DNA from: Alloalcanivorax dieselolei B5
GTDB lineage: Bacteria > Pseudomonadota > Gammaproteobacteria > Pseudomonadales > Alcanivoracaceae
Assembly: GCF_000300005.1 (NCBI RefSeq)
Contig: NC_018691.1
Span: 992,001-1,056,000, forward strand
Direction of reading: 5' to 3'
DNA length: 64,000 bases
Shown here: positions 1 through 64,000 of the stretch, in pieces
Layout: each line of letters starts with the position of its first letter
Numbering within the stretch: the first letter of the stretch is position 1
Notes under the pieces: model-generated
Seen by the model: only the letters and a program-made list of their open reading frames with translations
Databases searched by the model: none
Told to the model about the DNA's origin: nothing
Program-made: the position numbers and the translations under genes

Positions 1-1
1 G

Positions 2-1096
2 GTGGTCAAGGAAGGCGCCATTCCCGGCACCATGGATGTGGATCTGGCCGTCGAGGATCAGACGCCCTGGAACGGCAGCCTGACCTTGAACAACGATTAC
101 AGCGCCGACACGGAAAAGCTGCGCACCGTCGCCACCCTCGGTCATTCCAACCTGTGGCAACGGGGGCACAGCATGTCGCTGACCCTGTTCACCGCGCCGG
201 AGGATACCGATAACGCCGAGGTCTGGTCGTTGAGCTACGGCATGCCGCTGTCCGAGCGCTGGTCCCTGCGCTTCTCCGGTTATACCTCCGACAGTGACGT
301 CAATACCGTGGGCGGCACCAGCGTATTGGGGCAAGGACAGTCCTACGGCGTTGCCGCCACCTACAGCATTCCGTTCGACGGCACCTGGGGACATTCCTTC
401 TCCCTCGGCGTTGATTTCAAGGACTTCGATGAGTCGCTGGAATTCGGCGGCGAAGAGGACACCATCCCGCTGAAATACGCGCCTTTTACCTTTGGCTATA
501 ACGGCTACTACTACACCGAAAAGAACCAGGGCTCGATCAATCTGACCCTGGTTACCGCTACCAATGAATTCCCCAGCAACAGCAGCGGCTGGGAAGAGTT
601 CGATTACAAACGGTACCGGGCCAAACCGGATTTCGCCGTGATCAAGGCCGAGGCCAGCAACGAGAGGCTGCTGGGCGAGTGGGGGCTGGCGACAAAACTG
701 AGCGCGCAAATGGCGTCCGGCTCGCTGGTGTCCAACGAGCAGTTCGCGGTGGGAGGTTCCGGCACGGTTCGGGGTTATCTGTCCGCGGAGCAATCCGCCG
801 ACGACGGTGTGCTGGCCAGTATTGAACTGCGCACCCCCTCCATCGCCGAGTGGCTGGGGTCCCCCTGGAGTCTGCTGCGCGCCCATGTCTTCGGTGAAGG
901 CGCGCATCTGACACTGCAAAACCCGTTGCCGGAACAGGACGATGAATTCGACCTGGCCAGTGTCGGTGTTGGTCTGCGGGCGGAGATTGGTGCCTGGTTG
1001 AGCGGACGGCTGGATCTGGGGTACCCGCTTACCGACGCGGAAAACACGGAAAAACATGACCCCAGAGTGCATTTCAGTATTACCGCCAGTTTCTGA
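2..1096 (+). CDS. Two-partner secretion outer-membrane transporter (TpsB/FhaC/ShlB family), 5'-truncated
   Basis: Outer-membrane beta-barrel that would export a large TpsA exoprotein across the outer membrane. The visible 364 residues hold the barrel: alternating beta-strand sequence throughout, the family motif GGSGTVRGY near residue 257 (the VRGY tip of the conserved L6 loop), and a C-terminal strand ending SITASF with the terminal Phe typical of BAM substrates. The N-terminal helix, POTRA domains and true start lie upstream of the window, so the initial Met is internal. The likely cargo is the exoprotein at 11200-23469, separated from it by eleven genes. An ExbB/ExbD/TonB-like set starts 60 bp downstream, as I recall for P. 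aeruginosa PdtB. Family assignment is firm; cargo pairing is inference. Confidence 0.88.
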   Translation: MVKEGAIPGTMDVDLAVEDQTPWNGSLTLNNDYSADTEKLRTVATLGHSNLWQRGHSMSLTLFTAPEDTDNAEVWSLSYGMPLSERWSLRFSGYTSDSDVNTVGGTSVLGQGQSYGVAATYSIPFDGTWGHSFSLGVDFKDFDESLEFGGEEDTIPLKYAPFTFGYNGYYYTEKNQGSINLTLVTATNEFPSNSSGWEEFDYKRYRAKPDFAVIKAEASNERLLGEWGLATKLSAQMASGSLVSNEQFAVGGSGTVRGYLSAEQSADDGVLASIELRTPSIAEWLGSPWSLLRAHVFGEGAHLTLQNPLPEQDDEFDLASVGVGLRAEIGAWLSGRLDLGYPLTDAENTEKHDPRVHFSITASF

Positions 1097-1155
1097 ACAG
1101 AACCAAGGGCGTCCCCAAGGGCGACCAAACAGCTTGTTTTTCGGAGTGTCTGATC

Positions 1156-3060
1156 ATGCAACAACGCCTGCTGATTTTTCTCATATCCTGCCTGGGTGCG
1201 CTGTTGCCCACCCTGGCCCATGCCTGGTGGCAAGACGACTGGAGTTACCGCAAGCAAATCACCATCGATACCTCGCCCCAGGGCGCGGCCATCGATCAGC
1301 GGGTCGGCCGGGTACCGCTGCTGGTACGTCTGCATACCGGTAATTTCAGTTTTCAGGACGTCCAGGAAAACGGCTCGGACCTGCGCTTTGTCGCCGCGGA
1401 CGATCAGACCGTTCTCAATCATCAGATTGAAAGTTTCGACGCGCTGTTGGGCGTGGCCTACATCTGGGTGGACGTGCCGGCGCTGGAAGCCGGGTCCAGC
1501 CAGGATGTCTGGATGTATTACGGCAACCCCGACGCACCGGCCACCAGCAACGGTCAGGCGGTGTTCGACGCGGATTACACCCTGGTCTATCACTTTGACC
1601 AGGCGCCCGGCGCACCGGCCCGTGATGCCACCGCCTACGGCAACAACTCCAGTAACACCGTGCCGCAAAGTGTCACCGGGGTGATCGGCCAGGCAGCCGC
1701 CTTCGCCGGTGGCGAACCGCTGATGGTGGACGCCGCGCCGGCCCTGGCGACGCCCGCCGCCGGTCAGTTCTCCTTCAGCGCCTGGGTGCGTGCCGATCAG
1801 AGTGCCAACGAACAGCTGATTTATGCCCGCCGTGACTCCGGCAACTCGCTGCTGATCGGAATCAATGCTGGCCAGCCTTTCGTTGAGGTCAATGGCCAGA
1901 GGACGGCGCCGGCGCAACCACTGGCATCCGGTCAGTGGCAGCACCTGGCGGTGACCGCCGATGGGCAGCAAGTGGCGTTGTACGTGAATGGCCGCCAGAT
2001 CAGCAGCTTGCCGGTGGCACTGCCGCCGCTGGCCACCGCCATCGCCTTGGGGGGCGATATTCCGGGTTACACGCCCGCCGCGCCGGTTGCGGAAGAGACC
2101 GCGAGTGAAGGGGAGGACGTCGCCACTACTGTCGCCACTTCCACGCCGGCAGCGACGCCATCCCGCCACTTCAATGGCGCTATGGATGAAGTGCGGATTT
2201 CCAAACAGGCCCGGTCAGCGCCGTTGCTGATGGCGGATTACCAGGCCCAGGGTTCCGAGTCGCGGCTGGTGGTGTTCGGCGTCGACGAAGAGCAGTCCGG
2301 ATTCGGTTTTGGCGCTCTCGGCTTTTTGCTGAGCGCGGTGCCCATCGACGCCTGGGTCATCATCGGGGTCCTGGTGATCATGATGATCCAGACCTGGTTC
2401 GTCATGTTCCGCAAGTTCCGTTATACCCGCCGGGTGGACGAAGCCAACGGCCGTTTCCGTGGCGAGTTCGCTCAGGTCGGCACGCAACTGGAAAAAATGG
2501 CGGACAGCCCGGAGCTGGAACAGGAACTGGAACACTCATCGCTATGGCAGCTGTACCAAGTGGCGGTGCATGAGCTGCGTTTGCGCCGTGCCCAGGGCGC
2601 CGATACTTCCAGTATTTCCTCGGAAACGCTGGAAGCGATCCGCGCTTCTATGGACGCCGTTCGCACCCAGCAGAATCGCGAGCTGAGTTCCCGTCTCGGT
2701 GTTCTCTCCAACGCCATCGCCGGCGGCCCCTACATCGGCCTGCTGGGTACGGTGATGGGCATCATGGTGGTGTTTCTCGGCACCGCCATGGCCGGGGACG
2801 TGAACATCAACGCGGTGGCACCGGGTATGGCCGCAGCCCTGCTGGCTACCGCCATGGGGTTGTTCGTGGCGATCCCGGCCCTGTTTGCCTACAACCGCAT
2901 CAACGGCCGTAACCGCGATATCAGTTCCGACATGCGCGTCTTCCTGGACGAATTCGTCACCCGCCTGGCGGAGATTCATGGCGCCGGGCAGCGGTCGCCG
3001 CAGCCGGCGCAGGCCGGTCATGCCGCGCGCCATGGCATCTCTCAAAGTCCGGTGGTGTAA
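1156..3060 (+). CDS. exbB: MotA/TolQ/ExbB proton-channel protein with periplasmic DUF2341 and LamG domains
   Basis: Proton-channel subunit that would energise an envelope process together with the ExbD and TonB-like proteins encoded next. Residues 1-23 are a signal peptide. A DUF2341-like module follows (starting WWQDDWSYRKQI, about 24-140), then a LamG/concanavalin-like jelly roll (about 145-365, closing with FNGAMDEVRISKQ). Three membrane segments lie near 396-418, 523-546 and 557-580; the last two carry the ExbB/TolQ signature GPYIGLLGTVMGIM. At 634 residues it is well over twice the length of ordinary ExbB (about 240), the excess being the N-terminal ectodomain. It is followed by exbD after 11 bp, so the two are almost surely cotranscribed. 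The domain order is read directly; a carbohydrate or surface ligand for the LamG part is only inferred. Confidence 0.9.
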   Translation: MQQRLLIFLISCLGALLPTLAHAWWQDDWSYRKQITIDTSPQGAAIDQRVGRVPLLVRLHTGNFSFQDVQENGSDLRFVAADDQTVLNHQIESFDALLGVAYIWVDVPALEAGSSQDVWMYYGNPDAPATSNGQAVFDADYTLVYHFDQAPGAPARDATAYGNNSSNTVPQSVTGVIGQAAAFAGGEPLMVDAAPALATPAAGQFSFSAWVRADQSANEQLIYARRDSGNSLLIGINAGQPFVEVNGQRTAPAQPLASGQWQHLAVTADGQQVALYVNGRQISSLPVALPPLATAIALGGDIPGYTPAAPVAEETASEGEDVATTVATSTPAATPSRHFNGAMDEVRISKQARSAPLLMADYQAQGSESRLVVFGVDEEQSGFGFGALGFLLSAVPIDAWVIIGVLVIMMIQTWFVMFRKFRYTRRVDEANGRFRGEFAQVGTQLEKMADSPELEQELEHSSLWQLYQVAVHELRLRRAQGADTSSISSETLEAIRASMDAVRTQQNRELSSRLGVLSNAIAGGPYIGLLGTVMGIMVVFLGTAMAGDVNINAVAPGMAAALLATAMGLFVAIPALFAYNRINGRNRDISSDMRVFLDEFVTRLAEIHGAGQRSPQPAQAGHAARHGISQSPVV

Positions 3061-3071
3061 GGAGAACAACG

Positions 3072-3497
3072 ATGGCTTCGGTAAGAACGTCGATGGACGA
3101 CGATGAAATGGACGGGCCGGTGGACGGCATCAATATCACGCCGCTGGTGGATGTGCTCATGGTGGTGCTGGTGATGTTCATCCTCACCGCCACGGCGCAG
3201 ATCGCCGGCATCAAGGTGGATCTGCCCAAGGCCAGCTCCTCGGTGTCGCTGTCCGAATCCAAGACCAAGGCCATTTCGGTGAACAACGACGGGCAGGTGT
3301 TTCTCGATGCCTACCCGGTGACGCTCGCTGAACTGGAGGATCGGTTGCGTACCGAGAAAGCCATGAACCCCGGCTTTCCGGTGATCGTGCGCGGGGACGC
3401 CGCGGTGCAATACCAGAAAGTGGTGCAAGTGCTGGATGTGCTGCGGCGCCTGGATCTCAACCAGGTCGGTCTGGTGACCGGCAAGCCGCCGCAGTGA
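3072..3497 (+). CDS. exbD: ExbD/TolR-family biopolymer transport protein
   Basis: Inner-membrane partner of ExbB that couples proton flow to a periplasmic energy transducer. The 141-residue length and layout fit ExbD: short acidic cytoplasmic N-terminus, one membrane helix (about residues 25-45, reading PLVDVLMVVLVMFILTA with the proton-binding Asp of the LVDV motif), then the periplasmic domain with KVDLPKA and a C-terminal segment about gaining register in a repeated readout (VIVRGDAAVQYQKVVQVLD). It sits 11 bp after the ExbB-like gene and ends just before the TonB-like gene, forming a three-gene energising module dedicated to this locus rather than the general iron-uptake TonB system. Assignment is secure; the energised partner is inferred from context. 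Confidence 0.93.
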   Translation: MASVRTSMDDDEMDGPVDGINITPLVDVLMVVLVMFILTATAQIAGIKVDLPKASSSVSLSESKTKAISVNNDGQVFLDAYPVTLAELEDRLRTEKAMNPGFPVIVRGDAAVQYQKVVQVLDVLRRLDLNQVGLVTGKPPQ

Positions 3498-3526
3498 TCG
3501 ATGACAACCGGATAACAGGAAGAACC

Positions 3527-4285
3527 ATGTCGTTGCAGTCACCTCAATCGCGGGATTCCGGAACGGCCTCGGGCAAGCGGCATTCCGTTTCCGCGAGCAG
3601 GGCATCCCGTACCCGGCGCGGGCCGATGACCTATGTGCGCTTCGCTGTCGGCGCGGTGGTGTTGATTGTTCTGGGCTGGCTGATCTGGCAATGGGCCAAC
3701 GATATGAGCGGTGTGCGCCGGCAGGTGCCGCAGGAGCCGATGCTGGTACCGCTGCCGCCACCGCCACCGGAGCCGGAACCGGAGGAAATGAAGGAACCGG
3801 AACCGGAGCCCGAGCCGGAGGAGATCGTCGAACCGGAGCCGGAGCCCACTCCGGTGGAAGAGCCGACGCCTGAGGAACCGCCGTCACCGTCGGATGATTT
3901 GTCCGAGGCCATGCAGATCGACGGCGAGGCCCAGGCCGGTACCGACGCCTTCAATATCAGTGCCGGCGGTGGTGGCGGTATGGCCGGCTCCGGCACCGGC
4001 CGGGTCGGCAACGCCACCTACGGGCAGTATCTCTCCTACGCGTTTCAGCGGGCGCTGCGCGAGGAGCCGTCGATCCGTCATCTGAGTTACCGGATACAGA
4101 TCAATCTCTGGCTTAACGAAGCCGGCCAGATCACCCGGGTGCAGTTACTGAACTCCAGCGGTGACCCGGATACGGACGACAAAGTGATCGCCGCCGTGCG
4201 TGCCATTCCGGCGTTGGATCAGAAGCCGCCGAAGTCGATGACTTTGCCGGTGAAAGTGGCTTTGCAAGGGCGGCGTCCGGGCTGA
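3527..4285 (+). CDS. TonB-like energy transducer
   Basis: Predicted TonB-type protein of 252 residues that would span the periplasm and touch an outer-membrane partner. A basic cytoplasmic tail leads into one membrane helix (FAVGAVVLIVLGWLIWQW), then a Pro/Glu-rich rod (PPPPPEPEPEE and similar, about 50 residues), a Gly-rich hinge, and a TonB C-terminal-like domain (YRIQINLWLNEAGQITRVQL to the end). The ATG at 3527 is chosen because AGGAAG lies just upstream; a GTG at 3494 would overlap exbD and has no good ribosome site. The C-terminal domain resembles the tail of the STN protein at 10165-10920. Energising the porin-like protein, the TpsB or another barrel are all possible. Confidence 0.85.
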   Translation: MSLQSPQSRDSGTASGKRHSVSASRASRTRRGPMTYVRFAVGAVVLIVLGWLIWQWANDMSGVRRQVPQEPMLVPLPPPPPEPEPEEMKEPEPEPEPEEIVEPEPEPTPVEEPTPEEPPSPSDDLSEAMQIDGEAQAGTDAFNISAGGGGGMAGSGTGRVGNATYGQYLSYAFQRALREEPSIRHLSYRIQINLWLNEAGQITRVQLLNSSGDPDTDDKVIAAVRAIPALDQKPPKSMTLPVKVALQGRRPG

Positions 4286-4346
4286 CCGGGACCGAAACCA
4301 ACCTGACCCAAGAATCGAGACGAACCGTTTCAGGAGCAATAAAGCA

Positions 4347-6041
4347 ATGAACATGAAGCGCAATCAGTGGCTGCTGATGCTGGCCGTGGCGGCGACCTTG
4401 AGCGGCCCGGCCGTGGCGCAGACACCCGCCGAATCCACCGCGCCGGGGGGCAACAGCACTACCGTGCACCTGATCCGGTTGTTGGTGGAACAGGGGGTGA
4501 TCACCGACGCCCAGGCCAACGCCTTGCTACAGCAGGCGCAACAGGAGGCCCAGGCTGCCAGCCAGCGCCGCCCCGAGCCGGACGTGCGGGAAGGGGACGT
4601 GCGTGTTCCCTACATCCCGGAAGTGGTTCGTGACGAGATTCGCGAAGAGGTCAAACAGGAAGTGATGACCCAGGCCAAGGCGGAAAACTGGGCGGCGCCG
4701 AATACCTTCCCGGACTGGGTGTCTCGGGTGAAGCTGTTCGGTGATGTGCGGGTACGAAATGAGAGCCGGTTCTTCTCCGGGGATAACAGTGATCAGCTTA
4801 TCGACTTCGTGGAGTTTAATGAGGATAACTATAACGTCAATGATGACTCGGTGACGTATCCTTTCCCAACGATAAATACTCGCGAGGACCGCGAGAATCT
4901 ACTGCGCATCCGCGCCCGTTTCGGTCTGGAGGCGAAGCTGTCCGAGAACTGGACCACCGGAGTCCGGCTCGCCACCGGCAGCAGCAACGGACCGGTGTCC
5001 ACCACTCAGACCCTCGGCGGCGGCTTGAGCAAGAAAGACATCTGGCTGGACCGGGCCTGGATCAGTTGGCATCCGGGAAACTGGAACTTTACCGCCGGCC
5101 GGGCTGAAAACCCGTTCGTATCCACGGATATCCTTTACTCCGGCGATCTGAACTTCGACGGCATCTCCGCTGGCTTTTCAGGGCTGCGTTTCAGTCAGCG
5201 CGGGAGTGTCTTCGGCACCCTGGGCGCTTTCCCGTTGCAATACAGCGATGATGACTGGCCCTCCAACAGCTTTGATAAAGGCGAAAGCGAGGACCGCTGG
5301 CTGGTGGGCGCTCAGATTGGTGCCAATTGGGAATTTGAAAATCAGAACCGCTTCCAGGCCACCCTTGCTTATTACGACTTCACCAATGTTCGTGGCCAGC
5401 GTTCTTCCGAATGTTTCCTGTACCAAAGCGGCCCACCCTGTGACACCGACTGGTCGGTGCCGGCGTTCATGCAAAAGGGCAATACTTTGTTCCTGTTACG
5501 CGATATCCAGCTGGATCCCAATGATCCGGAGCATACTCCGATGCCGCAGTACGTTGGCCTGGCCTCCAAGTTCCAGTTGTTTGATCTGAATGTGCGTTGG
5601 GATACCACGTTGTTCAACGGCTACAAATTGCAGCTGGCGGGTAACTACATCTACAACCACGGCTACGACGAGCAGGAGATGTGGCAGAACGCCGAAGGCA
5701 ATCTGGTCAACAACTTCGACCTGAACACCGGCGAAATCGAGAGCGGCCGTGACGCCTGGATGGTGCATGCCGCTTTCGGGTCGTCCCTGGACCTGAAACG
5801 CCGCGGCGACTGGATGACGTTCCTGGGCTACAAATACATCAAGCCGGATGCGTTGCCGGATGCCTACAACGATTCTTCCTTCCACCTTGGCGGCACCAAC
5901 GCCAAGGGCTACTACCTGGGCGCGGCTTACGCCTTGAACGAGCGTCTGTACTTCCAGGGACGCTGGATGAGTTCGGAAGAGGTGTATGGGCCGCCGCTGT
6001 CCATCGACATTTTGCAGCTCGAACTGAATGCCCGGTTCTGA
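4347..6041 (+). CDS. Putative outer-membrane porin (Porin_5-like)
   Basis: Secreted 564-residue protein with a signal peptide cut near AVAQTPA. A short helical stretch (about residues 35-85, including LIRLLVEQGVITDAQANAL) and a coiled region precede a long beta-barrel rich in alternating aromatic strands, ending LQLELNARF with the terminal Phe of outer-membrane barrels. The helix-then-barrel layout is that of the putative porin family usually labelled Porin_5. It lies 61 bp after the TonB-like gene in the same direction, so the two may be transcribed together. Whether it is a diffusion pore, or a TonB-linked gate for a product of this locus, cannot be read from sequence; no plug domain or TonB box was recognised. 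Confidence 0.75.
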   Translation: MNMKRNQWLLMLAVAATLSGPAVAQTPAESTAPGGNSTTVHLIRLLVEQGVITDAQANALLQQAQQEAQAASQRRPEPDVREGDVRVPYIPEVVRDEIREEVKQEVMTQAKAENWAAPNTFPDWVSRVKLFGDVRVRNESRFFSGDNSDQLIDFVEFNEDNYNVNDDSVTYPFPTINTREDRENLLRIRARFGLEAKLSENWTTGVRLATGSSNGPVSTTQTLGGGLSKKDIWLDRAWISWHPGNWNFTAGRAENPFVSTDILYSGDLNFDGISAGFSGLRFSQRGSVFGTLGAFPLQYSDDDWPSNSFDKGESEDRWLVGAQIGANWEFENQNRFQATLAYYDFTNVRGQRSSECFLYQSGPPCDTDWSVPAFMQKGNTLFLLRDIQLDPNDPEHTPMPQYVGLASKFQLFDLNVRWDTTLFNGYKLQLAGNYIYNHGYDEQEMWQNAEGNLVNNFDLNTGEIESGRDAWMVHAAFGSSLDLKRRGDWMTFLGYKYIKPDALPDAYNDSSFHLGGTNAKGYYLGAAYALNERLYFQGRWMSSEEVYGPPLSIDILQLELNARF

Positions 6042-6070
6042 TCGACCTGGCGATGAAGGGAGGTAATACC

Positions 6071-6739
6071 ATGAAGATGACGGATAACGTCAGAACAAAG
6101 TGGTTCCCCGCGACGATAGCATTGCTGGTTCTGGCCTTGCCGGCGTGGACGCAAGCCCAGCAGTCCAGCCTGGAAGAACGTCTGCGCACCGAGTTACGCA
6201 ACACCACCCAGCAATTACGGGACCTGCAATCCCGGCAAGCGGGCCTGGAGGCGGCCCGCTCCAACGCGGAAGTGCAACGTGATGCTGCCCGGGCCCAGGT
6301 GGCCAAACTGCAGGCCCGGCTCGATGCGGTGGAAGGGAACCTGGTCTCCCAGCAGCGCAGTAGTCAGGCGCGCATCGCCGCCAGCCAGGAACGCACCGAG
6401 CAGATGCGTGGTGCCTACGATGAGTTGCTGACCCTGGCCAAGGGCAAGGAAGCGGAGCGTCTGACACTGCAAAAGGCATTGCAACAACGTACCGCCGAAT
6501 TGCAGACCTGCGTCAGCCGCAACGAGGAGATGTATCTGGCGGGTAAGGAGATTCTGTCCGCTTATGAAAGCCTCGGCGCCGGCAGTCTGTTCAAGATGCG
6601 TCAACCGTTGGCGACCTCGTCGCGGGTGGAGTTCGAGAACAGGGCCCAGGAAATGGGAGACCGACTGTACAACGCCCAGGTCGGCGTGGTGCGGTCGGAT
6701 CAGGACAGTAACGCCGGGGCGGCGGAAAACGACGGCTGA
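6071..6739 (+). CDS. Periplasmic coiled-coil protein, function unknown
   Basis: A 222-residue secreted protein. The start at 6071 follows GGGAGG at 6058-6063; an in-frame ATG at 6053 lacks such a site. A signal peptide (IALLVLALPAWTQAQ) is followed by about 110 residues of heptad-like coiled coil rich in Gln, Glu, Arg and Ala (for example LEERLRTELRNTTQQLRDLQ), and a short globular tail holding a single Cys (LQTCVSRNEEMYLAGKEIL). The resemblance to periplasmic adaptor or scaffold coiled coils is general. I do not recognise a named family. Its place between the porin and the YbjN-like gene suggests a structural role in the envelope machine encoded here. Confidence 0.65.
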   Translation: MKMTDNVRTKWFPATIALLVLALPAWTQAQQSSLEERLRTELRNTTQQLRDLQSRQAGLEAARSNAEVQRDAARAQVAKLQARLDAVEGNLVSQQRSSQARIAASQERTEQMRGAYDELLTLAKGKEAERLTLQKALQQRTAELQTCVSRNEEMYLAGKEILSAYESLGAGSLFKMRQPLATSSRVEFENRAQEMGDRLYNAQVGVVRSDQDSNAGAAENDG

Positions 6740-6779
6740 CATCATCGAAACGTCACAACGGTTTGTTAAGGACATGATC

Positions 6780-7292
6780 ATGAGCGACCACAACGACATC
6801 ATCGACACTCTGCCTATCGAGGAACTCAGCACCCTGCTGCGGCAAGCCGGTTATCGCACCAACGAAACCGAGCATAACGGCAGCAAGCAACTGCTCAGCG
6901 CCAGTCAGGGCATTGGTTTCGCCGTGCGCCCCGGCAACACATTGGGTGAGGGGCTGCTGGACTTCACCATCAGTTGCGCTCTGCGTGTCCAGGGCGAGTT
7001 GCCGGAGGGGCTGATCCCGGCCTGGAACCGTGGCAAGCGCTTTTCGCGCTTGAGCCGGCACGGTGATTTTCTGGTGCTGGAAATGGACGTGATCGTGGCC
7101 GGTGGTGTACGCCGCGCCTATGTGCGCGCCAACCTGGAAATCTGGGACCGTCTGTTGCAGGAGTTCCTGCTCTATCTGCGCAATTACCGTGACGAGAACC
7201 GTAATGAGAGCCGCGATGAAAGCCACGATAAAGACGATACCCCCGAACATGAGCAGGCGATAAGCACGGAAGCGGCGGAGAGTGACGAGTAG
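6780..7292 (+). CDS. YbjN-like domain protein
   Basis: A 170-residue protein with no signal peptide, so probably cytoplasmic. The body (IEELSTLLRQAGYRTNETE, then SFAV-like strand and helix elements and FLLYLRNYRDEN) has the alternating helix-strand layout of YbjN/type III chaperone-like folds. The C-terminal 40 residues are highly charged and probably disordered. The ATG at 6780 is preferred over 6774 because TAAGGA at 6767-6772 sits at a workable distance only from 6780. Some members of this fold act as chaperones for secreted or membrane proteins, so a role for an exported product of the locus is possible but unproven. Confidence 0.6.
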   Translation: MSDHNDIIDTLPIEELSTLLRQAGYRTNETEHNGSKQLLSASQGIGFAVRPGNTLGEGLLDFTISCALRVQGELPEGLIPAWNRGKRFSRLSRHGDFLVLEMDVIVAGGVRRAYVRANLEIWDRLLQEFLLYLRNYRDENRNESRDESHDKDDTPEHEQAISTEAAESDE

Positions 7293-7342
7293 CGAAGTGA
7301 ACCGTCGGCATGCCGGCGGTGGATTCAACCAAGGAGTGAATA

Positions 7343-8308
7343 ATGAAAAGCGCACAGGTTTTGCTCAGCGCGGTATTGGCCGGTGTTGCGGGTGTCATTG
7401 GCACCGTTTGGGTGATGCAGCCGTCCCAGGCGGTGGCCGTTTCGGAACCGGTATCGGTTTCGTCACCGGCGCCCTCATCACCCTCCTCCACCGGGCAAGG
7501 GGAGGCGGTTGCGGCCCTGGGGGCGGTCAGTCTGCGCGACCAGGAAGTGGCCGACTGGCTGGCGGCGTTGTCGCCGCGCGCCCGTACGGCAATCCAGCGG
7601 GATCGTGCGTTGTTTGATGATTGGGCGCGTCAGCGTCTGGCGGAAAAAGCACTGATTCAGGAGGCGCGGCAACAGGGCTGGGAGAAGCGGGAGGAAGTGA
7701 CGCGGGCCATCGATCAAGCGCGTGATCAGATCCTGCTGCGCAGTTACTTGCAGGCGGTGAGCCAGGTGCCGGAGGACTTTCCCGATGACGCCACGCTGCG
7801 GCAGCTTTATGAAAGCAGCAAGCAGGAATTGGCGGTGCCGGAACGCTATCACCTGAGACAGATTTTTCTCGCCGTGGAGGGCGCCAATGTCGATCAGGTG
7901 AAAGCACGCGCCGGGCAATTGGTGAAGGAAGCCCGCGGCAAAACAGGGGACTTCGCCGAATTGGCCCGCCGTCATTCAGATGACCCGGCTTCCGCCGCCC
8001 GGGGCGGTGATATCGGCGTGCAGTCAATAGCCCAGCTTACCCCGGAGGCCCGCCCGGTGGTGGCGGCGTTGAAGGAAGGAGAAGTCTCCGCGCCGTTCCG
8101 CACCGTGTCGGGTTGGCACGTGCTCAAACTGGAGAAGACCGAAGCGGCGCGAACCGCCACTTTCGACGAAGTGCGGGATCAACTGCGCGCCACGGTCAGA
8201 GAGCAGCGTCGGCGGCAGAACGCCGAGGCCTATCTGAATCGGTTGGTGGGTGAAGCTTCTCTCAATATCAATGGCGCGGCGGTAACGGCGCTGTTGGAAA
8301 ACCAATAG
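7343..8308 (+). CDS. PpiC-type (parvulin) peptidyl-prolyl isomerase
   Basis: Predicted periplasmic or membrane-anchored folding factor of 321 residues. An N-terminal hydrophobic segment (AVLAGVAGVIGTVWVM) and a Ser/Pro/Ala linker lead to a SurA-like helical region (about 60-160) and a parvulin domain (about 165-270) with family signatures RYHLRQIFLAV, GDFAELARRHSDDPASAARGGDIG and FRTVSGWHVLKLE. The reaction is cis-trans isomerisation of prolyl bonds. Its position in a run with a two-partner secretion transporter and a porin suggests it helps fold or keep unfolded an exported protein of this locus. An AAGGAG ribosome site stands before the ATG. Family is secure; the client is inferred. Confidence 0.88.
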   Translation: MKSAQVLLSAVLAGVAGVIGTVWVMQPSQAVAVSEPVSVSSPAPSSPSSTGQGEAVAALGAVSLRDQEVADWLAALSPRARTAIQRDRALFDDWARQRLAEKALIQEARQQGWEKREEVTRAIDQARDQILLRSYLQAVSQVPEDFPDDATLRQLYESSKQELAVPERYHLRQIFLAVEGANVDQVKARAGQLVKEARGKTGDFAELARRHSDDPASAARGGDIGVQSIAQLTPEARPVVAALKEGEVSAPFRTVSGWHVLKLEKTEAARTATFDEVRDQLRATVREQRRRQNAEAYLNRLVGEASLNINGAAVTALLENQ

Positions 8309-8333
8309 CAGCCTTAGCCGAAAAGGAACCCGT

Positions 8334-8663
8334 ATGCCAATCCGGATGGTAATCGCAACAGCGTTGGCCGCCGCTTCTCTGGCCGCCTGTACCCAGACCA
8401 CGCCTCGCTCCGATTCCGCCATCGATCGCTACCAGCGTTCGGTGATCGTGCAATGCTCATTGACCCATGATGTGGAAGGCAATCCCTGTATCGCCAAGGC
8501 ACGCCAGGCCTGTGGCACGGATCGAGTGCGCTTGAAGAACGTGGATTCCCGCGACTCCGTGAGCGCCCCGGTGGCGCGGGGGGCTCCGGTAACGCTGGTG
8601 TACAACTATTCGGTGGTCTACTACTGCCTCTCAGCTGATAATCAAAATACCACCCGGCAGTGA
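8334..8663 (+). CDS. Small lipoprotein, function unknown
   Basis: A 109-residue lipoprotein. The lipobox LAAC ends a short signal peptide (MVIATALAAASLAAC), giving a mature N-terminal Cys. The mature part carries four more Cys residues (QCSLTHD, NPCIAK, QACGTD, YYCLSA), enough for two disulphides in the periplasm. The residue after the lipid Cys is Thr, so sorting to the outer membrane is expected. It is the last of the eight genes that follow the TpsB gene and its 3' end overlaps the convergent fecR-like gene by 33 bp. I do not recognise a family. Confidence 0.7.
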   Translation: MPIRMVIATALAAASLAACTQTTPRSDSAIDRYQRSVIVQCSLTHDVEGNPCIAKARQACGTDRVRLKNVDSRDSVSAPVARGAPVTLVYNYSVVYYCLSADNQNTTRQ

Positions 8664-9614
8664 TCGCACCTCCGCGCCACGCACCTCTTTGACCAGCGCG
8701 GCGAAGTCCTCCAGTTTGTCCAATGACAGATAAGCCTGTACCGGAACCCGGCCGAGCTGATCGTTCACCAATACGATTTGCCCCGGGCGGTAGCGGTTAA
8801 CTTCGTCCACCACCTGGGCCAGGGGCGTGCCGTTGAACACCAGCATGCGTTGGCGCCAGGCCGTCACCCGGTCCGGGTCCACGTGCTGGACCGAGGACAG
8901 GCGAGTGGTGTTGTACACCACCTGCTGGGCTGGCTGGAGCTGAACGCTCTGGTGTTGATGACGCACCGCCACCTGTCCATCAAGGCAGGTCACCCGGACG
9001 CGGTCGTCGGTGAAGCGCACATTGAAGCGCGCGCGACGCGCTTCGATGAGGCCGTTCTGAGCGGTTACCGTGAAGGGAAGGCGATTGCCATCGGCGGTGG
9101 TGATCTCGGTTTCGCCGCTGTTCAACACCAGTCCGGTAATGTGTTCCGCCTGCCGGTTCACATCGATGCTGGTACGGGTGTTGAGCTGCACGGTGGCGGC
9201 GTTGGGCAGCACCACTTCGCGCTGCTCCCCGGTGCCGGTCCAGAGATCGGCGGACTGCATGCCCATGCGCGTCCACAAATCCAGAGGCGAGCGTAACGCC
9301 AGCCAGCCCGCCGCCGAAGCCGCCACGGCGCCGCCGAGAAAGGCCCGGCGAGTGAGACGGGAAGGGCGACGTTGCGGCAGCGGATGAACCCGGGCTTCGC
9401 CCGTCTCGCTGATGGCGGCCTGCTCCATGCCTTGCCAGACCTGGCGGCAATGGACGAATGCCCGGGCGTGCTCCGGGCTCCGCGCGCACCAGCGGCGGAA
9501 AGCTTCTCCGTCGGCGGCGCTGGCGCGTCCCGAGGAGAGGTGCACCACCCACTCTCTTGCCTCCCGGGTAATCCGGTCGGAAGGAGAGGCGGGGGCGTTT
9601 CGATAATCGGTCAT
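8631..9614 (-). CDS. FecR-family anti-sigma/sigma regulator
   Basis: A 327-residue inner-membrane regulator of the ECF sigma factor encoded just upstream. The cytoplasmic part carries the FecR_N/DUF4880 motif (REAREWVVHLSSGRAS and FRRWCARSPEHARAF). A membrane segment follows a twin-Arg stretch (RRAFLGGAVAASAAGWLAL), then the periplasmic FecR domain (about 120-230) and a C-terminal STN-contacting region (VNRYRPGQIVLVNDQLG). Its start overlaps the stop of the sigma gene by 4 bp (ATGA), so translation is coupled. In cell-surface signalling, cleavage of FecR frees the sigma factor. By content it corresponds to VreR of P. aeruginosa. Confidence 0.92.
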   Translation of the reverse strand: MTDYRNAPASPSDRITREAREWVVHLSSGRASAADGEAFRRWCARSPEHARAFVHCRQVWQGMEQAAISETGEARVHPLPQRRPSRLTRRAFLGGAVAASAAGWLALRSPLDLWTRMGMQSADLWTGTGEQREVVLPNAATVQLNTRTSIDVNRQAEHITGLVLNSGETEITTADGNRLPFTVTAQNGLIEARRARFNVRFTDDRVRVTCLDGQVAVRHQHQSVQLQPAQQVVYNTTRLSSVQHVDPDRVTAWRQRMLVFNGTPLAQVVDEVNRYRPGQIVLVNDQLGRVPVQAYLSLDKLEDFAALVKEVRGAEVRSLPGGILIIS

Positions 9615-10168
9615 GATTGCGTCGGCCTTTTTTGTCTGGGCCCGTAACGTGGGGAGTAATCCCGCTCCAACCGTTCGCAACAATGCTGTAATCCGGCGCG
9701 CAGTTCTTTTTCCACGGTGCGCAGGGACACACCGAAACGTTCGGCGATTTCCGCGTGCGGGGTATCCTCGATACGCGCCGCGGTAACGATGGCGCGTCGG
9801 CGGCGTGGCAGTTCCGCCAGGGCTCTGCGGAATATCCGGATCTCCTGTTCACCCAGTGCCTCACGGGCGGGATCGGCCAGTTCATCCGCCATCTGATAGA
9901 GATCTTCCACTTCGTCCAGCGTCATCACCCGGGCGTGTTTACGGCGTTGCTCCTCCGCCACGTTCATGGCGATGCGGAAAAGGTAGGCGGCGGGATGCTG
10001 AACACGGGTGCCCTCCTGCATACGTTCGATTCGCAGCCAGGTTTCCTGCAAGGCGTCCTCCGCCAGTTGATGGGAACCCAGACGGCTGTACAGGCGCTGA
10101 CGAAATTCATCGTAACGTTGCACCAATAAATCCTGCAGCGAGTGGTGCAGAGTGTCGGCGGTACTCAT
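9611..10168 (-). CDS. ECF sigma factor (FecI-like)
   Basis: A 185-residue sigma-70-family factor. Region 2 occupies about residues 8-75 (LVQRYDEFRQRLYSRLG, EDALQETWLRIERM, AAYLFRIAMNVAEEQRRK) and region 4 about 110-170 (LAELPRRRRAIVTAARIE, HAEIAERFGVSLRTVEKEL), with no region 1 or 3. The ATG at 10168 is used because upstream in-frame codons encode non-sigma sequence belonging to the previous gene. Its ATG overlaps the stop of the STN gene by 4 bp and its own stop overlaps the FecR start, so the three proteins are made in coupled fashion. It would direct RNA polymerase to locus promoters when the STN/FecR pair signals. Confidence 0.93.
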   Translation of the reverse strand: MSTADTLHHSLQDLLVQRYDEFRQRLYSRLGSHQLAEDALQETWLRIERMQEGTRVQHPAAYLFRIAMNVAEEQRRKHARVMTLDEVEDLYQMADELADPAREALGEQEIRIFRRALAELPRRRRAIVTAARIEDTPHAEIAERFGVSLRTVEKELRAGLQHCCERLERDYSPRYGPRQKRPTQS

Positions 10169-10920
10169 TCCCTGGATTCTCCTTGGCAGGATGGCGTGCC
10201 CGGACGGAGTAGCAGCGTAATTGGCTGAGGCATGCCCGGAGGCAGCGGCGGCAGCGTAAGGTCCTTGAAACTGGCGCGGACGGTTTTTCCCCACTGTGCC
10301 TCGGCGTCGCCATCCGGAAAGTGCACCCGGGTTACCCGGCCTTGAGGGTCGGCCCACAATTGCACCACCAGGCGAAAACGTCCCAGCTGTTCCGGTTGAT
10401 GGCGACACAGACTGGTCAGTACGGATTGTTGCAGTGAGCGGGCATAAGCGGGCGGCACCACGGGCTGGGCTTTGGGGGCGATGGTCTCGGCGTCGTCGTG
10501 CCGTTCCGGCACCAGCGTCAGGGCAGAGCTGCTCAGCTGGCGGCTGGTCAGCCCGGTGCCGTTCAGCATGAGCGTCAACGCCTGATCCGGAGGGAAATGG
10601 CCCCGTACGGCGCTGGCGGTTTTGTCCTGGATGCGATCGCTGGTAACCAAGATCGATATCCCCGTTTGCTCACTGAAAGTCTCCAGTGACAGCGGCAAGG
10701 GCTGCACTGGAAGATCAAAAAAGGGGGCGCCGTCATTGGCGTGGCCGGCCAGGGTCGATGCCAGCATCAATCCCGTTCCCACCAGCCGCAACAGACGGAG
10801 AATGGGGCTCCAGTCGGCGAAAGAGGCGGTGATCGTCACGGGAAAGACGGCACTGGCATGGTCACCTGTAGACACTGCATCCGGGTCTTGAGCCGGCGGA
10901 TTCAATCCGTGCTCCACCAT
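10165..10920 (-). CDS. STN-domain signalling protein with TonB-like C-terminus and no beta-barrel (VreA-like)
   Basis: A 251-residue protein taken from the ATG at 10920; an in-frame ATG at 11043 also exists and the start is uncertain. A hydrophobic export segment (LRLLRLVGTGLMLASTLAG) precedes an STN domain (PLPLSLETFSEQTGISILV, then SAVRGHFPPDQALTLMLNGT), the part that normally sits at the N-terminus of signalling outer-membrane receptors and touches FecR. Instead of a plug and barrel, the C-terminus is a TonB-like fold (FRLVVQLWADPQGRVTRVHF) similar to the tail of the TonB-like protein at 3527-4285. P. aeruginosa VreA has the same lack of a barrel. It heads the sigma-FecR operon. Confidence 0.85.
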   Translation of the reverse strand: MVEHGLNPPAQDPDAVSTGDHASAVFPVTITASFADWSPILRLLRLVGTGLMLASTLAGHANDGAPFFDLPVQPLPLSLETFSEQTGISILVTSDRIQDKTASAVRGHFPPDQALTLMLNGTGLTSRQLSSSALTLVPERHDDAETIAPKAQPVVPPAYARSLQQSVLTSLCRHQPEQLGRFRLVVQLWADPQGRVTRVHFPDGDAEAQWGKTVRASFKDLTLPPLPPGMPQPITLLLRPGTPSCQGESRE

Positions 10921-10931
10921 GCAGGCTCTGT

Positions 10932-10949
10932 ATGTCAAATCCGTGTCGT
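10932..10949 (+). promoter_or_regulatory. Weak Pho-box-like direct repeat
   Basis: ATGTCAA-ATCC-GTGTCGT reads as two heptamers 11 bp apart, each matching the CTGTCAT half-site at five of seven positions. It stands in the space between the divergent STN gene and tpsA. PhoB control is known for the vre genes of P. aeruginosa, which is why the repeat is recorded, but two mismatches per half make chance a real possibility. Confidence 0.2.
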
Positions 10950-11199
10950 TCACTGTAGAACCCGACACTGCCTGGATTGTGCCCCTTGATGAACTTTCCG
11001 TGAAAAAACGGCGGTCGTGGGGCGGGCCGATCATCTTTCTCACAAAGACCGTTCACGCTGGAGCCGATGCCGCGTCGGGGGCCGTTGGGGTTGTGTCGTG
11101 GCCGCTGTCGGTAACGTCCAGGGATGCGGGGCGCGCCTGTCGCGTGCGCCAGCGTCATCTTGGCGGTCGTTCACAGTCGTTGTTGAGAGCGCCTATTTC

Positions 11200-14100
11200 A
11201 TGCTGATGAAAAACACCAGACCGGCCCGTCGCACTCCGGTACGTTCCGTGATTTCCCGCAAGCCGCTGGCTCTGGCCGTGGCCTCGATTCTGGCGGTGGG
11301 CGCCGGGCAGGCCGACGCCGGTTCACGCCCGTTCAGTGCCGAATGGTTCAGTGCCATGCGTTCCGGCACCGCGCAACCGCGCCCGGGTAACGGCGTGGGG
11401 ACACCGCCGCCGCTGTCACAGCAGCAGCGCGCCCGCGAACAACTGCAACACTCGATCAACAACCTCGGCCGCACCGCCGCTGCCGTGGCCGCCCAGAGAG
11501 CGGCTCAGGAAGCGGCTCGCAGGGCCGCCCAACAGGCCGCGTCGAACATTCCCAACGGCCTCGGTGAAGGTGGCCTCAAGGTCGATGTGAACCCGGACAC
11601 CGCCGATTGGCGGGGCGCCAAGGACCCGACCCAGACCACCAAGGACGGCCACACCACCGTCAGCATCGAACAAACCGCCGACAAGGCCATCCTCAACTGG
11701 GAGACCTTCAACGTCGGCCGCGACACCACCGTGGACTTCGATCAGCAGGCCAACTGGGCGGCGCTGAACCGGGTCAACGACCCGAACGCTCGCCCCAGCC
11801 AGATCCAGGGCCGGATCCAGGGCGACGGCACGGTGATGATCGTCAACCGCAACGGTGTGGTGTTCAGCGGCTCAAGTCAGGTCAACGTACGCAACCTGGT
11901 GGCCGCCGCCGCCGACATCAGCGACGAACAATTCACCGAACGCGGCCTGTACATCGACACCAACGGCTCCCAGCCCACCTTCACCGACGCCGCCGGCAAC
12001 GTGACGGTGGACGCCGGCGCCCGCATCACCACCCACGAACCGGAATCGGTGACCCAGGGCGGCGGCTATGTGCTGCTGATGGGCCGGGAGGTGAACAACG
12101 CCGGGGAAATCACTACCCGCCGGGGCCAGACCACCCTGGCCGCCGGTGAGGATTTCTACATCCGCAAGGGCGCGGGCACCGAAGCCAACCAGGCCTCCAC
12201 CACCCGTGGCAACGAAGTGGCCAGCACCTGGGAAGCCGGCAGCGACGCCGGCACCGTCACCAATGAAGGCCTGATCGTGGCGCGGGAAGGGGACATCACC
12301 CTCACCGGTCATGACGTGCGCCAACAGGGCGTGGCCATGGCCACCACCACGGTGAACACCCGGGGTACCGTTCATCTGCTCAACTCGGCCAGCGACGCCG
12401 AAGGCAAGGTGACCCTGGGCAACGGCGCAGTGACCACGGTGGTGATTGAGGACGATGGCGAGACCGCCCTGGACAATCAGCGCGACACCCTGATCAGGCA
12501 GTCCGCCGAGATGGACGCCTTGCGCGATGACATGATCACCGGCGCCTTTGACAACATCGGCCTGATGTCCGACCGCCGCGACCAGTCCCGGGTGGAAATC
12601 GTCTCCGGCGGCGACGTGGTGTTCGAGCAGGATTCCCTGACCCTGGCCACCGGCGGCCAGATCGCCGTGGACGCCGGCCGCCGCACCCACCTGAACGCGG
12701 GATCGGAGCTGGATGTGTCTGGTTCCGTGGGCGTGAAAGTGGCGATGGAATCCAACAACGTCCTGATCAACGTGCAGGGCAATGATCAACGGGACTCGCC
12801 GGACAACCGCGATAACGGCGGGCTTAATAACGGTGATGTCTGGGTCGACCGCCGCAACCTGATCTTCGTGCCCGCCGGTACCGGCGGCTATACGGAGGAC
12901 CGCTGGTACACCGCCGGCGGCCTGCTGGAAGTGAGCGGCTACCTGGATACCCAGGGCCACGGTATCGGGGAATGGTCGGCGGCGGGCGGCACCGTGCTGC
13001 TCGGCGGCAGTGAAGTGGTTACCCAGACCGGCTCGTCGGTGAACCTGTCCGGCGGTACCCTTGATGTGCAGACCGGCTACGTCGCCAAAACCTGGCTTAA
13101 AGGCGCCGACGGCAAACTTTACGACGCCTCCAACGCCCCGGCGAGCATGCTCTACACCGGCCTGTACCAAGGCTATGAACGGGTCAGCGAGCGCTGGGGC
13201 CAGACCGACGCCTGGCGCAGCCCGCTGATCGCGCCGCCACGTCAGTTGGAAAACGGCTACACCGTGGGCCGTGACGCCGGCACCCTGATCATCAACGCCC
13301 CCACCGCCGTGCTGGAGGGCGACATCGTTGCCGAAGTGTTCCAGGGCGAGCGCCAGAACCAGGCCCAGGACGCCGGGCGGGACAGCTACCAGCAAGCGCA
13401 GAACCGGGTGGCCCGCCGCGGCCGCCTGGCGGTGGGGCAATATGGCCAGTACGGCCTGGAAAACGCCTACGACAGCGACATTCGCATCGGCGATTTCGAC
13501 GACATCAGCGAACAGCTCACCCTGGAATCCGACCTCAGCGAACGGCTCAACACCGTTTGGCTGGACGCCGGTCGTTTGAATGAGCAACGCCTCGGTGGCC
13601 TGGATCTGGTGTCCGGCGGCAGCATCTCGGTGGAGAATGATTTGACGCTGGCCGAGGGTGGCCGGTTGCGTCTGGTGTCCGGACAGGTGGCGGTGGATGC
13701 CGCCGTCACCGCCCGGGGCGGGGACATCACGTTGACCAACATGCTGACGCCGGAAGGCGTCAACTCAGCGACCCGAATCGCTTTCACGGATGAGGATGGA
13801 AACAGCGAATTACGTCTGACCGAAAACGGCCAGTTGGACGCCCGTGGCCTGTGGCGCAATGGCCTGTTGGAAAGCGGTGAGAACTGGAAGCAGGCCTATG
13901 TGGATGGCGGTGATGTCACCATCGAAGGCACCCAGGATGTGACTTTGGCGGAAGGCAGCCTGGTCGATGTGTCTTCCGGGGCAGCCTTGAAGGCGGATGG
14001 AGAATTGCTGGGAGGACGTGGCGGTGATGTCACATTGAGCGCGAATTCGCCGATCAATAGTAGCAGCAGTTCCGGTGGGCCTGGTGGTGGTACCTTGGTA

Positions 14101-17100
14101 CTGGACGGAGAACTGCGCAGCTACGGGGTCGCCGGCGGTGGCGAGCTGATATTGGAGACCGGGCAGGCGGTGGTGATCGGCGATGGCGGGCTGCAGAGCA
14201 ACGGTTTGCTGCAGGCGGGCGAAGAGGTTCCTTTTGATCTGACGCTGCTGGACGATCTGATTTTGACGGAGGGCAGCAGACTGCCATTCGACTACAACTA
14301 CTTGCGAACCGTCGCGCGACCGGGTGAGGCCTTTGGAAATACGACGCCTACGTTGTCCGATAATCCCGTTACCCTGGCGGCGGACTGGGTGGTGCCGGAA
14401 GCGGCGACCGGTTTTCAGGTTCTTTACGATGGAAATAAGGTCGCCTCGGCGGGAGACCCGATCCCGGCAGGCTCGACATTGACTTTGTCCGTTGGAACCT
14501 TGCCCGCCGACTACGTCATTCCGGCGGACGCCTTTCCCGATGGTTTGCCCGTCGAAGCGCATCAGGCAACCCTGGCGACGGGTAGCGCACTGCCCTGGGA
14601 CCTGGTGCTGAATGCCGGGCGGGTTATCGAGGCGGGCACGGTTTTTGATATGGATGTGGCGGTGAAAAAAACGCTGATCCTTGAAGAAAGCGACTTCCAG
14701 CGCGGTTTTTCCAGCTACGATATTAACGGCCATAACGGTGTGTTGGTCAGCGAGGGCACCGAGGTGGAAGCCACCATGCCAGTGCTGCGTCTGGCCGATG
14801 GTTCCTTTCAGGCCGCCTCGTATGACCATGCTCTGGAACTGTGGTTGCCGCCTCTTTTCCTGGAAGATCCCCTTGGCCGCGAACTGAAACAACGTGGTGG
14901 AGCCAGTCTGTCCCTGCGCTCCGATCTCAATGGCCTGGGCGGGGCCATCACGGTGGCAGAGGGCGCTCGCCTGGAGGTGGACCCGGGAGAGTCGCTGTTG
15001 CTTTCCGGCCGTAATCAACTGACCGTGGACGGAACACTGCGGGCGCAAGGGGGCACCATCCAGGTGCTTTCCTCCCTGCTGAGCAGAGTACCCGCGAGCG
15101 GACCGGAAGCACGGATCGAGATCGGCGAAAACGCGGTGCTGGATGCCTCCGGTCTGGCCTATACGGCTACGGATGCCCGGGATCGCAACTATGGAGTCGT
15201 GCTGGATGGCGGCGAGGTGGTACTGGGGGCGGAGGCGCCCGAGGACTTCGGTGATACCAATCTGTACGACACCAGTAATCTGTTCGTGGTGGTGCGCGAA
15301 GGCGCGCTGATCGATGTGTCCGGCGCCAGTGCCGGCCTGGACCTGGGGCAGCCCACTGCCACCACGGTGGCCAGTGATGGTGGCTCCCTGGCCATGCGTT
15401 CCAATTCCGGGATCTATTTCGATGGCGAACTGCGGGCCGACGCCGGTGGCGCGAACGCATCGGGGGGCGGTCTGGAGGTGCTGCTGGAAGGTACGCTGAC
15501 CACCACCTCTCAAGCCACCGAAGAGGCTTCGGTACTGCGTAATATCACCCTCACCCAGGCGGATACCGGCTCCGGTTACGACGAAGAAAATCTGGCCTAT
15601 GGCCAGGCCCGCTTCTCCGTTGACGCTTTGCAGGATTCGGGCATCGACCACCTGAGCCTGTGGGCCCGGGACGCTATTCTGTTCGATGGCGACGTGGACC
15701 TGGCGCTGGGCGGCAGCCTGTCGCTCACCGCCGTCACCCTGGCCACCCCCGATCATGCCGCCAGGCAGGTGCGGCTGGCCGCGCCTCATGTGCATTTGGC
15801 TGGGCGGGTGAATGAACCTACCGGCTTGGGAGGAAATGATCCGGGAGTTCGCCCCTATCTACAATTCGACAACAATGCGCCGCTTACGGAGGGGGACAGC
15901 AGCCTGAACGTCGAGGCGGCGCTGATTGATCTCGGTGAAGGGGTACTGACCTTCGGCGCCCGGGGCAGCCATGATACCCCCAATGGCGCCACCCCGGTGG
16001 AATTGCCGGGCTTCGCCGATATCACCCTGACCAGCACCGGGGATATCCGCCTCACCGGCGCTGATCTGATGGCAACGGAGGCGCTGACTTTCATCAGCCA
16101 ACGTCTGTACCCCACCACCCATAGCGGTAACCGCATCCGGGTGGGGCTTGGTGATGTCGGCATCAACGGTGGTCCGCTGGAGGACGCGGCGCTGCGCTTC
16201 CGCTACTACGACGAGGCGCGGGCGAGGGAGCAGGCGTCGCCGCTTTCCGTCTATGGTTACCTGTCCATGGAGGCCCCCGTCATCGATCAGGGGGGGGCGC
16301 TGTACGCTCCGCTGGGAGGCATCGCGTTCGCGAGTCCGTCCGCGAACCAGGGCGGCTTTGCGAATTACCCCACGGACCTTTATGGCGGCATAACGCCCCG
16401 GTTCATTAGCAATCTGGAAATGGACGTGCTGTTACGTCAAGGCAGCCTGACCTCGGTGAGCGCAACCGGTCTGGTTCTGCCCTACGGCTATCTGGAAGGG
16501 GAGAGTTATTACTACAATGGCGCCGAGGTTCGCTATGACGAATTGGGGGAGAGAGGAACCGAACAGAATCAGCGCACTGCCACGGGCATCCATTTCGCCA
16601 CCGCTACATTCGAGGCCGAGGACGGCGCGGTGATCGACGTCAGCGCCGGCGGCGAGCTGCGCGGCGTGGGGTTCACCACGGGGCGCGGCGGCTCCGTGGA
16701 TATTCTCAATACCGCCCTGGCCAATGCCGCCCCCTGGCATGCGGGTGACGCTGATGCCCAAGTCTACGCCATCGTACCTGGTTTGAGCGACAGCCAGGCC
16801 CCTCTCGACCCGGCCCTGGGAAGCCATTCCAAAGTGGGACAACGGATCACCATCGGCGATGGCGTTCCCGGCCTGCCGGCGGGCACCTATACCCTGTTGC
16901 CGGCGGAATACGCCCTGATGCCTGGCGGTTACCGGGTGGAGTTGGGCGGCGACACGGCCCGGTATGATACGGGCATCGTGGCCAGCCCGGCAGCGGGTCT
17001 GTATCGCGCTCCGGTGAACACGGTCAACGGCCTGAGCGGGGTCTCGGATTCGGCGCCCCTGTGGGCCACGGTTATGTCCGGTGACTCCGTGCGCCGCTAC

Positions 17101-20100
17101 GGGAGCTACAACGAAACCACCTTGAGTGAATGGGTGGCGAACACGCTGGCGCAATTCGGTGACACCCGTCTAATGGTCCCCTTGTTGCCGGAAGATGTGC
17201 GGCCGCTCAGCTTCGATTTCCGCAATGCCGCCAGCGGCGATGACCGGGTGTTCTCCTTCAACGGGGAGTTGCGCAACACCCAGGTGGAAGACGGCCGTGG
17301 CGGCATGGTGGCGCTGTACGGTAACGACCTGGAAGTGGTCTCAGCCACCGGGGAGCGTGACGAGGAGGACAGCGGCTACATCACCCTGCTGGACGAAGAT
17401 CTCAACCAACTCGGCGCCACCGTGCTGGGGGTCGGTATCAATCGTTGGGCCAGCAACGCCTCCGGCAAAACAGTGATTCGTTCCGGTGCCACCTTGCGGG
17501 CCGGTTCCCTGCTGATTGGCGGGTCGGGGCAGGATGCGGTGGTGGTGGAATCCGGCGCGGTACTCGACAGCCGTGGTCGGGGCCAGGCCGGCTGGAGCGC
17601 CGAAAACGGTTTTCTTGTTTCTCCGAGCGCTGATGTGGCCCTGCTGACGGTGAGCAACGACCGGATGCAGTTCGGCGCCGCCAGTGGCAGTGGCACCATC
17701 CGTATCGAGGACGGCGCCGGTTTGTACGGCGAGGGCACCTTGGCCCTGTCCGCCCCGGGCGGATTGGAGATCGGTGATATCAGCCTGGCCGCCAGCGATC
17801 TGCTGCTGTCCATGGAGGACATCAATATCGGCGAGGACGCCGCCCTGGCGGCGGCCGAGGCCCAGGGGGTGCTCTCCGGTGGCTGGCAGCTCAATCAAAC
17901 CACCCTGGACGGTCTGCTGGCGTTGGGTGACCTGGAAAGCCTCAGCCTGCAGGCCTCCGAGTCGATCAATTTCATTGGTTCGGTCTCCCTGGACACCTAC
18001 GATGACAGTGGTGAGTCTCAGGCCAATCTGCGCTTTATCGGACCGGCCATCTACGGCCTTGGTGATGCCGGTGACACGGTCACCATCCGCACCGATCAGT
18101 TCAACTGGAGCGGTTTGGGGTATACCTCCGGTCGCGAAGGGACGGCGGAATTTGAAGCCGGCTCGGTGGCGCCCGGCGAGGTAATCGCCGGCGGCGCGGG
18201 TACGGGCACGGGCGCTTTCCGGGTGGAAGCCAACGAAGTAATGTTCGGCTTCAATGGACTGGTGGGCGACCAGAGTGCCAATGCCACCCTGGAACGTCTG
18301 ATGCTCGGTTTCAACGATGTTGCCTTCGAAGCCCGAGACCGTATCAGCAGCGATCTGTACAGCAACCTGTCGGTTTACCAGAAAAAGAACAGTGACGACA
18401 CCTTCAGCGGTGGCAATCTGACCCTGAGTGCACCGGTGCTCACCGGCCAGGCCGGATCTGAAATGGCCTATCGCACAGGCGGTAACCTTTTGGTGAGCCG
18501 CCCCGACAACGCCGCTGCCGTGGATCCGGTGAACCTGGACCTGGGCGCGCAACTGAGCCTGGAAGGCAGCAGCGTTCGTGTCGAAGGCAGCATTATCGCC
18601 CCCAGCGGCAAGGTGGCCATCGAGTCCACTGAGGATCTACTGCTGGCCGACGGCAGCCTGATCAACGTGGCCGGCCGGGCGGTGGAGTTCTTCGATGTCA
18701 CCCGATACAGCTTCGGCGGCGCGATCAGCCTGGAAAGCGCTGAAGGCAATGTCCAGCAGGCGGCGGGAAGCCGCATTGATGTGTCCGCGCCTTATAGCGA
18801 CGCCGGCAAACTGGAAGCCACCGCCGTCAACGGTACCGTGGACCTGGCCGGTGAGCTGGTCGCTCGTAATCCAGAGGAGGATCCGGAAGGGGAGGGAGAA
18901 GGCGGCACTATCCGTATCAAGGCCAATACCCTGCCTGGCTTCGTGGCGCTCAATCAGCGCCTCACCGACGGCGGCTTTGACTACCTGCGCGGCTTCGAAA
19001 CCAATGAAGGCGACCTGACGTTGGGTGATGAAGTCCGCGCACAGCATATCGAGGCCACCGCCAACGGTGGCGACCTGATCGTCGACGGCAACCTGCGCGC
19101 CGGCGGCGACTACGCCGGCAGTATTTACCTGGCCGCCGGCAACGATCTGCGGGTCACCAACGGGTCGACTCTGGATGCCAGTGGCGACAGTCTGAAAGTC
19201 GACAGTTATGGCGACCCTATCGAGGGCAGCAACCGGGCCATCATCAACCTGACCAGCCGGGACGGCCGTCTGGTGCTGGGTGATGACGTGACGCTGGATG
19301 TGGGCGCGGGTGGCGAGGCCCGTGGCACCATCGACCTGAATGCCCGCCGCCTGGGCGAGCCCACCGAAGCGTCGGCCACCGGCAACGATGTGGCGGTGGA
19401 CGTGGGCAATGGGCTAACCATCACCGGCGCCAAGCGGGTGTCGGTGAACGGCTTCTGGACCTACGACGACGCTCCGAACGATCCTGAGAACAAAAACACC
19501 CAGGTTGTCGACCAGGATTGGTTGGATAAAACGAAAGAGAAAGTGCCTGAAGGTGAGGAAGAAAATCCGCATTGGGATGGTCTTGATGGTGTTCATGAGC
19601 ACAGTAAGGACTTTATCAACGCGGCTCTGGACAACGACGATTTACAGGATCGTCTCTCCAGCCTGAAAGCCGCCGCAGGCGACGCTTTCTCTTTACGCCC
19701 CGGTGTGGAGATCGTCTCCGCCACCGAGGGTGGCAATCTGCGCATCGACGGTGACGTGAACTTTGCCAAGTATCGTTATGGGCCAGGTGTGGATGACGCC
19801 GTGTACGGTAGCGGCACCGCCGGTGTGTTCGTGATGCGCGCTGGGGGCGATCTGGAAGTCAATGGCAGTGTCACGGATGGCTTTGACTTGCCACCGAACA
19901 CGCCGGACAGTAGCTACTATCTGGATATCGAGTTGGACCCAAGCTTGCTGGACAGTGCTGGTCGTCTCACCGATACCTACGCCTTGCCTGAAGACATGAC
20001 CCTGAAGGCTGGCTGGGATCTTGGCACCGCGTATAACTACGGCGGGTCCTTGTCATTTGATATTACCGTTACTGGCCGTCTTGCACTGGTTCGTGGAACG

Positions 20101-23100
20101 GTATTGCCTGTTGATGTGGTTCTTTCGGGCAGGACATTGGCGGTTCGCAATACTACTTTAGAGGCCGACATTCTTTTACCGGAAGGAGAGACGGTAAGGG
20201 ATACTAATGGAGCGGTCTACGCGGGGGTGATTCCCGCTGGGAGCCTGGTTACCAGTATTATCGTACCCGTCGGTTCGACGGTGAAGTCGGGGAATGTTTT
20301 TAGTGCCAACGCCAACCTTTATACGGACGAAGTGGTTATTCCGGCTGGTACGGACTTGGCGGGGCTAAGGCCTCAGGATGTATTGGAGTCCGGCAAGGAT
20401 AAGGTGCTGGCGGCGGGCAGTGAATTACCCAGAGGCTTCGGCCTAAGTGCTTTCCAGTCCAGCGAGGAAGTTTCCCAGACGATCTGGGCGGTGGCGCCCC
20501 TGCTGCCGGAAGGTAGCCAAAGCTGGGATATCCGGCTGGTGGCCGGGGCCGACCTGAATTCCGCCGATTCCCGCGCCACCGGGAATATTGGCGGTGATCT
20601 GGTGTTGGACAACGATTATCTGGTCCGTCTTGCCCTTGCCGGTGACCCCCTTCAGGGCACCAGCGTGATCCGCACCGGCAGCGGCGATCTGGAACTGATC
20701 GCCGCCCGCGACTATCTTCAGGAAACCCCCTTCGGTATCTATACCGCTGGCACCGCGGCCGAGGCAAGTGGCGCCCCCGAGCGCCAGAGAGATCCTGATA
20801 CTCTACCCAGTGATACTTACGTCCCCGAGGACGAAGACGATCCCACCTATCTGAGTGTTGCCGAAGCCACACCCGGCTCTTTCGCTACGGGCGGCGGCAA
20901 TGTGCGGGTGCGAGTGGGTCGTGATATGAGGGGTAATGACTACAAGACCAGCGACGCTACGGCCAAGAAGGAGGTTTCCGATTGGCTCTGGACCTGGAGC
21001 GACCCGGCGAGCGGCGCCGAGGCCTGGTGGATCAATACCGGCAGTTACGGCAACGCCAGTGAGCTGGTGATCTTCGACGGTATCGGCACCCTGGGCGGTG
21101 GCAACCTGGACGTTTCCGTGGGCGGGGATTTCGGCGTCTATGATCAGTTGACCGATGGTACCCTGTTCGGCGGGCTGTCCCTGGCGGTGGCCTCTTCCGG
21201 CTGGGTCAACGCCGGCGGCGAGCGCCAGCAGTACGGTGGTGGCGATCTGCGCCTGGAGGTGGGGGGCATCGTTAATCATACCCGCCAAGACACCATGGAC
21301 GAAGGACATGGCAGTGTGACCAACCTGCGCGGCGACGTCCTGGTGCAGGCCGGTGCGATCGGTCAGATCTGGAATACTTATTTGGTTAGTAGCACGAACA
21401 CCGACCCTCGACCGGACGACGAATTACTGCAAGTCGACCGCAACCTCTATGGGGGCTTGCGTCTGGTGCTGGGCGATACCCGGGCCCGGGTCTACACCTT
21501 GGGGGACCAGATCGTTAACCCGGAGGATCCCGGCGTCAACAGGGTCGATCTATGGACCGATACAACCGAGGCTTCCCTGTTCAGCGCTGGTGGCAATGTG
21601 GGCGTTGGGTCGGGGGATACCTCGGGGGGCTTGGCTCCGGGCCGGCTCAGCGCCATCGCCGCCGAGGGTTCGATTTACGGCAATAGTAATGGCGTCAGTA
21701 CAAATGTCAGGAACTGGGTAGCCGAAACCACCGCCGATGGCTGGCTGGAATTCCTGGCCGGGGATTCCATTTATACCCTGGGGGTGTCGTCGGCCTACGA
21801 GCCGGACCTGCTCGGTTCCACTGTCTCTCCCGCCCGATTTTATGCCCGGGAGGGGGATATCTATCAGTTGTACTACGGCTATTACACCAGCCCGATAGGA
21901 TCCCAGTCGCTGATCAACCAAGCCGGTCGCCCGGCCCATGTGCGTGCTGGCCGGGATATCGTGCGGTATGGCAATAACGGCCTTACCGCCATGGGCCACT
22001 ACAGCGATACGGATGTGTCTATTATCCAGGCCGGCCGGGATCTGATTTATATCGATACCCAGGTGGTGGGCGCGGGCACTTTGGAACTGAGCGCCGGGCG
22101 CAATTTCTACCAGGCGGACAGCGGCCAGCTGATCAGCCGTGGCCCCCATACGGAATTGGCAACCAGTGATCCCAGCGGCGGCGCGGACATCGTCATTAAT
22201 GTGGGTATGGGAGAGGCGGGGCCGGATTACCAGGCGCTCATCGACGCCTATCTTGATCCCTCTAATCTGGCCGACCCAGACCTGGCCCTGGCGGACCAGC
22301 CGGACAAGGTGGCCAAAACCTACGAGGAAGAGCTGGAAACCTGGCTGTTGTCCCGATACGGCGACGCGGCGCTCGATGGCACCGATGCTCTGAGCTACTT
22401 CCTGGCCCTGACGCCGGAGCAACAGCGTATCTTCCTGCGCGAAGTTTATTACGCCGAACTGCGTGAAGGCGGCCGGGAGTACAATGACCCCGACGGTGAC
22501 CGCTACGGCAGCTATCTGCGTGGCCGCCGCATGATCGAGACGCTGTTGCCAGAGATGGACAGTGAGGCTGGCACCTCGGCTTATAACGGCGACTTCACCA
22601 TGTTCACCACCCAGCGGCGGAATGCGGCAGGGGACATTACCGGAGAGAACTCCAGCTTGGTGCGCACCGAAGGCGGCGGCGACATCCAGATGCTGGTGCC
22701 CGGCGGTGACCTGATCATTGGCTTGGAAGCGGTGCGCCCGGAAAGCGGCGACAACGGCATCATGACCCAGGGCAGCGGCGATATTCAGCTGTTCAGCCAG
22801 GGCGATATCGCGTTGGGCCTGTCCCGCATCATGACCACCTACGGCGGCGACATCTTCGCTTGGTCCAACGCTGGCGACATCAACGCCGGGCGCGGGGCCA
22901 AGACCACCCTGGTGTACACGCCGCCGCGCCGCACTTATGACGATCTGGGTAATGTGACGCTATCGCCGTCCGTGCCAAGTACCGGCGCGGGCATCGCCAC
23001 TCTGGCGCCGATTCCGGAAGTGCCGCCAGGAGACATTGATCTGATCGCACCGCTGGGCGTGATTGACGCTGGCGAGGCGGGCATCCGCGTGTCCGGCAGC

Positions 23101-23469
23101 ATCAATGTGGCGGCGTTGCAGGTGGTGAACGCGGAGAATATCCAGGTGCAAGGGGATTCCACCGGCTTGCCGGCGGTGGCGGCGGTGAACGTAGGCGCCC
23201 TGACAAGCGCCAGCAACGCCGCTTCCAGTGCGGTACAAGCGGCGGAGCAGGTCGGCCGGCGCTATCAGCAACAGCAGCCCTCGATCATCAACGTGGAAAT
23301 TCTCGGTTACGGCCAGGAACGTCTGGAAGCGGGAGGCGACCGGACCAGTGCCGCCCCGGCCTCCCGGTCTGGAGAGGGCGTGGTGGAAGTGTTGGGGGCG
23401 GGGCCGTTGTCGGCGAACCAGACAGGTATGTTGACGCCCGCCGAGCGTCAGGGACTCAAATCGCGCTGA
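11200..23469 (+). CDS. Giant filamentous-haemagglutinin-family exoprotein (TpsA, DUF3739 type)
   Basis: Secreted surface protein of 4089 residues, the probable cargo of the TpsB at the left edge. The start at 11200 (or 11206) gives a long signal peptide with a basic lead (KNTRPARRTPVRSVISRKP) and hydrophobic core ending GAGQADA; in-frame sequence back to 11017 does not look coding. The TPS domain lies at about 125-260, with ANWAALNRV and IVNRNGVVFSGSSQVNV, the haemagglutination-domain signature. Thousands of residues of beta-helix-type Gly/Asp/Leu repeats follow. The C-terminal 700 residues have the layout of DUF3739 proteins, with a helical insert near 22230-22560. Two stretches (14218-14690 and 20041-20590) depart from the helix repeat. 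Length is close to PdtA of P. aeruginosa. No toxin domain was seen. Confidence 0.93.
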   Translation: MLMKNTRPARRTPVRSVISRKPLALAVASILAVGAGQADAGSRPFSAEWFSAMRSGTAQPRPGNGVGTPPPLSQQQRAREQLQHSINNLGRTAAAVAAQRAAQEAARRAAQQAASNIPNGLGEGGLKVDVNPDTADWRGAKDPTQTTKDGHTTVSIEQTADKAILNWETFNVGRDTTVDFDQQANWAALNRVNDPNARPSQIQGRIQGDGTVMIVNRNGVVFSGSSQVNVRNLVAAAADISDEQFTERGLYIDTNGSQPTFTDAAGNVTVDAGARITTHEPESVTQGGGYVLLMGREVNNAGEITTRRGQTTLAAGEDFYIRKGAGTEANQASTTRGNEVASTWEAGSDAGTVTNEGLIVAREGDITLTGHDVRQQGVAMATTTVNTRGTVHLLNSASDAEGKVTLGNGAVTTVVIEDDGETALDNQRDTLIRQSAEMDALRDDMITGAFDNIGLMSDRRDQSRVEIVSGGDVVFEQDSLTLATGGQIAVDAGRRTHLNAGSELDVSGSVGVKVAMESNNVLINVQGNDQRDSPDNRDNGGLNNGDVWVDRRNLIFVPAGTGGYTEDRWYTAGGLLEVSGYLDTQGHGIGEWSAAGGTVLLGGSEVVTQTGSSVNLSGGTLDVQTGYVAKTWLKGADGKLYDASNAPASMLYTGLYQGYERVSERWGQTDAWRSPLIAPPRQLENGYTVGRDAGTLIINAPTAVLEGDIVAEVFQGERQNQAQDAGRDSYQQAQNRVARRGRLAVGQYGQYGLENAYDSDIRIGDFDDISEQLTLESDLSERLNTVWLDAGRLNEQRLGGLDLVSGGSISVENDLTLAEGGRLRLVSGQVAVDAAVTARGGDITLTNMLTPEGVNSATRIAFTDEDGNSELRLTENGQLDARGLWRNGLLESGENWKQAYVDGGDVTIEGTQDVTLAEGSLVDVSSGAALKADGELLGGRGGDVTLSANSPINSSSSSGGPGGGTLVLDGELRSYGVAGGGELILETGQAVVIGDGGLQSNGLLQAGEEVPFDLTLLDDLILTEGSRLPFDYNYLRTVARPGEAFGNTTPTLSDNPVTLAADWVVPEAATGFQVLYDGNKVASAGDPIPAGSTLTLSVGTLPADYVIPADAFPDGLPVEAHQATLATGSALPWDLVLNAGRVIEAGTVFDMDVAVKKTLILEESDFQRGFSSYDINGHNGVLVSEGTEVEATMPVLRLADGSFQAASYDHALELWLPPLFLEDPLGRELKQRGGASLSLRSDLNGLGGAITVAEGARLEVDPGESLLLSGRNQLTVDGTLRAQGGTIQVLSSLLSRVPASGPEARIEIGENAVLDASGLAYTATDARDRNYGVVLDGGEVVLGAEAPEDFGDTNLYDTSNLFVVVREGALIDVSGASAGLDLGQPTATTVASDGGSLAMRSNSGIYFDGELRADAGGANASGGGLEVLLEGTLTTTSQATEEASVLRNITLTQADTGSGYDEENLAYGQARFSVDALQDSGIDHLSLWARDAILFDGDVDLALGGSLSLTAVTLATPDHAARQVRLAAPHVHLAGRVNEPTGLGGNDPGVRPYLQFDNNAPLTEGDSSLNVEAALIDLGEGVLTFGARGSHDTPNGATPVELPGFADITLTSTGDIRLTGADLMATEALTFISQRLYPTTHSGNRIRVGLGDVGINGGPLEDAALRFRYYDEARAREQASPLSVYGYLSMEAPVIDQGGALYAPLGGIAFASPSANQGGFANYPTDLYGGITPRFISNLEMDVLLRQGSLTSVSATGLVLPYGYLEGESYYYNGAEVRYDELGERGTEQNQRTATGIHFATATFEAEDGAVIDVSAGGELRGVGFTTGRGGSVDILNTALANAAPWHAGDADAQVYAIVPGLSDSQAPLDPALGSHSKVGQRITIGDGVPGLPAGTYTLLPAEYALMPGGYRVELGGDTARYDTGIVASPAAGLYRAPVNTVNGLSGVSDSAPLWATVMSGDSVRRYGSYNETTLSEWVANTLAQFGDTRLMVPLLPEDVRPLSFDFRNAASGDDRVFSFNGELRNTQVEDGRGGMVALYGNDLEVVSATGERDEEDSGYITLLDEDLNQLGATVLGVGINRWASNASGKTVIRSGATLRAGSLLIGGSGQDAVVVESGAVLDSRGRGQAGWSAENGFLVSPSADVALLTVSNDRMQFGAASGSGTIRIEDGAGLYGEGTLALSAPGGLEIGDISLAASDLLLSMEDINIGEDAALAAAEAQGVLSGGWQLNQTTLDGLLALGDLESLSLQASESINFIGSVSLDTYDDSGESQANLRFIGPAIYGLGDAGDTVTIRTDQFNWSGLGYTSGREGTAEFEAGSVAPGEVIAGGAGTGTGAFRVEANEVMFGFNGLVGDQSANATLERLMLGFNDVAFEARDRISSDLYSNLSVYQKKNSDDTFSGGNLTLSAPVLTGQAGSEMAYRTGGNLLVSRPDNAAAVDPVNLDLGAQLSLEGSSVRVEGSIIAPSGKVAIESTEDLLLADGSLINVAGRAVEFFDVTRYSFGGAISLESAEGNVQQAAGSRIDVSAPYSDAGKLEATAVNGTVDLAGELVARNPEEDPEGEGEGGTIRIKANTLPGFVALNQRLTDGGFDYLRGFETNEGDLTLGDEVRAQHIEATANGGDLIVDGNLRAGGDYAGSIYLAAGNDLRVTNGSTLDASGDSLKVDSYGDPIEGSNRAIINLTSRDGRLVLGDDVTLDVGAGGEARGTIDLNARRLGEPTEASATGNDVAVDVGNGLTITGAKRVSVNGFWTYDDAPNDPENKNTQVVDQDWLDKTKEKVPEGEEENPHWDGLDGVHEHSKDFINAALDNDDLQDRLSSLKAAAGDAFSLRPGVEIVSATEGGNLRIDGDVNFAKYRYGPGVDDAVYGSGTAGVFVMRAGGDLEVNGSVTDGFDLPPNTPDSSYYLDIELDPSLLDSAGRLTDTYALPEDMTLKAGWDLGTAYNYGGSLSFDITVTGRLALVRGTVLPVDVVLSGRTLAVRNTTLEADILLPEGETVRDTNGAVYAGVIPAGSLVTSIIVPVGSTVKSGNVFSANANLYTDEVVIPAGTDLAGLRPQDVLESGKDKVLAAGSELPRGFGLSAFQSSEEVSQTIWAVAPLLPEGSQSWDIRLVAGADLNSADSRATGNIGGDLVLDNDYLVRLALAGDPLQGTSVIRTGSGDLELIAARDYLQETPFGIYTAGTAAEASGAPERQRDPDTLPSDTYVPEDEDDPTYLSVAEATPGSFATGGGNVRVRVGRDMRGNDYKTSDATAKKEVSDWLWTWSDPASGAEAWWINTGSYGNASELVIFDGIGTLGGGNLDVSVGGDFGVYDQLTDGTLFGGLSLAVASSGWVNAGGERQQYGGGDLRLEVGGIVNHTRQDTMDEGHGSVTNLRGDVLVQAGAIGQIWNTYLVSSTNTDPRPDDELLQVDRNLYGGLRLVLGDTRARVYTLGDQIVNPEDPGVNRVDLWTDTTEASLFSAGGNVGVGSGDTSGGLAPGRLSAIAAEGSIYGNSNGVSTNVRNWVAETTADGWLEFLAGDSIYTLGVSSAYEPDLLGSTVSPARFYAREGDIYQLYYGYYTSPIGSQSLINQAGRPAHVRAGRDIVRYGNNGLTAMGHYSDTDVSIIQAGRDLIYIDTQVVGAGTLELSAGRNFYQADSGQLISRGPHTELATSDPSGGADIVINVGMGEAGPDYQALIDAYLDPSNLADPDLALADQPDKVAKTYEEELETWLLSRYGDAALDGTDALSYFLALTPEQQRIFLREVYYAELREGGREYNDPDGDRYGSYLRGRRMIETLLPEMDSEAGTSAYNGDFTMFTTQRRNAAGDITGENSSLVRTEGGGDIQMLVPGGDLIIGLEAVRPESGDNGIMTQGSGDIQLFSQGDIALGLSRIMTTYGGDIFAWSNAGDINAGRGAKTTLVYTPPRRTYDDLGNVTLSPSVPSTGAGIATLAPIPEVPPGDIDLIAPLGVIDAGEAGIRVSGSINVAALQVVNAENIQVQGDSTGLPAVAAVNVGALTSASNAASSAVQAAEQVGRRYQQQQPSIINVEILGYGQERLEAGGDRTSAAPASRSGEGVVEVLGAGPLSANQTGMLTPAERQGLKSR

Positions 23470-23483
23470 TCATCTCGGTTGAT

Positions 23484-23507
23484 CCCCGGAGCAAGCCCGC
23501 TTCGGGG
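23484..23507. terminator. Hairpin between tpsA and luxR
   Basis: CCCCGGAGC and GCTTCGGGG pair across a six-base loop with one G-T pair. No T-run follows, so it is a weak or factor-assisted terminator, or only an mRNA 3' stabiliser. It lies 14 bp after the exoprotein stop. Confidence 0.35.
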
Positions 23508-23528
23508 ACATTGCCAGGAGACACAAGG

Positions 23529-24320
23529 ATGTTCTACGACCGTGACGCGGCCAGTCAGATACTGTCGATGACCCGGGTAACCACACTGGCGCGCCTGCAT
23601 GCCGCCACCGCATATCTGATTCAGATGCACGGCTTCCGCTATTATTATTTTTCGCTGCGCGGGCAGCATACGTTGACAGGGCGCGACCCGGTCACCTTGC
23701 ATAATTTGCCGGCCAATGGCCGCAAGCCCGTAATGGATAAAGAGCCGGATCAGGACCCTCTCGTTCATTACGCTGCCACCCGCACTCTGCCCATGGACTG
23801 GAAACAGATCATGGCCTTGCCCGGCTACCAGCACCGAGGTTGTCTGCGCGTCATGGCGGCCCGGGCTCAACACGGACTTTTGAGTGGTTGCACCGTGCCC
23901 TTGAGCCAGGCCAATGGCATTCTGGCCAGGCTGGATCTGATCTGTGATCACGATGATGAGGAAGCGGACCTCTGTATTCGCCGCTACTTGCCTTATGCCT
24001 CTTTATTGGGACAGGTCCTTCTCGATAAAACCCGGGATCTGACCCGGCAAGAAGACGACGACCTGATGGAGCCCGATGGCGGCACACCGCTCACTCAACG
24101 GGAGCGGGAGTGCCTGCTTTGGGCCAGTGAAGGCAAGACCAACGCAGAAATCGGTGCTCTGCTCGGTATCAGCGAACGTACCGTGGTGTATCACGTTCAC
24201 CATGCCTGCGAAAAACTCCATGCGCGCAATCGCCAACACGCGGTCACCAAGGCCATCCTGTCTCGAAAGCTGTTTGGTCTCACCAGTGACAGTTCCCGGC
24301 TGGTTGGTAACATGGTGTAG
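23529..24320 (+). CDS. LuxR-family regulator, ligand pocket altered
   Basis: A 263-residue transcription factor. The start follows AGGAG at 23516-23520. The N-terminal half resembles the autoinducer-binding domain (DPLVHYAATRTLPMDWKQIM keeps the conserved Asp-Pro and a Trp), and the C-terminal half is a GerE/LuxR helix-turn-helix (LTQRERECLLWASEGKTNAEI, ERTVVYHVHHACEKL). Compared with its paralogue at 27597-28403, the pocket positions equivalent to TraR Trp57 and Tyr61 appear as Gly and Val. No luxI synthase is in the window, so it is a solo. It follows tpsA by about 60 bp and precedes the PstS-like pair, suggesting local regulation. Family is certain; AHL binding is doubtful. Confidence 0.9.
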   Translation: MFYDRDAASQILSMTRVTTLARLHAATAYLIQMHGFRYYYFSLRGQHTLTGRDPVTLHNLPANGRKPVMDKEPDQDPLVHYAATRTLPMDWKQIMALPGYQHRGCLRVMAARAQHGLLSGCTVPLSQANGILARLDLICDHDDEEADLCIRRYLPYASLLGQVLLDKTRDLTRQEDDDLMEPDGGTPLTQRERECLLWASEGKTNAEIGALLGISERTVVYHVHHACEKLHARNRQHAVTKAILSRKLFGLTSDSSRLVGNMV

Positions 24321-24788
24321 CGCTTGCCGCTGATCGAAAGCGATCACCTATCTGTTGTTCCCCGCTCGACCTACGAAGCCGCTGTAGGAGCTTGCCCTGC
24401 AAGCGAATCTCTTTCCTCGGGAGCCCAATTCGCTTGCAGGGCAAGCTCCTACAGACACCTTGTAGCAATCTCTGAATTCACCCCCAAGAGCGGTCTTCAT
24501 TCTTTGCCGATCACAGCAATCTTTTTCTCCGATTTATGACCTTCTGTCACATGGCCTCCCAGATCGACAGTGCCCAACCCCCGGATGCAAGCGGGGTTCA
24601 TAAAAGAGAACGAAGAACCGGTTACAAACTGCGGGAAACAACAAAACCGTGACAAGAAAACGTCGCCTGAGCGACCGGCAATATTCCCTGAAGTGAAAAG
24701 GTTTGGAAACACGCTCTCTTTAATGTGGTTCATGCGGTTCGCCGCGCTTCGTTGCAATCGAATTAAACATCAAGAGGGTATTGTTGTT
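24321..24788. other. Intergenic region of 468 bp with REP pair and likely promoter
   Basis: Between the LuxR gene and the first PstS-like gene. It holds the REP-type inverted repeat at 24382-24454 and a lone Pho half-site CTGTCAC at 24544-24550 with no partner at 11 bp. The last 150 bp are AT-richer, as expected of a promoter, but I could not settle on a -35/-10 pair. AGAGGG at 24774-24779 serves the ATG at 24789. No coding region was recognised here. Confidence 0.5.
24382..24454. repeat. REP-like inverted pair, copy 1
   Basis: A perfect 27-bp inverted repeat: the left arm 24382-24408 begins CTGTAGGAGCTTGCCCTGCA and the right arm 24428-24454 is its exact reverse complement, with 19 bp between. 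Each arm contains its own small hairpin GCTTGC-CCT-GCAAGC. The GTAGGAGC lead is the type seen in REP elements of pseudomonads and relatives. A second pair lies at 61323-61392. It might also slow transcription leaving the LuxR gene. Confidence 0.85.
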
Positions 24789-26075
24789 ATGAACGCTATG
24801 ATCAAGAAGGCAGCCCTGGCTGCCGCTATCGCTTCCGCTCCTTTCGCCGCTTCCGCTACTGATCTGGTTGGTGGTGGTGCCACTCTGCCGGCTGTGGCCT
24901 ATGTAGGTGAAGACTTCACTCTGACCGATCCCCAGGCTCGGTTGTCTACCAATGCAGGCCTGAATCCTGGTTCCGGTTTCCTTGATGCCCCTCTGGGTAT
25001 CGACTCCATTTTTGATGTCTTTGAACAAAATAACCTGAGCCATACCGCTTCTTACTGTCAGACCGGCAGCAGCACCGGTAAGCGGGTTCTGTTGGGTGCC
25101 TCTGGCTGGTCCGCCAGCGGTAATTGCCGGGACTACAGCGATTCTCCGGAAGGCTTCAGCGGCCTGGATGCTCTGCCGGATTTCGCCGGTTCCGACGCGC
25201 CTCTGACCGCAGATGATATCGTTACCTTCCAGAATGGTAATGAGGCTGCTCGTACCAACCTGGTTCAGGTGCCGGCCCTGGGGGCTTTTCTGGGCCTGCC
25301 GATCAATATCCAGGACGGCTCCGGCAATCCCATCACCAATGTCGATCTGAGCACCGCCGAAGTCTGTGCCATCTTTGACGGCAGCGCCACCGTTTGGAGC
25401 GATGTGGGCGTGCCTTCCAGTCAGCAGATCAAGGTGGTTCATCGTTCCGATGGCAGTGGCACCACCTTCGCCTTCAGTCAATATCTGGCGGCCAACTGCA
25501 ACAGCGGCTTGGCCCCTACCTTTACTACTCAGGAATTGTATAGCGATGCTATCTCTTTGACCGTATACGGCGGTCGTGATGTGGGTGGCAGCGGTAATGG
25601 TGGTGTGATCGACGCCGTAACCGGCACCCCGGGTGCCATCGGTTACGCCAACTTCTCCAACGTGGCAGTTGAGCCGGGTCTGGCTTACGCCCTGGTGGAA
25701 GGCCACGATCCGGCGAATGGTGGCAGCATCAACGTTGCCGCTTCCGACATCCTGATCGACAAGGTTCTGGGTGACAATGATTCTGTGACTGGTCTGCCGA
25801 AACCTGAGGACGTGGACTCGAGCTTGGCTCAAGAGTGTCTGGCCGTGGTGGATCCCGCCGTCCAACTGGAACAGGTCTACCCGATCGTCGCCTTCACCAA
25901 CCTGCTGACCTACACCGAAAACAATAACGATCCGGCGGCTACTCAAGCGCTGTTTACCGAAGTGACTCACGGTACTCGTGATCAGAACGGCGAGCCGGTT
26001 TATGATCTGCCGGTAGGCTACGCTCGCGTTGCCTCCACTGCAGTGTCCAACATCATCAGCACCTGCATCAACTAA
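24789..26075 (+). CDS. PstS/DING-family phosphate-binding-like secreted protein (1)
   Basis: A 428-residue exported protein, signal peptide cut near FAASATDLVGGG. The mature N-terminus DLVGGGATLPAVAY is the DING/PstS opening. Other PstS ligand positions are in place: the Ser pair in QTGSSTGKR, the Asp in FAGSDAPLTADDI, and RSDGSGTTFAFSQYL. Four Cys residues suggest disulphides. No pst transporter genes adjoin, and P. aeruginosa carries two DING-type secreted phosphatases (LapA, LapB) beside PdtA, so it may be a scavenging phosphatase or binder rather than an ABC subunit. The start at 24789 follows AGAGGG and an own terminator follows the stop. Confidence 0.85.
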   Translation: MNAMIKKAALAAAIASAPFAASATDLVGGGATLPAVAYVGEDFTLTDPQARLSTNAGLNPGSGFLDAPLGIDSIFDVFEQNNLSHTASYCQTGSSTGKRVLLGASGWSASGNCRDYSDSPEGFSGLDALPDFAGSDAPLTADDIVTFQNGNEAARTNLVQVPALGAFLGLPINIQDGSGNPITNVDLSTAEVCAIFDGSATVWSDVGVPSSQQIKVVHRSDGSGTTFAFSQYLAANCNSGLAPTFTTQELYSDAISLTVYGGRDVGGSGNGGVIDAVTGTPGAIGYANFSNVAVEPGLAYALVEGHDPANGGSINVAASDILIDKVLGDNDSVTGLPKPEDVDSSLAQECLAVVDPAVQLEQVYPIVAFTNLLTYTENNNDPAATQALFTEVTHGTRDQNGEPVYDLPVGYARVASTAVSNIISTCIN

Positions 26076-26101
26076 GCATCATATCCGGTACCTACCGGAG
26101 C

Positions 26102-26129
26102 GGGGCGCCCCAGGAGGGCGCCCCTTTTT
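26102..26129 (+). terminator. Rho-independent terminator after the first PstS-like gene
   Basis: GGGGCGCCC and GGGCGCCCC pair over loop CAGGA and run into TTTTTA. It separates the two PstS-like genes, so the second probably has its own start of transcription or is read at a reduced level. Confidence 0.88.
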
Positions 26130-26172
26130 ATAAGCGACAAACCTATAAAACAAACAATTTAAGGGGTTAATC

Positions 26173-27468
26173 ATGAAACAGTATCTGGTAAAACTGAGTA
26201 TGGCTGTGGCGTTCTCCATGGCCCCTCTGTATGCCCAGGCCACTGATTTGGTTGGTGGCGGCGCGTCATTACCAGCTATCGCCTTCGTTGGAGAAGACTT
26301 TACCTATACTTCGCCATCGTCCCGTTTGTCCACTAACACCACCCTGTTTCCCGGGTTTGATCCCATGTCAGGGGCGCCATATGTGCAATCGTTTATCAGT
26401 ATTGGATCTATATTCGATACTTTTGAAATGCTATCCGGAACACACACGGCTTCCTACTGCCAAACTGGTAACGGTATAGGAAAACGCGTTTTTCTTGGGG
26501 CTTCGGGATGGTCCGCTGATGGCGATTGCCGTGATTACGGGGCCGTGCCGGTGGGGTTCAGCCATCTGAATCCTGTCCCGGGCTTCTCGTCTTCGGCGGT
26601 ACCTCTCAGTGTGGATGACATCGTAACCTTCCAAAATGGTCACCAGGTCAATCGTGATAATCTGGTACAGGCTCCGGCATTGGCCGTGGCTTTGGGGCTG
26701 TCTTTCAATCTGGGTACTGGGCCTCTGAATCTTTCCGCCGATGATGTTTGCGGTATTTATGCCGGTATCTACCAATACTGGGACAGTATCAACCCGTCCT
26801 GGCCAAATCAGCCAATCGTGGTGGTGTACCGAGTCGATGACAGTGGTGCCACTGTTGCATTAACGCATTATCTTGCGGATACCTGTAATGGCCGTACGGT
26901 GAATGGAACGCCTATCCCAGGCAATCATTTTCAGACGGGTCAGAGTTTTCCTGCTGCCGTCGGAGGGGTGTCCAACTATTATGACGCTATCGCTGCCAGT
27001 GGTGACGTCGGTATCACTTCCACGGTGCAGTCCAATTATGGGAGCATTGGTTATGCCGGCTTCCCTACTATTGCAACAACGTCGGGGTTGGAGTATTTCA
27101 CCATTTCTGGCGTTGACCCCGTGGCACTGCCGAGCTTATTGACGATATCGCCCTCGCAACTTCTAGTGGACAGGGTGCTTGGTGCTAACACCTGGGGTGG
27201 CTTGCCAACTACACAGCCCCTCGACCCGGTTATGCAAGAGAGCTGCGTGGCCATGATTGATCCGGCTGCCCAATTGACTCAGGCTTATCCGATTGTTGCG
27301 TTTATCAACTTGCTGGGTTACACCGAAAATAACCCGGACCCGGGCGCGATTCGAGGTTTGTTCAAGGAAGTGATTGGTGGCACAACTCCTCTCCCTTCTG
27401 GCTATGCCTACTTTGATTCCACTACCATGTCATCCATGGAAACCCTGGTTGATGCTTGCATTAACTAA
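26173..27468 (+). CDS. PstS/DING-family paralogue (2) with eroded ligand residues
   Basis: A 431-residue exported paralogue of the preceding protein; signal peptide ends near LYAQATDLVGGG and both proteins share the frame YCQTG, GKRV-LGASGWSA, PIVAF-NLL-YTEN and C-terminal CIN. Residues that contact phosphate in PstS differ: SSTG is NGIG, the Asp of SDAPL becomes Ala in SSAVPL, and RSDGSGTT becomes RVDDSGAT. Base composition is visibly less GC-rich than its neighbours. An AAGGGG site precedes the ATG. It may bind another ligand, act structurally, or be drifting; there is no stop or frameshift. Homology is certain, function open. Confidence 0.82.
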   Translation: MKQYLVKLSMAVAFSMAPLYAQATDLVGGGASLPAIAFVGEDFTYTSPSSRLSTNTTLFPGFDPMSGAPYVQSFISIGSIFDTFEMLSGTHTASYCQTGNGIGKRVFLGASGWSADGDCRDYGAVPVGFSHLNPVPGFSSSAVPLSVDDIVTFQNGHQVNRDNLVQAPALAVALGLSFNLGTGPLNLSADDVCGIYAGIYQYWDSINPSWPNQPIVVVYRVDDSGATVALTHYLADTCNGRTVNGTPIPGNHFQTGQSFPAAVGGVSNYYDAIAASGDVGITSTVQSNYGSIGYAGFPTIATTSGLEYFTISGVDPVALPSLLTISPSQLLVDRVLGANTWGGLPTTQPLDPVMQESCVAMIDPAAQLTQAYPIVAFINLLGYTENNPDPGAIRGLFKEVIGGTTPLPSGYAYFDSTTMSSMETLVDACIN

Positions 27469-27596
27469 TCTGGGGGCAAAGGGGCCTCATCGGATCGATG
27501 AGCGATGGGGTATCCCTGCCCACAGACAAAGAGAGCCATACCCGTCCGAAGCAATCGGTCCGATCACACTGGGTAAGCCGAGGCGCTGTATCCGCT

Positions 27597-28403
27597 TCAG
27601 TCGCCCCCGCCACCCTGCGAATCAAACTGCACCGGCAGTCCTTCCAACGGCAATTGCCGGGAAAGAATCGCCCGGGTCACCGCATGCTGACGGTTGCGGG
27701 CGCGCAGTTTCCGGCAGGCGTTGCTGATGTGGTAGACCACGGTGCGCTCGGTGATGCCCAGGCGTTGACCGATTTCATTGTTGGTGTGGCCGGCGCTGGC
27801 CCATACCAGGCATTCCCGTTCGCGGCTGTTGAGCGCTTCGGCGCAATGGGCTTCACGTTGTTGTGCTGTGGTAGTGCCATCCTGGCCGCGCAGTGTGCGA
27901 GTGCGTTCCAGGATCACGTTGCCGAGCAGCAGGGCATAGGGCAGGAACTGATGAACGTGGTCCCAGGCGCGCTCGCCGTCTTGTTCACTGATCAGGTTGA
28001 AACGGGCATGCAGGCCGCCGATGGCCAGGGGAACGGTGCAGCCGGAGGCCATGCCGTGGTGGGCACGCAGGATCATGACGCGGCGTTGTTCGCCGGTGTC
28101 GTAGTCCGGCAGGGTCATGAGGGACCGCCAGTCCAGGGGTAACTGATGGTTCAGGGCATAGTGGACCAGCGGGTCGGTATTGATCAGGTGCTCGTCCCGG
28201 TAAAGTTGAACCCAGTCGTCGGCCAGATTATGCAGGCGCAGTGGTTCGGACTGATTCAGAGATACCGTGCTGTTGATGACAAAAAAATAGCAGTGGAAGC
28301 CGTGTTCACGAATGAAGTACTCCACCGCGGTGTGCAAACGTGTAAGACGTGTAAGGCGGGTGATAGCCAGGATCTGGGCCACCACGCTTTTGTCGTAGAA
28401 CAT
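27597..28403 (-). CDS. LuxR-family regulator with intact AHL-type pocket residues
   Basis: A 268-residue paralogue of the regulator at 23529-24320, on the opposite strand, so the two bracket the PstS-like pair. The N-terminal domain shows the autoinducer-binding pattern: Trp and Tyr in DDWVQLYRDE, Asp-Pro in NTDPLVHYAL, and Trp in LPLDWRSLM. The C-terminal helix-turn-helix is canonical (LNSRERECLVWASAGHTNNEI, ITERTVVYHISNACRKL). No synthase gene is present in the window. It is transcribed towards the PstS-like pair and away from the phosphatase gene, whose promoter region it shares. Family is certain; ligand is not known. Confidence 0.92.
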   Translation of the reverse strand: MFYDKSVVAQILAITRLTRLTRLHTAVEYFIREHGFHCYFFVINSTVSLNQSEPLRLHNLADDWVQLYRDEHLINTDPLVHYALNHQLPLDWRSLMTLPDYDTGEQRRVMILRAHHGMASGCTVPLAIGGLHARFNLISEQDGERAWDHVHQFLPYALLLGNVILERTRTLRGQDGTTTAQQREAHCAEALNSRERECLVWASAGHTNNEIGQRLGITERTVVYHISNACRKLRARNRQHAVTRAILSRQLPLEGLPVQFDSQGGGGD

Positions 28404-28589
28404 CCCCCTGAGCCTTCCCTGTGGTTTATGGGTGTTCGTTTTATGATTTTGATTCTCGGATTTTCATAACAGGTTAGGCAGTAAGTGTTGCGGTTTCATG
28501 ATGATTGCCCTGTTCTTTCTTACAGTTTTGCATGAGGGGAAATTTCACCGCTGTGACATGGGGAAAGGGAAGGCCGATTGTCATAAATT

Positions 28590-28607
28590 CTGTCACCTGC
28601 CGGTAAT
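28590..28607 (+). promoter_or_regulatory. Candidate Pho box upstream of the phosphatase lipoprotein gene
   Basis: CTGTCAC-CTGC-CGGTAAT gives two heptamers 11 bp apart, the PhoB spacing; against CTGTNAT-N4-CTGTNAT the halves have one mismatch each. A further TTGTCAT stands at 28578-28584, but 12 bp from the next half. It lies about 85 bp before the start codon of a predicted phosphatase, where PhoB control would make sense. Confidence 0.5.
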
Positions 28608-28692
28608 CGATTTGCCATTGTGCTCTCTTATGGTGCCCGATCTTTAGCAGGGTCTTTGCCCTGACATTGGTTTATCGATTCGGGAGAACATC

Positions 28693-31600
28693 ATGGGAGC
28701 TTGCGTTCGCCACGCGGGCCGATGGCGTGCGGCTGTATTGCCAGCGTTGATCGCGTCCTTGCTGGCCGGTTGTGGTGGGGATACCGACACCAAATTCGTC
28801 GACAAGATTGTCGACGTGCCGGTGGAAGAGGACGTCCCCTATGTGGAGGACCTCTCCGGTGCGGAAACCTTTACCGCGAATATAATCGCCGCGCCGGATG
28901 GCGCCGACGACCAGTTCCAGCCGCACCCGGCCCCGGTGGTCAATGGGGTGACCGAACGGGAGCAAGAGAAGGAACCGACGGTAATCAGCGATTACCAGCG
29001 TTTTCAGATCAACACTGATCTGAGTCTGACCAGCGGCCGTCTGAATCACGTTCGCGATGAAGGCATCTTCAGTGCTGAATTCACCACCGGCGGCAGTCTC
29101 TCTCTGGTGCCGCTGACCCGTTCCAACGGTCAGTTCTCCTTCGAGCGCACCACCGCGTCCGCCAACCATGCCATCGACAACGGCCAGAACGTGATTCTGG
29201 CGGTGAACGCCGATCCCTATAACATGACCCAGGGCTGGAACATGGGTCTGATCAAAAAGGACGGGGTCACCTACACGGGGTTTTCCGATCGCAACGAACA
29301 GGCGATCGTGGTCTACCAGGACGGCTCGCCCGGCATTCTGGAACAGGTGCCGGAGTTCACCCTGAACGTATACCACAACGGCCAGCTGCTGGAGCCGCTG
29401 GGCAAGGTGCATTACTTCGATAACGCCAGCCAGACCAACACCAGCTTCAGCCGTGGTAGTTCCGAGCTGGAGCTGTACCCGGCGGAAAGCTACCGCGGCA
29501 CCATCGATCTGACCGGTCGCAGCGCCGCGCTGATCGCCGCCGAGGCCAATGGCGTCAGCGTGGTGGAGCGAGGCGATGGACAACTGAGCGTGCAATTGCC
29601 GCCACTGTCCGGAACTGTGGTGGGGCGCGTGGAAGATCGCGCCCACTACGTGGTTCCCGCCGGTCATGCGTTGCTGGTGGATGGCGGCGCGCTGTCCGCG
29701 GGCAGCCGGGTGGCTATCCGTTACGAAACCGACGATCCGTCCTGGGACCAGGTGGAAAGCGCCTTGGGGGCCGGCTTCGGTCGGGGTCTGTTGGTGAAGG
29801 ACGGTCAGCTTGGCAGCAATCAGAATGAAGCCGACGTCAGCAGCCGTACCGCTTTCGGCATTCGCGCCGACGGCAGCGCTTTCTTCCTGGTGGTGGATAA
29901 GCCGGTAGGTGCGCCCGACGAAGGCATCACCCAGACCAAGCTGGGTCAGATCATGATTGGCTACGGCGCGGTGCAGGCTATCAACCTGGACGGCGGTGGC
30001 TCGTCCACGTTGGCGGCGCGTCTGCCTGGGGAACGCTACACCTATCTGGTGAATACGCCTTCCGATGGCGGCGAGCGGGTCACCGCCACCAAGTGGGGCC
30101 TGGTGTTGAACGCGGAACAGGCGCGCTACGACGCCAATGAGGTAGCGGTTTACCCCCGGGAACTGACGGTGATGGCCGGGTCCGTTTATCGCCGTTTCCG
30201 GGGCGTGGGGTACGACAGTGTGTCCTGGGAAGGGGGTGGTGACATCCCGGAGTACGGCATCAGCGATGCGTCCCTGGGATTGATCGACAGCCGCACCGGT
30301 GCTTTTAAGGCCGCCGATGCGGACGCACAAGGGTACGTGGTGGTTCAGGTCGGTGAGCAAAAGGGCGTGGCCCGAGTGCGTGTCACCGATACCATCGATG
30401 AGATCCGCTTCCCCAGCGATCAGTACGCGGTGGACAGCGGCGGCAGTCTGCAACTGACGCCGCTGCTTATCAGCAACGGCGACAGCGTGCACTACTCCAC
30501 CGACGCGATCAGCTATGCGTTGGATAACACCGACGATTGCGCTCTGAATCCTGCAACCGGCGTGCTATCCGTGGCGCCGGTACAAGGCCGCAGCTGTACC
30601 GTTACCGCCACCGCCGCCGGCGAGAGCGCCACTACCGTGGTGAACATCGGTGTGGCGCCGGAGCTGGTGACCGACTTCGAGGGTGACACCAGCGCCTTTG
30701 CGCCGGGCGGTGCGCGACACAATGCGGTGAATATCGAGAAAGTCTCCGACCAGGTATTCGCCGGCGACTATTCCATGAAGCTGAGCTGGGAAGCAAACCC
30801 GGCTCAGCCGGGGACGTTCGGTGCTTACCTGACCGACCCAAATAATGTTGTCAAATTGCCCGGCTATCCCAAGTATCTGGGTGTGAACGTTTATATCCCC
30901 GATGAACTGGCCGGCAAGGTGTGGTGGGTGCGCGGCAGTCTCAAGGATGCCGACGACAAGACCGTCACCTTGAACTACAACAACGACGGCGACGCCTTGC
31001 CGGAACGGGGCTGGCATTTCATGAAGGCGGAAATCGGTTCCGGCTACAGGGAACCACTGCGTTTCAATCAGCCGTTCCGCTTCCTGGTGTTGAAGACCGC
31101 CGAGCGCATCGACTCCCACGTGATTCTGGATGACTTCATTGCCATCTACAGCGATGACACTGATCTCGCCGGTCCCGGTGTGACGGTGTCGCCGCAAGCG
31201 GACGCCACGGTGGATCAGCCCGATCCGTTGTTGTCCCTGCAGGTGCATGACGATTCCGGTGTGGATTTCGGCAGCGCCTATGTGGCCCTGGATGGTCAGG
31301 ACGTTTCCGCGTCGCTCACCAACAATGGCCAGGACCGTATCGAATTCCAGAGCGCCGGTCTGGCGGACGGCTGGCACCGGGTGGACTACCGCGTGGCGGA
31401 TACCAACGGCAACGTCACCGCCGGGGATTATCTGTTCCAGGTGCTGACCGGCGGCCCGCGCGTTTACATCGACAGTGCCAATATCCAGTTCTACCCCGGC
31501 GGCACCTTCCAGGTACCGATTCGCGTGGAGGGCGGCGGCAACTTCGGTGACTTGAATCTGAGTCTCGACTACGACGCCACCAAAGCCGCCATGACGGTGA

Positions 31601-33258
31601 TCGATGGCGACCTGAGCGCCACCGATGTCAGCACCACGGAAGGCAACTGGAGCGGACGCTTTACCGGATTCAATGACAATACCGGCGTGGTGGCGTATCT
31701 GGAACTGAAGGTGCGCGACTACATCCAGAACACCTTCGTGTCCGTGGTGGTGAACGGCCAGTTGGATGGAGAGACCTACTACCACCCGGTGGTGCGCAAG
31801 GAAGTGGGCAGCCGTTATCGTTTGCTGACTCACTGGGGCATCAGCGGCCAGCAATTGGACATGCTGGTGGTGGATCAGCAGGGCAACGCCGCCTCCGGGG
31901 TAACGGTGGAGACCTTCACCTACAACAGTGGCACGGACCAGATCAGTGACGTGGTGGTGCTCGGCACCACCGACGCGGAAGGCCGCCTGGCGGTGACCCT
32001 GCCCGCTGGCAGCGACTCCCAGGATTTACTGTTCCGGGCCTATGACGATCAGGGCTCGTCGCTGATGACCGATGTGCAGGCCTTGGTGGAGCGGCTGACA
32101 CCGGCGCCGCGCCACCTGTACCTGACCCCGGGCAGCGATGGTACTCAGGTGAACGTGACCTGGTACACCTCCACGGACGTGAGCGCCAGCGAGGTCGCCT
32201 ACGGCACCGGTTCCTTGAACCAGACCGCCACCGGTGAATCCGAAATCCTGCCCTTCTTCTACGGCTCCGAAGCGGGTGTGGTGCGGGTGCATCATGTGGC
32301 GCTGGATAATCTGACGCCAGGAACCACCTACCGCTACCGGGTCGGTGATGGCGCCGGCAACCAAAGCGCCGAATTCAGCTTCACCACCGACGACGGCGAT
32401 GACCAGGTGAACATTCATCTGTTCGGTGACACCCAGACCCTGTCCAACGAAAACATCTTCAACGGCAGCGGTCTGGTGACGGAGCTGTATCGCAAGATGC
32501 AGGCGCAGTTGCCCGACGGTGATCTGATCCTGCACGTCGGCGACTTCACCGAGGACCTCAGCGACTACCGTCTGTTGCGTTTGTTCCTGGAATCCCTGGA
32601 AGGCGAGGACATGTTGGCGTCTCGTGTGTGGGCTCCGGCCGAGGGCAATCACGAGGTCTACAACGAAGGCGCGGAGAAGTTCGCCTCGATATTCCGCTTC
32701 GCCGAGACCGACAGTGGCGTGACCGATCCCTTCGAAGGCGCTATCTACAGCTTCGATTACGGCAATACCCACATCGCCGTGCTGACCAGCGAACTCACCG
32801 AGGAAAGCGACTGGCCGAAGATGATGGATTGGCTGCGCGCGGATATGAGCGCGTCCGACCAGACCTGGAAGATCGTCATGATTCACCGGCCGCCGTACAA
32901 CGGCAACCCGGCTTCCGGCAATGGCCGCGTGATGCAGTATCTGCCACCGGTGGTGGACGAGCTCGGCGTTGATCTGGTGCTCTCTGGCCACGACCACATG
33001 TACTCGCGCAGTGTGCCGATGGCGGGCGGACAGCCGCACCCGGCCGGTGCGACCTACCTGATCGCCGGTTCCGATTCGGCCAAGTACTACGACAACAACG
33101 GCGGCGGCATCGCGGAGTTCGCCGATGTGCTGTTCGACGACAACGTCAACACCTACACCACGCTGCAAATCGACGGCGAGAGCATGCATGTGCTGACGCG
33201 CACTCTCGACGGCACCGTGGTGGACGACACCATCATCACCCCACGGGCGGGGCGCTAA
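28693..33258 (+). CDS. Lipoprotein with phosphodiester glycosidase (NAGPA) and metallophosphoesterase domains
   Basis: A 1521-residue surface or periplasmic lipoprotein (lipobox LLAGC, about residue 26). A phosphodiester-glycosidase domain of NAGPA type covers about 90-470 (SSRTAFGIRADGSAFFLVV, then INLDGGGSSTLA). Ig-like and cohesin-like beta modules follow (about 500-1060). A fibronectin-type lead-in (about 1130-1230) precedes a calcineurin-like phosphoesterase: GDTQ 1243, GDF 1283, GNHE 1318, IHRPPY 1398, GHDHMYSR 1432. Architecture resembles purple acid phosphatases, but motif II is GDFTE, without the Tyr that binds the ferric ion. Together the two enzymes could strip a sugar from a phosphodiester and then release phosphate. 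The next lipoprotein gene starts 11 bp after the stop. Confidence 0.87.
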   Translation: MGACVRHAGRWRAAVLPALIASLLAGCGGDTDTKFVDKIVDVPVEEDVPYVEDLSGAETFTANIIAAPDGADDQFQPHPAPVVNGVTEREQEKEPTVISDYQRFQINTDLSLTSGRLNHVRDEGIFSAEFTTGGSLSLVPLTRSNGQFSFERTTASANHAIDNGQNVILAVNADPYNMTQGWNMGLIKKDGVTYTGFSDRNEQAIVVYQDGSPGILEQVPEFTLNVYHNGQLLEPLGKVHYFDNASQTNTSFSRGSSELELYPAESYRGTIDLTGRSAALIAAEANGVSVVERGDGQLSVQLPPLSGTVVGRVEDRAHYVVPAGHALLVDGGALSAGSRVAIRYETDDPSWDQVESALGAGFGRGLLVKDGQLGSNQNEADVSSRTAFGIRADGSAFFLVVDKPVGAPDEGITQTKLGQIMIGYGAVQAINLDGGGSSTLAARLPGERYTYLVNTPSDGGERVTATKWGLVLNAEQARYDANEVAVYPRELTVMAGSVYRRFRGVGYDSVSWEGGGDIPEYGISDASLGLIDSRTGAFKAADADAQGYVVVQVGEQKGVARVRVTDTIDEIRFPSDQYAVDSGGSLQLTPLLISNGDSVHYSTDAISYALDNTDDCALNPATGVLSVAPVQGRSCTVTATAAGESATTVVNIGVAPELVTDFEGDTSAFAPGGARHNAVNIEKVSDQVFAGDYSMKLSWEANPAQPGTFGAYLTDPNNVVKLPGYPKYLGVNVYIPDELAGKVWWVRGSLKDADDKTVTLNYNNDGDALPERGWHFMKAEIGSGYREPLRFNQPFRFLVLKTAERIDSHVILDDFIAIYSDDTDLAGPGVTVSPQADATVDQPDPLLSLQVHDDSGVDFGSAYVALDGQDVSASLTNNGQDRIEFQSAGLADGWHRVDYRVADTNGNVTAGDYLFQVLTGGPRVYIDSANIQFYPGGTFQVPIRVEGGGNFGDLNLSLDYDATKAAMTVIDGDLSATDVSTTEGNWSGRFTGFNDNTGVVAYLELKVRDYIQNTFVSVVVNGQLDGETYYHPVVRKEVGSRYRLLTHWGISGQQLDMLVVDQQGNAASGVTVETFTYNSGTDQISDVVVLGTTDAEGRLAVTLPAGSDSQDLLFRAYDDQGSSLMTDVQALVERLTPAPRHLYLTPGSDGTQVNVTWYTSTDVSASEVAYGTGSLNQTATGESEILPFFYGSEAGVVRVHHVALDNLTPGTTYRYRVGDGAGNQSAEFSFTTDDGDDQVNIHLFGDTQTLSNENIFNGSGLVTELYRKMQAQLPDGDLILHVGDFTEDLSDYRLLRLFLESLEGEDMLASRVWAPAEGNHEVYNEGAEKFASIFRFAETDSGVTDPFEGAIYSFDYGNTHIAVLTSELTEESDWPKMMDWLRADMSASDQTWKIVMIHRPPYNGNPASGNGRVMQYLPPVVDELGVDLVLSGHDHMYSRSVPMAGGQPHPAGATYLIAGSDSAKYYDNNGGGIAEFADVLFDDNVNTYTTLQIDGESMHVLTRTLDGTVVDDTIITPRAGR

Positions 33259-33268
33259 GGAGCTGACC

Positions 33269-34063
33269 ATGAAATTCGCCAAGACTTCATTGAGCCTGGC
33301 CGTCATGGCCTTCGCGTTGACCGCCTGTGGCGGCGATGACACCCGCTATGTGGATCGTGTCACCGAAGTCCCCGGTGACACCGTCGAGAACCCGGTGGAG
33401 TACATGCCCGTGGACGGCCACGTGCTGGGTTTCTGGGTCATGGACGCGGATGCCGACTGCGAGGGCTTTTGCGTCAATGATTATTCCGCCTACGGTAATC
33501 CGCTGTACGCGCTGGACGGCGGCTACCAGGAACTGGAAACCGCGCCGCGGCCGGAGGAGGGCGGCGCCGTTGGCGGCGTGCTGGGTTTCGACGGCACTTA
33601 TCAGCTGTCCACCCGGGAAAACTCGGTACTGGCCAACACCGTGATCGGCGAGGCGTTCGCAGTGCATGTGCGGGCTCGCAGTGCCGCCGACCCGCAGGGC
33701 TCGGTGTTCTCTCTGGGCAGTCAGGGAGCACTGGCCTTTGATTTGCAAATGAACGGTGCCGCCGCGGTGCTGAACTTCCCGAACCAGGCGCGTCGTCTGG
33801 TGGTGGCGTTGGGGGACGCCGGCACCTGGCAGGAACTGTGGGTGGGCAGTGACGGCAATCACGTCACGGTGCAGTTGGATTGTGAGACCGTGGCGGAGTT
33901 TGATCGCGACGCCGGCCTGCCGATTCTTTCCAGCCAGGCTACCGGTGCCATGGTCGGCGCCGCTTGGGGGAGCATGGCGCGGACCCCGTTCCAGGGAGAT
34001 GTGGACCTGGTACGGCTGAGCGGTAGCGACGAAGCGAATCTGTTCTGCCCGGAATCCGACTAA
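33269..34063 (+). CDS. Lipoprotein with LamG-like fold, partner of the phosphatase
   Basis: A 264-residue lipoprotein (lipobox LTAC, about residue 20). The first mature residues CGGDDTRYVDRVTEVP closely resemble those of the upstream phosphatase lipoprotein (CGGDTDTKFVDKIVDVP). The rest looks like a concanavalin/LamG jelly roll (VLGFDGTYQLSTRENS, AFAVHVRARS, FQGDVDLVRLSG). Four Cys residues in the mature region (ADCEGFC, LDCET, LFCPE) could form disulphides. AAGGAG before the ATG and the 10-bp gap from the phosphatase gene indicate one transcript. It may bind substrate or help anchor the enzyme; no catalytic motif was seen. Confidence 0.75.
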   Translation: MKFAKTSLSLAVMAFALTACGGDDTRYVDRVTEVPGDTVENPVEYMPVDGHVLGFWVMDADADCEGFCVNDYSAYGNPLYALDGGYQELETAPRPEEGGAVGGVLGFDGTYQLSTRENSVLANTVIGEAFAVHVRARSAADPQGSVFSLGSQGALAFDLQMNGAAAVLNFPNQARRLVVALGDAGTWQELWVGSDGNHVTVQLDCETVAEFDRDAGLPILSSQATGAMVGAAWGSMARTPFQGDVDLVRLSGSDEANLFCPESD

Positions 34064-34090
34064 AAGAGACTGCCAAAAAAGGGGGGGGCG

Positions 34091-34114
34091 GTCCGGGGCG
34101 GCATTGGCCGCCCC
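34091..34114. terminator. Strong GC hairpin after the lipoprotein pair
   Basis: CCGGGGCGGC and GCCGCCCCGG form a perfect 10-bp stem over loop ATTG, 27 bp after the stop. There is no T-run on the plus strand; an A6G7 run lies before it, so it would read more like a terminator on the minus strand. Confidence 0.5.
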
Positions 34115-34221
34115 GGTCACCGTGTCCGGAATATCCCGCCAATGGATTGCTGCTTTTCGGTCATTGCCTGACCAGCCGGTCTCTCCTAATAAGGAAGCTG
34201 GCCTGTTAAGGAGAGCCGATC

Positions 34222-34512
34222 ATGACCGTCTATGCGTTAGCCCAAATCACCATCACCGATCGTGACGCCTACCAGCGTTACCTGTCCCGTTTCATGGAAG
34301 TCTTTCAGCAGTTCAGGGGACGGCTGCTCGCCGCCGACGAAGCGCCGGAGCAAGTGGAAGGGGAGTGGGGTTACCAAAAGGCCATTCTGATGTCCTTCCC
34401 CGACGCCCAGGCCTTTCGGGAATGGTCGCAGTCCGAGCAGTACATCACCATTGCCAGGGATCGCAAAGCGGGCTCTCATGGAGTGGTTTTGCTTCTTCAA
34501 GGTTTGCAGTAG
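34222..34512 (+). CDS. DUF1330-family protein
   Basis: A 96-residue cytoplasmic protein with the ferredoxin-like alpha/beta layout of DUF1330: YALAQITITDRDAYQRYLSR opens it, followed by RGRLLAADEAPEQVEGEW and the closing ILMSFPDAQAFREWSQSEQY, in which the last helix and Asp/Tyr pattern match the family. No enzyme activity is established for these proteins. A ribosome site AAGGAGAG precedes the ATG. It stands 52 bp before an FMN reductase gene in the same direction, so a small shared transcript is likely. Confidence 0.85.
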   Translation: MTVYALAQITITDRDAYQRYLSRFMEVFQQFRGRLLAADEAPEQVEGEWGYQKAILMSFPDAQAFREWSQSEQYITIARDRKAGSHGVVLLLQGLQ

Positions 34513-34564
34513 CGGCGCTGGGGAGTAGATTGTAGGCATCACTTCTGCAATTGGAGGGCAACGC

Positions 34565-35128
34565 ATGCTGCGTCTTGATGTGGTGATCGCCAGTACCCGC
34601 CCCGGACGGGTGGGCAAAGCGGTGGCCGATTGGTTCTACCCGGTAGCCAGCGAGCACGGCGCCTTCGATGCCCGTCTGGTGGATCTGGCCGAGATGAATC
34701 TGCCTCTGCTCGACGAGCCCAATCACCCGAGAATGCAGAAGTACCAGCATGAACATACGCGCCGCTGGGCGGAGACGGTGGATGCCGCCGACGCCTTCGT
34801 CTTCGTGGTGCCGGAGTACAACTTCGGACCGACACCGGCGCTGACCAACGCGCTCAATTACCTGTACCTGGAGTGGAACTACAAGGCCGCGGGCTTCGTC
34901 AGCTATGGCGGGGCTTCCGGGGGATTGCGTTCGGTTCAGGCCACCAAGCCGTTGTTGACCACCTTGAAAATGATGCCGCTGGTGGAGCAGGTGATGGTAC
35001 CGATGGTGAACCAACATCTGCAGGACGGTGTCTTTGAAAGTAACGATTATCATCGGGACAGCGCTCAGGCCATGCTCGATGAACTGGAACGATGGGCCGG
35101 CGCCTTGAAACCGCTGCGCGCTTCGTAA
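34565..35128 (+). CDS. NADPH-dependent FMN reductase-family protein
   Basis: A 187-residue flavodoxin-fold oxidoreductase. The FMN phosphate loop is IASTRPGRVGKAVADW at the N-terminus, and the family signature VPEYNFGPTPALTNALNYL lies at about 88-107, followed by GGASGGLRSV. Members reduce FMN, quinones, azo dyes or chromate using NAD(P)H; the substrate cannot be told from sequence. It has GGAGGG upstream and is followed after 21 bp by the acyl-CoA-dehydrogenase-like gene, with which it probably forms an operon. Confidence 0.92.
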   Translation: MLRLDVVIASTRPGRVGKAVADWFYPVASEHGAFDARLVDLAEMNLPLLDEPNHPRMQKYQHEHTRRWAETVDAADAFVFVVPEYNFGPTPALTNALNYLYLEWNYKAAGFVSYGGASGGLRSVQATKPLLTTLKMMPLVEQVMVPMVNQHLQDGVFESNDYHRDSAQAMLDELERWAGALKPLRAS

Positions 35129-35149
35129 TGCCGAGGGAGGGAGAGCATC

Positions 35150-36121
35150 ATGTCTGATCAATCCGATTTCATGGAGGCCCTGCGTTTCGCGCTGAGTTCC
35201 CGGGCGGACGTGGACGCTTTGGAAACCGCCGAGGATTGGGCGCCGGAATGGCGGGCCCAGGCCGCCGAGGGTTTGTCGCCGGTGGCGCTGGCGGTCAGTG
35301 GCGGCTTTCTCTCCGACCGACTGGCCTGGGCCTTTGCTGGCGGCTACCAATCGGCATTACGGCGGTTGTTGACTCCCTTCCGGCCCCAATTGTTGGAGAA
35401 CGAATGGACGATGGCGCTGTGCGCCACGGAAAGCAGCGGCAACCGTCCTCGGGATATTCGCACCCAGGTGACCGACAACGGCGACGGCACGGTCACCGTC
35501 AGTGGCGAGAAGAGCTGGACCACGCTGGGACCGGTGGTGGACGTGTTTCTGGTGGTGGCCCGCCTCAACGGCCACGAACCGGAAGCCAGGCCGGCGTTGA
35601 AAGTGGTGGCGGTGCCGGCCTCCTCCGAAGGCATTTATTTCTCGGAGAAGACGCCGCTGGAATTCGTGCCGGAGGTGCCCCATCAGGCGGCGGCCTTCGA
35701 TAATGTAAGGGTGCCGCGGGCGGCGGTACTGCCCGGTGACGGTTACAGCGATTACGTCAAGCCGTTCCGCACCGTGGAAGACACCTTTATCGCCATCGCC
35801 ACGCACGCCTACTTGTTGCGCGAAGCCCGCTATCGCGGCTGGCCGGATCCGCTCATCGAGGCTCTGGCCGCCAATTTGTTCTCGCTGGGCAGCCTGGCCA
35901 ACGTGGATGCCACCAGCCCGGCGACCCATGTGGCGCTGGCCGGTTTGCTCGGTCAGGGGCAGGCCCTGTATGGCAGGGTGACCGATCAGTGGCGCGGCGG
36001 TGACAACGGGGACCCGGCCTTGCGGCGCTGGCTGCGGGACCAGCCGTTATTCCAGATCGCCTCCAAACCACGGGAACTGCGCGTCCAACGGGCCTGGGAA
36101 CAACTCGCCACCTTGTCCTGA
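35150..36121 (+). CDS. Acyl-CoA dehydrogenase-like flavoprotein, short form
   Basis: A 323-residue protein with the middle region of acyl-CoA dehydrogenases: MALCATESSGNRPRDIRTQV and VTVSGEKSWTTLGPVVDVFLVVA correspond to the FAD-contacting beta domain. The N-terminal helical domain is shortened and the C-terminal helical domain is reduced compared with the usual 380-400 residues. No clear catalytic Glu could be assigned, so activity on acyl-CoA is doubtful. It follows the FMN reductase gene by 21 bp (GGAGGGAGAG before the ATG), which may supply reduced flavin or simply share regulation. Family fold likely; reaction not known. Confidence 0.75.
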   Translation: MSDQSDFMEALRFALSSRADVDALETAEDWAPEWRAQAAEGLSPVALAVSGGFLSDRLAWAFAGGYQSALRRLLTPFRPQLLENEWTMALCATESSGNRPRDIRTQVTDNGDGTVTVSGEKSWTTLGPVVDVFLVVARLNGHEPEARPALKVVAVPASSEGIYFSEKTPLEFVPEVPHQAAAFDNVRVPRAAVLPGDGYSDYVKPFRTVEDTFIAIATHAYLLREARYRGWPDPLIEALAANLFSLGSLANVDATSPATHVALAGLLGQGQALYGRVTDQWRGGDNGDPALRRWLRDQPLFQIASKPRELRVQRAWEQLATLS

Positions 36122-36159
36122 ACCCGGGGTGTCCTGAACCGGGGCCCGTGCCGGTCATG

Positions 36160-36768
36160 CTACCGGGACGGGCCTGTCTCACCGCCGAGATAGCCGACGA
36201 TCATGTTGGTGAGCCCCTCGGCCACGTCTTCCTGCCGTAGCAACCCTTCGTCCTGGCTGACCTGACGCACCATGGTGAACAAGGTGCTGTTGGCGACGAT
36301 GAACATGCGCACCTGCAGATCCTCGATCGGGTACTTCTGGTGGTGCTTGATGAAATACAGCCGCGCCAGTTCCAGGAAGTGATCCTGTAGCACGTCCGCC
36401 ACGCGAGCCGTGGGCAGCCGGTGCCAGTTGCGGATCAGCTCCAGAAACAGCCCCTCCCGGGCGTTGAGCATGTCGAAGCCGAAACGGATGGCGCCGCCCA
36501 CCAGATCATGCAGGTTGGCGGATTCCGGCAGCGGCAGGCGTTTGAGCGCCCGCGCCACATCGTGGGCCAGTTTCTCGCCGAGGGCCTCGAACAGGGCGTC
36601 CTTGTCGCTGAAGTACTGATACAGGGAACCGACGCTGACACCGGCGCATTCGGCGATGCGCGGAGTGGTGGTGCCGTCCACGCCGTGTTTGACGATGCAC
36701 TGGGCGGTGGCGTCGATCAGGGCGTCCACCATTTGCCGGGAGCGCCGTTGTCTGGGTTGTTTGCGCAT
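36160..36768 (-). CDS. TetR/AcrR-family transcriptional regulator
   Basis: A 202-residue repressor-type protein. The N-terminal helix-turn-helix reads ALIDATAQCIVKHGVDGTTT, IAECAGVSVGSLYQYFSDKD; the remainder is an all-helical ligand domain. The start at 36768 follows GGAGGAG; an in-frame ATG ten codons upstream has no such site. It diverges from the MpaB-type oxygenase gene, and a palindrome in the gap (36810-36829) is the probable operator, implying control of itself and that gene. The inducer is unknown. Confidence 0.93.
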   Translation of the reverse strand: MRKQPRQRRSRQMVDALIDATAQCIVKHGVDGTTTPRIAECAGVSVGSLYQYFSDKDALFEALGEKLAHDVARALKRLPLPESANLHDLVGGAIRFGFDMLNAREGLFLELIRNWHRLPTARVADVLQDHFLELARLYFIKHHQKYPIEDLQVRMFIVANSTLFTMVRQVSQDEGLLRQEDVAEGLTNMIVGYLGGETGPSR

Positions 36769-36798
36769 GACGCTCCTCCAAGGCCAGGGTAAGTCCAA

Positions 36799-36829
36799 AT
36801 GCGAATTGAATGCGAATACATATTCGCAT
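36799..36829. promoter_or_regulatory. Probable TetR operator
   Basis: ATGCGAATA-CA-TATTCGCAT (36810-36829) is a perfect inverted repeat with 9-bp arms. A third half-site ATGCGAATT lies at 36799-36807, directly beside it in the same orientation. The element sits between a TetR gene and a divergent oxygenase gene, the standard setting of such operators. Confidence 0.75.
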
Positions 36830-36876
36830 TATGGTTCTGAGTAACACAAGAGGCCATCGCCCGCAGGAGATCCACC

Positions 36877-38067
36877 ATGGACGCGTCCGTTACCCCTCGC
36901 TCGGCTCCGACCCGGGCCCGCCCGTTTGCAAAGACCCAGGGGCGCACGCCGCTGTGGCTGCGATTATGGCTGGGGCGTGATATGGCGCCGAGCCGGGAGG
37001 AGTTCCAGGCCGCTCTGGACGGCCTGTGGGTAGGTGACCCGGCCATGGATGAGCTGGTGGCGTGGATGGAGGAGTATGGCCGAGGTCGCGGCCACAGGTT
37101 GTTCCAGCAGGCACTGAAGCAGGGCGTGGACAGCCTGACGGATGCCCCCGAGCCGCTGGTGCGCTTCTTCCGCCAGGTGGAAACCCGGCCGGACTGGGTG
37201 GATCCGGAGCTGCTGGAGCTGGGGGCCCGCTTCATTCATGGCACCGGAGAGGGCGCCACCTTCGTGCTCCGTGATCTGGCACTGATGGGGGGCTATCTGC
37301 TGTCCGGGTTCAATCAGTCACTGGTGCTTACCGGGGCGCTTACCGAAGGCACCGGCCGCCGGGTGGCGCGCACCGGTCACTGGTGGATCGACTGCACCGA
37401 GGTGGGTGGTCTGGAGCCGCTGGCCGCCGGCTATCGCGCCACCTTGCAGGTGCGTCTGGTGCATGCTCTGGTGCGCCGGGATCTGGATCGGCGTGAGGAT
37501 TGGGATCATGAGCGCTGGGGATTGCCGCTGAGCCAGGTGGACATGGTGGCGACCTATCTGGGCTTCTCGGTTGTCATGCTCAATGGCTTGCGCCTGCTGG
37601 GGATTCCGGTGACGCCCAGAGAGTCCCGGGCGGTCATGCACCTGTGGCGCTACGCCTGCTGGTTGATGGGCGTGCAGGAGCCGTGGCTGGTGGATACCGA
37701 AAAAGAGGGCGCGTTGCGTTTGCATCACACTTTGATGACCCAGAGCCAGCCGGACTGGACCACGCCGGAACTGGCGCGGGCGCTGGCCAGGGAACCACTG
37801 GCGCATCGCTTTTCCCGTCTTCAGAGCGTGCGCCGGCGCCTGCGCTATCACATGCATCTGAGCACCAGCCGCTATTTCCTCGGCAAGGAGAAGATGCGCC
37901 AACTCGGCCTGCCGGAACATATTCTGCCCTGGTTCCCGCTGGTGACCATTGCTCCGCGCTTCACTTATTACAGTAGCCACCGTTTCCTGCCCGGGCTGCG
38001 GGAACGGCTGCAGCAACGCGGCCGTGCCTTCCAGAGAGCGGCGGTGGGCACGTTGCGAGAAACCTGA
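36877..38067 (+). CDS. MpaB-type oxygenase (DUF2236 family)
   Basis: A 396-residue protein of the DUF2236 family, which includes MpaB-like and rubber-oxygenase (Lcp)-like haem proteins. Family features are the early RPDWVDPELLELGARF, the hydrophobic stretch MGGYLLSGFNQSLVLTGAL, a helix rich in His and Arg (VRLVHALVRRDL), and SVVMLNGLRLLGIPVTPRES, with conserved Arg and His residues that in Lcp contribute to haem binding. Members oxidatively cleave or hydroxylate hydrophobic substrates. It is divergent from, and probably regulated by, the TetR protein. Substrate cannot be read from sequence. Confidence 0.82.
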   Translation: MDASVTPRSAPTRARPFAKTQGRTPLWLRLWLGRDMAPSREEFQAALDGLWVGDPAMDELVAWMEEYGRGRGHRLFQQALKQGVDSLTDAPEPLVRFFRQVETRPDWVDPELLELGARFIHGTGEGATFVLRDLALMGGYLLSGFNQSLVLTGALTEGTGRRVARTGHWWIDCTEVGGLEPLAAGYRATLQVRLVHALVRRDLDRREDWDHERWGLPLSQVDMVATYLGFSVVMLNGLRLLGIPVTPRESRAVMHLWRYACWLMGVQEPWLVDTEKEGALRLHHTLMTQSQPDWTTPELARALAREPLAHRFSRLQSVRRRLRYHMHLSTSRYFLGKEKMRQLGLPEHILPWFPLVTIAPRFTYYSSHRFLPGLRERLQQRGRAFQRAAVGTLRET

Positions 38068-38140
38068 TCAAGGGCGTTGTCCCAATCCGACTTGACACGG
38101 CACACTGTGGCTCTTATCGGACATCAATCGGGAGAGCCGC

Positions 38141-38866
38141 ATGACAACAAGAACCTTTCTGATTACCGGTGCCAGCAAGGGCATCGGCCGTGCCCTGGCG
38201 CAGCGGCTGGCCGCCGCCGGCCATGGCGTGGTGGGCCTGGCCCGGAGCGCCGGCCAGGGTGACTTCCCTGGCACTTTGATTTCCGCGGACCTGAGCGACC
38301 GCGCCAACACCGAGCAGGTGCTGGCGGATCTGGCCAGCCGCTTTGACTTCGACGGCGTGGTCAACAATGTCGGTGCGGTGCGCCCGCAGCCGTTGGGCGA
38401 GATCGATCTGGACACCTTCGACAGCGTGCTGGCGCTGAACCTGCACCCGACCATCCAGGCCACCCAGGCGGTGTTGCCGGGGATGCGTCAGCGCGGCTGG
38501 GGGCGTGTGGTCAATATCTCCAGCCTGACCGTGCTGGGCATGCAAGGCCGCACCGCCTACGCCTCCGCCAAATCCGCCCTGGTCAACTTCACCCGCACCT
38601 GGGCCCTGGAACTGGCGAAAACCGGCATCACCGTCAACTCGGTGGCGCCCGGTCCTACGGAAACCGAGCTGTTCCGCGAAAACAACCCGCCCGGAAGTGA
38701 AGGCGAAGCGCGCTATCTGTCCGGTGTCCCCATGGACCGGTTCGGCCAGCCGGACGAAATCGCCGCCGCCATCGAGTTCCTGCTCGGCGAGCATAGTGGC
38801 TACATTACCGGCCAGACCCTGTTCGTGGACGGCGCCTCCTCGGTGGGGCGGGCGGCGTTTTCCTGA
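38141..38866 (+). CDS. Short-chain dehydrogenase/reductase
   Basis: A 241-residue Rossmann-fold oxidoreductase of the classical SDR class. It shows the nucleotide loop TGASKGIGRALAQRL, the NNVG element, the catalytic Ser in INISSLTVLG-like sequence (VVNISSLTVLG), and YASAKSALVNFTRT with Tyr and Lys. The C-terminal PDEIAAAIEFLLGEHSGYIT-type segment is typical of FabG-like enzymes. It could reduce a 3-oxoacyl or a keto/hydroxy compound; the substrate is not determined. It stands alone, 73 bp after the oxygenase gene and with GGGAGAG before the ATG; cotranscription is possible. Confidence 0.92.
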   Translation: MTTRTFLITGASKGIGRALAQRLAAAGHGVVGLARSAGQGDFPGTLISADLSDRANTEQVLADLASRFDFDGVVNNVGAVRPQPLGEIDLDTFDSVLALNLHPTIQATQAVLPGMRQRGWGRVVNISSLTVLGMQGRTAYASAKSALVNFTRTWALELAKTGITVNSVAPGPTETELFRENNPPGSEGEARYLSGVPMDRFGQPDEIAAAIEFLLGEHSGYITGQTLFVDGASSVGRAAFS

Positions 38867-38911
38867 CGATTACCGCCACGGCGTCAGCCGGGATAGGAGG
38901 CAGGAGGCCTC

Positions 38912-39676
38912 CTAGCCGAAGTTGCAGCAGCGGAAAAACTGGCTGCCTGCCATGGAGGACATGGCCTCCGGCAGCGGGAGGTTGGTGACCCGGCAAAGGC
39001 CGGCGGCATCGGAAACCACCCACTTGCGGCCCCGGCCGCTGATCATGTCGCTTTCCCGGAAGCGGGCCAGCAATCTGGAAAGTGTCTCCGGGGACATGTT
39101 CAGTTGCTTCGCCAGTACCTTGACGCTGACCGGCAGGGTCAGCCAGTGGCTTTTCTGCTCCTGGATCAGAGCGAGCAGGTACATCACCAGACGTTGGCCG
39201 GCATTGGCCACGGTCAGCTGATCAAAGCGGTTGACCGCCTGATACAACCGGCCCGACATTTGCTCAAGCAGATACAGGGCGAAGCGGGAATCATTGGCGG
39301 CCAATTCGGTCAGGCCCTCTTTGTGTAATCGGTAAAGATCACAGTCGCTCTCCGCCTGGGCGGAGAGCGGATAGACGCAGGGTTTGGAAAACATGGCGGT
39401 TTCCGCGATCAAATCCCCTTCCCCCAAGACCTGATAGACCTTGTCCTCACCGTCCAGACCGGCGCGGTAGAGACGCACGATGCCGGACGTCAGCAGGAAG
39501 AACGAACGTGCCTCGTCCCCCGACTCGAATAAATGGGCTCCACAGGGCACCGATATGGAATGCGCGCCCTTCGCGATGATCCGCAAAGCCGATGATGTCA
39601 TCCCGGAAAACAGAGCGGTTTTGTTCAGCGCTTCGATAACGGACACGACCCACCCCATCGAACTGATAAAAGTCAT
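38912..39676 (-). CDS. Crp/Fnr-family transcriptional regulator
   Basis: A 254-residue regulator if begun at 39676; an ATG at 39658 (248 residues) is equally possible, since neither has a clear ribosome site. The cyclic-nucleotide-binding-type beta roll covers about 20-135 (LFESGDEARSFFLLTSGIV, VLGEGDLIAETAMF), and the C-terminal winged helix carries LAKQLNMSPETLSRLLARFR. The four-Cys iron-sulphur cluster of FNR is absent, although the tail ends with FFRCCNFG. It diverges from the Fur-box-headed secreted-protein cluster and may be regulated by the same box. Effector unknown. Confidence 0.9.
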   Translation of the reverse strand: MTFISSMGWVVSVIEALNKTALFSGMTSSALRIIAKGAHSISVPCGAHLFESGDEARSFFLLTSGIVRLYRAGLDGEDKVYQVLGEGDLIAETAMFSKPCVYPLSAQAESDCDLYRLHKEGLTELAANDSRFALYLLEQMSGRLYQAVNRFDQLTVANAGQRLVMYLLALIQEQKSHWLTLPVSVKVLAKQLNMSPETLSRLLARFRESDMISGRGRKWVVSDAAGLCRVTNLPLPEAMSSMAGSQFFRCCNFG

Positions 39677-39683
39677 TTTTGTT

Positions 39684-39698
39684 TGAGAATCATTATCA
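39684..39698. promoter_or_regulatory. Fur box
   Basis: TGAGAAT-C-ATTATCA matches the 7-1-7 Fur consensus TGATAATNATTATCA at 13 of 14 defined positions. It lies in the gap between a Crp/Fnr-type gene and the first of three paralogous secreted-protein genes, 60 bp from the latter's start. An overlapping continuation (ATTATCAGATGATAA) would extend it to two adjoining dimers. Confidence 0.8.
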
Positions 39699-39758
39699 GA
39701 TGATAAGCGCTCCTGTATTCAGGAGCAAGGAACGACCTTTCATCATCGGAGAAATGCC

Positions 39759-40295
39759 ATGAAACCGCTTCTTAGCATTGCCACGATTCTGGGGATCTTC
39801 ACGCTGCAGCTGGGCACCGGCGCGATGGCCGGAACGCCCGGTTTGACCGGGGCTTATTACGGCGACTACCTGATCCAGGTCAGGACCACGGACGACAACA
39901 CCATTCGTGCCACCGGCGTGGCCTACTACGACTGGGACTGGGACTTCGATAACGCGGAAATGACCATCACCAACGGTCAGGTGAACGCCAGCTTTCTGGG
40001 TATCTCGGGCATTTTCAATTACGCGCTGACCGATACCAGTGCCGGGACCACCACGATTCCGTTTACCGACAACGGCGACGGTACCTATTCGTTCAATTAC
40101 AACTTCAAGGTGTTCAACCCGTTGTTTGGTAACCCCGGCAAGGATACCGAGATCACCCTGGAGATCACCGACAGCGGCGGTGTCCTGATCATCGATACCA
40201 TCGACTCCGATGGTGACGGGGTCATCGGGCACAACCTGCCTGCATCGCCGTTCCCGGCCAATCTGTCCATTGAACTGACCGGCTCCGCTTACTGA
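39759..40295 (+). CDS. Secreted protein of unrecognised fold, paralogue A
   Basis: A 178-residue exported protein; the signal peptide ends near LGTGAMAGTPGLTG. Mature sequence is beta-rich and matches the N-terminal parts of the proteins at 40361 and 45052: AGTPGLTG opening, an aromatic-acid patch (YYDWDWDFDNAEM), FTDNGDGTYSFNYNFKVFNP, GNPGKDTEITLEIT and a closing DSDGDGV with an FPAN segment. It has the shared domain only, no anchor and no long C-terminal region, and no cysteines were seen in the mature part. The Fur box upstream points to iron-responsive expression. I do not recognise a named family. Confidence 0.72.
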   Translation: MKPLLSIATILGIFTLQLGTGAMAGTPGLTGAYYGDYLIQVRTTDDNTIRATGVAYYDWDWDFDNAEMTITNGQVNASFLGISGIFNYALTDTSAGTTTIPFTDNGDGTYSFNYNFKVFNPLFGNPGKDTEITLEITDSGGVLIIDTIDSDGDGVIGHNLPASPFPANLSIELTGSAY

Positions 40296-40360
40296 AAGGG
40301 AACCGGCGAGCGCGGGCATGCGGGTGCATGCCCGCCACGGCAAACATCAGGATCGCTGCA

Positions 40361-42280
40361 ATGAAAGCCAACACCAGATTGAAAAAAGTGGCGCATTACG
40401 CCGTCGTTTTTATCGGAATACAGAGCGGTATTTGCCTGGCCGGGACCGCCGATCTCGGCGGCACCTACATCGGCCGCTATACCCTGCATATGAACAGTCC
40501 TATTACCTTGCCGGCGGAGATCCCGCGGGCTCCAATCAACCAGTTGCTGACCAGTCCGTATGACAACACTACCCAGTACAACCGGTTGGGAGGCAGCCGT
40601 TCCACGCAGTATTGGCAGTGGGACTTCGATAACAACACGGTAACCCTCGGTGGAGGATGGATATACGCCTTGCAGACGGCCTCTCCCCCGTTTCAGCTGT
40701 TCAGCCCGGACCGGGAACGAATCGATGGACAGCTCTTTCCGGAACAGACACCCGATCTTTCCGAAGTGACCGGCACCTTCGTGGACAATGGTGACGGCAC
40801 TTACACGGCGCAGTTCGCCTTGCAGATCTTCCTCGATTTCGCGGGCTACCCTCTTGGTGTGATCACCACGGATTTCGAGATACGGGAAGCCGATGATGGC
40901 ACCCTCTCGATCACTACTCTGGATGGTCCTGATGGGGACATGATTCCGGGCCGCTGGTTACCCGCCATGTTCGAAGGGCAACCCAACGCGGTGTTTCCTT
41001 TCCGCGTGTCCCCTCAATTTGAAAGCGCGGTGATGTATCCGGACGCTGGCACGGACAGCAACAGCGACGGCGTTACCGATGCCCAGGCACTGGCCTATGG
41101 CGTTACCGCTGATACCGTTCTGGACGTCGCCAGACGCGGCGACATCGTCACCATGCCGATCGATGCCGACAACGATGGCGTGCCCGACCTGATCGAAGGC
41201 GTCAAAGGCGTGGGAGACGATTCCATGGCCGCCGGTATACGGCTTCTCGACGGGCGCTTGGTGACATTGATCAACAGTAGGGGGAATCGCTTCCAACTGG
41301 GCAATGCGGTTACCGGCATCGACACCCGTTATTTTGAATCCAGCTCGGTGGGCGAGTCTTTACCCCAAGTTACCGGAGACGGCGCGGAACTGAGCTACCG
41401 TCTGGGGCAGATTCAGTTCAGCACCACCGCGAAGGACACCGATTGGGACAGATGGAACAAGGAATTCATCGAGCCGTACGCGGGGGAATATCTCTCCGCC
41501 AAGAAAGACTGGCTGTTTCGCAAGGCCGACTACGAGGCGTATCGGGACAGTCTCGGGGATGAACCGACCGAGCAACAGCGGACGCTGCTGGCCCGCAAGA
41601 AAGCACTGATGGACACCCACGCCGCCACAATGGAACAGGCCTGGCCGGCCTTCGAAGCCGGAATCAGCGCGTGGCGTACGCAGGGAACCGAACTGTTCGG
41701 CGAGATCTTCGAAACCGGCTTCGAAGAGTATCTCGACGATGCCGGCATCGTCGATTACATCAGGCTGGGCGAAGAACTGTCCGACGGTACCGTGGTTTAC
41801 CGCCTGCTTCCCGATGCTCCGCCGATGCGGCTGGAATTTACCGGGGGCATTCCGGAAGGGCTCCGGTTGTTTACCGTGCGGCGCGTTCTCAACAGCACCT
41901 CTGAGGTGATCAACGGGGAGGAGATGCTGGCGCCCACCATCTGGGCCAGCGTGGCCGCCGAAGTGCCGCTTACCCGAGTCGATGAACAGACTGTCGAGTT
42001 CACGGTTTCCACTCATATGTTCGCGCCCATTGATGAAGATCAGGACATTACCGTTTTGCCGGACGAATACCCCTACGAAGATGGCGGGCGGCTGGTCAAT
42101 CTGGTGCTTGCCACTACCGAGCCGGCCGATTCCGGCGGGGAAACGGACGGTGGTAATACCGATGACGGTGATGATGGCGGCGGAACCGATGGTGGCGGCT
42201 CCGGCTCCGGGGGCGGCGGCACCCTTCCCCTGGGATTGTTGGGCCTGATTTCGCTCTTGCTCATCCGTCGAAAGAGGTAG
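40361..42280 (+). CDS. Large secreted paralogue B with GlyGly-CTERM-type tail
   Basis: A 639-residue exported protein. The start at 40361 follows AGGA; the in-frame ATG at 40328 falls in poor context. The N-terminal domain is shared with its neighbours (LGGTYIGRYTLHM, QYWQWDFDNNTVTLGGG, FVDNGDGTYTAQFALQIF, DFEIREADDGTLSITT). Calcium-type repeats follow (DSNSDGVTD, DADNDGVPDLIEG), then a helical stretch near 370-450 and a beta region. The C-terminus has a Gly-rich linker, hydrophobic helix and basic end (GGGGTLPLGLLGLISLLLI then RRKR), the layout of rhombosortase substrates, so it is probably trimmed and placed on the surface. Role unknown; iron-linked context. Confidence 0.75.
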   Translation: MKANTRLKKVAHYAVVFIGIQSGICLAGTADLGGTYIGRYTLHMNSPITLPAEIPRAPINQLLTSPYDNTTQYNRLGGSRSTQYWQWDFDNNTVTLGGGWIYALQTASPPFQLFSPDRERIDGQLFPEQTPDLSEVTGTFVDNGDGTYTAQFALQIFLDFAGYPLGVITTDFEIREADDGTLSITTLDGPDGDMIPGRWLPAMFEGQPNAVFPFRVSPQFESAVMYPDAGTDSNSDGVTDAQALAYGVTADTVLDVARRGDIVTMPIDADNDGVPDLIEGVKGVGDDSMAAGIRLLDGRLVTLINSRGNRFQLGNAVTGIDTRYFESSSVGESLPQVTGDGAELSYRLGQIQFSTTAKDTDWDRWNKEFIEPYAGEYLSAKKDWLFRKADYEAYRDSLGDEPTEQQRTLLARKKALMDTHAATMEQAWPAFEAGISAWRTQGTELFGEIFETGFEEYLDDAGIVDYIRLGEELSDGTVVYRLLPDAPPMRLEFTGGIPEGLRLFTVRRVLNSTSEVINGEEMLAPTIWASVAAEVPLTRVDEQTVEFTVSTHMFAPIDEDQDITVLPDEYPYEDGGRLVNLVLATTEPADSGGETDGGNTDDGDDGGGTDGGGSGSGGGGTLPLGLLGLISLLLIRRKR

Positions 42281-42295
42281 GAGCGCCGACGCCTT

Positions 42296-42315
42296 GGGGC
42301 ACCTGGTGCCCCTTT
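42296..42315 (+). terminator. Probable terminator after paralogue B
   Basis: GGGGCAC-CTG-GTGCCCC followed by TTT, 15 bp after the stop. The T-run is short, so partial read-through into the CopD-like gene is possible. Confidence 0.6.
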
Positions 42316-42398
42316 CCACCATGACAAATATCATTGAGGCTCAGGGGGTTCGTGAGCAATGATTCGATTTCCTGACCGGTTAACGAGAGAGCATTCAA

Positions 42399-42839
42399 TT
42401 GGAATACGGAGTGTTGATCACCCTGCACCTGTTCTGCGCGATCCTCTTTATCGGCATCGTGGCGTTCGAGGTGATCTTTCTGGAGAACCTCCGCCGGTAT
42501 CTGCCCGCGGGCATGATGACGCTGGTGGAGGAGGGCATTCACCGAAGAGCGCGAAAGATCATGCCCTATGTGGTGGGGCTGCTCTTCCTCACCGGGATCG
42601 GGTTACTGGTGAGGGTGTATTGGGCAGGCTGGTATCCGCCATTCTCCAGTGTTTTTTCCACGCTTTTAACCGTGAAGATCGTGCTCGCGCTGAGCGTCCT
42701 GGTGCATTTCATTACCGCCATCCGGGCGGCTGGTTGCGGGAATATGAACTCCCGGCGCTTCAAGATTACCCACTACAGTGTGTTCATCCATATGGTGCTG
42801 ATTGTGGTGTTGGCCAAGGCCATGTTCTACCTGGCCTGA
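42399..42839 (+). CDS. CopD-like four-helix membrane protein
   Basis: A 146-residue inner-membrane protein with four helices (about 5-27, 52-72, 86-106 and 121-144). His residues are placed in or near helices (ITLHLFCAIL, VLVHFITAIR, ITHYSVFIHM), the pattern of CopD-type and related haem- or copper-handling membrane proteins. The start is a TTG at 42399 with GAGAGAG upstream; no nearer ATG exists. It lies between the surface paralogue B and a TonB-dependent receptor, fitting a role in handling a metal or haem brought in by that receptor, but this is inference from position. Confidence 0.65.
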   Translation: MEYGVLITLHLFCAILFIGIVAFEVIFLENLRRYLPAGMMTLVEEGIHRRARKIMPYVVGLLFLTGIGLLVRVYWAGWYPPFSSVFSTLLTVKIVLALSVLVHFITAIRAAGCGNMNSRRFKITHYSVFIHMVLIVVLAKAMFYLA

Positions 42840-42873
42840 CCGATCCGTCCTCTTCTCCGTGGGAGGTGGGGTG

Positions 42874-45003
42874 ATGATCAGGCGTTGTTTGTCGTGTTGC
42901 CTGCTCATCGCCACCACCGCTCTGGCGGCGGAGCCCAACCGCCTGGACCCGGTGACGGTCGAAGCCGGCAACGAAGCGGTACATGAAAAGCGGGAGCTGC
43001 AACGCCGGCTCGATGACGTGCCCGGCGCGACCAATCTGATCGATCCCGAAGAGAAGGAGGGCAGCCAGGCTACCCTGGCCAGGGTGCTGGATTTCGAGCC
43101 GGGGATCATCATTCAGGAGTTCTTCGGCGGCAATGATCAGCCCAGACTGAATATCCGTGGATCAGGCATTCAGGATAATCCGGTCAGCCGTGGCGTGCAG
43201 ATTCTTTATGATGGTCTGCCAATCAACCAGGCGGACGGCTCTTTCATTATCGGTTTGATCGACCCCGAGCAGACCAGCCTGGTCTCCGTATACAGAGGTG
43301 CCAATGCGCTCCGTTACGGGGGTACCACTCTGGGTGGCGCCATTGATTTCAATATGCGCACGGCGCGAAACAGTTCGTCCTCGGTCTCTCTGGAAGGGGG
43401 CTCCTGGAACACCTGGCGGGGCAGTGTCGCTCTGGCCGAGAAAGGCGAGAGATGGGATGGCTATATACGGGCCGGCTATCAGGCGTCCGACGGTTGGCGA
43501 AGCCATAGCGGTGCGCAAAGAAACACTTTCGTTGCCAACGTCGGATACCGGGGCGGGAACTGGATCAACCGGACCTACCTGAATGTGGCGGACAACCGCT
43601 TCGATATTCCCTTTCTTCTGACCAAGGAAAGAGCCTTGTCCGATCCGGATTCGGTGATGGGGGACTACGCCGATCCGGACAATAAAAGCACAGAGGATTT
43701 TCTCAACGTCCGGGTGCGCCAGCCGGAACGGGAAACCCGGCAGACCAGACTGGCCAACAAAACCACCTGGTACACGGAACGGGCTTCCCACAGCCTGGGG
43801 GTGTATGGCGAATCGATACGGGACCGGTTCAAGAATCCGGCCTGGCAAGCCAATACCGAGGCGAGCAATTTCGGTCTGGATTACGGGACGGAGGTGTTTG
43901 TTCCCAATACGGACGGAACCGAGACTCGCTATCAGGTGTTCCTGTCCGCCAACTCTGGCGCCATGCCCAGGGAATACTATCTGGTGCATCCCGACGACGG
44001 CAGTCTGGAGAGGCGCTTCGCCGATCTCGATTTGCGGGCCAGCAACGTGGTCGGAGGAGCGCAAGTCAATTATCCCCTGTCCCGACGGTGGCAGGCGGTG
44101 GCCGCGTTTCAGTATGCGTGGCACCAACGGAACGTCGATGATGAGAGAGCCCCTGGCCTGCTCGACAGCGAGCTGACCTATCGCGCTCTCAATCCAAAGC
44201 TCGGACTGATTTATTCGCCCTCCGCCGGTACGCATTACTACGCCAATGTGAGCCGGAGTTCGGAAGCACCCACCTTCTGGCAATTGGTGGATCTGGGGCC
44301 GGGGTCGGTGCCGGCATCGCCGGCGAGCCTGTATCTGATGACCAAGCCCCTCGAAATGCAAATGGCGAACACCTTTGAAGTGGGTACCCGGCGGATTGCC
44401 GGGTCGTTCGCCTGGGAAGGGGCGTACTTTTATTCGCGGGTCAAGGACGAGTTGATCGCGGAGGTGCAGAACTTCGCCATTGATGGCACCACGGTGAACT
44501 ACGACCACGACACGGTGCATCAGGGTGTTGAACTGGCGATGAGCGCCCGAAGCGGGCGTGGGCTGCTCCGCTCCGGAGACTGGTTCTCCGTGCGGGGCGT
44601 CTACAACTACAGTGATTTCCGCTTCCATGGCGGGCGGTATGACGGTAAGCGGATCGCCGGCATTCCGGTTCACCTGGTGACCGCTGAATTGGGGTACCAC
44701 TGGTCGCGGCGGCTTGGACTGACACTGTCCGCCCGTTGGCAGCCGCAAGACACCCATGTCGATCACTACAACGCGGGGCTGAAGCAGGACAGCTATCTGC
44801 TTCTTGGTGCCGCTTTGTCATACCGCCCAACGCCGTCCTGGGAGTGGTTCCTGGATCTGCGCAATCTCACCAACGAGACCTGGCAGACCGCCTATGTGGT
44901 GCGTGGACTGTCGGCGGAAGATCCCGAGTCCAGCCTGACCGCTCCGACCTTCGTGCCTGGCGCGGAATTTCACGGCTACGCCGGCGTGACCTACCGATGG
45001 TAA
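42874..45003 (+). CDS. TonB-dependent outer-membrane receptor
   Basis: A 709-residue receptor. After a signal peptide (CLSCCLLIATTALA) comes a TonB-box-like DPVTVEAG, a plug domain (about 45-155: ARVLDFEPGIIIQEFFGG, RLNIRGSGIQD, VSVYRGANALRYGGTTLGGA), and a 22-strand barrel ending with a terminal aromatic residue (YAGVTYRW). There is no STN domain, so it does not itself signal to a FecR. GGGAGGTGGG precedes the ATG at 42874. It resembles ferric-siderophore receptors generally; the Fur box upstream of the cluster supports iron or haem, but copper cannot be excluded. The TonB partner may be encoded elsewhere. Confidence 0.92.
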   Translation: MIRRCLSCCLLIATTALAAEPNRLDPVTVEAGNEAVHEKRELQRRLDDVPGATNLIDPEEKEGSQATLARVLDFEPGIIIQEFFGGNDQPRLNIRGSGIQDNPVSRGVQILYDGLPINQADGSFIIGLIDPEQTSLVSVYRGANALRYGGTTLGGAIDFNMRTARNSSSSVSLEGGSWNTWRGSVALAEKGERWDGYIRAGYQASDGWRSHSGAQRNTFVANVGYRGGNWINRTYLNVADNRFDIPFLLTKERALSDPDSVMGDYADPDNKSTEDFLNVRVRQPERETRQTRLANKTTWYTERASHSLGVYGESIRDRFKNPAWQANTEASNFGLDYGTEVFVPNTDGTETRYQVFLSANSGAMPREYYLVHPDDGSLERRFADLDLRASNVVGGAQVNYPLSRRWQAVAAFQYAWHQRNVDDERAPGLLDSELTYRALNPKLGLIYSPSAGTHYYANVSRSSEAPTFWQLVDLGPGSVPASPASLYLMTKPLEMQMANTFEVGTRRIAGSFAWEGAYFYSRVKDELIAEVQNFAIDGTTVNYDHDTVHQGVELAMSARSGRGLLRSGDWFSVRGVYNYSDFRFHGGRYDGKRIAGIPVHLVTAELGYHWSRRLGLTLSARWQPQDTHVDHYNAGLKQDSYLLLGAALSYRPTPSWEWFLDLRNLTNETWQTAYVVRGLSAEDPESSLTAPTFVPGAEFHGYAGVTYRW

Positions 45004-45051
45004 ATGGCCGGTGCGGTAGGTCCCTGATACGGAACAAGGGAGGGGGATAGT

Positions 45052-46410
45052 ATGAAGTTGAAGGCCGCTTTGATGGTCACACCACTGTTGATGATTGGCA
45101 GCGCGGTGATGGCCGGGACTCCCGGTTTGACCGGCATCTACCACGGGCAGCATCTGATCACGATGCGCGGCTGCCCCGGTGCCTGCCAGGCCGGCAGTGA
45201 GCTGGTGTTGGGCAAAGGCATTCAAAATGCGGACTGGAGCTGGAACTTCGATGAAGACTGGGTATTGATTCGCGGTACCACCCTGACCGTGGGGTTCGAT
45301 TACGAAGTGCAATCCATCGGTAATCAGGGGCAAGGGGATGATCGCCTCACCGCCGGGTTTACCGATAATCTGGACGGCACCTACACGGTTTATCACGGCT
45401 TTCAGATCTATAACCCCAATGTGGGTAATCCTCGCACCGATACCAGCACCACCTTCGAGATCACCGAAGATCCGGACAATCCGAATCTTGTCGTGATTAC
45501 TACCGTGGATGACGAGCCGGGTGGCGTGCCCGATGGGATTCCCGGCACGCAGATCGTGGGGGTTTTCCCGATGACCGTGCAACCGGATTTCGAGGGCAGT
45601 GCCCGCCTGGAGGGCAGCAGCAGCGGCGGTGATGGCATCAGCGACCAATTGAAGGAACAGCTGGGACTTAATCCGGATGCCGATAACGCGGATACTGACG
45701 GTGATGGCTTGCCCGATGCGGAGGAACTGGGGGCGGATCCGGAGAATCCGTTGGACTCGGATGCGGACGGTGTCATCGATGCCCTGGAGCCTGGCGAGGC
45801 GGCTCAGGATCCCCGGTTGGTAGCCGGCGCGGCGCTGCTCGACGGTATACCGGGACGGCAGGTGACCGGGGACGCCTTGTCGGGCACCACCGCCGAGGCT
45901 TCCGTGGGCGAGCCCTGGCGCTTTACCGGCGTCACCAGCGGCTATATGTCCCTGGCCACGGACCCGGACGGAGACTCCGCGATTCCTGATACCACGCGCG
46001 GCGATGCCGGGCTGGAATACCAATACGGATTCATACGGTTCGACATGCAGGCGAGCGCCATGATAAGCGACCCGGTGACGGTGCGTCTTACCTTCCAGGC
46101 AACGCTGCCGGAGTCTTCGCGTCTTCTGCTGTACGCCACCCAAGCCATCGACGGCAACGAACGCTATCAAGTAATGGCGTCCGATGCGTATCAAAGACTC
46201 GATGATCATACGTTGGAGATCCGCTTGTATGACAATGGCCCCTGGGATCTGAACCCGGTGGCCGGTGTTCTGACCTTCGGCGTGGCGCCGGTGGAAAACA
46301 CCCTGGGAGGTCACCAAGAGAGCTCGGGCAATGGTGGCGGCATCGGTGGGGCCGCTCTGGCGTTGCTGGCTATCCTGGCGGCATGCAGACGAAGGGGCGC
46401 CGTCCCGTGA
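45052..46410 (+). CDS. Secreted paralogue C with GlyGly-CTERM-type tail
   Basis: A 452-residue exported protein with the same opening as paralogue A (AGTPGLTGIYHGQHLI), the aromatic-acid patch (ADWSWNFDEDWVLI), FTDNLDGTYTVYHGFQIYNP, GNPRTDTSTTFEIT and FPMTVQPDFEGSAR. A thrombospondin-type-3-like calcium region follows (DADNADTDGDGLPDAEE, DSDADGVIDALEPG), then a beta domain and a Gly-rich, hydrophobic, basic tail (SGNGGGIGGAALALLAILAA then CRRR). The mature region has a Cys pair (RGCPGACQAG) absent in A. GGGAGG lies before the ATG. Likely processed by a rhombosortase not encoded in this window. Function unknown. Confidence 0.75.
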   Translation: MKLKAALMVTPLLMIGSAVMAGTPGLTGIYHGQHLITMRGCPGACQAGSELVLGKGIQNADWSWNFDEDWVLIRGTTLTVGFDYEVQSIGNQGQGDDRLTAGFTDNLDGTYTVYHGFQIYNPNVGNPRTDTSTTFEITEDPDNPNLVVITTVDDEPGGVPDGIPGTQIVGVFPMTVQPDFEGSARLEGSSSGGDGISDQLKEQLGLNPDADNADTDGDGLPDAEELGADPENPLDSDADGVIDALEPGEAAQDPRLVAGAALLDGIPGRQVTGDALSGTTAEASVGEPWRFTGVTSGYMSLATDPDGDSAIPDTTRGDAGLEYQYGFIRFDMQASAMISDPVTVRLTFQATLPESSRLLLYATQAIDGNERYQVMASDAYQRLDDHTLEIRLYDNGPWDLNPVAGVLTFGVAPVENTLGGHQESSGNGGGIGGAALALLAILAACRRRGAVP

Positions 46411-46412
46411 AG

Positions 46413-46433
46413 CGGCCGCCCTGAGGGCGGCCG
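46413..46433. terminator. Bidirectional hairpin between convergent genes
   Basis: CGGCCGCCC-TGA-GGGCGGCCG is a perfect 9-bp stem filling the 29-bp gap between two converging genes. No long T-run on either side, but the position fits shared termination. Confidence 0.55.
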
Positions 46434-46439
46434 TCTGGC

Positions 46440-47687
46440 TCAGCGTCCCGCCGGCAAATGCCGCTGCGCCCAGACCATGGCGGCCGGACGTGACACCGGC
46501 ACGGTGATCTGGTGGCTGGTGTAGGCCTGGTCCTGGTTCTCGATGTGGTAGGTGCGGTATTCCACATCCAGACCCAGGGACTGGTAGCGGGCCACCAACT
46601 TATCCGTGAGGGGTTTCAGTACGGCCTTGTCGTCATCGGACTGCAGAATCAACAGCGGCACTGACGGACGCAGATTTTCGGTATCTTCCAGGCTGGCCAC
46701 GGCCTGGACCAGTGGCCGCCAATCCGCTTCCAGATCGCTCAGTTCCGCCACCGTCAGGGTCCAGCCATCCTCGCCGCGCATCTCGCCAACGCATCGTTCA
46801 TCCACCTGTTTGATCCTTTTGCGACCCTCTTCGGTGAGCAGCGTGGACAGATCCACCTTGGGGGTGGCGGCGGTGATGCCGACCAGCATTAAAGCGCCGT
46901 AAGGGTTCGAGCGTATCTCAGGATGAGTCAGGGCGTATTGAATCTGAGCGCTCAAATGAGACGCGGGAGAAATGGCGATGGCGCCGGTGAGGTTGAGTTC
47001 CGGGGCGTATATCGGACCGAGATAAGCGGTGTAGAGCGCCGCCTGACCACCCTGAGAGTGCCCCATGACCAGCCAATCCCGGCTCAGATCCGGCGTCAGT
47101 TGACGGGCGGCGCGGACCATGTCGATGGCGCTCCGGGCTTCCGCTTCGCCCACCAGGTAGGGATGGACACCCGGTGTGCCCAGTCCCTGGTAGTCGGTTT
47201 TCACCACCGCGTAGCCTCGCCGCACCCATTGATCCAGGGTCTCGTTCATCAAATCCACATAACCCCGTGCAGGATAGTCGTCGTCATTGCGCGAAGGGGC
47301 GCAACGGTCGGCGATGCCGGTGGTGCCGTGGGTCCAACTGATCACCGGCCAGCCGCCCTCCGGTGGCGTGCCTTTGGGAATGACCACGGTGCCGCTTACG
47401 GCGATGGCGTTGCCGTCCAGGTCGGTGGAGCGGTATAGCGTCAGCCAGTTTTGCGCGGCGCTGGGCAGGGCCGCGTTGTTTTCCAGTACCCGGGCCCGGA
47501 TCAGATCACCATGGTGACCTTCAGGCAGTGGGGAGGGCGGTGTGTAGAAATCCAGTCCGGCCGGGCCCCGGGCGATTTCCATGGATGCCGGTGGCGCGTC
47601 GCTGTCGGAGAAATGGGCGCAACCAGTCAGCACCACGGTGGTGCCGAGCAGAGCGAGCCAGTGACGGCGAACAGGGAAAAAGGCCAT
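46440..47687 (-). CDS. Lipoprotein alpha/beta hydrolase (secretory-lipase type)
   Basis: A 415-residue lipoprotein (lipobox LTGC). The alpha/beta-hydrolase core shows an oxyanion element [16 protein letters not shown], the nucleophile elbow GHSQGG near residue 200, a likely acid in [13 protein letters not shown], and a late His among [10 protein letters not shown]-type sequence. The overall plan matches the secretory-lipase/LIP family. Substrates would be esters or lipids outside the inner membrane. The start at 47687 follows AAGGAG; upstream in-frame sequence runs antisense through the next gene and is not used. It diverges from the DUF808 gene. Confidence 0.87.
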
Positions 47688-47844
47688 GGTTGTTCTCCTT
47701 ATGAGGAAACGGAACCTGGCGAATCTGGCATGGACGGCCAGGCCGGCCAAGTGCAAAACACGACGAATTGGAGACCCGCGGGTTTGCGGCATCAGGGTTG
47801 TCCCGTGTATTTTCTTGCGTTGGCCCGTCCCCAAGGAGAGAAGT

Positions 47845-48777
47845 ATGGCAGGAACCAGTTTGCTGGCGCTGATCGATGACATCGCCACGTTGCTCGACGA
47901 TGTATCCCTGATGACTAAGGTGGCGGCGAAGAAAACCGCCGGCGTGCTGGGGGACGACCTGGCCTTGAACGCCGAACAGGTATCCGGCGTGCGCGCCAAC
48001 CGGGAGTTGCCGGTGGTCTGGGCGGTGGCCAAAGGCTCTCTGCTCAATAAGGTGATTCTGGTGCCGGCGGCGCTGCTGATCAGCGCCTTCGCGCCGTGGG
48101 CGATCACCGTGCTGTTGATGATCGGTGGGGCTTATCTGTGCTATGAAGGTGCCGAGAAGGTCCTGCATAAGTTCCTGCACAGCAAGGACGAACATAGCCG
48201 TGAGGAGCGGCTCAAAGCCTTGCAGGACGCCAAGGTGGATCTGGTGGCCTTCGAGAAAAAGAAAATCAAAGGGGCCATTCGTACCGACTTCATCCTCTCC
48301 GCCGAAATCATCGTGATCTCCCTCGGCGCCATGCAAAGCGCCAGTTTCGGGGTGCAGGTGATCTCTCTCAGTACCCTTGCCGTGCTGCTGACCATCGGGG
48401 TGTATGCGTTGGTGGCCGGCATCGTCAAGTTGGACGACGCCGGCTTGTTGCTGATGAAAACCCCCGAGGACCGTTTTGCCGCTTCGGCCCGTGTTGCCGT
48501 CGGCCGGGGATTGCTGACGATGGCCCCGTGGCTGATGAAAACCCTGTCGGTGCTGGGCACCATCGCCATGTTCCTGGTCGGTGGTGGCATTCTGGTTCAC
48601 GGTATTCCCGGTTCCCACGACTGGGTGCACCATCTGAGCGAACTGGCCGGGGCAGTATCCTGGGCGATACCGGTGCTGGTGAATCTGATCGGTGGGTTGG
48701 TCGCCGGCCTGATAGTGCTGGCGGCGGTGAGTCTGGTGGGGCGCTTGCGGGGCAAGGATGAGGCACAAGCCCACTAG
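47845..48777 (+). CDS. DUF808 family inner-membrane protein (YedI-like)
   Basis: A 310-residue membrane protein. The opening [20 protein letters not shown] is the hallmark of DUF808, followed by [20 protein letters not shown] and several hydrophobic helices (for example [51 protein letters not shown]). The start at 47845 follows AAGGAGAG. Function in the family is not established. Its length is normal for the family (about 300). It is divergent from the lipase-like gene and shares its promoter gap. Confidence 0.92.
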
Positions 48778-48896
48778 GTTTCCCCGCCGAGCTCAGGGTT
48801 TGATCGGCCGGCTCGACAGCGGCGCCCTTAAGCGGGCCGGCGTCATCGGCCGTTCGCCGTCAGGGCAAAAAAATTTGGCGATGTCGTGGATGGAAA

Positions 48897-48973
<77 letters not shown>

Positions 48974-49072
48974 TTGGAACTCGGAGGATGTGCAACAGCG
49001 GGAGGTGGTGTCCTGCCCCGGCCGGCGGTCTCGGTGGCGAGGTGCCGGTGTCCTTTGTGTCTTTGTTTATCC

Positions 49073-49112
49073 CCGAAAAAACAAGGCCCGGATGGCGGTT
49101 GCCGTCCGGGCC
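49073..49112 (-). terminator. rpoD rho-independent terminator
   Basis: On the minus strand GGCCCGGACGGC-AACC-GCCATCCGGGCC (49085-49112, one G-T-type mismatch) runs into TTGTTTTTTC, 18 bp after the rpoD stop. This is a strong end for the rpsU-yqeY-dnaG-rpoD operon. Confidence 0.9.
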
Positions 49113-49129
49113 GGTAGTTATATAACGAG

Positions 49130-51022
<1,893 letters not shown>

Positions 51023-51116
51023 GCGAAATGCCCGTAGTTGGAAGAGCCGTGGTCCTGGGAAAACGGCGTATTATACGCTGATATGGGGGGTTGAGCCAGT
51101 GATCACAAGACCCCCG

Positions 51117-53036
51117 CTATGGTTCCGCCTGGTGTCCGGCTCGCGCTCTGGCGAGTGCCCGGTGAAGCTCTGAAAGCCGCGCCAGGTCCGGATTGGGGCG
51201 GGCTTCCTCGGTTTTCAAAGTCTGTTCCAATGCAAGAGTATGCAGGCGATGCAGGGCGTCGTCCCAGTACCGCCGCGCGGTATCGTCGTCCATGGTTGGC
51301 TTCAGCGCCTCACGCAGCAGGCGGGACAGGGACTCGCCTTGTTCCAGTGCCATGATGGCGCCCAACGCCGCCGCTGGGGTGGCATGCTCGCGCACCGCGC
51401 CGGCCACCTGCAGCAGCAGGTCGACCCGCGCCAGATCCAATTCCTCGACCCCTTCGGGAAGAGGGCGGTCGCGCACCACCTGGGGGTGGGAGAGCAGCAG
51501 CAGGACCAGTCGTTCCACCAGGCCCAGGCCGGGCCGGCGGGCGCGCGATCCCAGGTGCGGGCGGTCCGGGGCAGGGTCCGGTTCGTCCGCCATGGCCGGC
51601 GGGAAGTCCGGTGGCGGTGCGTCGTCCCAATCCGGCTGGTCCGCATGGTCCGTATGGCGGGCGGCTCGGGGCGGCGGTGCCGCTGGCCTGGGTGCCGGGG
51701 CCGGCCGGGGCGGGGGTTCCGCTGGTGATTCCTGGCGCAGTCGCTCCAGAGAGGAGCGCTCCAGCCGTGTCAGCCGCGCCAGTTCCTCCTCCAGCAGCGC
51801 CCGGTAGAACGGCCCCGAGGGCTTGCTCAGGTAAGGGAGCGCCAGCCGCGCCAGGCGTGCCCGGCCGTCCACGGTGTCCAGGTCCAGCCCCTCGGACAGG
51901 TGCCGGAACAGATAGCTGGACAGGGTGTCCGCTTTCTCGGTGAGTGCCAGCAGGGTCTCCGGGCCCTGAGCGCGCACCAGGGTGTCCGGGTCCTCGCCGT
52001 CGGGCAGGAACAGGAAACGCGCCTGCTTGCCATCGTCCAGGGCCGGCAGGGTGGATTCCAGAGCCCGCCAGGCGGCGCGTCTTCCGGCGTTGTCGCCGTC
52101 GAAGCAGAACACCACTTCGTTCACTTGCCGGAACAGGGTCTGGCAGTGCTCCGGGCTGGTGGCGGTGCCGAGGGTCGCCACCACGTTGGGCACACCATGC
52201 TGAGCCAGGGCGATCACATCCATGTAACCCTCCACCACGTAAAGACGATCACTGCGGTCGCGGCTGCGACGCCATTCCCACAGCCCGTACAGTTCCCGGC
52301 CTTTGTGGAACACCGGGGTTTCCGGGCTGTTCAGGTATTTGGGTTTGCCGTCGCCGAGCACCCGGCCACCGAAGCCGATGGTACGGCCGCGGGCATCCCG
52401 GATCGGGAACTGGATCCGGTCGCGGAACTTGTCGTAAACCCGGCCGGTGTCCTCGCGCCGCACCAGCAGGCCGGCAGTGAGTGCTTGCTCCAGCCCGGCC
52501 TGGTCCAGTGACAGCCCGGTTATCAGATTGTCAAAGCCGGGCGGGGCGAAGCCGAGACCGTATTGGGCGGCAATCTCGCCGCTGAGCCCCCGGCCTTTCA
52601 GGTAAGCCACCGCTTTTTGCCGGTCCGGAGCGCTTTTTAATTGCTGACGATAGTATCGTTCCGCCCGTCCGAGCAAATCGTACAGGGTTTGCAGCCGGCT
52701 CCGGCGCGCTTTTTCCTCACGGCTGTCGTGATGCTCTTCACGCGGGATGTCCACACCGGCGCGGCCGGCCAACTGCTCCACCGCCTCGGGGAAGGACAGG
52801 TGGTCGTACTCCATGACGAAGCGCAGGGCGTCGCCGGAGGCGCCACAGCCGAAGCAGTAGTAGAATTGCTTGTCCGGGGACACCGTGAACGACGGCGTCT
52901 TCTCCTGGTGGAATGGGCAGCACGCGGAATAGTTGCGTCCGGTCTTCTTCAGCGGCACGCGGGCGTCGATCAGCGGCACGATGTCGATTCGCGCGAGAAG
53001 ATCCTGAATAAAATGTTCGGGAATCAGACCGGCCAT
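51117..53036 (-). CDS. dnaG: DNA primase DnaG
   Basis: Synthesises RNA primers at the replication fork together with DnaB. The 639-residue protein has the zinc domain (CPFHQEKTPSFTV, YYCFGCGASGD), the RNA-polymerase/Toprim core (LYVVEGYMDVIALAQHG, and FCFDGDNAGRRAAW with the metal-binding acidic residues) and a C-terminal helicase-binding domain. The linker to it (about 425-500) is strongly Pro/Ala-rich and probably extended. The ATG at 53036 matches the conserved MAG-IP start; the in-frame ATG twelve codons earlier is not favoured. It lies between yqeY and rpoD in the usual order. Confidence 0.98.
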   Translation of the reverse strand: MAGLIPEHFIQDLLARIDIVPLIDARVPLKKTGRNYSACCPFHQEKTPSFTVSPDKQFYYCFGCGASGDALRFVMEYDHLSFPEAVEQLAGRAGVDIPREEHHDSREEKARRSRLQTLYDLLGRAERYYRQQLKSAPDRQKAVAYLKGRGLSGEIAAQYGLGFAPPGFDNLITGLSLDQAGLEQALTAGLLVRREDTGRVYDKFRDRIQFPIRDARGRTIGFGGRVLGDGKPKYLNSPETPVFHKGRELYGLWEWRRSRDRSDRLYVVEGYMDVIALAQHGVPNVVATLGTATSPEHCQTLFRQVNEVVFCFDGDNAGRRAAWRALESTLPALDDGKQARFLFLPDGEDPDTLVRAQGPETLLALTEKADTLSSYLFRHLSEGLDLDTVDGRARLARLALPYLSKPSGPFYRALLEEELARLTRLERSSLERLRQESPAEPPPRPAPAPRPAAPPPRAARHTDHADQPDWDDAPPPDFPPAMADEPDPAPDRPHLGSRARRPGLGLVERLVLLLLSHPQVVRDRPLPEGVEELDLARVDLLLQVAGAVREHATPAAALGAIMALEQGESLSRLLREALKPTMDDDTARRYWDDALHRLHTLALEQTLKTEEARPNPDLARLSELHRALARARAGHQAEP

Positions 53037-53167
53037 GGGAAGAATATTCCGACTCACCCGGGCTGATGGCAAGTCCGGCTAATGAGAGAGTGGTGGTGGA
53101 GGCCGGCACACAGCGGCTGATGAGGGCGCCGTCGGGGATGGACGGGAACCGCGTGCCGGGTCCGGAA

Positions 53168-53617
53168 TCAGCCAGTGAGCCTGGCTTTGACCTTGCCGCT
53201 AACCGCGCCTATGTCGGCCCGGCCCTGCAGTTTGGGCTTGAGCAAGCCCATGACTTTGCCCATGTCACCCATGCCGGCGGCGCCGGTACTGGTGATGGCC
53301 TCGTCGATCAATGCCTCGATTTCGGCATCGCTCAGGGGCTGGGGCAGGAATTCCTGGAGGATCAGAATTTCCGCTTCTTCCACCTCGGCCAGTTCCGGAC
53401 GGTTGGCGTCACGGTACTGACCGGCGGAATCCTTGCGCTGCTTGACCAGTTTATCGAGCACGGCGAGGGCGCGGGCGTCATCCACTTCGATGCGCTCGTC
53501 CACTTCGATCTGCTTCAGCGCCGCCATGGCCATGCGCAGAACGCCCAGACGCGCCTTGTCTTTGGCGCGCATGGCGTCTTTGGTGGCGTCGGCGAGCTGT
53601 GCTTTGATCGCGCTCAT
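53168..53617 (-). CDS. yqeY: GatB/YqeY domain-containing protein
   Basis: A 149-residue helical protein of the YqeY family, homologous to the tail of the GatB subunit of tRNA amidotransferase. Features are KDAMRAKDKARLGVLRMAMA at the N-terminus, LAEVEEAEILILQEFLPQPL in the middle and MGDMGKVMGLLKPKLQGRAD near the end. The start at 53617 is used, since the in-frame codon two residues before is TTG. Its role is not well defined, though it often sits between rpsU and dnaG, as here. Confidence 0.95.
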   Translation of the reverse strand: MSAIKAQLADATKDAMRAKDKARLGVLRMAMAALKQIEVDERIEVDDARALAVLDKLVKQRKDSAGQYRDANRPELAEVEEAEILILQEFLPQPLSDAEIEALIDEAITSTGAAGMGDMGKVMGLLKPKLQGRADIGAVSGKVKARLTG

Positions 53618-53638
53618 GGTCAAAGACCGGAAACGGTC

Positions 53639-53854
53639 TTAGTACAGACGCTTACGAGCGAGCTGCTCGCGTTGCAGCTTCTTCAGGTGACGCTTGACCG
53701 CGGCAGCGCGCTTACGCTTGCGTTCCTGAGTCGGCTTCTCGTAGTTCTCGCGACGGCGGACTTCGGACAGAACACCGGCTTTTTCACAGGAGCGCTTAAA
53801 GCGGCGCAGGGCCACGTCGAAGGGTTCGCCTTCTTTTACTTTCACCTGAGGCAT
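53639..53854 (-). CDS. rpsU: 30S ribosomal protein S21
   Basis: A 71-residue basic protein with the full S21 sequence pattern: [40 protein letters not shown], then a run of Lys/Arg with the closing LARKRLY. It is the first gene of the rpsU-yqeY-dnaG-rpoD operon; the 220-bp gap to the divergent tsaD holds the promoters of both. S21 takes part in start-site selection through the anti-Shine-Dalgarno region of the small subunit. Confidence 0.99.
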
Positions 53855-54074
53855 GAAGTATCACCTACCTAAAAAGTGTTGAGTTGTGTGGGTTCCGCCA
53901 CGGGCTCAGGTGGTCCCTCGGGGGCAAACGTCATGGGGACGGCCACCCAGGCGGCAGGGCGCGAATTCTACCCGCGACCGGCAGGTAAATGCAAATGGCG
54001 GCGCGCCGGGCTATCATGCCGGCCCTCGCCGGCGGGTGCGCCGCTGGCCGGATTCCGCTTTTTGAGGTGGCTAA

Positions 54075-55112
54075 ATGCGCGTTTTGGGCATCGAAACCAG
54101 TTGCGACGAGACCGGCGTGGCGGTGTACGACACCGAACAGGGCCTGTTGAGCCAGGCCCTGTTCAGTCAGATCGACATGCACGCGGTCTATGGCGGTGTG
54201 GTGCCGGAACTGGCCAGCCGTGACCATGTGCGGCGATTGCTGCCGCTGCTGCGCCAGGTGCTGTCCGACGCCGGCATTGGCGCCCGGGAGCTGGACGGTG
54301 TCGCCTACACCGCCGGGCCGGGGCTGGCCGGGGCCTTGCTGGTGGGGGCCGGTGTGGCCCGCGCTCTGGCCTACGGCTGGGGCGTGCCGGCGTTACCAGT
54401 GCACCATATGGAAGGGCACCTGCTGGCGCCGTTGCTGGAAGACGACGCCCCGGACTTTCCTTTTGTCGCGCTGCTGGTCAGTGGGGGGCACTCACTGCTG
54501 CTGGAAGCCCGCGCCCTGGGCGAATACGTCCCTCTGGGCGAGTCGGTGGACGACGCCGCCGGTGAAGCCTTCGACAAGGCGGCGAAGATGATGGGGCTGG
54601 GCTACCCCGGTGGGCCGGCGATCAGCCGTCTGGCGGAGCAGGGGCGGGCCGGGCGCTTTCGTTTTCCCCGGCCGATGACCGACCGGCCCGGCCTGGATAT
54701 GAGCTTCTCGGGCCTCAAGACCTTCACACTCAACACCATTCACGATCTGGGCGGCGCCACCGTGCTGGATGACCAGGACCGCGCCGATGTGGCCCTGGCG
54801 TTCCAGGAAGCGGTAGTGGACACCCTGGTGATCAAGTGCCGCCGGGCCATGCAGGCCACGGGCGCCAAGCGCCTGGTGGTGGCCGGTGGCGTCAGTGCCA
54901 ATGGCATGTTGCGCGAGCGACTGGCTCAGGCCATGGGCAAGCTGGGGGTGAAGGTGTATTACCCCGGGCTGGCGTATTGCACCGATAACGGCGCGATGAT
55001 CGCTTACGCGGGGGCGTTGCGGCTGGCTGCCGGCGAGCGTCAGGAGGGGCTGGGCGTCAGTGTACGGCCCCGTTGGCCATTGGCGGAGCTGGCGCGGGTG
55101 GATGCCCGCTGA
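54075..55112 (+). CDS. tsaD: tRNA N6-threonylcarbamoyladenosine transferase TsaD
   Basis: Transfers the threonylcarbamoyl group to A37 of tRNAs decoding ANN codons, with TsaB and TsaE. The 345-residue length is standard. Visible motifs are [19 protein letters not shown] at the N-terminus, the metal-binding HMEGH ([11 protein letters not shown], about 111), [27 protein letters not shown] and [13 protein letters not shown] close to the end. GAGGTGG precedes the ATG. It is divergent from rpsU and convergent with plsY, a conserved gammaproteobacterial arrangement. Confidence 0.98.
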
Positions 55113-55197
55113 TACCCACCACGCCTTGAAAGGCTCCACTGCCTGGCTGGTTTCCCTCAGCAACTGAAGAATGGCGGTTTTCCGTTTTTCGCTGCCA

Positions 55198-55221
55198 ACT
55201 GTCCACTGTCAATTGTCAACT
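55198..55221. repeat. Short heptamer tandem repeat
   Basis: ACTGTCC-ACTGTCA-ATTGTCA-ACT reads as just over three copies of a seven-base unit, located in the gap between the convergent tsaD and plsY genes. The seven-base period rules out a Pho box, which needs 11. Confidence 0.6.
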
Positions 55222-55230
55222 CGCCGGGAA

Positions 55231-55836
55231 CTAGCCTTTCTTCCTGAACCCCAATTCCTCGCCGCGCAGCAGTTTGGCCAGGTTGGCGCGGTGACGCACG
55301 ATCATGATCACGGTCAGGGCGGCCATCGGCGCCGCAGCGCCGGGCAGCCAGAACCACAGGCAGATGGGCGCCGCGATGAAGGCGCTCAGCGACGCCACCG
55401 AGGAAATTCGCAGCACCCCGAACACCACCAGCCATACCGCACCGGCCACCAGGCCGCTGGGCCAGTGCAGCGGGAACAGCACGCCAAAGGCGGTGGCCAC
55501 GCCTTTGCCGCCGCGGAACTGAAAGAACAAGGGGAACAAATGGCCGAGGAAAGCGCAGAAGCCGACCAGCGCCACGGCGAACGCTGACAGGTCCAGGGCC
55601 CGTGCCACCAGTACCGGGATCACCCCTTTCAGTACATCGCCGAGCAGGGTCAGTGCCGCCGCTGGCTTGCCGGCGATGCGCAGCACGTTGGTGGCGCCGG
55701 GGTTGCTGGAACCCTGGGTACGCGGGTCCGGATAACCGAATAAACGGCAGACCAGGATGGCGCTGGAAATCGAACCCAGCAGATACGCCACCGCGCATAA
55801 AGACAGCAACCAACCCCAGCTTTCCTGTAATGCCAT
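55231..55836 (-). CDS. plsY: Glycerol-3-phosphate acyltransferase PlsY
   Basis: Inner-membrane enzyme of 201 residues that transfers the acyl chain from acyl-phosphate to glycerol-3-phosphate, the first step of phospholipid synthesis. The three conserved motifs are present: GSISSAIL, the DPRTQGSSNPGATNVLR region for glycerol phosphate, and FRGGKGVATAFGVL. Multiple hydrophobic helices fill the rest. The ATG at 55836 is chosen; an upstream GTG is in frame but less likely. The gene is divergent from folB. Confidence 0.97.
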   Translation of the reverse strand: MALQESWGWLLSLCAVAYLLGSISSAILVCRLFGYPDPRTQGSSNPGATNVLRIAGKPAAALTLLGDVLKGVIPVLVARALDLSAFAVALVGFCAFLGHLFPLFFQFRGGKGVATAFGVLFPLHWPSGLVAGAVWLVVFGVLRISSVASLSAFIAAPICLWFWLPGAAAPMAALTVIMIVRHRANLAKLLRGEELGFRKKG

Positions 55837-55925
55837 GGCAACCACCGGCTATAATCCCCGAATCAACAGGCTGGACATTGTACACACAAGCCGCTTATCG
55901 CGCGTCACCCGGACCGAGGAACAGC

Positions 55926-56282
55926 ATGGACATCGTTTATATCAATGATTTGAAAGTCGATACGGTGATCGGCATTTTCGACTGGGAGCGGCGTATCCGT
56001 CAGACCGTCAGCCTGGATCTGGAGATGGCCGCGGATATCCGCAAGGGCGCCGCCACCGATCACATCGATGACGCCCTGGACTACAAAAGCATCAGCAAGC
56101 GGCTGATCGCCTTTATCGAGGAAAGCGAATTCCAACTGGTGGAAACCCTGGCGGAGCAGGTGGCGGCGCTGGTGCTGGAGGAATTCAATGTGCCCTGGCT
56201 GCGATTGCGGTTGAGCAAACCAGGCGCCCTGCGCGGTGCCCGCGATGTTGGCGTGATCATCGAGCGCGGGGAGCGTTCCTGA
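55926..56282 (+). CDS. folB: Dihydroneopterin aldolase FolB
   Basis: A 118-residue enzyme splitting dihydroneopterin to 6-hydroxymethyl-dihydropterin in folate synthesis. Family features: MDIVYINDLKVDTVIGIFDW with the pterin-contacting residues, LDYKSISKRLIAFIEESEF, LVETLAEQVAALVLEEF with the conserved Glu, and LRLSKPGALRGARDVGVI with the catalytic Lys. It directly precedes folK, with which it shares one base (TGATG), so the two consecutive pathway enzymes are translationally coupled. Confidence 0.96.
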   Translation: MDIVYINDLKVDTVIGIFDWERRIRQTVSLDLEMAADIRKGAATDHIDDALDYKSISKRLIAFIEESEFQLVETLAEQVAALVLEEFNVPWLRLRLSKPGALRGARDVGVIIERGERS

Positions 56283-56791
56283 TGGCGGAGGTGTTTCTCA
56301 GTCTCGGCTCCAACATCGACCGGCAACACAATATCCATTCCGGTCTCAATGCGCTGGCGGAGCGGTTCGGTGAGCTGAGGCTGAGCCCGGTGTATGAAAG
56401 TGAGGCGGTGGGCTTCAAGGGCAGCCCGTTCTTCAATTTGGTGGTGGCTCTGCATACGGCGCTGCCGGTGGGGGAGCTGGCCAGGGCGTTGCATGATATC
56501 GAGCGCGGTCACGGCCGGGTACGCGGCGAGAAGAAGTTCGCCAGCCGCACCCTGGATATCGACATCCTCACCTACGACGATGCGGTTGGCGAGGTGGATG
56601 GCGTCAAGCTGCCGCGCGGGGAAATTCTAAAGCACGCGTTCGTGCTGCGTCCGCTGGCGGATCTGGCGCCGGAGACGCGGCACCCGGAGAATGGGCGCCG
56701 CTACCGGGAGTTGCTGGCGGAAACCGACTTCAAGGGCCAGCGGCTTTGGCAAGTGCCGTTCCGCTGGCCCGATGGCGATATCACTGAATGA
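56282..56791 (+). CDS. folK: HPPK (6-hydroxymethyl-dihydropterin pyrophosphokinase) FolK
   Basis: A 169-residue kinase that moves pyrophosphate from ATP to hydroxymethyl-dihydropterin. Motifs: FLSLGSNIDRQHNIHSGLNA at the N-terminus, the substrate-binding FFNLVVAL, RTLDIDILTYDD carrying the two metal-binding Asp, and the Pro-Arg-type PRGEILKHAFVLRPLADLAP. Its start overlaps the folB stop by one base. The 3' end overlaps the convergent lipoprotein gene by 11 bp. Confidence 0.96.
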   Translation: MAEVFLSLGSNIDRQHNIHSGLNALAERFGELRLSPVYESEAVGFKGSPFFNLVVALHTALPVGELARALHDIERGHGRVRGEKKFASRTLDIDILTYDDAVGEVDGVKLPRGEILKHAFVLRPLADLAPETRHPENGRRYRELLAETDFKGQRLWQVPFRWPDGDITE

Positions 56792-57665
56792 AGGAGTTCT
56801 CCGCTTCGATCATATAAGCTTCGAACTGCTCGCAAGTGTAATTGGTGGCGACACCATTGATGGTCACGACGATACCGTCCCGGTGCTCCACCAAAACCTC
56901 GGCGTGCGTGTTGTTGGCGCCGCGCAGTCGGATTTCGCCGGATTCGGGGCAGAATTCCTGGTCCAGGTTTCTTGTTAGCGGGTCTGCGGTGGTGATGCTG
57001 ACTTTCTCGCTTCTACCGTTCACCAGGAGCGTCCCTTCTACCGTATAGATGACATTTTCAGACGAGTAGTCCCAGGTGGTTTTAAGATCCTCCACGTGCC
57101 AGTTAGCGTTGTATTCGCCTTCGCCACTCTGGCTGGGGCCCTGAGCATCTATCTGAAGATCCGTATCAGCGAAATGATCGACGGCGTCCATAGCGTAGTC
57201 GAATTCTCCACTGATCAGGATGTTGGCCTCTACAGGATTCCCCGCTACCAAGTTGAAACCGCTGGTGTCGACTTCCAAAGTGGAGTCACCTTCAAAGTCG
57301 TAGCGGACGGTGCCCGCCAGGGTCACAGGGTCGGTGTTTTCGCCACTAAGGGTGCAATTATTGGCGGTGGCGCTGGTGGGAATGTCGTTGGTACCGTAAA
57401 CAACGGTGATAGAGCCTTGGGTGCACTCCCCCTCTAAATCGGGGAGCATAATGGCATGCATCTGCACCGGCACCATTCCCAGGCTGCCCTCCAGGGCGAG
57501 ATAGAGCAGCGGGCCTGTATTCTCGTTATTCAGGCTGACGAAGGGCTCTTGACCACCTCCCGAGCCGGAGGAACCACCGCCGCCGCCACAGGCGGCAAGG
57601 GCAGAGGCGAGTAAGACAGGCGTCAGCGCCCGCGCACGGGTGGAGCCGATAGTGAAAAGTGACAT
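56781..57665 (-). CDS. Lipoprotein of unknown function
   Basis: A 294-residue lipoprotein (lipobox LAAC at about residue 26) with a Gly/Ser-rich linker just after the Cys (CGGGGGSSGSGGGQEP). The mature region is beta-rich, with five further Cys residues in the folded part and no recognised motif (GEFDYAMDAVDHFADTDLQ is typical). It stands alone on its strand between folK and the pteridine reductase gene and breaks what is otherwise a block of folate and tRNA genes. No named family was recognised. Confidence 0.72.
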   Translation of the reverse strand: MSLFTIGSTRARALTPVLLASALAACGGGGGSSGSGGGQEPFVSLNNENTGPLLYLALEGSLGMVPVQMHAIMLPDLEGECTQGSITVVYGTNDIPTSATANNCTLSGENTDPVTLAGTVRYDFEGDSTLEVDTSGFNLVAGNPVEANILISGEFDYAMDAVDHFADTDLQIDAQGPSQSGEGEYNANWHVEDLKTTWDYSSENVIYTVEGTLLVNGRSEKVSITTADPLTRNLDQEFCPESGEIRLRGANNTHAEVLVEHRDGIVVTINGVATNYTCEQFEAYMIEAENSFIQ

Positions 57666-57886
57666 GCGAGTATCCCTCTAAACCGAAATAAGGCGTTGTC
57701 GGCCCGGTTGGGGGATGGAACGGTAAGACAAGGCTGGCCTACGCTGGACTCCATCCCTGAGTCGACAGGATCAACCGCATTGTTGATATTTTGACGGGCG
57801 GCCCCCACGGCCGTCCTCCGTCGCTGCGGTCTTGGTTACTAACGATAGCGGCAAAGGACGCCAGTGCCAATCCCCGGCGGCCGGCT

Positions 57887-58624
57887 TCAGGCGCCGGGGA
57901 AGGACAGAGAGCGGCCGCCGTCCACGGCGATGATCTGCCCGGTGATGTAAGGAGCCTGATCGGCGAGCCAGAGCACCGTGTTGGCGATGTCATCCGGGTC
58001 GCCGGCATGGCCCAACGGTAGGGCATCAAGAATCGCCTGTTGGGATTCCTGTCCCTGTTCCGGCCACAGAATCGGCCCGGGCGCCACGCCGTTGACGCGT
58101 ACTTCAGGGCCCAGTTCCCGGGCCAGGCCGCGGGTCATCATCGCCAGCCCGGCCTTGGCCATGCAGTACAGCGGATGTTCTCGCAGGGGTTTTTCAGCGT
58201 AAACGTCCACCAGATTCACGATGGCGCCGTGATGCTGTTTCAGGGTGGGAGCCAGTGCCTGGCTGAGCAGAAACGGCGCCCGCAGGTTGCTGTGCATCAG
58301 TTGATCCCAGTCCTCATCGCTGGCCTGATGCAAAGGCGTGCGATAGAACCGGGAGGCGTTGTTCACCAACAATCGCAGGCCGGGCTTCAGGGCCAGGGCT
58401 TCGGCGGCCAGTTGCCGCACCTGGTCGGGAACCACCAGGTCCGCGTACAGGCAAGCCGCGCTGTCGTTGCGCTGTCGGTTGAGGTTTTCCACCAAGGTTC
58501 GCGCTTGTTCTTCGCTGTGGTGGTAGTGAACGATCACATCGTAGCCCGATTGGTGCAGGCGACGGGCAATGCGGGCGCCGATGCGGCGCGCGGCACCGGT
58601 GACCAGGGCTACGGGAGCGGCCAT
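57887..58624 (-). CDS. folM: SDR-type pteridine reductase (FolM-like)
   Basis: A 245-residue short-chain dehydrogenase. The nucleotide loop TGAARRIGARIARRLH with the Ala-Arg-Arg replacing the usual Ser/Gly residues is characteristic of pteridine reductases (PTR1/FolM). Other elements are VNNASRFYRTPL, the catalytic Tyr-X3-Lys in YCMAKAGLAMM, and DIANTVLWLADQAPYITGQI. It would reduce dihydropterins or dihydrofolate-type substrates using NADPH. Its position close to folB and folK supports this. The cca gene overlaps its start by 16 bp on the same strand. Confidence 0.85.
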   Translation of the reverse strand: MAAPVALVTGAARRIGARIARRLHQSGYDVIVHYHHSEEQARTLVENLNRQRNDSAACLYADLVVPDQVRQLAAEALALKPGLRLLVNNASRFYRTPLHQASDEDWDQLMHSNLRAPFLLSQALAPTLKQHHGAIVNLVDVYAEKPLREHPLYCMAKAGLAMMTRGLARELGPEVRVNGVAPGPILWPEQGQESQQAILDALPLGHAGDPDDIANTVLWLADQAPYITGQIIAVDGGRSLSFPGA

Positions 58625-59853
58625 TTTTCCACGAACTCCTGTCGGTAAAGGCGGATGGCGCGAATGCGTTTGCTTTCCAGGGCGCGGCCGAGCGCCGGGC
58701 CGGACAGACCGGCCTGACGCAGCCCCGCCACGTCCACGGTGCGGACCACTTCAGCGACGCCGAGCAGAAATTCGCCCTGCGGGAAGGGCGCTTTGGGGTC
58801 GGCCTGGCAGGTGCGGTAATCCGCCTCGCAGGCGTCGACGAAGAAGCGCAACCGGCGCGGGCGGCGGATCACATCCAGCGCGTGCAGGACTTCCCATACC
58901 CTTGGCGGGCGCAACTTGAGGACGCGACGTCCACGGTTCTGCCAGCGCGCCATGACGGCGGCGGCGTCCGCCATTTCCCTGGGGACCCGTAATCGCCGGG
59001 ACATTTCCAGCGCCAGGGTTTCGCTCTGCCTTTCGTAATTCTGATGGCGCGGCCAGCGGTCCGGTGGTGTGCTGGCTTTGCCGAGATCATGGCAGAGCAG
59101 GGCGTAACGGCCGGTCAGGGACAGATTCTGCCGCGCCGCCTGAGCCAGACAGCGCCATTGATGGGTGAGGACGTCCACGGTGGGATGATGATCCGGAGAC
59201 TGGGGGATACCGTCCAGGTTGGCCAGTTCCGGAAACAATTCCGCCAGCGCGCCGCATTCATGCAGGACGCGGAAGAACATCTGCGGTGAGCGTTCCATGA
59301 GCGCTCGGCTGGTTTCCTTCCAGACCCGCTCCGGGCTGAGATGCTGCAGTTCGCCCGCCAGTACGATGTCGGTCATCAGATCCATGGTTTCGCGGGCCAC
59401 GCGAAAGCCGAGCCAGTGATAGCGGGCGGCGAAACGGGCCACCCGCAGAACCCGCAGCGGGTCCTCGGCGAAAGCCGGGGACACATGGCGCAGCAACCGC
59501 TCCTTGAGATCGTTTTGACCGTTATAAGGGTCGATCAAGCGGCCATCACCGGCCCTGGCCATGGCGTTGATGGTCAGATCCCGGCGCTTCAGGTCGTCTT
59601 CCAGCGTCACGTCCCCGGCGGTGTGGAAGAGAAAACCGCCGTGGCCTTGGCCGTGCTTGCGTTCCGTGCGGGCGAGAGCGTACTCCTCGCCGGTCTGCGG
59701 ATGCAGGAACACCGGGAAGTCATTCCCCACGGGTTTGTAGCCTTGTGCCAAAAGAGTATCGGGGGTGCCGCCCACCACCACCCAATCTTTCTCCTTGACC
59801 GGCAGTCCGAGCAATTCGTCGCGGACCGCACCACCGACAAGATAGATATCCAT
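58609..59853 (-). CDS. cca: CCA-adding tRNA nucleotidyltransferase, multifunctional
   Basis: Adds or repairs the CCA end of tRNAs; the 414-residue length and HD domain indicate the multifunctional enzyme with phosphatase/phosphodiesterase activity. Motifs: MDIYLVGGAVRDELLG with the GG-V-RD nucleotidyltransferase signature, the two Asp after it, RRDLTINAMA, a region for base selection (EDPLRVLRVARFAARY), and the HD site in YALLCHDLGKAST. It is the first gene of a minus-strand pair with the pteridine reductase. Confidence 0.97.
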   Translation of the reverse strand: MDIYLVGGAVRDELLGLPVKEKDWVVVGGTPDTLLAQGYKPVGNDFPVFLHPQTGEEYALARTERKHGQGHGGFLFHTAGDVTLEDDLKRRDLTINAMARAGDGRLIDPYNGQNDLKERLLRHVSPAFAEDPLRVLRVARFAARYHWLGFRVARETMDLMTDIVLAGELQHLSPERVWKETSRALMERSPQMFFRVLHECGALAELFPELANLDGIPQSPDHHPTVDVLTHQWRCLAQAARQNLSLTGRYALLCHDLGKASTPPDRWPRHQNYERQSETLALEMSRRLRVPREMADAAAVMARWQNRGRRVLKLRPPRVWEVLHALDVIRRPRRLRFFVDACEADYRTCQADPKAPFPQGEFLLGVAEVVRTVDVAGLRQAGLSGPALGRALESKRIRAIRLYRQEFVEKWPLP

Positions 59854-60251
59854 CGTGTTCGCTATCGCTTCCAGGTAAACATTAGAATGTCATGTCTGGT
59901 CTGGCCGGAAAACCGCTGGGGCCGGGAATGCGCTCGAATTCGATGCGAACGGTTATTTTCTGGCCTGCTTGCTCAGTTCCGGGACACGCGCGATGTTTGG
60001 CGGGGTCGGAGAGGGCTCAAAAGTGGCATTCCTGTTGGCGAAAGAGGACAGGCGATGACGGGAAATGACAATCTACATGGCGTTTATCACCATTGAACCG
60101 GGCTTGGGGCCATGGTTTAGTGCTTCGTCATTGTTTGATTCGGATCATTGCCTGATTCGGGCATGTGGACACCAGCGCGCCATCCGTCATCGCGGCGTCA
60201 CCGGCCGATGCTTTGTCCGACCGCCCCTGGCTCAACGGGAGAGATAGTTTC
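59854..60251. other. Intergenic region of 398 bp between divergent genes
   Basis: Between cca and the nitronate-monooxygenase-like gene. It contains a spaced direct repeat, TGATTCGG at 60136-60143 and again at 60153-60160, which may be a regulatory site. Short open frames here do not look coding. No tRNA, terminator or clear promoter was recognised. Confidence 0.4.
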
Positions 60252-61232
60252 ATGAAAACACGTATTACCGAGATGCTGGGCATCGAGTACCCCATCGTTC
60301 AAGGGGGTATGCAGAACGTTGGTTATGCGGAGCTGGCTTCCGCCGTTTCCAACGCGGGTGCTCTGGGGATTATCACCGGCCTGACTCAGCCGACCCCGGA
60401 AGACCTGGACAAGGAAATCCGCCGTTGCAAGGAGATGACCGACAAGCCGTTCGGCGTCAACCTGACCCTGCTGCCGACCATCAAGCCGGTGCCCTATGAG
60501 GAATACGTGCGGGTGATCATTGAAGCCGGCATCAAGGTGGTGGAAACCGCCGGCCGTAGCCCGGAGCCCTTCATGGCTCAGTTTAATGAGAACGGCGTCA
60601 GCGTGATTCACAAGTGCACGTCCGTGCGGCATGCCCTCAAAGCGCAGAAACTCGGTTGTTCCGCGGTATCCGTGGACGGTTTCGAGTGTGCCGGCCACCC
60701 CGGTGAGGACGATGTGCCTAACCTGGTGCTGTTGCCGGCGGCGGCCAAGGTGCTGGATATCCCGATGATCGCCTCCGGTGGTATCGGTACCGGCACGCAG
60801 ATGGCGGCTTGCCTGGCGCTGGGCGCGGAAGGCATCAACATGGGTACTCGCTTCATGGCCACCAAGGAAGCGCCGATCCACGAGAACATCAAGAAGGCCA
60901 TCGTCGAAGCCAGCGAACTGGATACCGCGCTGGTGTACCGTCCGCTGCGCAACACCGCCCGGGTTTACAAGAACAAGGTGGCGGAGAAGGTCAATGAGAT
61001 CGAGCGTGAAGCCGGCAAGGACATGAAGTTCGAGCTGATCCGCGACATGGTCGCCGGCACCCGCGGCAAGGTGTCGCTGACCGAAGGTGACGTGGATTAC
61101 GGTATCTGGACCAGCGGCATTGTGCAGGGGCTGATCCACAGCATCCCCTCCTGCGACGAGCTGGTGCAGGAGATCATGAGCGAATGCACCGAGACCATTC
61201 GCAATCGCCTGAACAATCTGCTGGCAGGCTGA
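60252..61232 (+). CDS. Nitronate monooxygenase-family flavoprotein
   Basis: A 326-residue TIM-barrel FMN enzyme. Family features: YPIVQGGMQNVGYAELASAV at the N-terminus, NPFGVNLT-like NLTLLPTIKPVPYEEYVR, the active-site region GFECAGHPGEDDV, and SGGIGTGTQMAACLALGAEG for the FMN phosphate, with GTRFMATKEAP beyond. The reaction in the family is oxidation of alkyl nitronates or, for close relatives, NAD(P)H-dependent quinone or enoyl reduction; the exact one is open. The start at 60252 lies after GAGAGATAG; upstream in-frame sequence is not protein-like. Confidence 0.9.
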   Translation: MKTRITEMLGIEYPIVQGGMQNVGYAELASAVSNAGALGIITGLTQPTPEDLDKEIRRCKEMTDKPFGVNLTLLPTIKPVPYEEYVRVIIEAGIKVVETAGRSPEPFMAQFNENGVSVIHKCTSVRHALKAQKLGCSAVSVDGFECAGHPGEDDVPNLVLLPAAAKVLDIPMIASGGIGTGTQMAACLALGAEGINMGTRFMATKEAPIHENIKKAIVEASELDTALVYRPLRNTARVYKNKVAEKVNEIEREAGKDMKFELIRDMVAGTRGKVSLTEGDVDYGIWTSGIVQGLIHSIPSCDELVQEIMSECTETIRNRLNNLLAG

Positions 61233-61250
61233 TTGATCGAAGCGCGGCCC

Positions 61251-61278
61251 GTGAGCGGAGGGGCGCCCCTCCGCTCAC
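61251..61278. terminator. Perfect palindrome after the flavoprotein gene
   Basis: GTGAGCGGAGGGGC followed directly by its reverse complement, 19 bp after the stop. As RNA it forms a long GC-rich hairpin with a minimal loop, but no T-run follows. It probably acts in termination or 3' protection together with the REP pair 45 bp beyond. Confidence 0.55.
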
Positions 61279-61322
61279 GATCAGCGATCCTGATCTGAAT
61301 TCAAAGATTGCCAAAAAGGAGG

Positions 61323-61392
61323 CTGTAGGAGCTTGCCCTGCAAGCGAATGGGATCTCTGCCAACAAATTCGCCTGCAAGGCAGGCTCCTACA
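61323..61392. repeat. REP-like inverted pair, copy 2
   Basis: The left arm 61323-61349 is identical over 27 bp to the arm at 24382-24408. The right arm (61367-61392, inverted) is a variant, TGTAGGAGCCTGCCTTGCAG and so on, in which the hairpin stem GCTTGC/GCAAGC has become GCCTGC/GCAGGC. The two changes compensate each other, keeping the stem. It lies between two convergent genes. Confidence 0.85.
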
Positions 61393-61415
61393 ATGGCTTC
61401 GAAGCTTTCCTTTAT

Positions 61416-62912
61416 TTATTGCCCGCCTTCAATCGACTGACGTTCCACCACGGTGCCGTTGTCCACGCTGTCCAGGTGCACGTCGAATCCCCACAATCGG
61501 TGCAGGTGCTTGAGCACTTCCCGGGTACTGCTTTCGTCCAGGGGACGATGGTGCTGGCGGACGTGTTGTAACACCAGCGACCGGTCTCCGCGTACATTGG
61601 CCTCGTAAACCTGAATATTGGGTTCCTGGATGCTCAGGTTGTATTGCTCGGCCAGTTTGTTGCGCACCTTTTGATAGCCGCGCTCATCGTGGATCGCATT
61701 GATCTCGATGTATTCCTTCTCGGTATCATCCAACAGGCTGAACAGTTTGAATTCCCGGATCAGACGCGGGGACAGGAACTGTTGGATAAAGCTCTCGTCC
61801 TTGAAACTTTCCATGGCGAACTTGAGCGTCGCCACCCAGTCGCTGCCGGCGATGTCGGGAAACCAGTAACGGTCTTCATCCTCCGGATTCTCACAAATGC
61901 GTCGCAGGTCGCGGAACATGGCGAAGCCCAGCGCGTAGGGATTGATGCCGGAGTAGTACTGGGAATCGAAAGGCGGCTGATAGACCACCTGGCTGTGGTT
62001 GTGCAGGAACTCCAGCATGAAACCGTCGGTGACCTGTTTCTGATCATAGAGATCATTGAGCAGGGTGTAGTGCCAGAACGTGGCCCAACCCTCGTTCATG
62101 ACCTTGGTTTGACGCTGCGGATAAAAGTACTGGGCCATCTTGCGCACGATGCGGATGACCTCCCGCTGCCAGGGTTCCAGCAGCGGTGCGTTCTTTTCAA
62201 TGAAGTAGAGAATGTTTTCCTGGGGCTCCGGGGGAAAGCGCTCGTTCCTTTCGCGCCTTTGAGCCGCGGGCTGCAGATCCGGGAAAGTCCGCCACAGCTC
62301 GGAGACCTGCTGCTGCAAGGCCGCTTCCCGTTCACGCAGGCGCCGCCGCTCCTCCTGGGCGGAAATCGGCGTCGGGCGTTTATAACGATCCACGCCGTAG
62401 TTCATCAGGGCATGGCAGGAATCAAGGATATCCTCCACCGCGTTGACGCCATGGCGCTGCTCGCATTCGGCGATGTATTTACGGGCGAACACCAGATAGT
62501 CGATGATCGCCGAAGCGTCGGTCCAGGATTTGAACAGGTAGTTGCCCTTGAAAAAGGAGTTATGACCGTAGCAGGCATGAGCGATCACCAGTGCCTGCAT
62601 GGTGATGGTGTTCTCTTCCATCAGGTAGGCGATACAGGGGTTGGAGTTGATCACGATCTCGTAAGCCAGCCCCATTTGCCCACGACGATAGCGGTTTTCC
62701 ACCTCCACGAATTGTTTGCCGAAGGACCAGTGATGGTAGCCCACCGGCATGCCCACGGAAGAATAGGCGTCCATCATTTGTTCCGAGGAAATGACCTCGA
62801 TCTGGTTGGGGTAAGTGTCCAGAGCATACTTGCCGTGCGCCAGCTCGGAAATGGCCTCGTCATAGCGGGCAAGCAGGTTGAAGTCCCAGTCGGAGCCGGT
62901 GGACAACAGCAT
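61416..62912 (-). CDS. SpoVR family protein (YcgB-like)
   Basis: A 498-residue protein of the SpoVR family. Recognisable blocks: GMPVGYHHWSFGKQFVEVE, YEIVINSNPCIAYLMEENT, HACYGHNSFFKGNYLFKSWT, TKVMNEGWATFWHYTLLNDL and PYALGFAMFRDLRRICENP. In enteric bacteria the homologue YcgB accompanies the kinase YeaG and the protein YeaH in starvation and stress responses. Its ATG overlaps the stop of the YeaH-like gene by one base (TGATG), showing the same operon; the kinase gene would lie beyond the right edge. Confidence 0.96.
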   Translation of the reverse strand: MLLSTGSDWDFNLLARYDEAISELAHGKYALDTYPNQIEVISSEQMMDAYSSVGMPVGYHHWSFGKQFVEVENRYRRGQMGLAYEIVINSNPCIAYLMEENTITMQALVIAHACYGHNSFFKGNYLFKSWTDASAIIDYLVFARKYIAECEQRHGVNAVEDILDSCHALMNYGVDRYKRPTPISAQEERRRLREREAALQQQVSELWRTFPDLQPAAQRRERNERFPPEPQENILYFIEKNAPLLEPWQREVIRIVRKMAQYFYPQRQTKVMNEGWATFWHYTLLNDLYDQKQVTDGFMLEFLHNHSQVVYQPPFDSQYYSGINPYALGFAMFRDLRRICENPEDEDRYWFPDIAGSDWVATLKFAMESFKDESFIQQFLSPRLIREFKLFSLLDDTEKEYIEINAIHDERGYQKVRNKLAEQYNLSIQEPNIQVYEANVRGDRSLVLQHVRQHHRPLDESSTREVLKHLHRLWGFDVHLDSVDNGTVVERQSIEGGQ

Positions 62913-64000
62913 CAGGCGGCCTCCATGCGTTTATGGAATAGCTGGCGGAAAACCGGATAAATATCCGCCGGGTCGTCGATCTGCGCCATGGAGAAGACAT
63001 CCGGATGTCGGTCCATGATGCCCTCGTACTGGTCCCAGAGCGCCTGATGGGCACGGGGCATCACTTCCACGTAGGAAAAGTGCTGCATGCGGGGCAGCAA
63101 TTCCTTCTCCAGCAACTCGGCGCAGCCGGGGGAGTCGTCGTTCCAGTTATCGCCGTCCGAGGCCTGGGCCCCGTAGATGTTCCACTCTTCCACCGGGTAA
63201 CGTTCCTTGATGATGTCCCGGGCCAGCTTCAGTGCACTGGAAACGATGGTGCCGCCGGTTTCCCGGGAATAGAAGAATTCTTCCTCATCCACTTCCTTGG
63301 CACTGGTGTGGTGGCGTATGAACACCACCTCTGTATGCTGGTAGTTCCTTTGTAAAAACAAGTACAGCAGCAGGAAGAAACGCTTTGCCAGGTCCTTCAT
63401 GTCCTGATTCATGGAACCGGAGACATCCATGATGCAGAACATCACCGCCCGGCTCACCGGCACGGGGACCTTGATGTGGTGGTTGTAGCGCAGATCCACG
63501 GTATCGATGAAGGGGATCCGGTCGATACGCCGGCGCAGGCGCTCGATGTGCTCGTCCAGTTCCGCCAGACGGGCCTGGCGCTGAGGAGATTGGTCCTGTT
63601 GCAATAAGGTTTCCCGTTCCGCCTCCAATTCGCGCAGTTTGCGCCGGCTGGCCGCGGTCAGCGCGCGCCGGCGCATGGAGGCCTGGCGCATGGAGCGGAC
63701 GATGTTGATCTTGGCGGGCATACCGTGGCTGACGATGCCGCCGTGGCGGATCTGGAAGGTGCGGGTGCCCTCCAGATGGCGCTTGACCAGATTGGGTAAC
63801 GCCAGATCCTCGAACAGGAAGTTCAGGAACTCCTGTGGGTCGATTTCAAAGGCGAAATCATCCTCGCCTTCGCCACTGTCGCTGGCCTGGCCGGAGCCGC
63901 TGCCCTGGCCGCCACCGCCACTGGGGCGCTTGATGCGGTCGCCTTGCTGGAACTCCCGGTTGCCCGGGTGGACGATGTTGCGCTGCCCGCCGGGGCCATG
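62912..64000 (-). CDS. YeaH/YhbH family protein, 5' end outside window
   Basis: Reads open from the right edge to 62912, giving about 362 visible residues; the Met encoded at 63719-63721 is internal, since in-frame upstream codons give family sequence ([20 protein letters not shown] and [19 protein letters not shown]). The rest holds [19 protein letters not shown], a long helix, and the VWA-like core [20 protein letters not shown] with metal-site DxSxS. Neighbouring SpoVR is coupled to it by a TGATG overlap. In enteric bacteria it works with the kinase YeaG (PrkA-like). The N-terminal part is lacking here. Confidence 0.95.

Follow-up and report, generated by a model that had tools for sequence, protein, structure and literature searches.

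An island of genes in Alloalcanivorax dieselolei B5, at positions 2 to 34063 of the window (the whole stretch of 64,000 nucleotides that was analysed), probably constitutes a two-partner secretion system of the PUMA3/Pdt type that is controlled by phosphate via PhoB and by a VreI-like sigma factor, a reading to which we assign a probability of about 0.75. At the level of sequence it is supported by the gene set, synteny, promoter architecture, a predicted bilobal sensor, and the presence of one TpsB and one Ton/porin operon against four TpsA/trio modules. The domain composition is that of type Vb secretion, with an exporter that combines ShlB with an Omp85-type barrel and an exoprotein that carries a TPS domain. 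A search of open-licence PMC papers returned none joining Alcanivorax and VreI.

The window opens inside tpsB, of which the C-terminal part (2-1096, + strand; Pfam ShlB and Omp85) is visible and the gene start lies upstream, at L022:15465, as do the tpsB promoter and a conserved partner gene designated u3. On the same strand, tpsB is followed by genes for an ExbB-type proton channel fused to a DUF2341 and LamG ectodomain (1156-3060), ExbD (3072-3497), a TonB-like protein (3494-4285), a Porin_5 outer-membrane porin in the position of PA0696 (4347-6041; Pfam E 1.4e-210), a coiled-coil protein with a signal-peptide-like start in the position of PA0697 (6053-6739; Pfam matches weak and below cut-off), a YbjN-family protein in the position of PA0698 (6783-7292, start approximate), a PpiC-type peptidyl-prolyl isomerase in the position of PA0699 (7343-8308), and a small lipoprotein without a match in the Pfam scan (8334-8663). 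The opposite strand encodes a FecR/VreR-like anti-sigma factor (8631-9614), a VreI-like ECF sigma factor (9611-10171, start approximate), both recognised by Pfam within the cluster, and a VreA-like barrel-less receptor (10165-10971, start approximate). The composite tpsA promoter (10989-11014, +), consisting of the 11-bp repeat ATGAACTTTCCGTGAAAA and a -35 region, precedes the gene for a TpsA exoprotein of 4089 residues (11200-23469, +, ATG at 11200) with a TPS domain, DUF3739 and a mosaic passenger. Further downstream are located a LuxR-type regulator with an autoinducer domain (LuxR1, 23526-24320, +), two DING/PstS-like proteins of the PBP_like_2 family, the first with an RSDGSGTT site (24789-26075, +) and the second with a degenerate site (26173-27468, +), a second LuxR-type regulator with an autoinducer domain (LuxR2, 27597-28403, -), a lipoprotein of 1521 residues with phosphodiester-glycosidase (NAGPA) and purple-acid-phosphatase-type metallophosphoesterase domains (28693-33258, +) that is preceded by a triple 11-bp Pho-box-like repeat (28590-28622, +), and a LamG-like lipoprotein with a weak Pfam match (33269-34063, +). 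Unrelated metabolic genes start beyond 34063 in the Pfam scan. The scan thereby bore out the sequence-only reading, which had listed TpsB, ExbB/ExbD/TonB, the porin, YbjN, PpiC, the STN-sigma-FecR trio, TpsA, the PstS-like pair and the phosphatase lipoprotein.

The VreA-like protein was modelled with AlphaFold2 from 6 sequences, which yielded a two-lobed structure of moderate confidence (pLDDT 65.7). In fold searches its STN lobe resembled FpvA and FecA (FpvA match at E 2.6e-6), and the C-terminal lobe of this moderate model gave a weak match to the HasB/TolA fold (E 0.008-0.03). The protein is thus predicted to be a barrel-less bilobal sensor, composed of an STN domain and an end with weak likeness to TonB/TolA.

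The homology to the P. aeruginosa Vre/Pdt system that had been proposed from the sequence is supported by gene order: the succession TpsB-ExbB-ExbD-TonB-porin-coiled coil-YbjN-PpiC equals that of PA0692-PA0699 in the available part of the published annotation (PMC7035377). A comparison across the genus and Pseudomonas found the cluster in 10 genus genomes and a Pdt-like order in P. fluorescens ISL-62, where u3 is followed by the VreA-like, sigma and FecR genes, type II secretion genes, DING, TpsA, a gene with a weak Phd match and the TpsB operon. Genes for TpsB, ExbB, ExbD, TonB, porin and coiled coil were co-stranded in 72 of the 80 named loci that were returned (P. aeruginosa loci not being among them), the remaining 8 starting at a contig end, and this synteny spans gamma-, beta- and alphaproteobacteria. 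Other parts vary: YbjN is absent from 6 and PpiC from 17 of these 72 loci, PpiC is also absent from 6 of the 10 genus genomes with the cluster, and in 6 of 22 named genomes the operon occurs but a full VreA-like protein does not.

As far as the accessible parts of the P. aeruginosa literature describe it (PMC2729926, PMC4971064, PMC7035377), PUMA3/Pdt (PdtA/PdtB-ExbB2-ExbD2-TonB4-PA0696-PA0700) shares with the island the operon order, the barrel-less STN/TonB-like sensor, the ECF sigma factor, the FecR-type anti-sigma factor, the giant TpsA, the phosphate-protein neighbours and a composite promoter of equal geometry. In contrast to that system, the trio in the island is oriented tail to tail with the tpsB operon and head to head with tpsA, the B5 genome has four TpsA modules per TpsB, PhdA is missing before tpsB, where the divergent u3 (no Phd match) is found instead, and LuxR-type regulators and the NAGPA-phosphoesterase lipoprotein are added. 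The latter had been put forward as new parts, which applies unevenly: in the fetched stretches LuxR1 adjoins tpsA in all 10 genus genomes with the cluster, whereas LuxR2 and the NAGPA-phosphoesterase occur in only 4 of them; the LamG lipoprotein gene was likewise seen in 4 of the 10. The statement that type II secretion genes are lacking holds for the scanned window genes but not for the genome, in which a GspD gene is located some 2 kb away from one of the other TpsA modules. The trio directly precedes TpsA in stretches of Achromobacter, Alcaligenes, Hydrogenophaga, Xanthomonas and Bradyrhizobium too, and an Hxc-type type II system is therefore not a general companion.

In the accessible text of a 2020 paper, exbB2-exbD2-tonB4 of P. 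aeruginosa were still called uncharacterised and the function of PA0696-PA0700 unknown (PMC7035377). In a class-wide sample, Porin_5 was found to adjoin the Ton module, with TonB next door for 22 of the 23 full-length Porin_5 genes examined, which is a new observation. A GxVRVxYxP stretch is conserved in Porin_5 (79 of 96 ORFs) and might, speculatively, act as a TonB box. ExbB-ExbD-TonB-Porin_5 could be a device for uptake under shared regulation, such as a TonB-driven phosphate-ester porin, that has no role in TpsA secretion and merely has the promoter and the starvation response in common with it. Such a device would suit the DING and phosphoesterase genes alongside the module in the island, as well as the 2 of 19 fetched class-sample loci in which the module occurred and no TPS gene was found; in one of these, L200, a nucleotidase-like ORF was identified downstream by eye. 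It is at odds with the presence of a DUF3739-type TpsA or a TpsB in the other 17 stretches, with ExbB lying directly behind TpsA in 7 of 10 listed loci, and with the PpiC gene within the island's own operon, and we regard it as the less probable option, albeit one of some weight. A gene set for two-partner secretion with a Ton-linked outer-membrane protein also exists in HxuCBA of Haemophilus influenzae, as described in the part of the source available (PMC5422565), but the island operon comprises ExbB, ExbD and TonB in full together with a Porin_5 protein, and no TonB-dependent receptor.

Regulation by phosphate was addressed through the promoters. Phylogenetic footprinting revealed upstream of both tpsB and tpsA an 11-bp PhoB-type direct repeat and a TTCGG -35 element, in the same geometry as the composite PhoB and ECF promoter mapped in P. 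aeruginosa, a match by geometry because the published text at hand gives positions rather than letters (PMC4971064). A composite motif trained on 13 sites, all from other lineages, gave its best matches at the tpsB (28.0) and tpsA (24.5) promoters, the next in the window being 10.3. Among 60 simulations, each of 81 kb, one reached 26.2 or had its maximum there, and no score as high as 24.5 was encountered in 40 Mb of simulated sequence. Within the 4.93 Mb of the genome, the tpsB and tpsA promoters are the only two places with the exact motif core (control, 0), and of three sites with one mismatch, one precedes a second tpsA and one a fourth trio; the third TpsA has no strong composite site ahead of it. 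Scores at the tpsA site are lower, at 14.7-15.4, in genomes G002, G004, G011 and G012. A strict regular expression yielded only two sites over the named loci, after which the -10 was left free, and the site was then missing from 25 of 72 named loci; a long pattern including the -10 had the tpsB promoter as its sole match in the genome.

The classical Pho-box consensus is CTGTCAT-N4-CTGTCAT, and a scan with it detected no above-chance box at the tpsA or tpsB promoters. Only in reverse orientation can their repeat be read as a Pho box, and it deviates from this consensus; moreover, the PhoB model has 51 matches in the genome, mostly other response regulators. Together with the autoinducer-type LuxR gene beside tpsA, these features would fit promoters run by the ECF sigma factor and a non-phosphate regulator of the OmpR/PhoB family, responding to a different cue in the B5 lineage. 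We consider this unlikely, given that Pseudomonas loci have an equal repeat and -35 ahead of their phdA/tpsB genes, a position at which PhoB was shown to bind in P. aeruginosa according to the accessible text (PMC4971064), and that the same island contains the DING-like pair and the Pho-box-like triplet at the NAGPA gene. This triplet scores on par with the boxes of phoB and pstS in the genome itself. In the divergent region at vreA there are TGTC repeats, but the Pho-box score is only 10.0 and falls on the tpsA-facing strand. The genome has only three PBP_like_2 matches, including the two in the island. PstS1 has the DING protein 2q9t as its best solved-structure match (E 8.8e-16) and keeps the GGGATLP start, although its mature start is TDLVGGG rather than DINGGG; the DING phosphate site is intact in PstS1 and degenerate in PstS2. 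The LuxI profile PF00765 was silent in the genome, and equally so in control genomes.

The genome encodes four DUF3739 TpsA proteins, each with its own STN-sigma-FecR trio and three of them outside the island, against one ShlB-type TpsB (the only PF03865 match) and one full-length Porin_5 (the only PF16930 match), an arrangement that is reported here as new. The TpsA genes are mosaics, also a new finding: two paralogues are 100% identical in some stretches and about 50% in others, and the TpsA of a relative has a swapped segment. PUMA3 homologues of Rhodopseudomonas palustris and Janthinobacterium, in the portion of the paper available (PMC2729926), likewise have the cluster fourfold with one tpsB-exbBD set; there, tpsA comes after three of the clusters and tpsB after the fourth, whereas all four trios of B5 adjoin tpsA. 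That portion contains no analysis of promoters or mosaicism. No paper joining DUF3739 and two-partner secretion was retrieved from open-licence PMC papers. The Imm11-family gene located behind the second TpsA, at a different site of the genome, might suggest a CDI-like system in which the TpsA proteins are toxins and neighbouring genes confer immunity, but CDI combines a toxic C-terminus with an adjacent immunity gene, and Pfam matched DUF3739 and no toxin family near the end of TpsA1 (the one scanned of the four) and no immunity family among the scanned genes after it, which makes such a system very improbable. Finally, a chance neighbourhood, in favour of which nothing was found, can be dismissed, because all 10 genus genomes (of 13, that of the window counted) with a full-length ExbB match also carry the cluster, and because the synteny across three proteobacterial classes and the common promoters contradict it.

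The u3 gene, upstream of tpsB and divergent from it, belongs to a family that adjoins tpsA, tpsB or the trio wherever it was found and that has no Pfam or NCBIfam match; it appears from sequence to be a new family of small secreted partner proteins. A literature search for u3 as PA0673/PigB gave unrelated works only, among the matches listed. Its structure model (pLDDT 63, pTM 0.22) was too poor for use.

Under the PUMA3/Pdt-type reading, phosphate starvation would activate PhoB, which would bind the 11-bp direct repeat beside an ECF-type -35/-10, while the VreI-like sigma factor, held by its FecR-like partner, would be freed via the barrel-less VreA-like sensor to transcribe tpsA and the operon from tpsB to the PpiC gene. 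The giant TpsA would then be exported by TpsB with periplasmic help from PpiC and the coiled-coil protein, the private Ton motor would power an outer-membrane part, either the porin or TpsB, and the DING-like proteins and the phosphoesterase lipoprotein may bind or release phosphate outside the cell. More tentatively, and in our view rather doubtfully, a single Ton-powered exporter and porin could serve four cassette-shuffled TpsA proteins, with each TpsA selected by its own VreA-sigma-FecR trio, which would sense the export or ligand of that exoprotein, under a common PhoB gate and with u3 as third partner. Judged by the comparative data, genes of the exbB2-exbD2-tonB4 and PA0696-PA0700 type closely accompany TPS exoproteins of the DUF3739 type in alpha-, beta- and gammaproteobacteria. 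The comparison also yields a promoter signature, the u3 family and, with B5, a genome of four TpsA genes and one TpsB in which the role of these genes is accessible to gene removal. If the shared-exporter proposal is true, it would represent a system for type Vb secretion and surface switching that draws its energy from Ton and is widespread in proteobacteria.

Pfam scans of the window (G000:C1:992001-1056000), from the 4.93-Mb, single-contig genome of Alloalcanivorax dieselolei B5, bore out the genes listed in the sequence-only reading, i.e., the operon, the trio, TpsA, the DING-like proteins and the phosphatase lipoprotein. The first base of the window falls within tpsB, which starts 536 bases upstream (L022:15465, in the adjoining stretch), and the plus-strand operon encodes, in order, TpsB, ExbB (with DUF2341 and LamG), ExbD, TonB, Porin_5, a coiled-coil protein, YbjN, PpiC and a small lipoprotein. 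Next follows the FecR-sigma-STN trio on the minus strand, and divergent from it lies tpsA (TpsA1; 11200-23469, plus strand), encoding 4089 amino acids with a TPS domain and DUF3739. Downstream of tpsA are found LuxR1, two DING/PstS-like proteins (PstS1 and PstS2), LuxR2 (minus strand), a NAGPA/metallophosphoesterase lipoprotein of 1521 residues (28693-33258, plus strand) and a LamG lipoprotein; the island ends at 34063, beyond which the Pfam scan detected ordinary metabolic genes. An inverted repeat, GTAGGAGCTTGCCCTGCAAGCGAAT, is located between LuxR1 and PstS1 (24385-24455), and because a near copy was seen by eye at L135:110-180 of the same genome, it is probably a dispersed element.

Within the genus, near-full-length ExbB matches were obtained in 10 of 13 genomes (own included), as compared to 3 of 23 other genomes of the family, and two of 21 genomes of the order matched in pieces only. 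All ten ExbB-positive genus genomes have the operon, trio, tpsA, a LuxR gene and at least one DING/PstS-like gene clustered at one place. PpiC with the small lipoprotein, as well as the LuxR2-NAGPA-LamG set, were each encountered only in the window and G006-G008 (4/10; the other six judged on the fetched stretch).

A single scan with a porin alignment yielded at least 501 relatives, and the best 80, which are not a random sample since they were picked by porin similarity, include Pseudomonas, Halopseudomonas, Xanthomonas, Lysobacter, Solimonas, Achromobacter, Alcaligenes, Hydrogenophaga and Bradyrhizobium. In 72 of these 80 loci a single strand encodes TpsB, ExbB (ectodomain included), ExbD, TonB, the porin and the coiled-coil protein, and a contig end falls inside the operon in the other eight; YbjN was detected in 66 of the 72 complete loci, PpiC in 55. 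Two record labels are probably unreliable: the porin of L055, titled Klebsiella pneumoniae MAG, matches genome G043 of the window's order, and L092, titled Gemmatimonadetes, hardly differs upstream of tpsB from Halopseudomonas L103. Upstream of the Porin_5 barrel (window 4347-6041 and relatives), a GxVRVxYxP stretch is conserved in 79 of 96 ORFs, and could possibly be a contact site for TonB or TpsA. In Pseudomonas fluorescens ISL-62 the order is u3, VreA-like, sigma, FecR, type II secretion genes, DING, TpsA, a gene with a weak Phd match, and then the operon; the trio-DING-TpsA layout is shared with P. chlororaphis, Pseudomonas sp. PSB18 and Halopseudomonas, and a secretin gene was confirmed in the Halopseudomonas stretch. 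This layout agrees with the published P. aeruginosa map, as judged from gene annotation rather than from sequence, in which PA0696-PA0699 are annotated as porin, colicin-like, YbjN and PpiC (PMC7035377). Among 22 genomes taken from the 80, a full VreA-like gene was found in 16, and was not found in two Hydrocarboniphaga, two Solimonas and two Lysobacter genomes.

An evenly drawn sample of 369 genomes of the class contained any Porin_5 match in 54 and a full-length one in 24 (own genome counted). Outside the own genome 23 full-length genes were studied (a second copy in G277 was left without a locus), of which 22 adjoin a TonB gene and 21 a coiled-coil gene; neither neighbour occurred at the six weaker porins looked at. 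Stretches of at most 20 kb were retrieved for nineteen of these genes, and 17 contained TpsB or a TpsA of this type (TpsA called via the DUF3739 end in 15 and via the N-terminus only in two), while neither was found in the L200 and L206 stretches. TpsB itself could be identified in 4 of the 19, and ExbB lies directly 3' of TpsA in 7 of the 10 class-sample loci listed.

Divergent from tpsB lies u3 (L022:14774-15100, minus strand), encoding a small secreted protein without a match in Pfam or NCBIfam, usually with two cysteines and with the C-terminal motif G-x3-G-x-S-x2-P-x-R-P. It was detected in 31 of 112 loci, all searched around this system, always no more than 450 bases away from tpsA, tpsB or a trio gene, and adjoins a trio in six further stretches. 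Alpha-, beta- and gammaproteobacteria all have members of the family beside the system. Facing u3 is a weak Pho-box-like site (score 9.5) that is kept in four close genomes.

Footprinting within the genus revealed two similar blocks, an invariant one before tpsB and another before tpsA, each composed of an 11-bp direct repeat, TTCGGT or a relative, and C[AG]TCTA or a relative. This arrangement also precedes phdA or tpsB in Pseudomonas and some beta-proteobacteria, with a regex match in 47 of 72 loci, and in 10 of the 16 VreA-containing genomes versus none of the six without. For the P. aeruginosa pdtA promoter, repeats were mapped at about -56 and -45, the -35 region at -34 to -30 and the -10 at -11 to -5; all elements are required for activity, and PhoB binding was demonstrated (PMC4971064). 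As the accessible text of that paper carries no sequence letters, the likeness is one of geometry, which agrees within two bases for the tpsB site. A weight matrix built from 13 distinct sites, all from other lineages, scored tpsB at 28.0 and tpsA at 24.5, with nothing else in the window above 10.3; over 60 Markov simulations, each of 81 kb, the maximum averaged 11.6 and peaked at 26.2, and a 40-Mb simulation gave no site of at least 24.5. The tpsA site reaches only 14.7-15.4 in G002, G004, G011 and G012. Genome-wide, the core RTGAAYTTTNNRTGAMAA has two exact matches, the tpsB and tpsA promoters (control, 0). A triple repeat before the NAGPA gene, a candidate Pho box, scores 17.7, close to the genome's own phoB (17.8) and pstS (18.0) boxes, and is no more than suggestive because the maxima of 60 simulations (mean 16.1, 95th percentile 17.2) reach 18.0; it is kept in G006-G008, which are close relatives.

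Two of three genome-wide one-mismatch core sites led to further TpsA regions. The genome encodes four DUF3739 TpsA proteins, each adjoining its own trio (27-46% identity among trios), together with one Porin_5 and, in a search with the ShlB model, one TpsB. TpsA2 and TpsA3 reside at G000:C1:3505000-3538999 (L225 and L228), separated by an Imm11-family gene, which follows TpsA2, a trypsin-like protease and an extra TonB_2 protein. No strong promoter site precedes TpsA3; besides the TpsA2 site, the best of this region score 12.6 and 10.8, the latter (G000:C1:3525270) within chance. The fourth module (L227, G000:C1:4159000-4178999) has a site scoring 25.9 before its STN gene and a GspD gene about 2 kb beyond its TpsA, which recalls the trio-type II secretion neighbourhood of Pseudomonas. 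Repeated clusters are not new, since Llamas et al. described PUMA3 clusters occurring four times over in R. palustris and Janthinobacterium (PMC2729926).

Relative to G006-G008, dS amounts to 0.07-0.43 for machinery, regulator and NAGPA genes, versus up to 2.7 for inner TpsA blocks, 0.9-1.0 for DING-like proteins and 0.4-0.9 for the porin. TpsA1 and TpsA3 are 100% identical at 251-750, and 47-55% at 1001-1250 and 3001-3500; at 1001-1250, the G008 TpsA matches TpsA3 at 97% and TpsA1 at 54%. G006 and G007 are alike in both TpsA type (96% over 1250 residues) and DING type (97%). We read the divergence of these surface parts as the result of exchanged segments, not of point changes.

From the sequence we infer a mechanism in which the promoters would be gated by phosphate starvation via PhoB, the choice of TpsA would be made by a sigma factor freed through the VreA-FecR pair, and the exoprotein would be exported by TpsB, with a private Ton motor powering an outer-membrane step or the porin, and DING and phosphoesterase proteins handling phosphate outside the cell. 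Because each TpsA has its own trio, this suggests that the trio would read its own exoprotein rather than phosphate.
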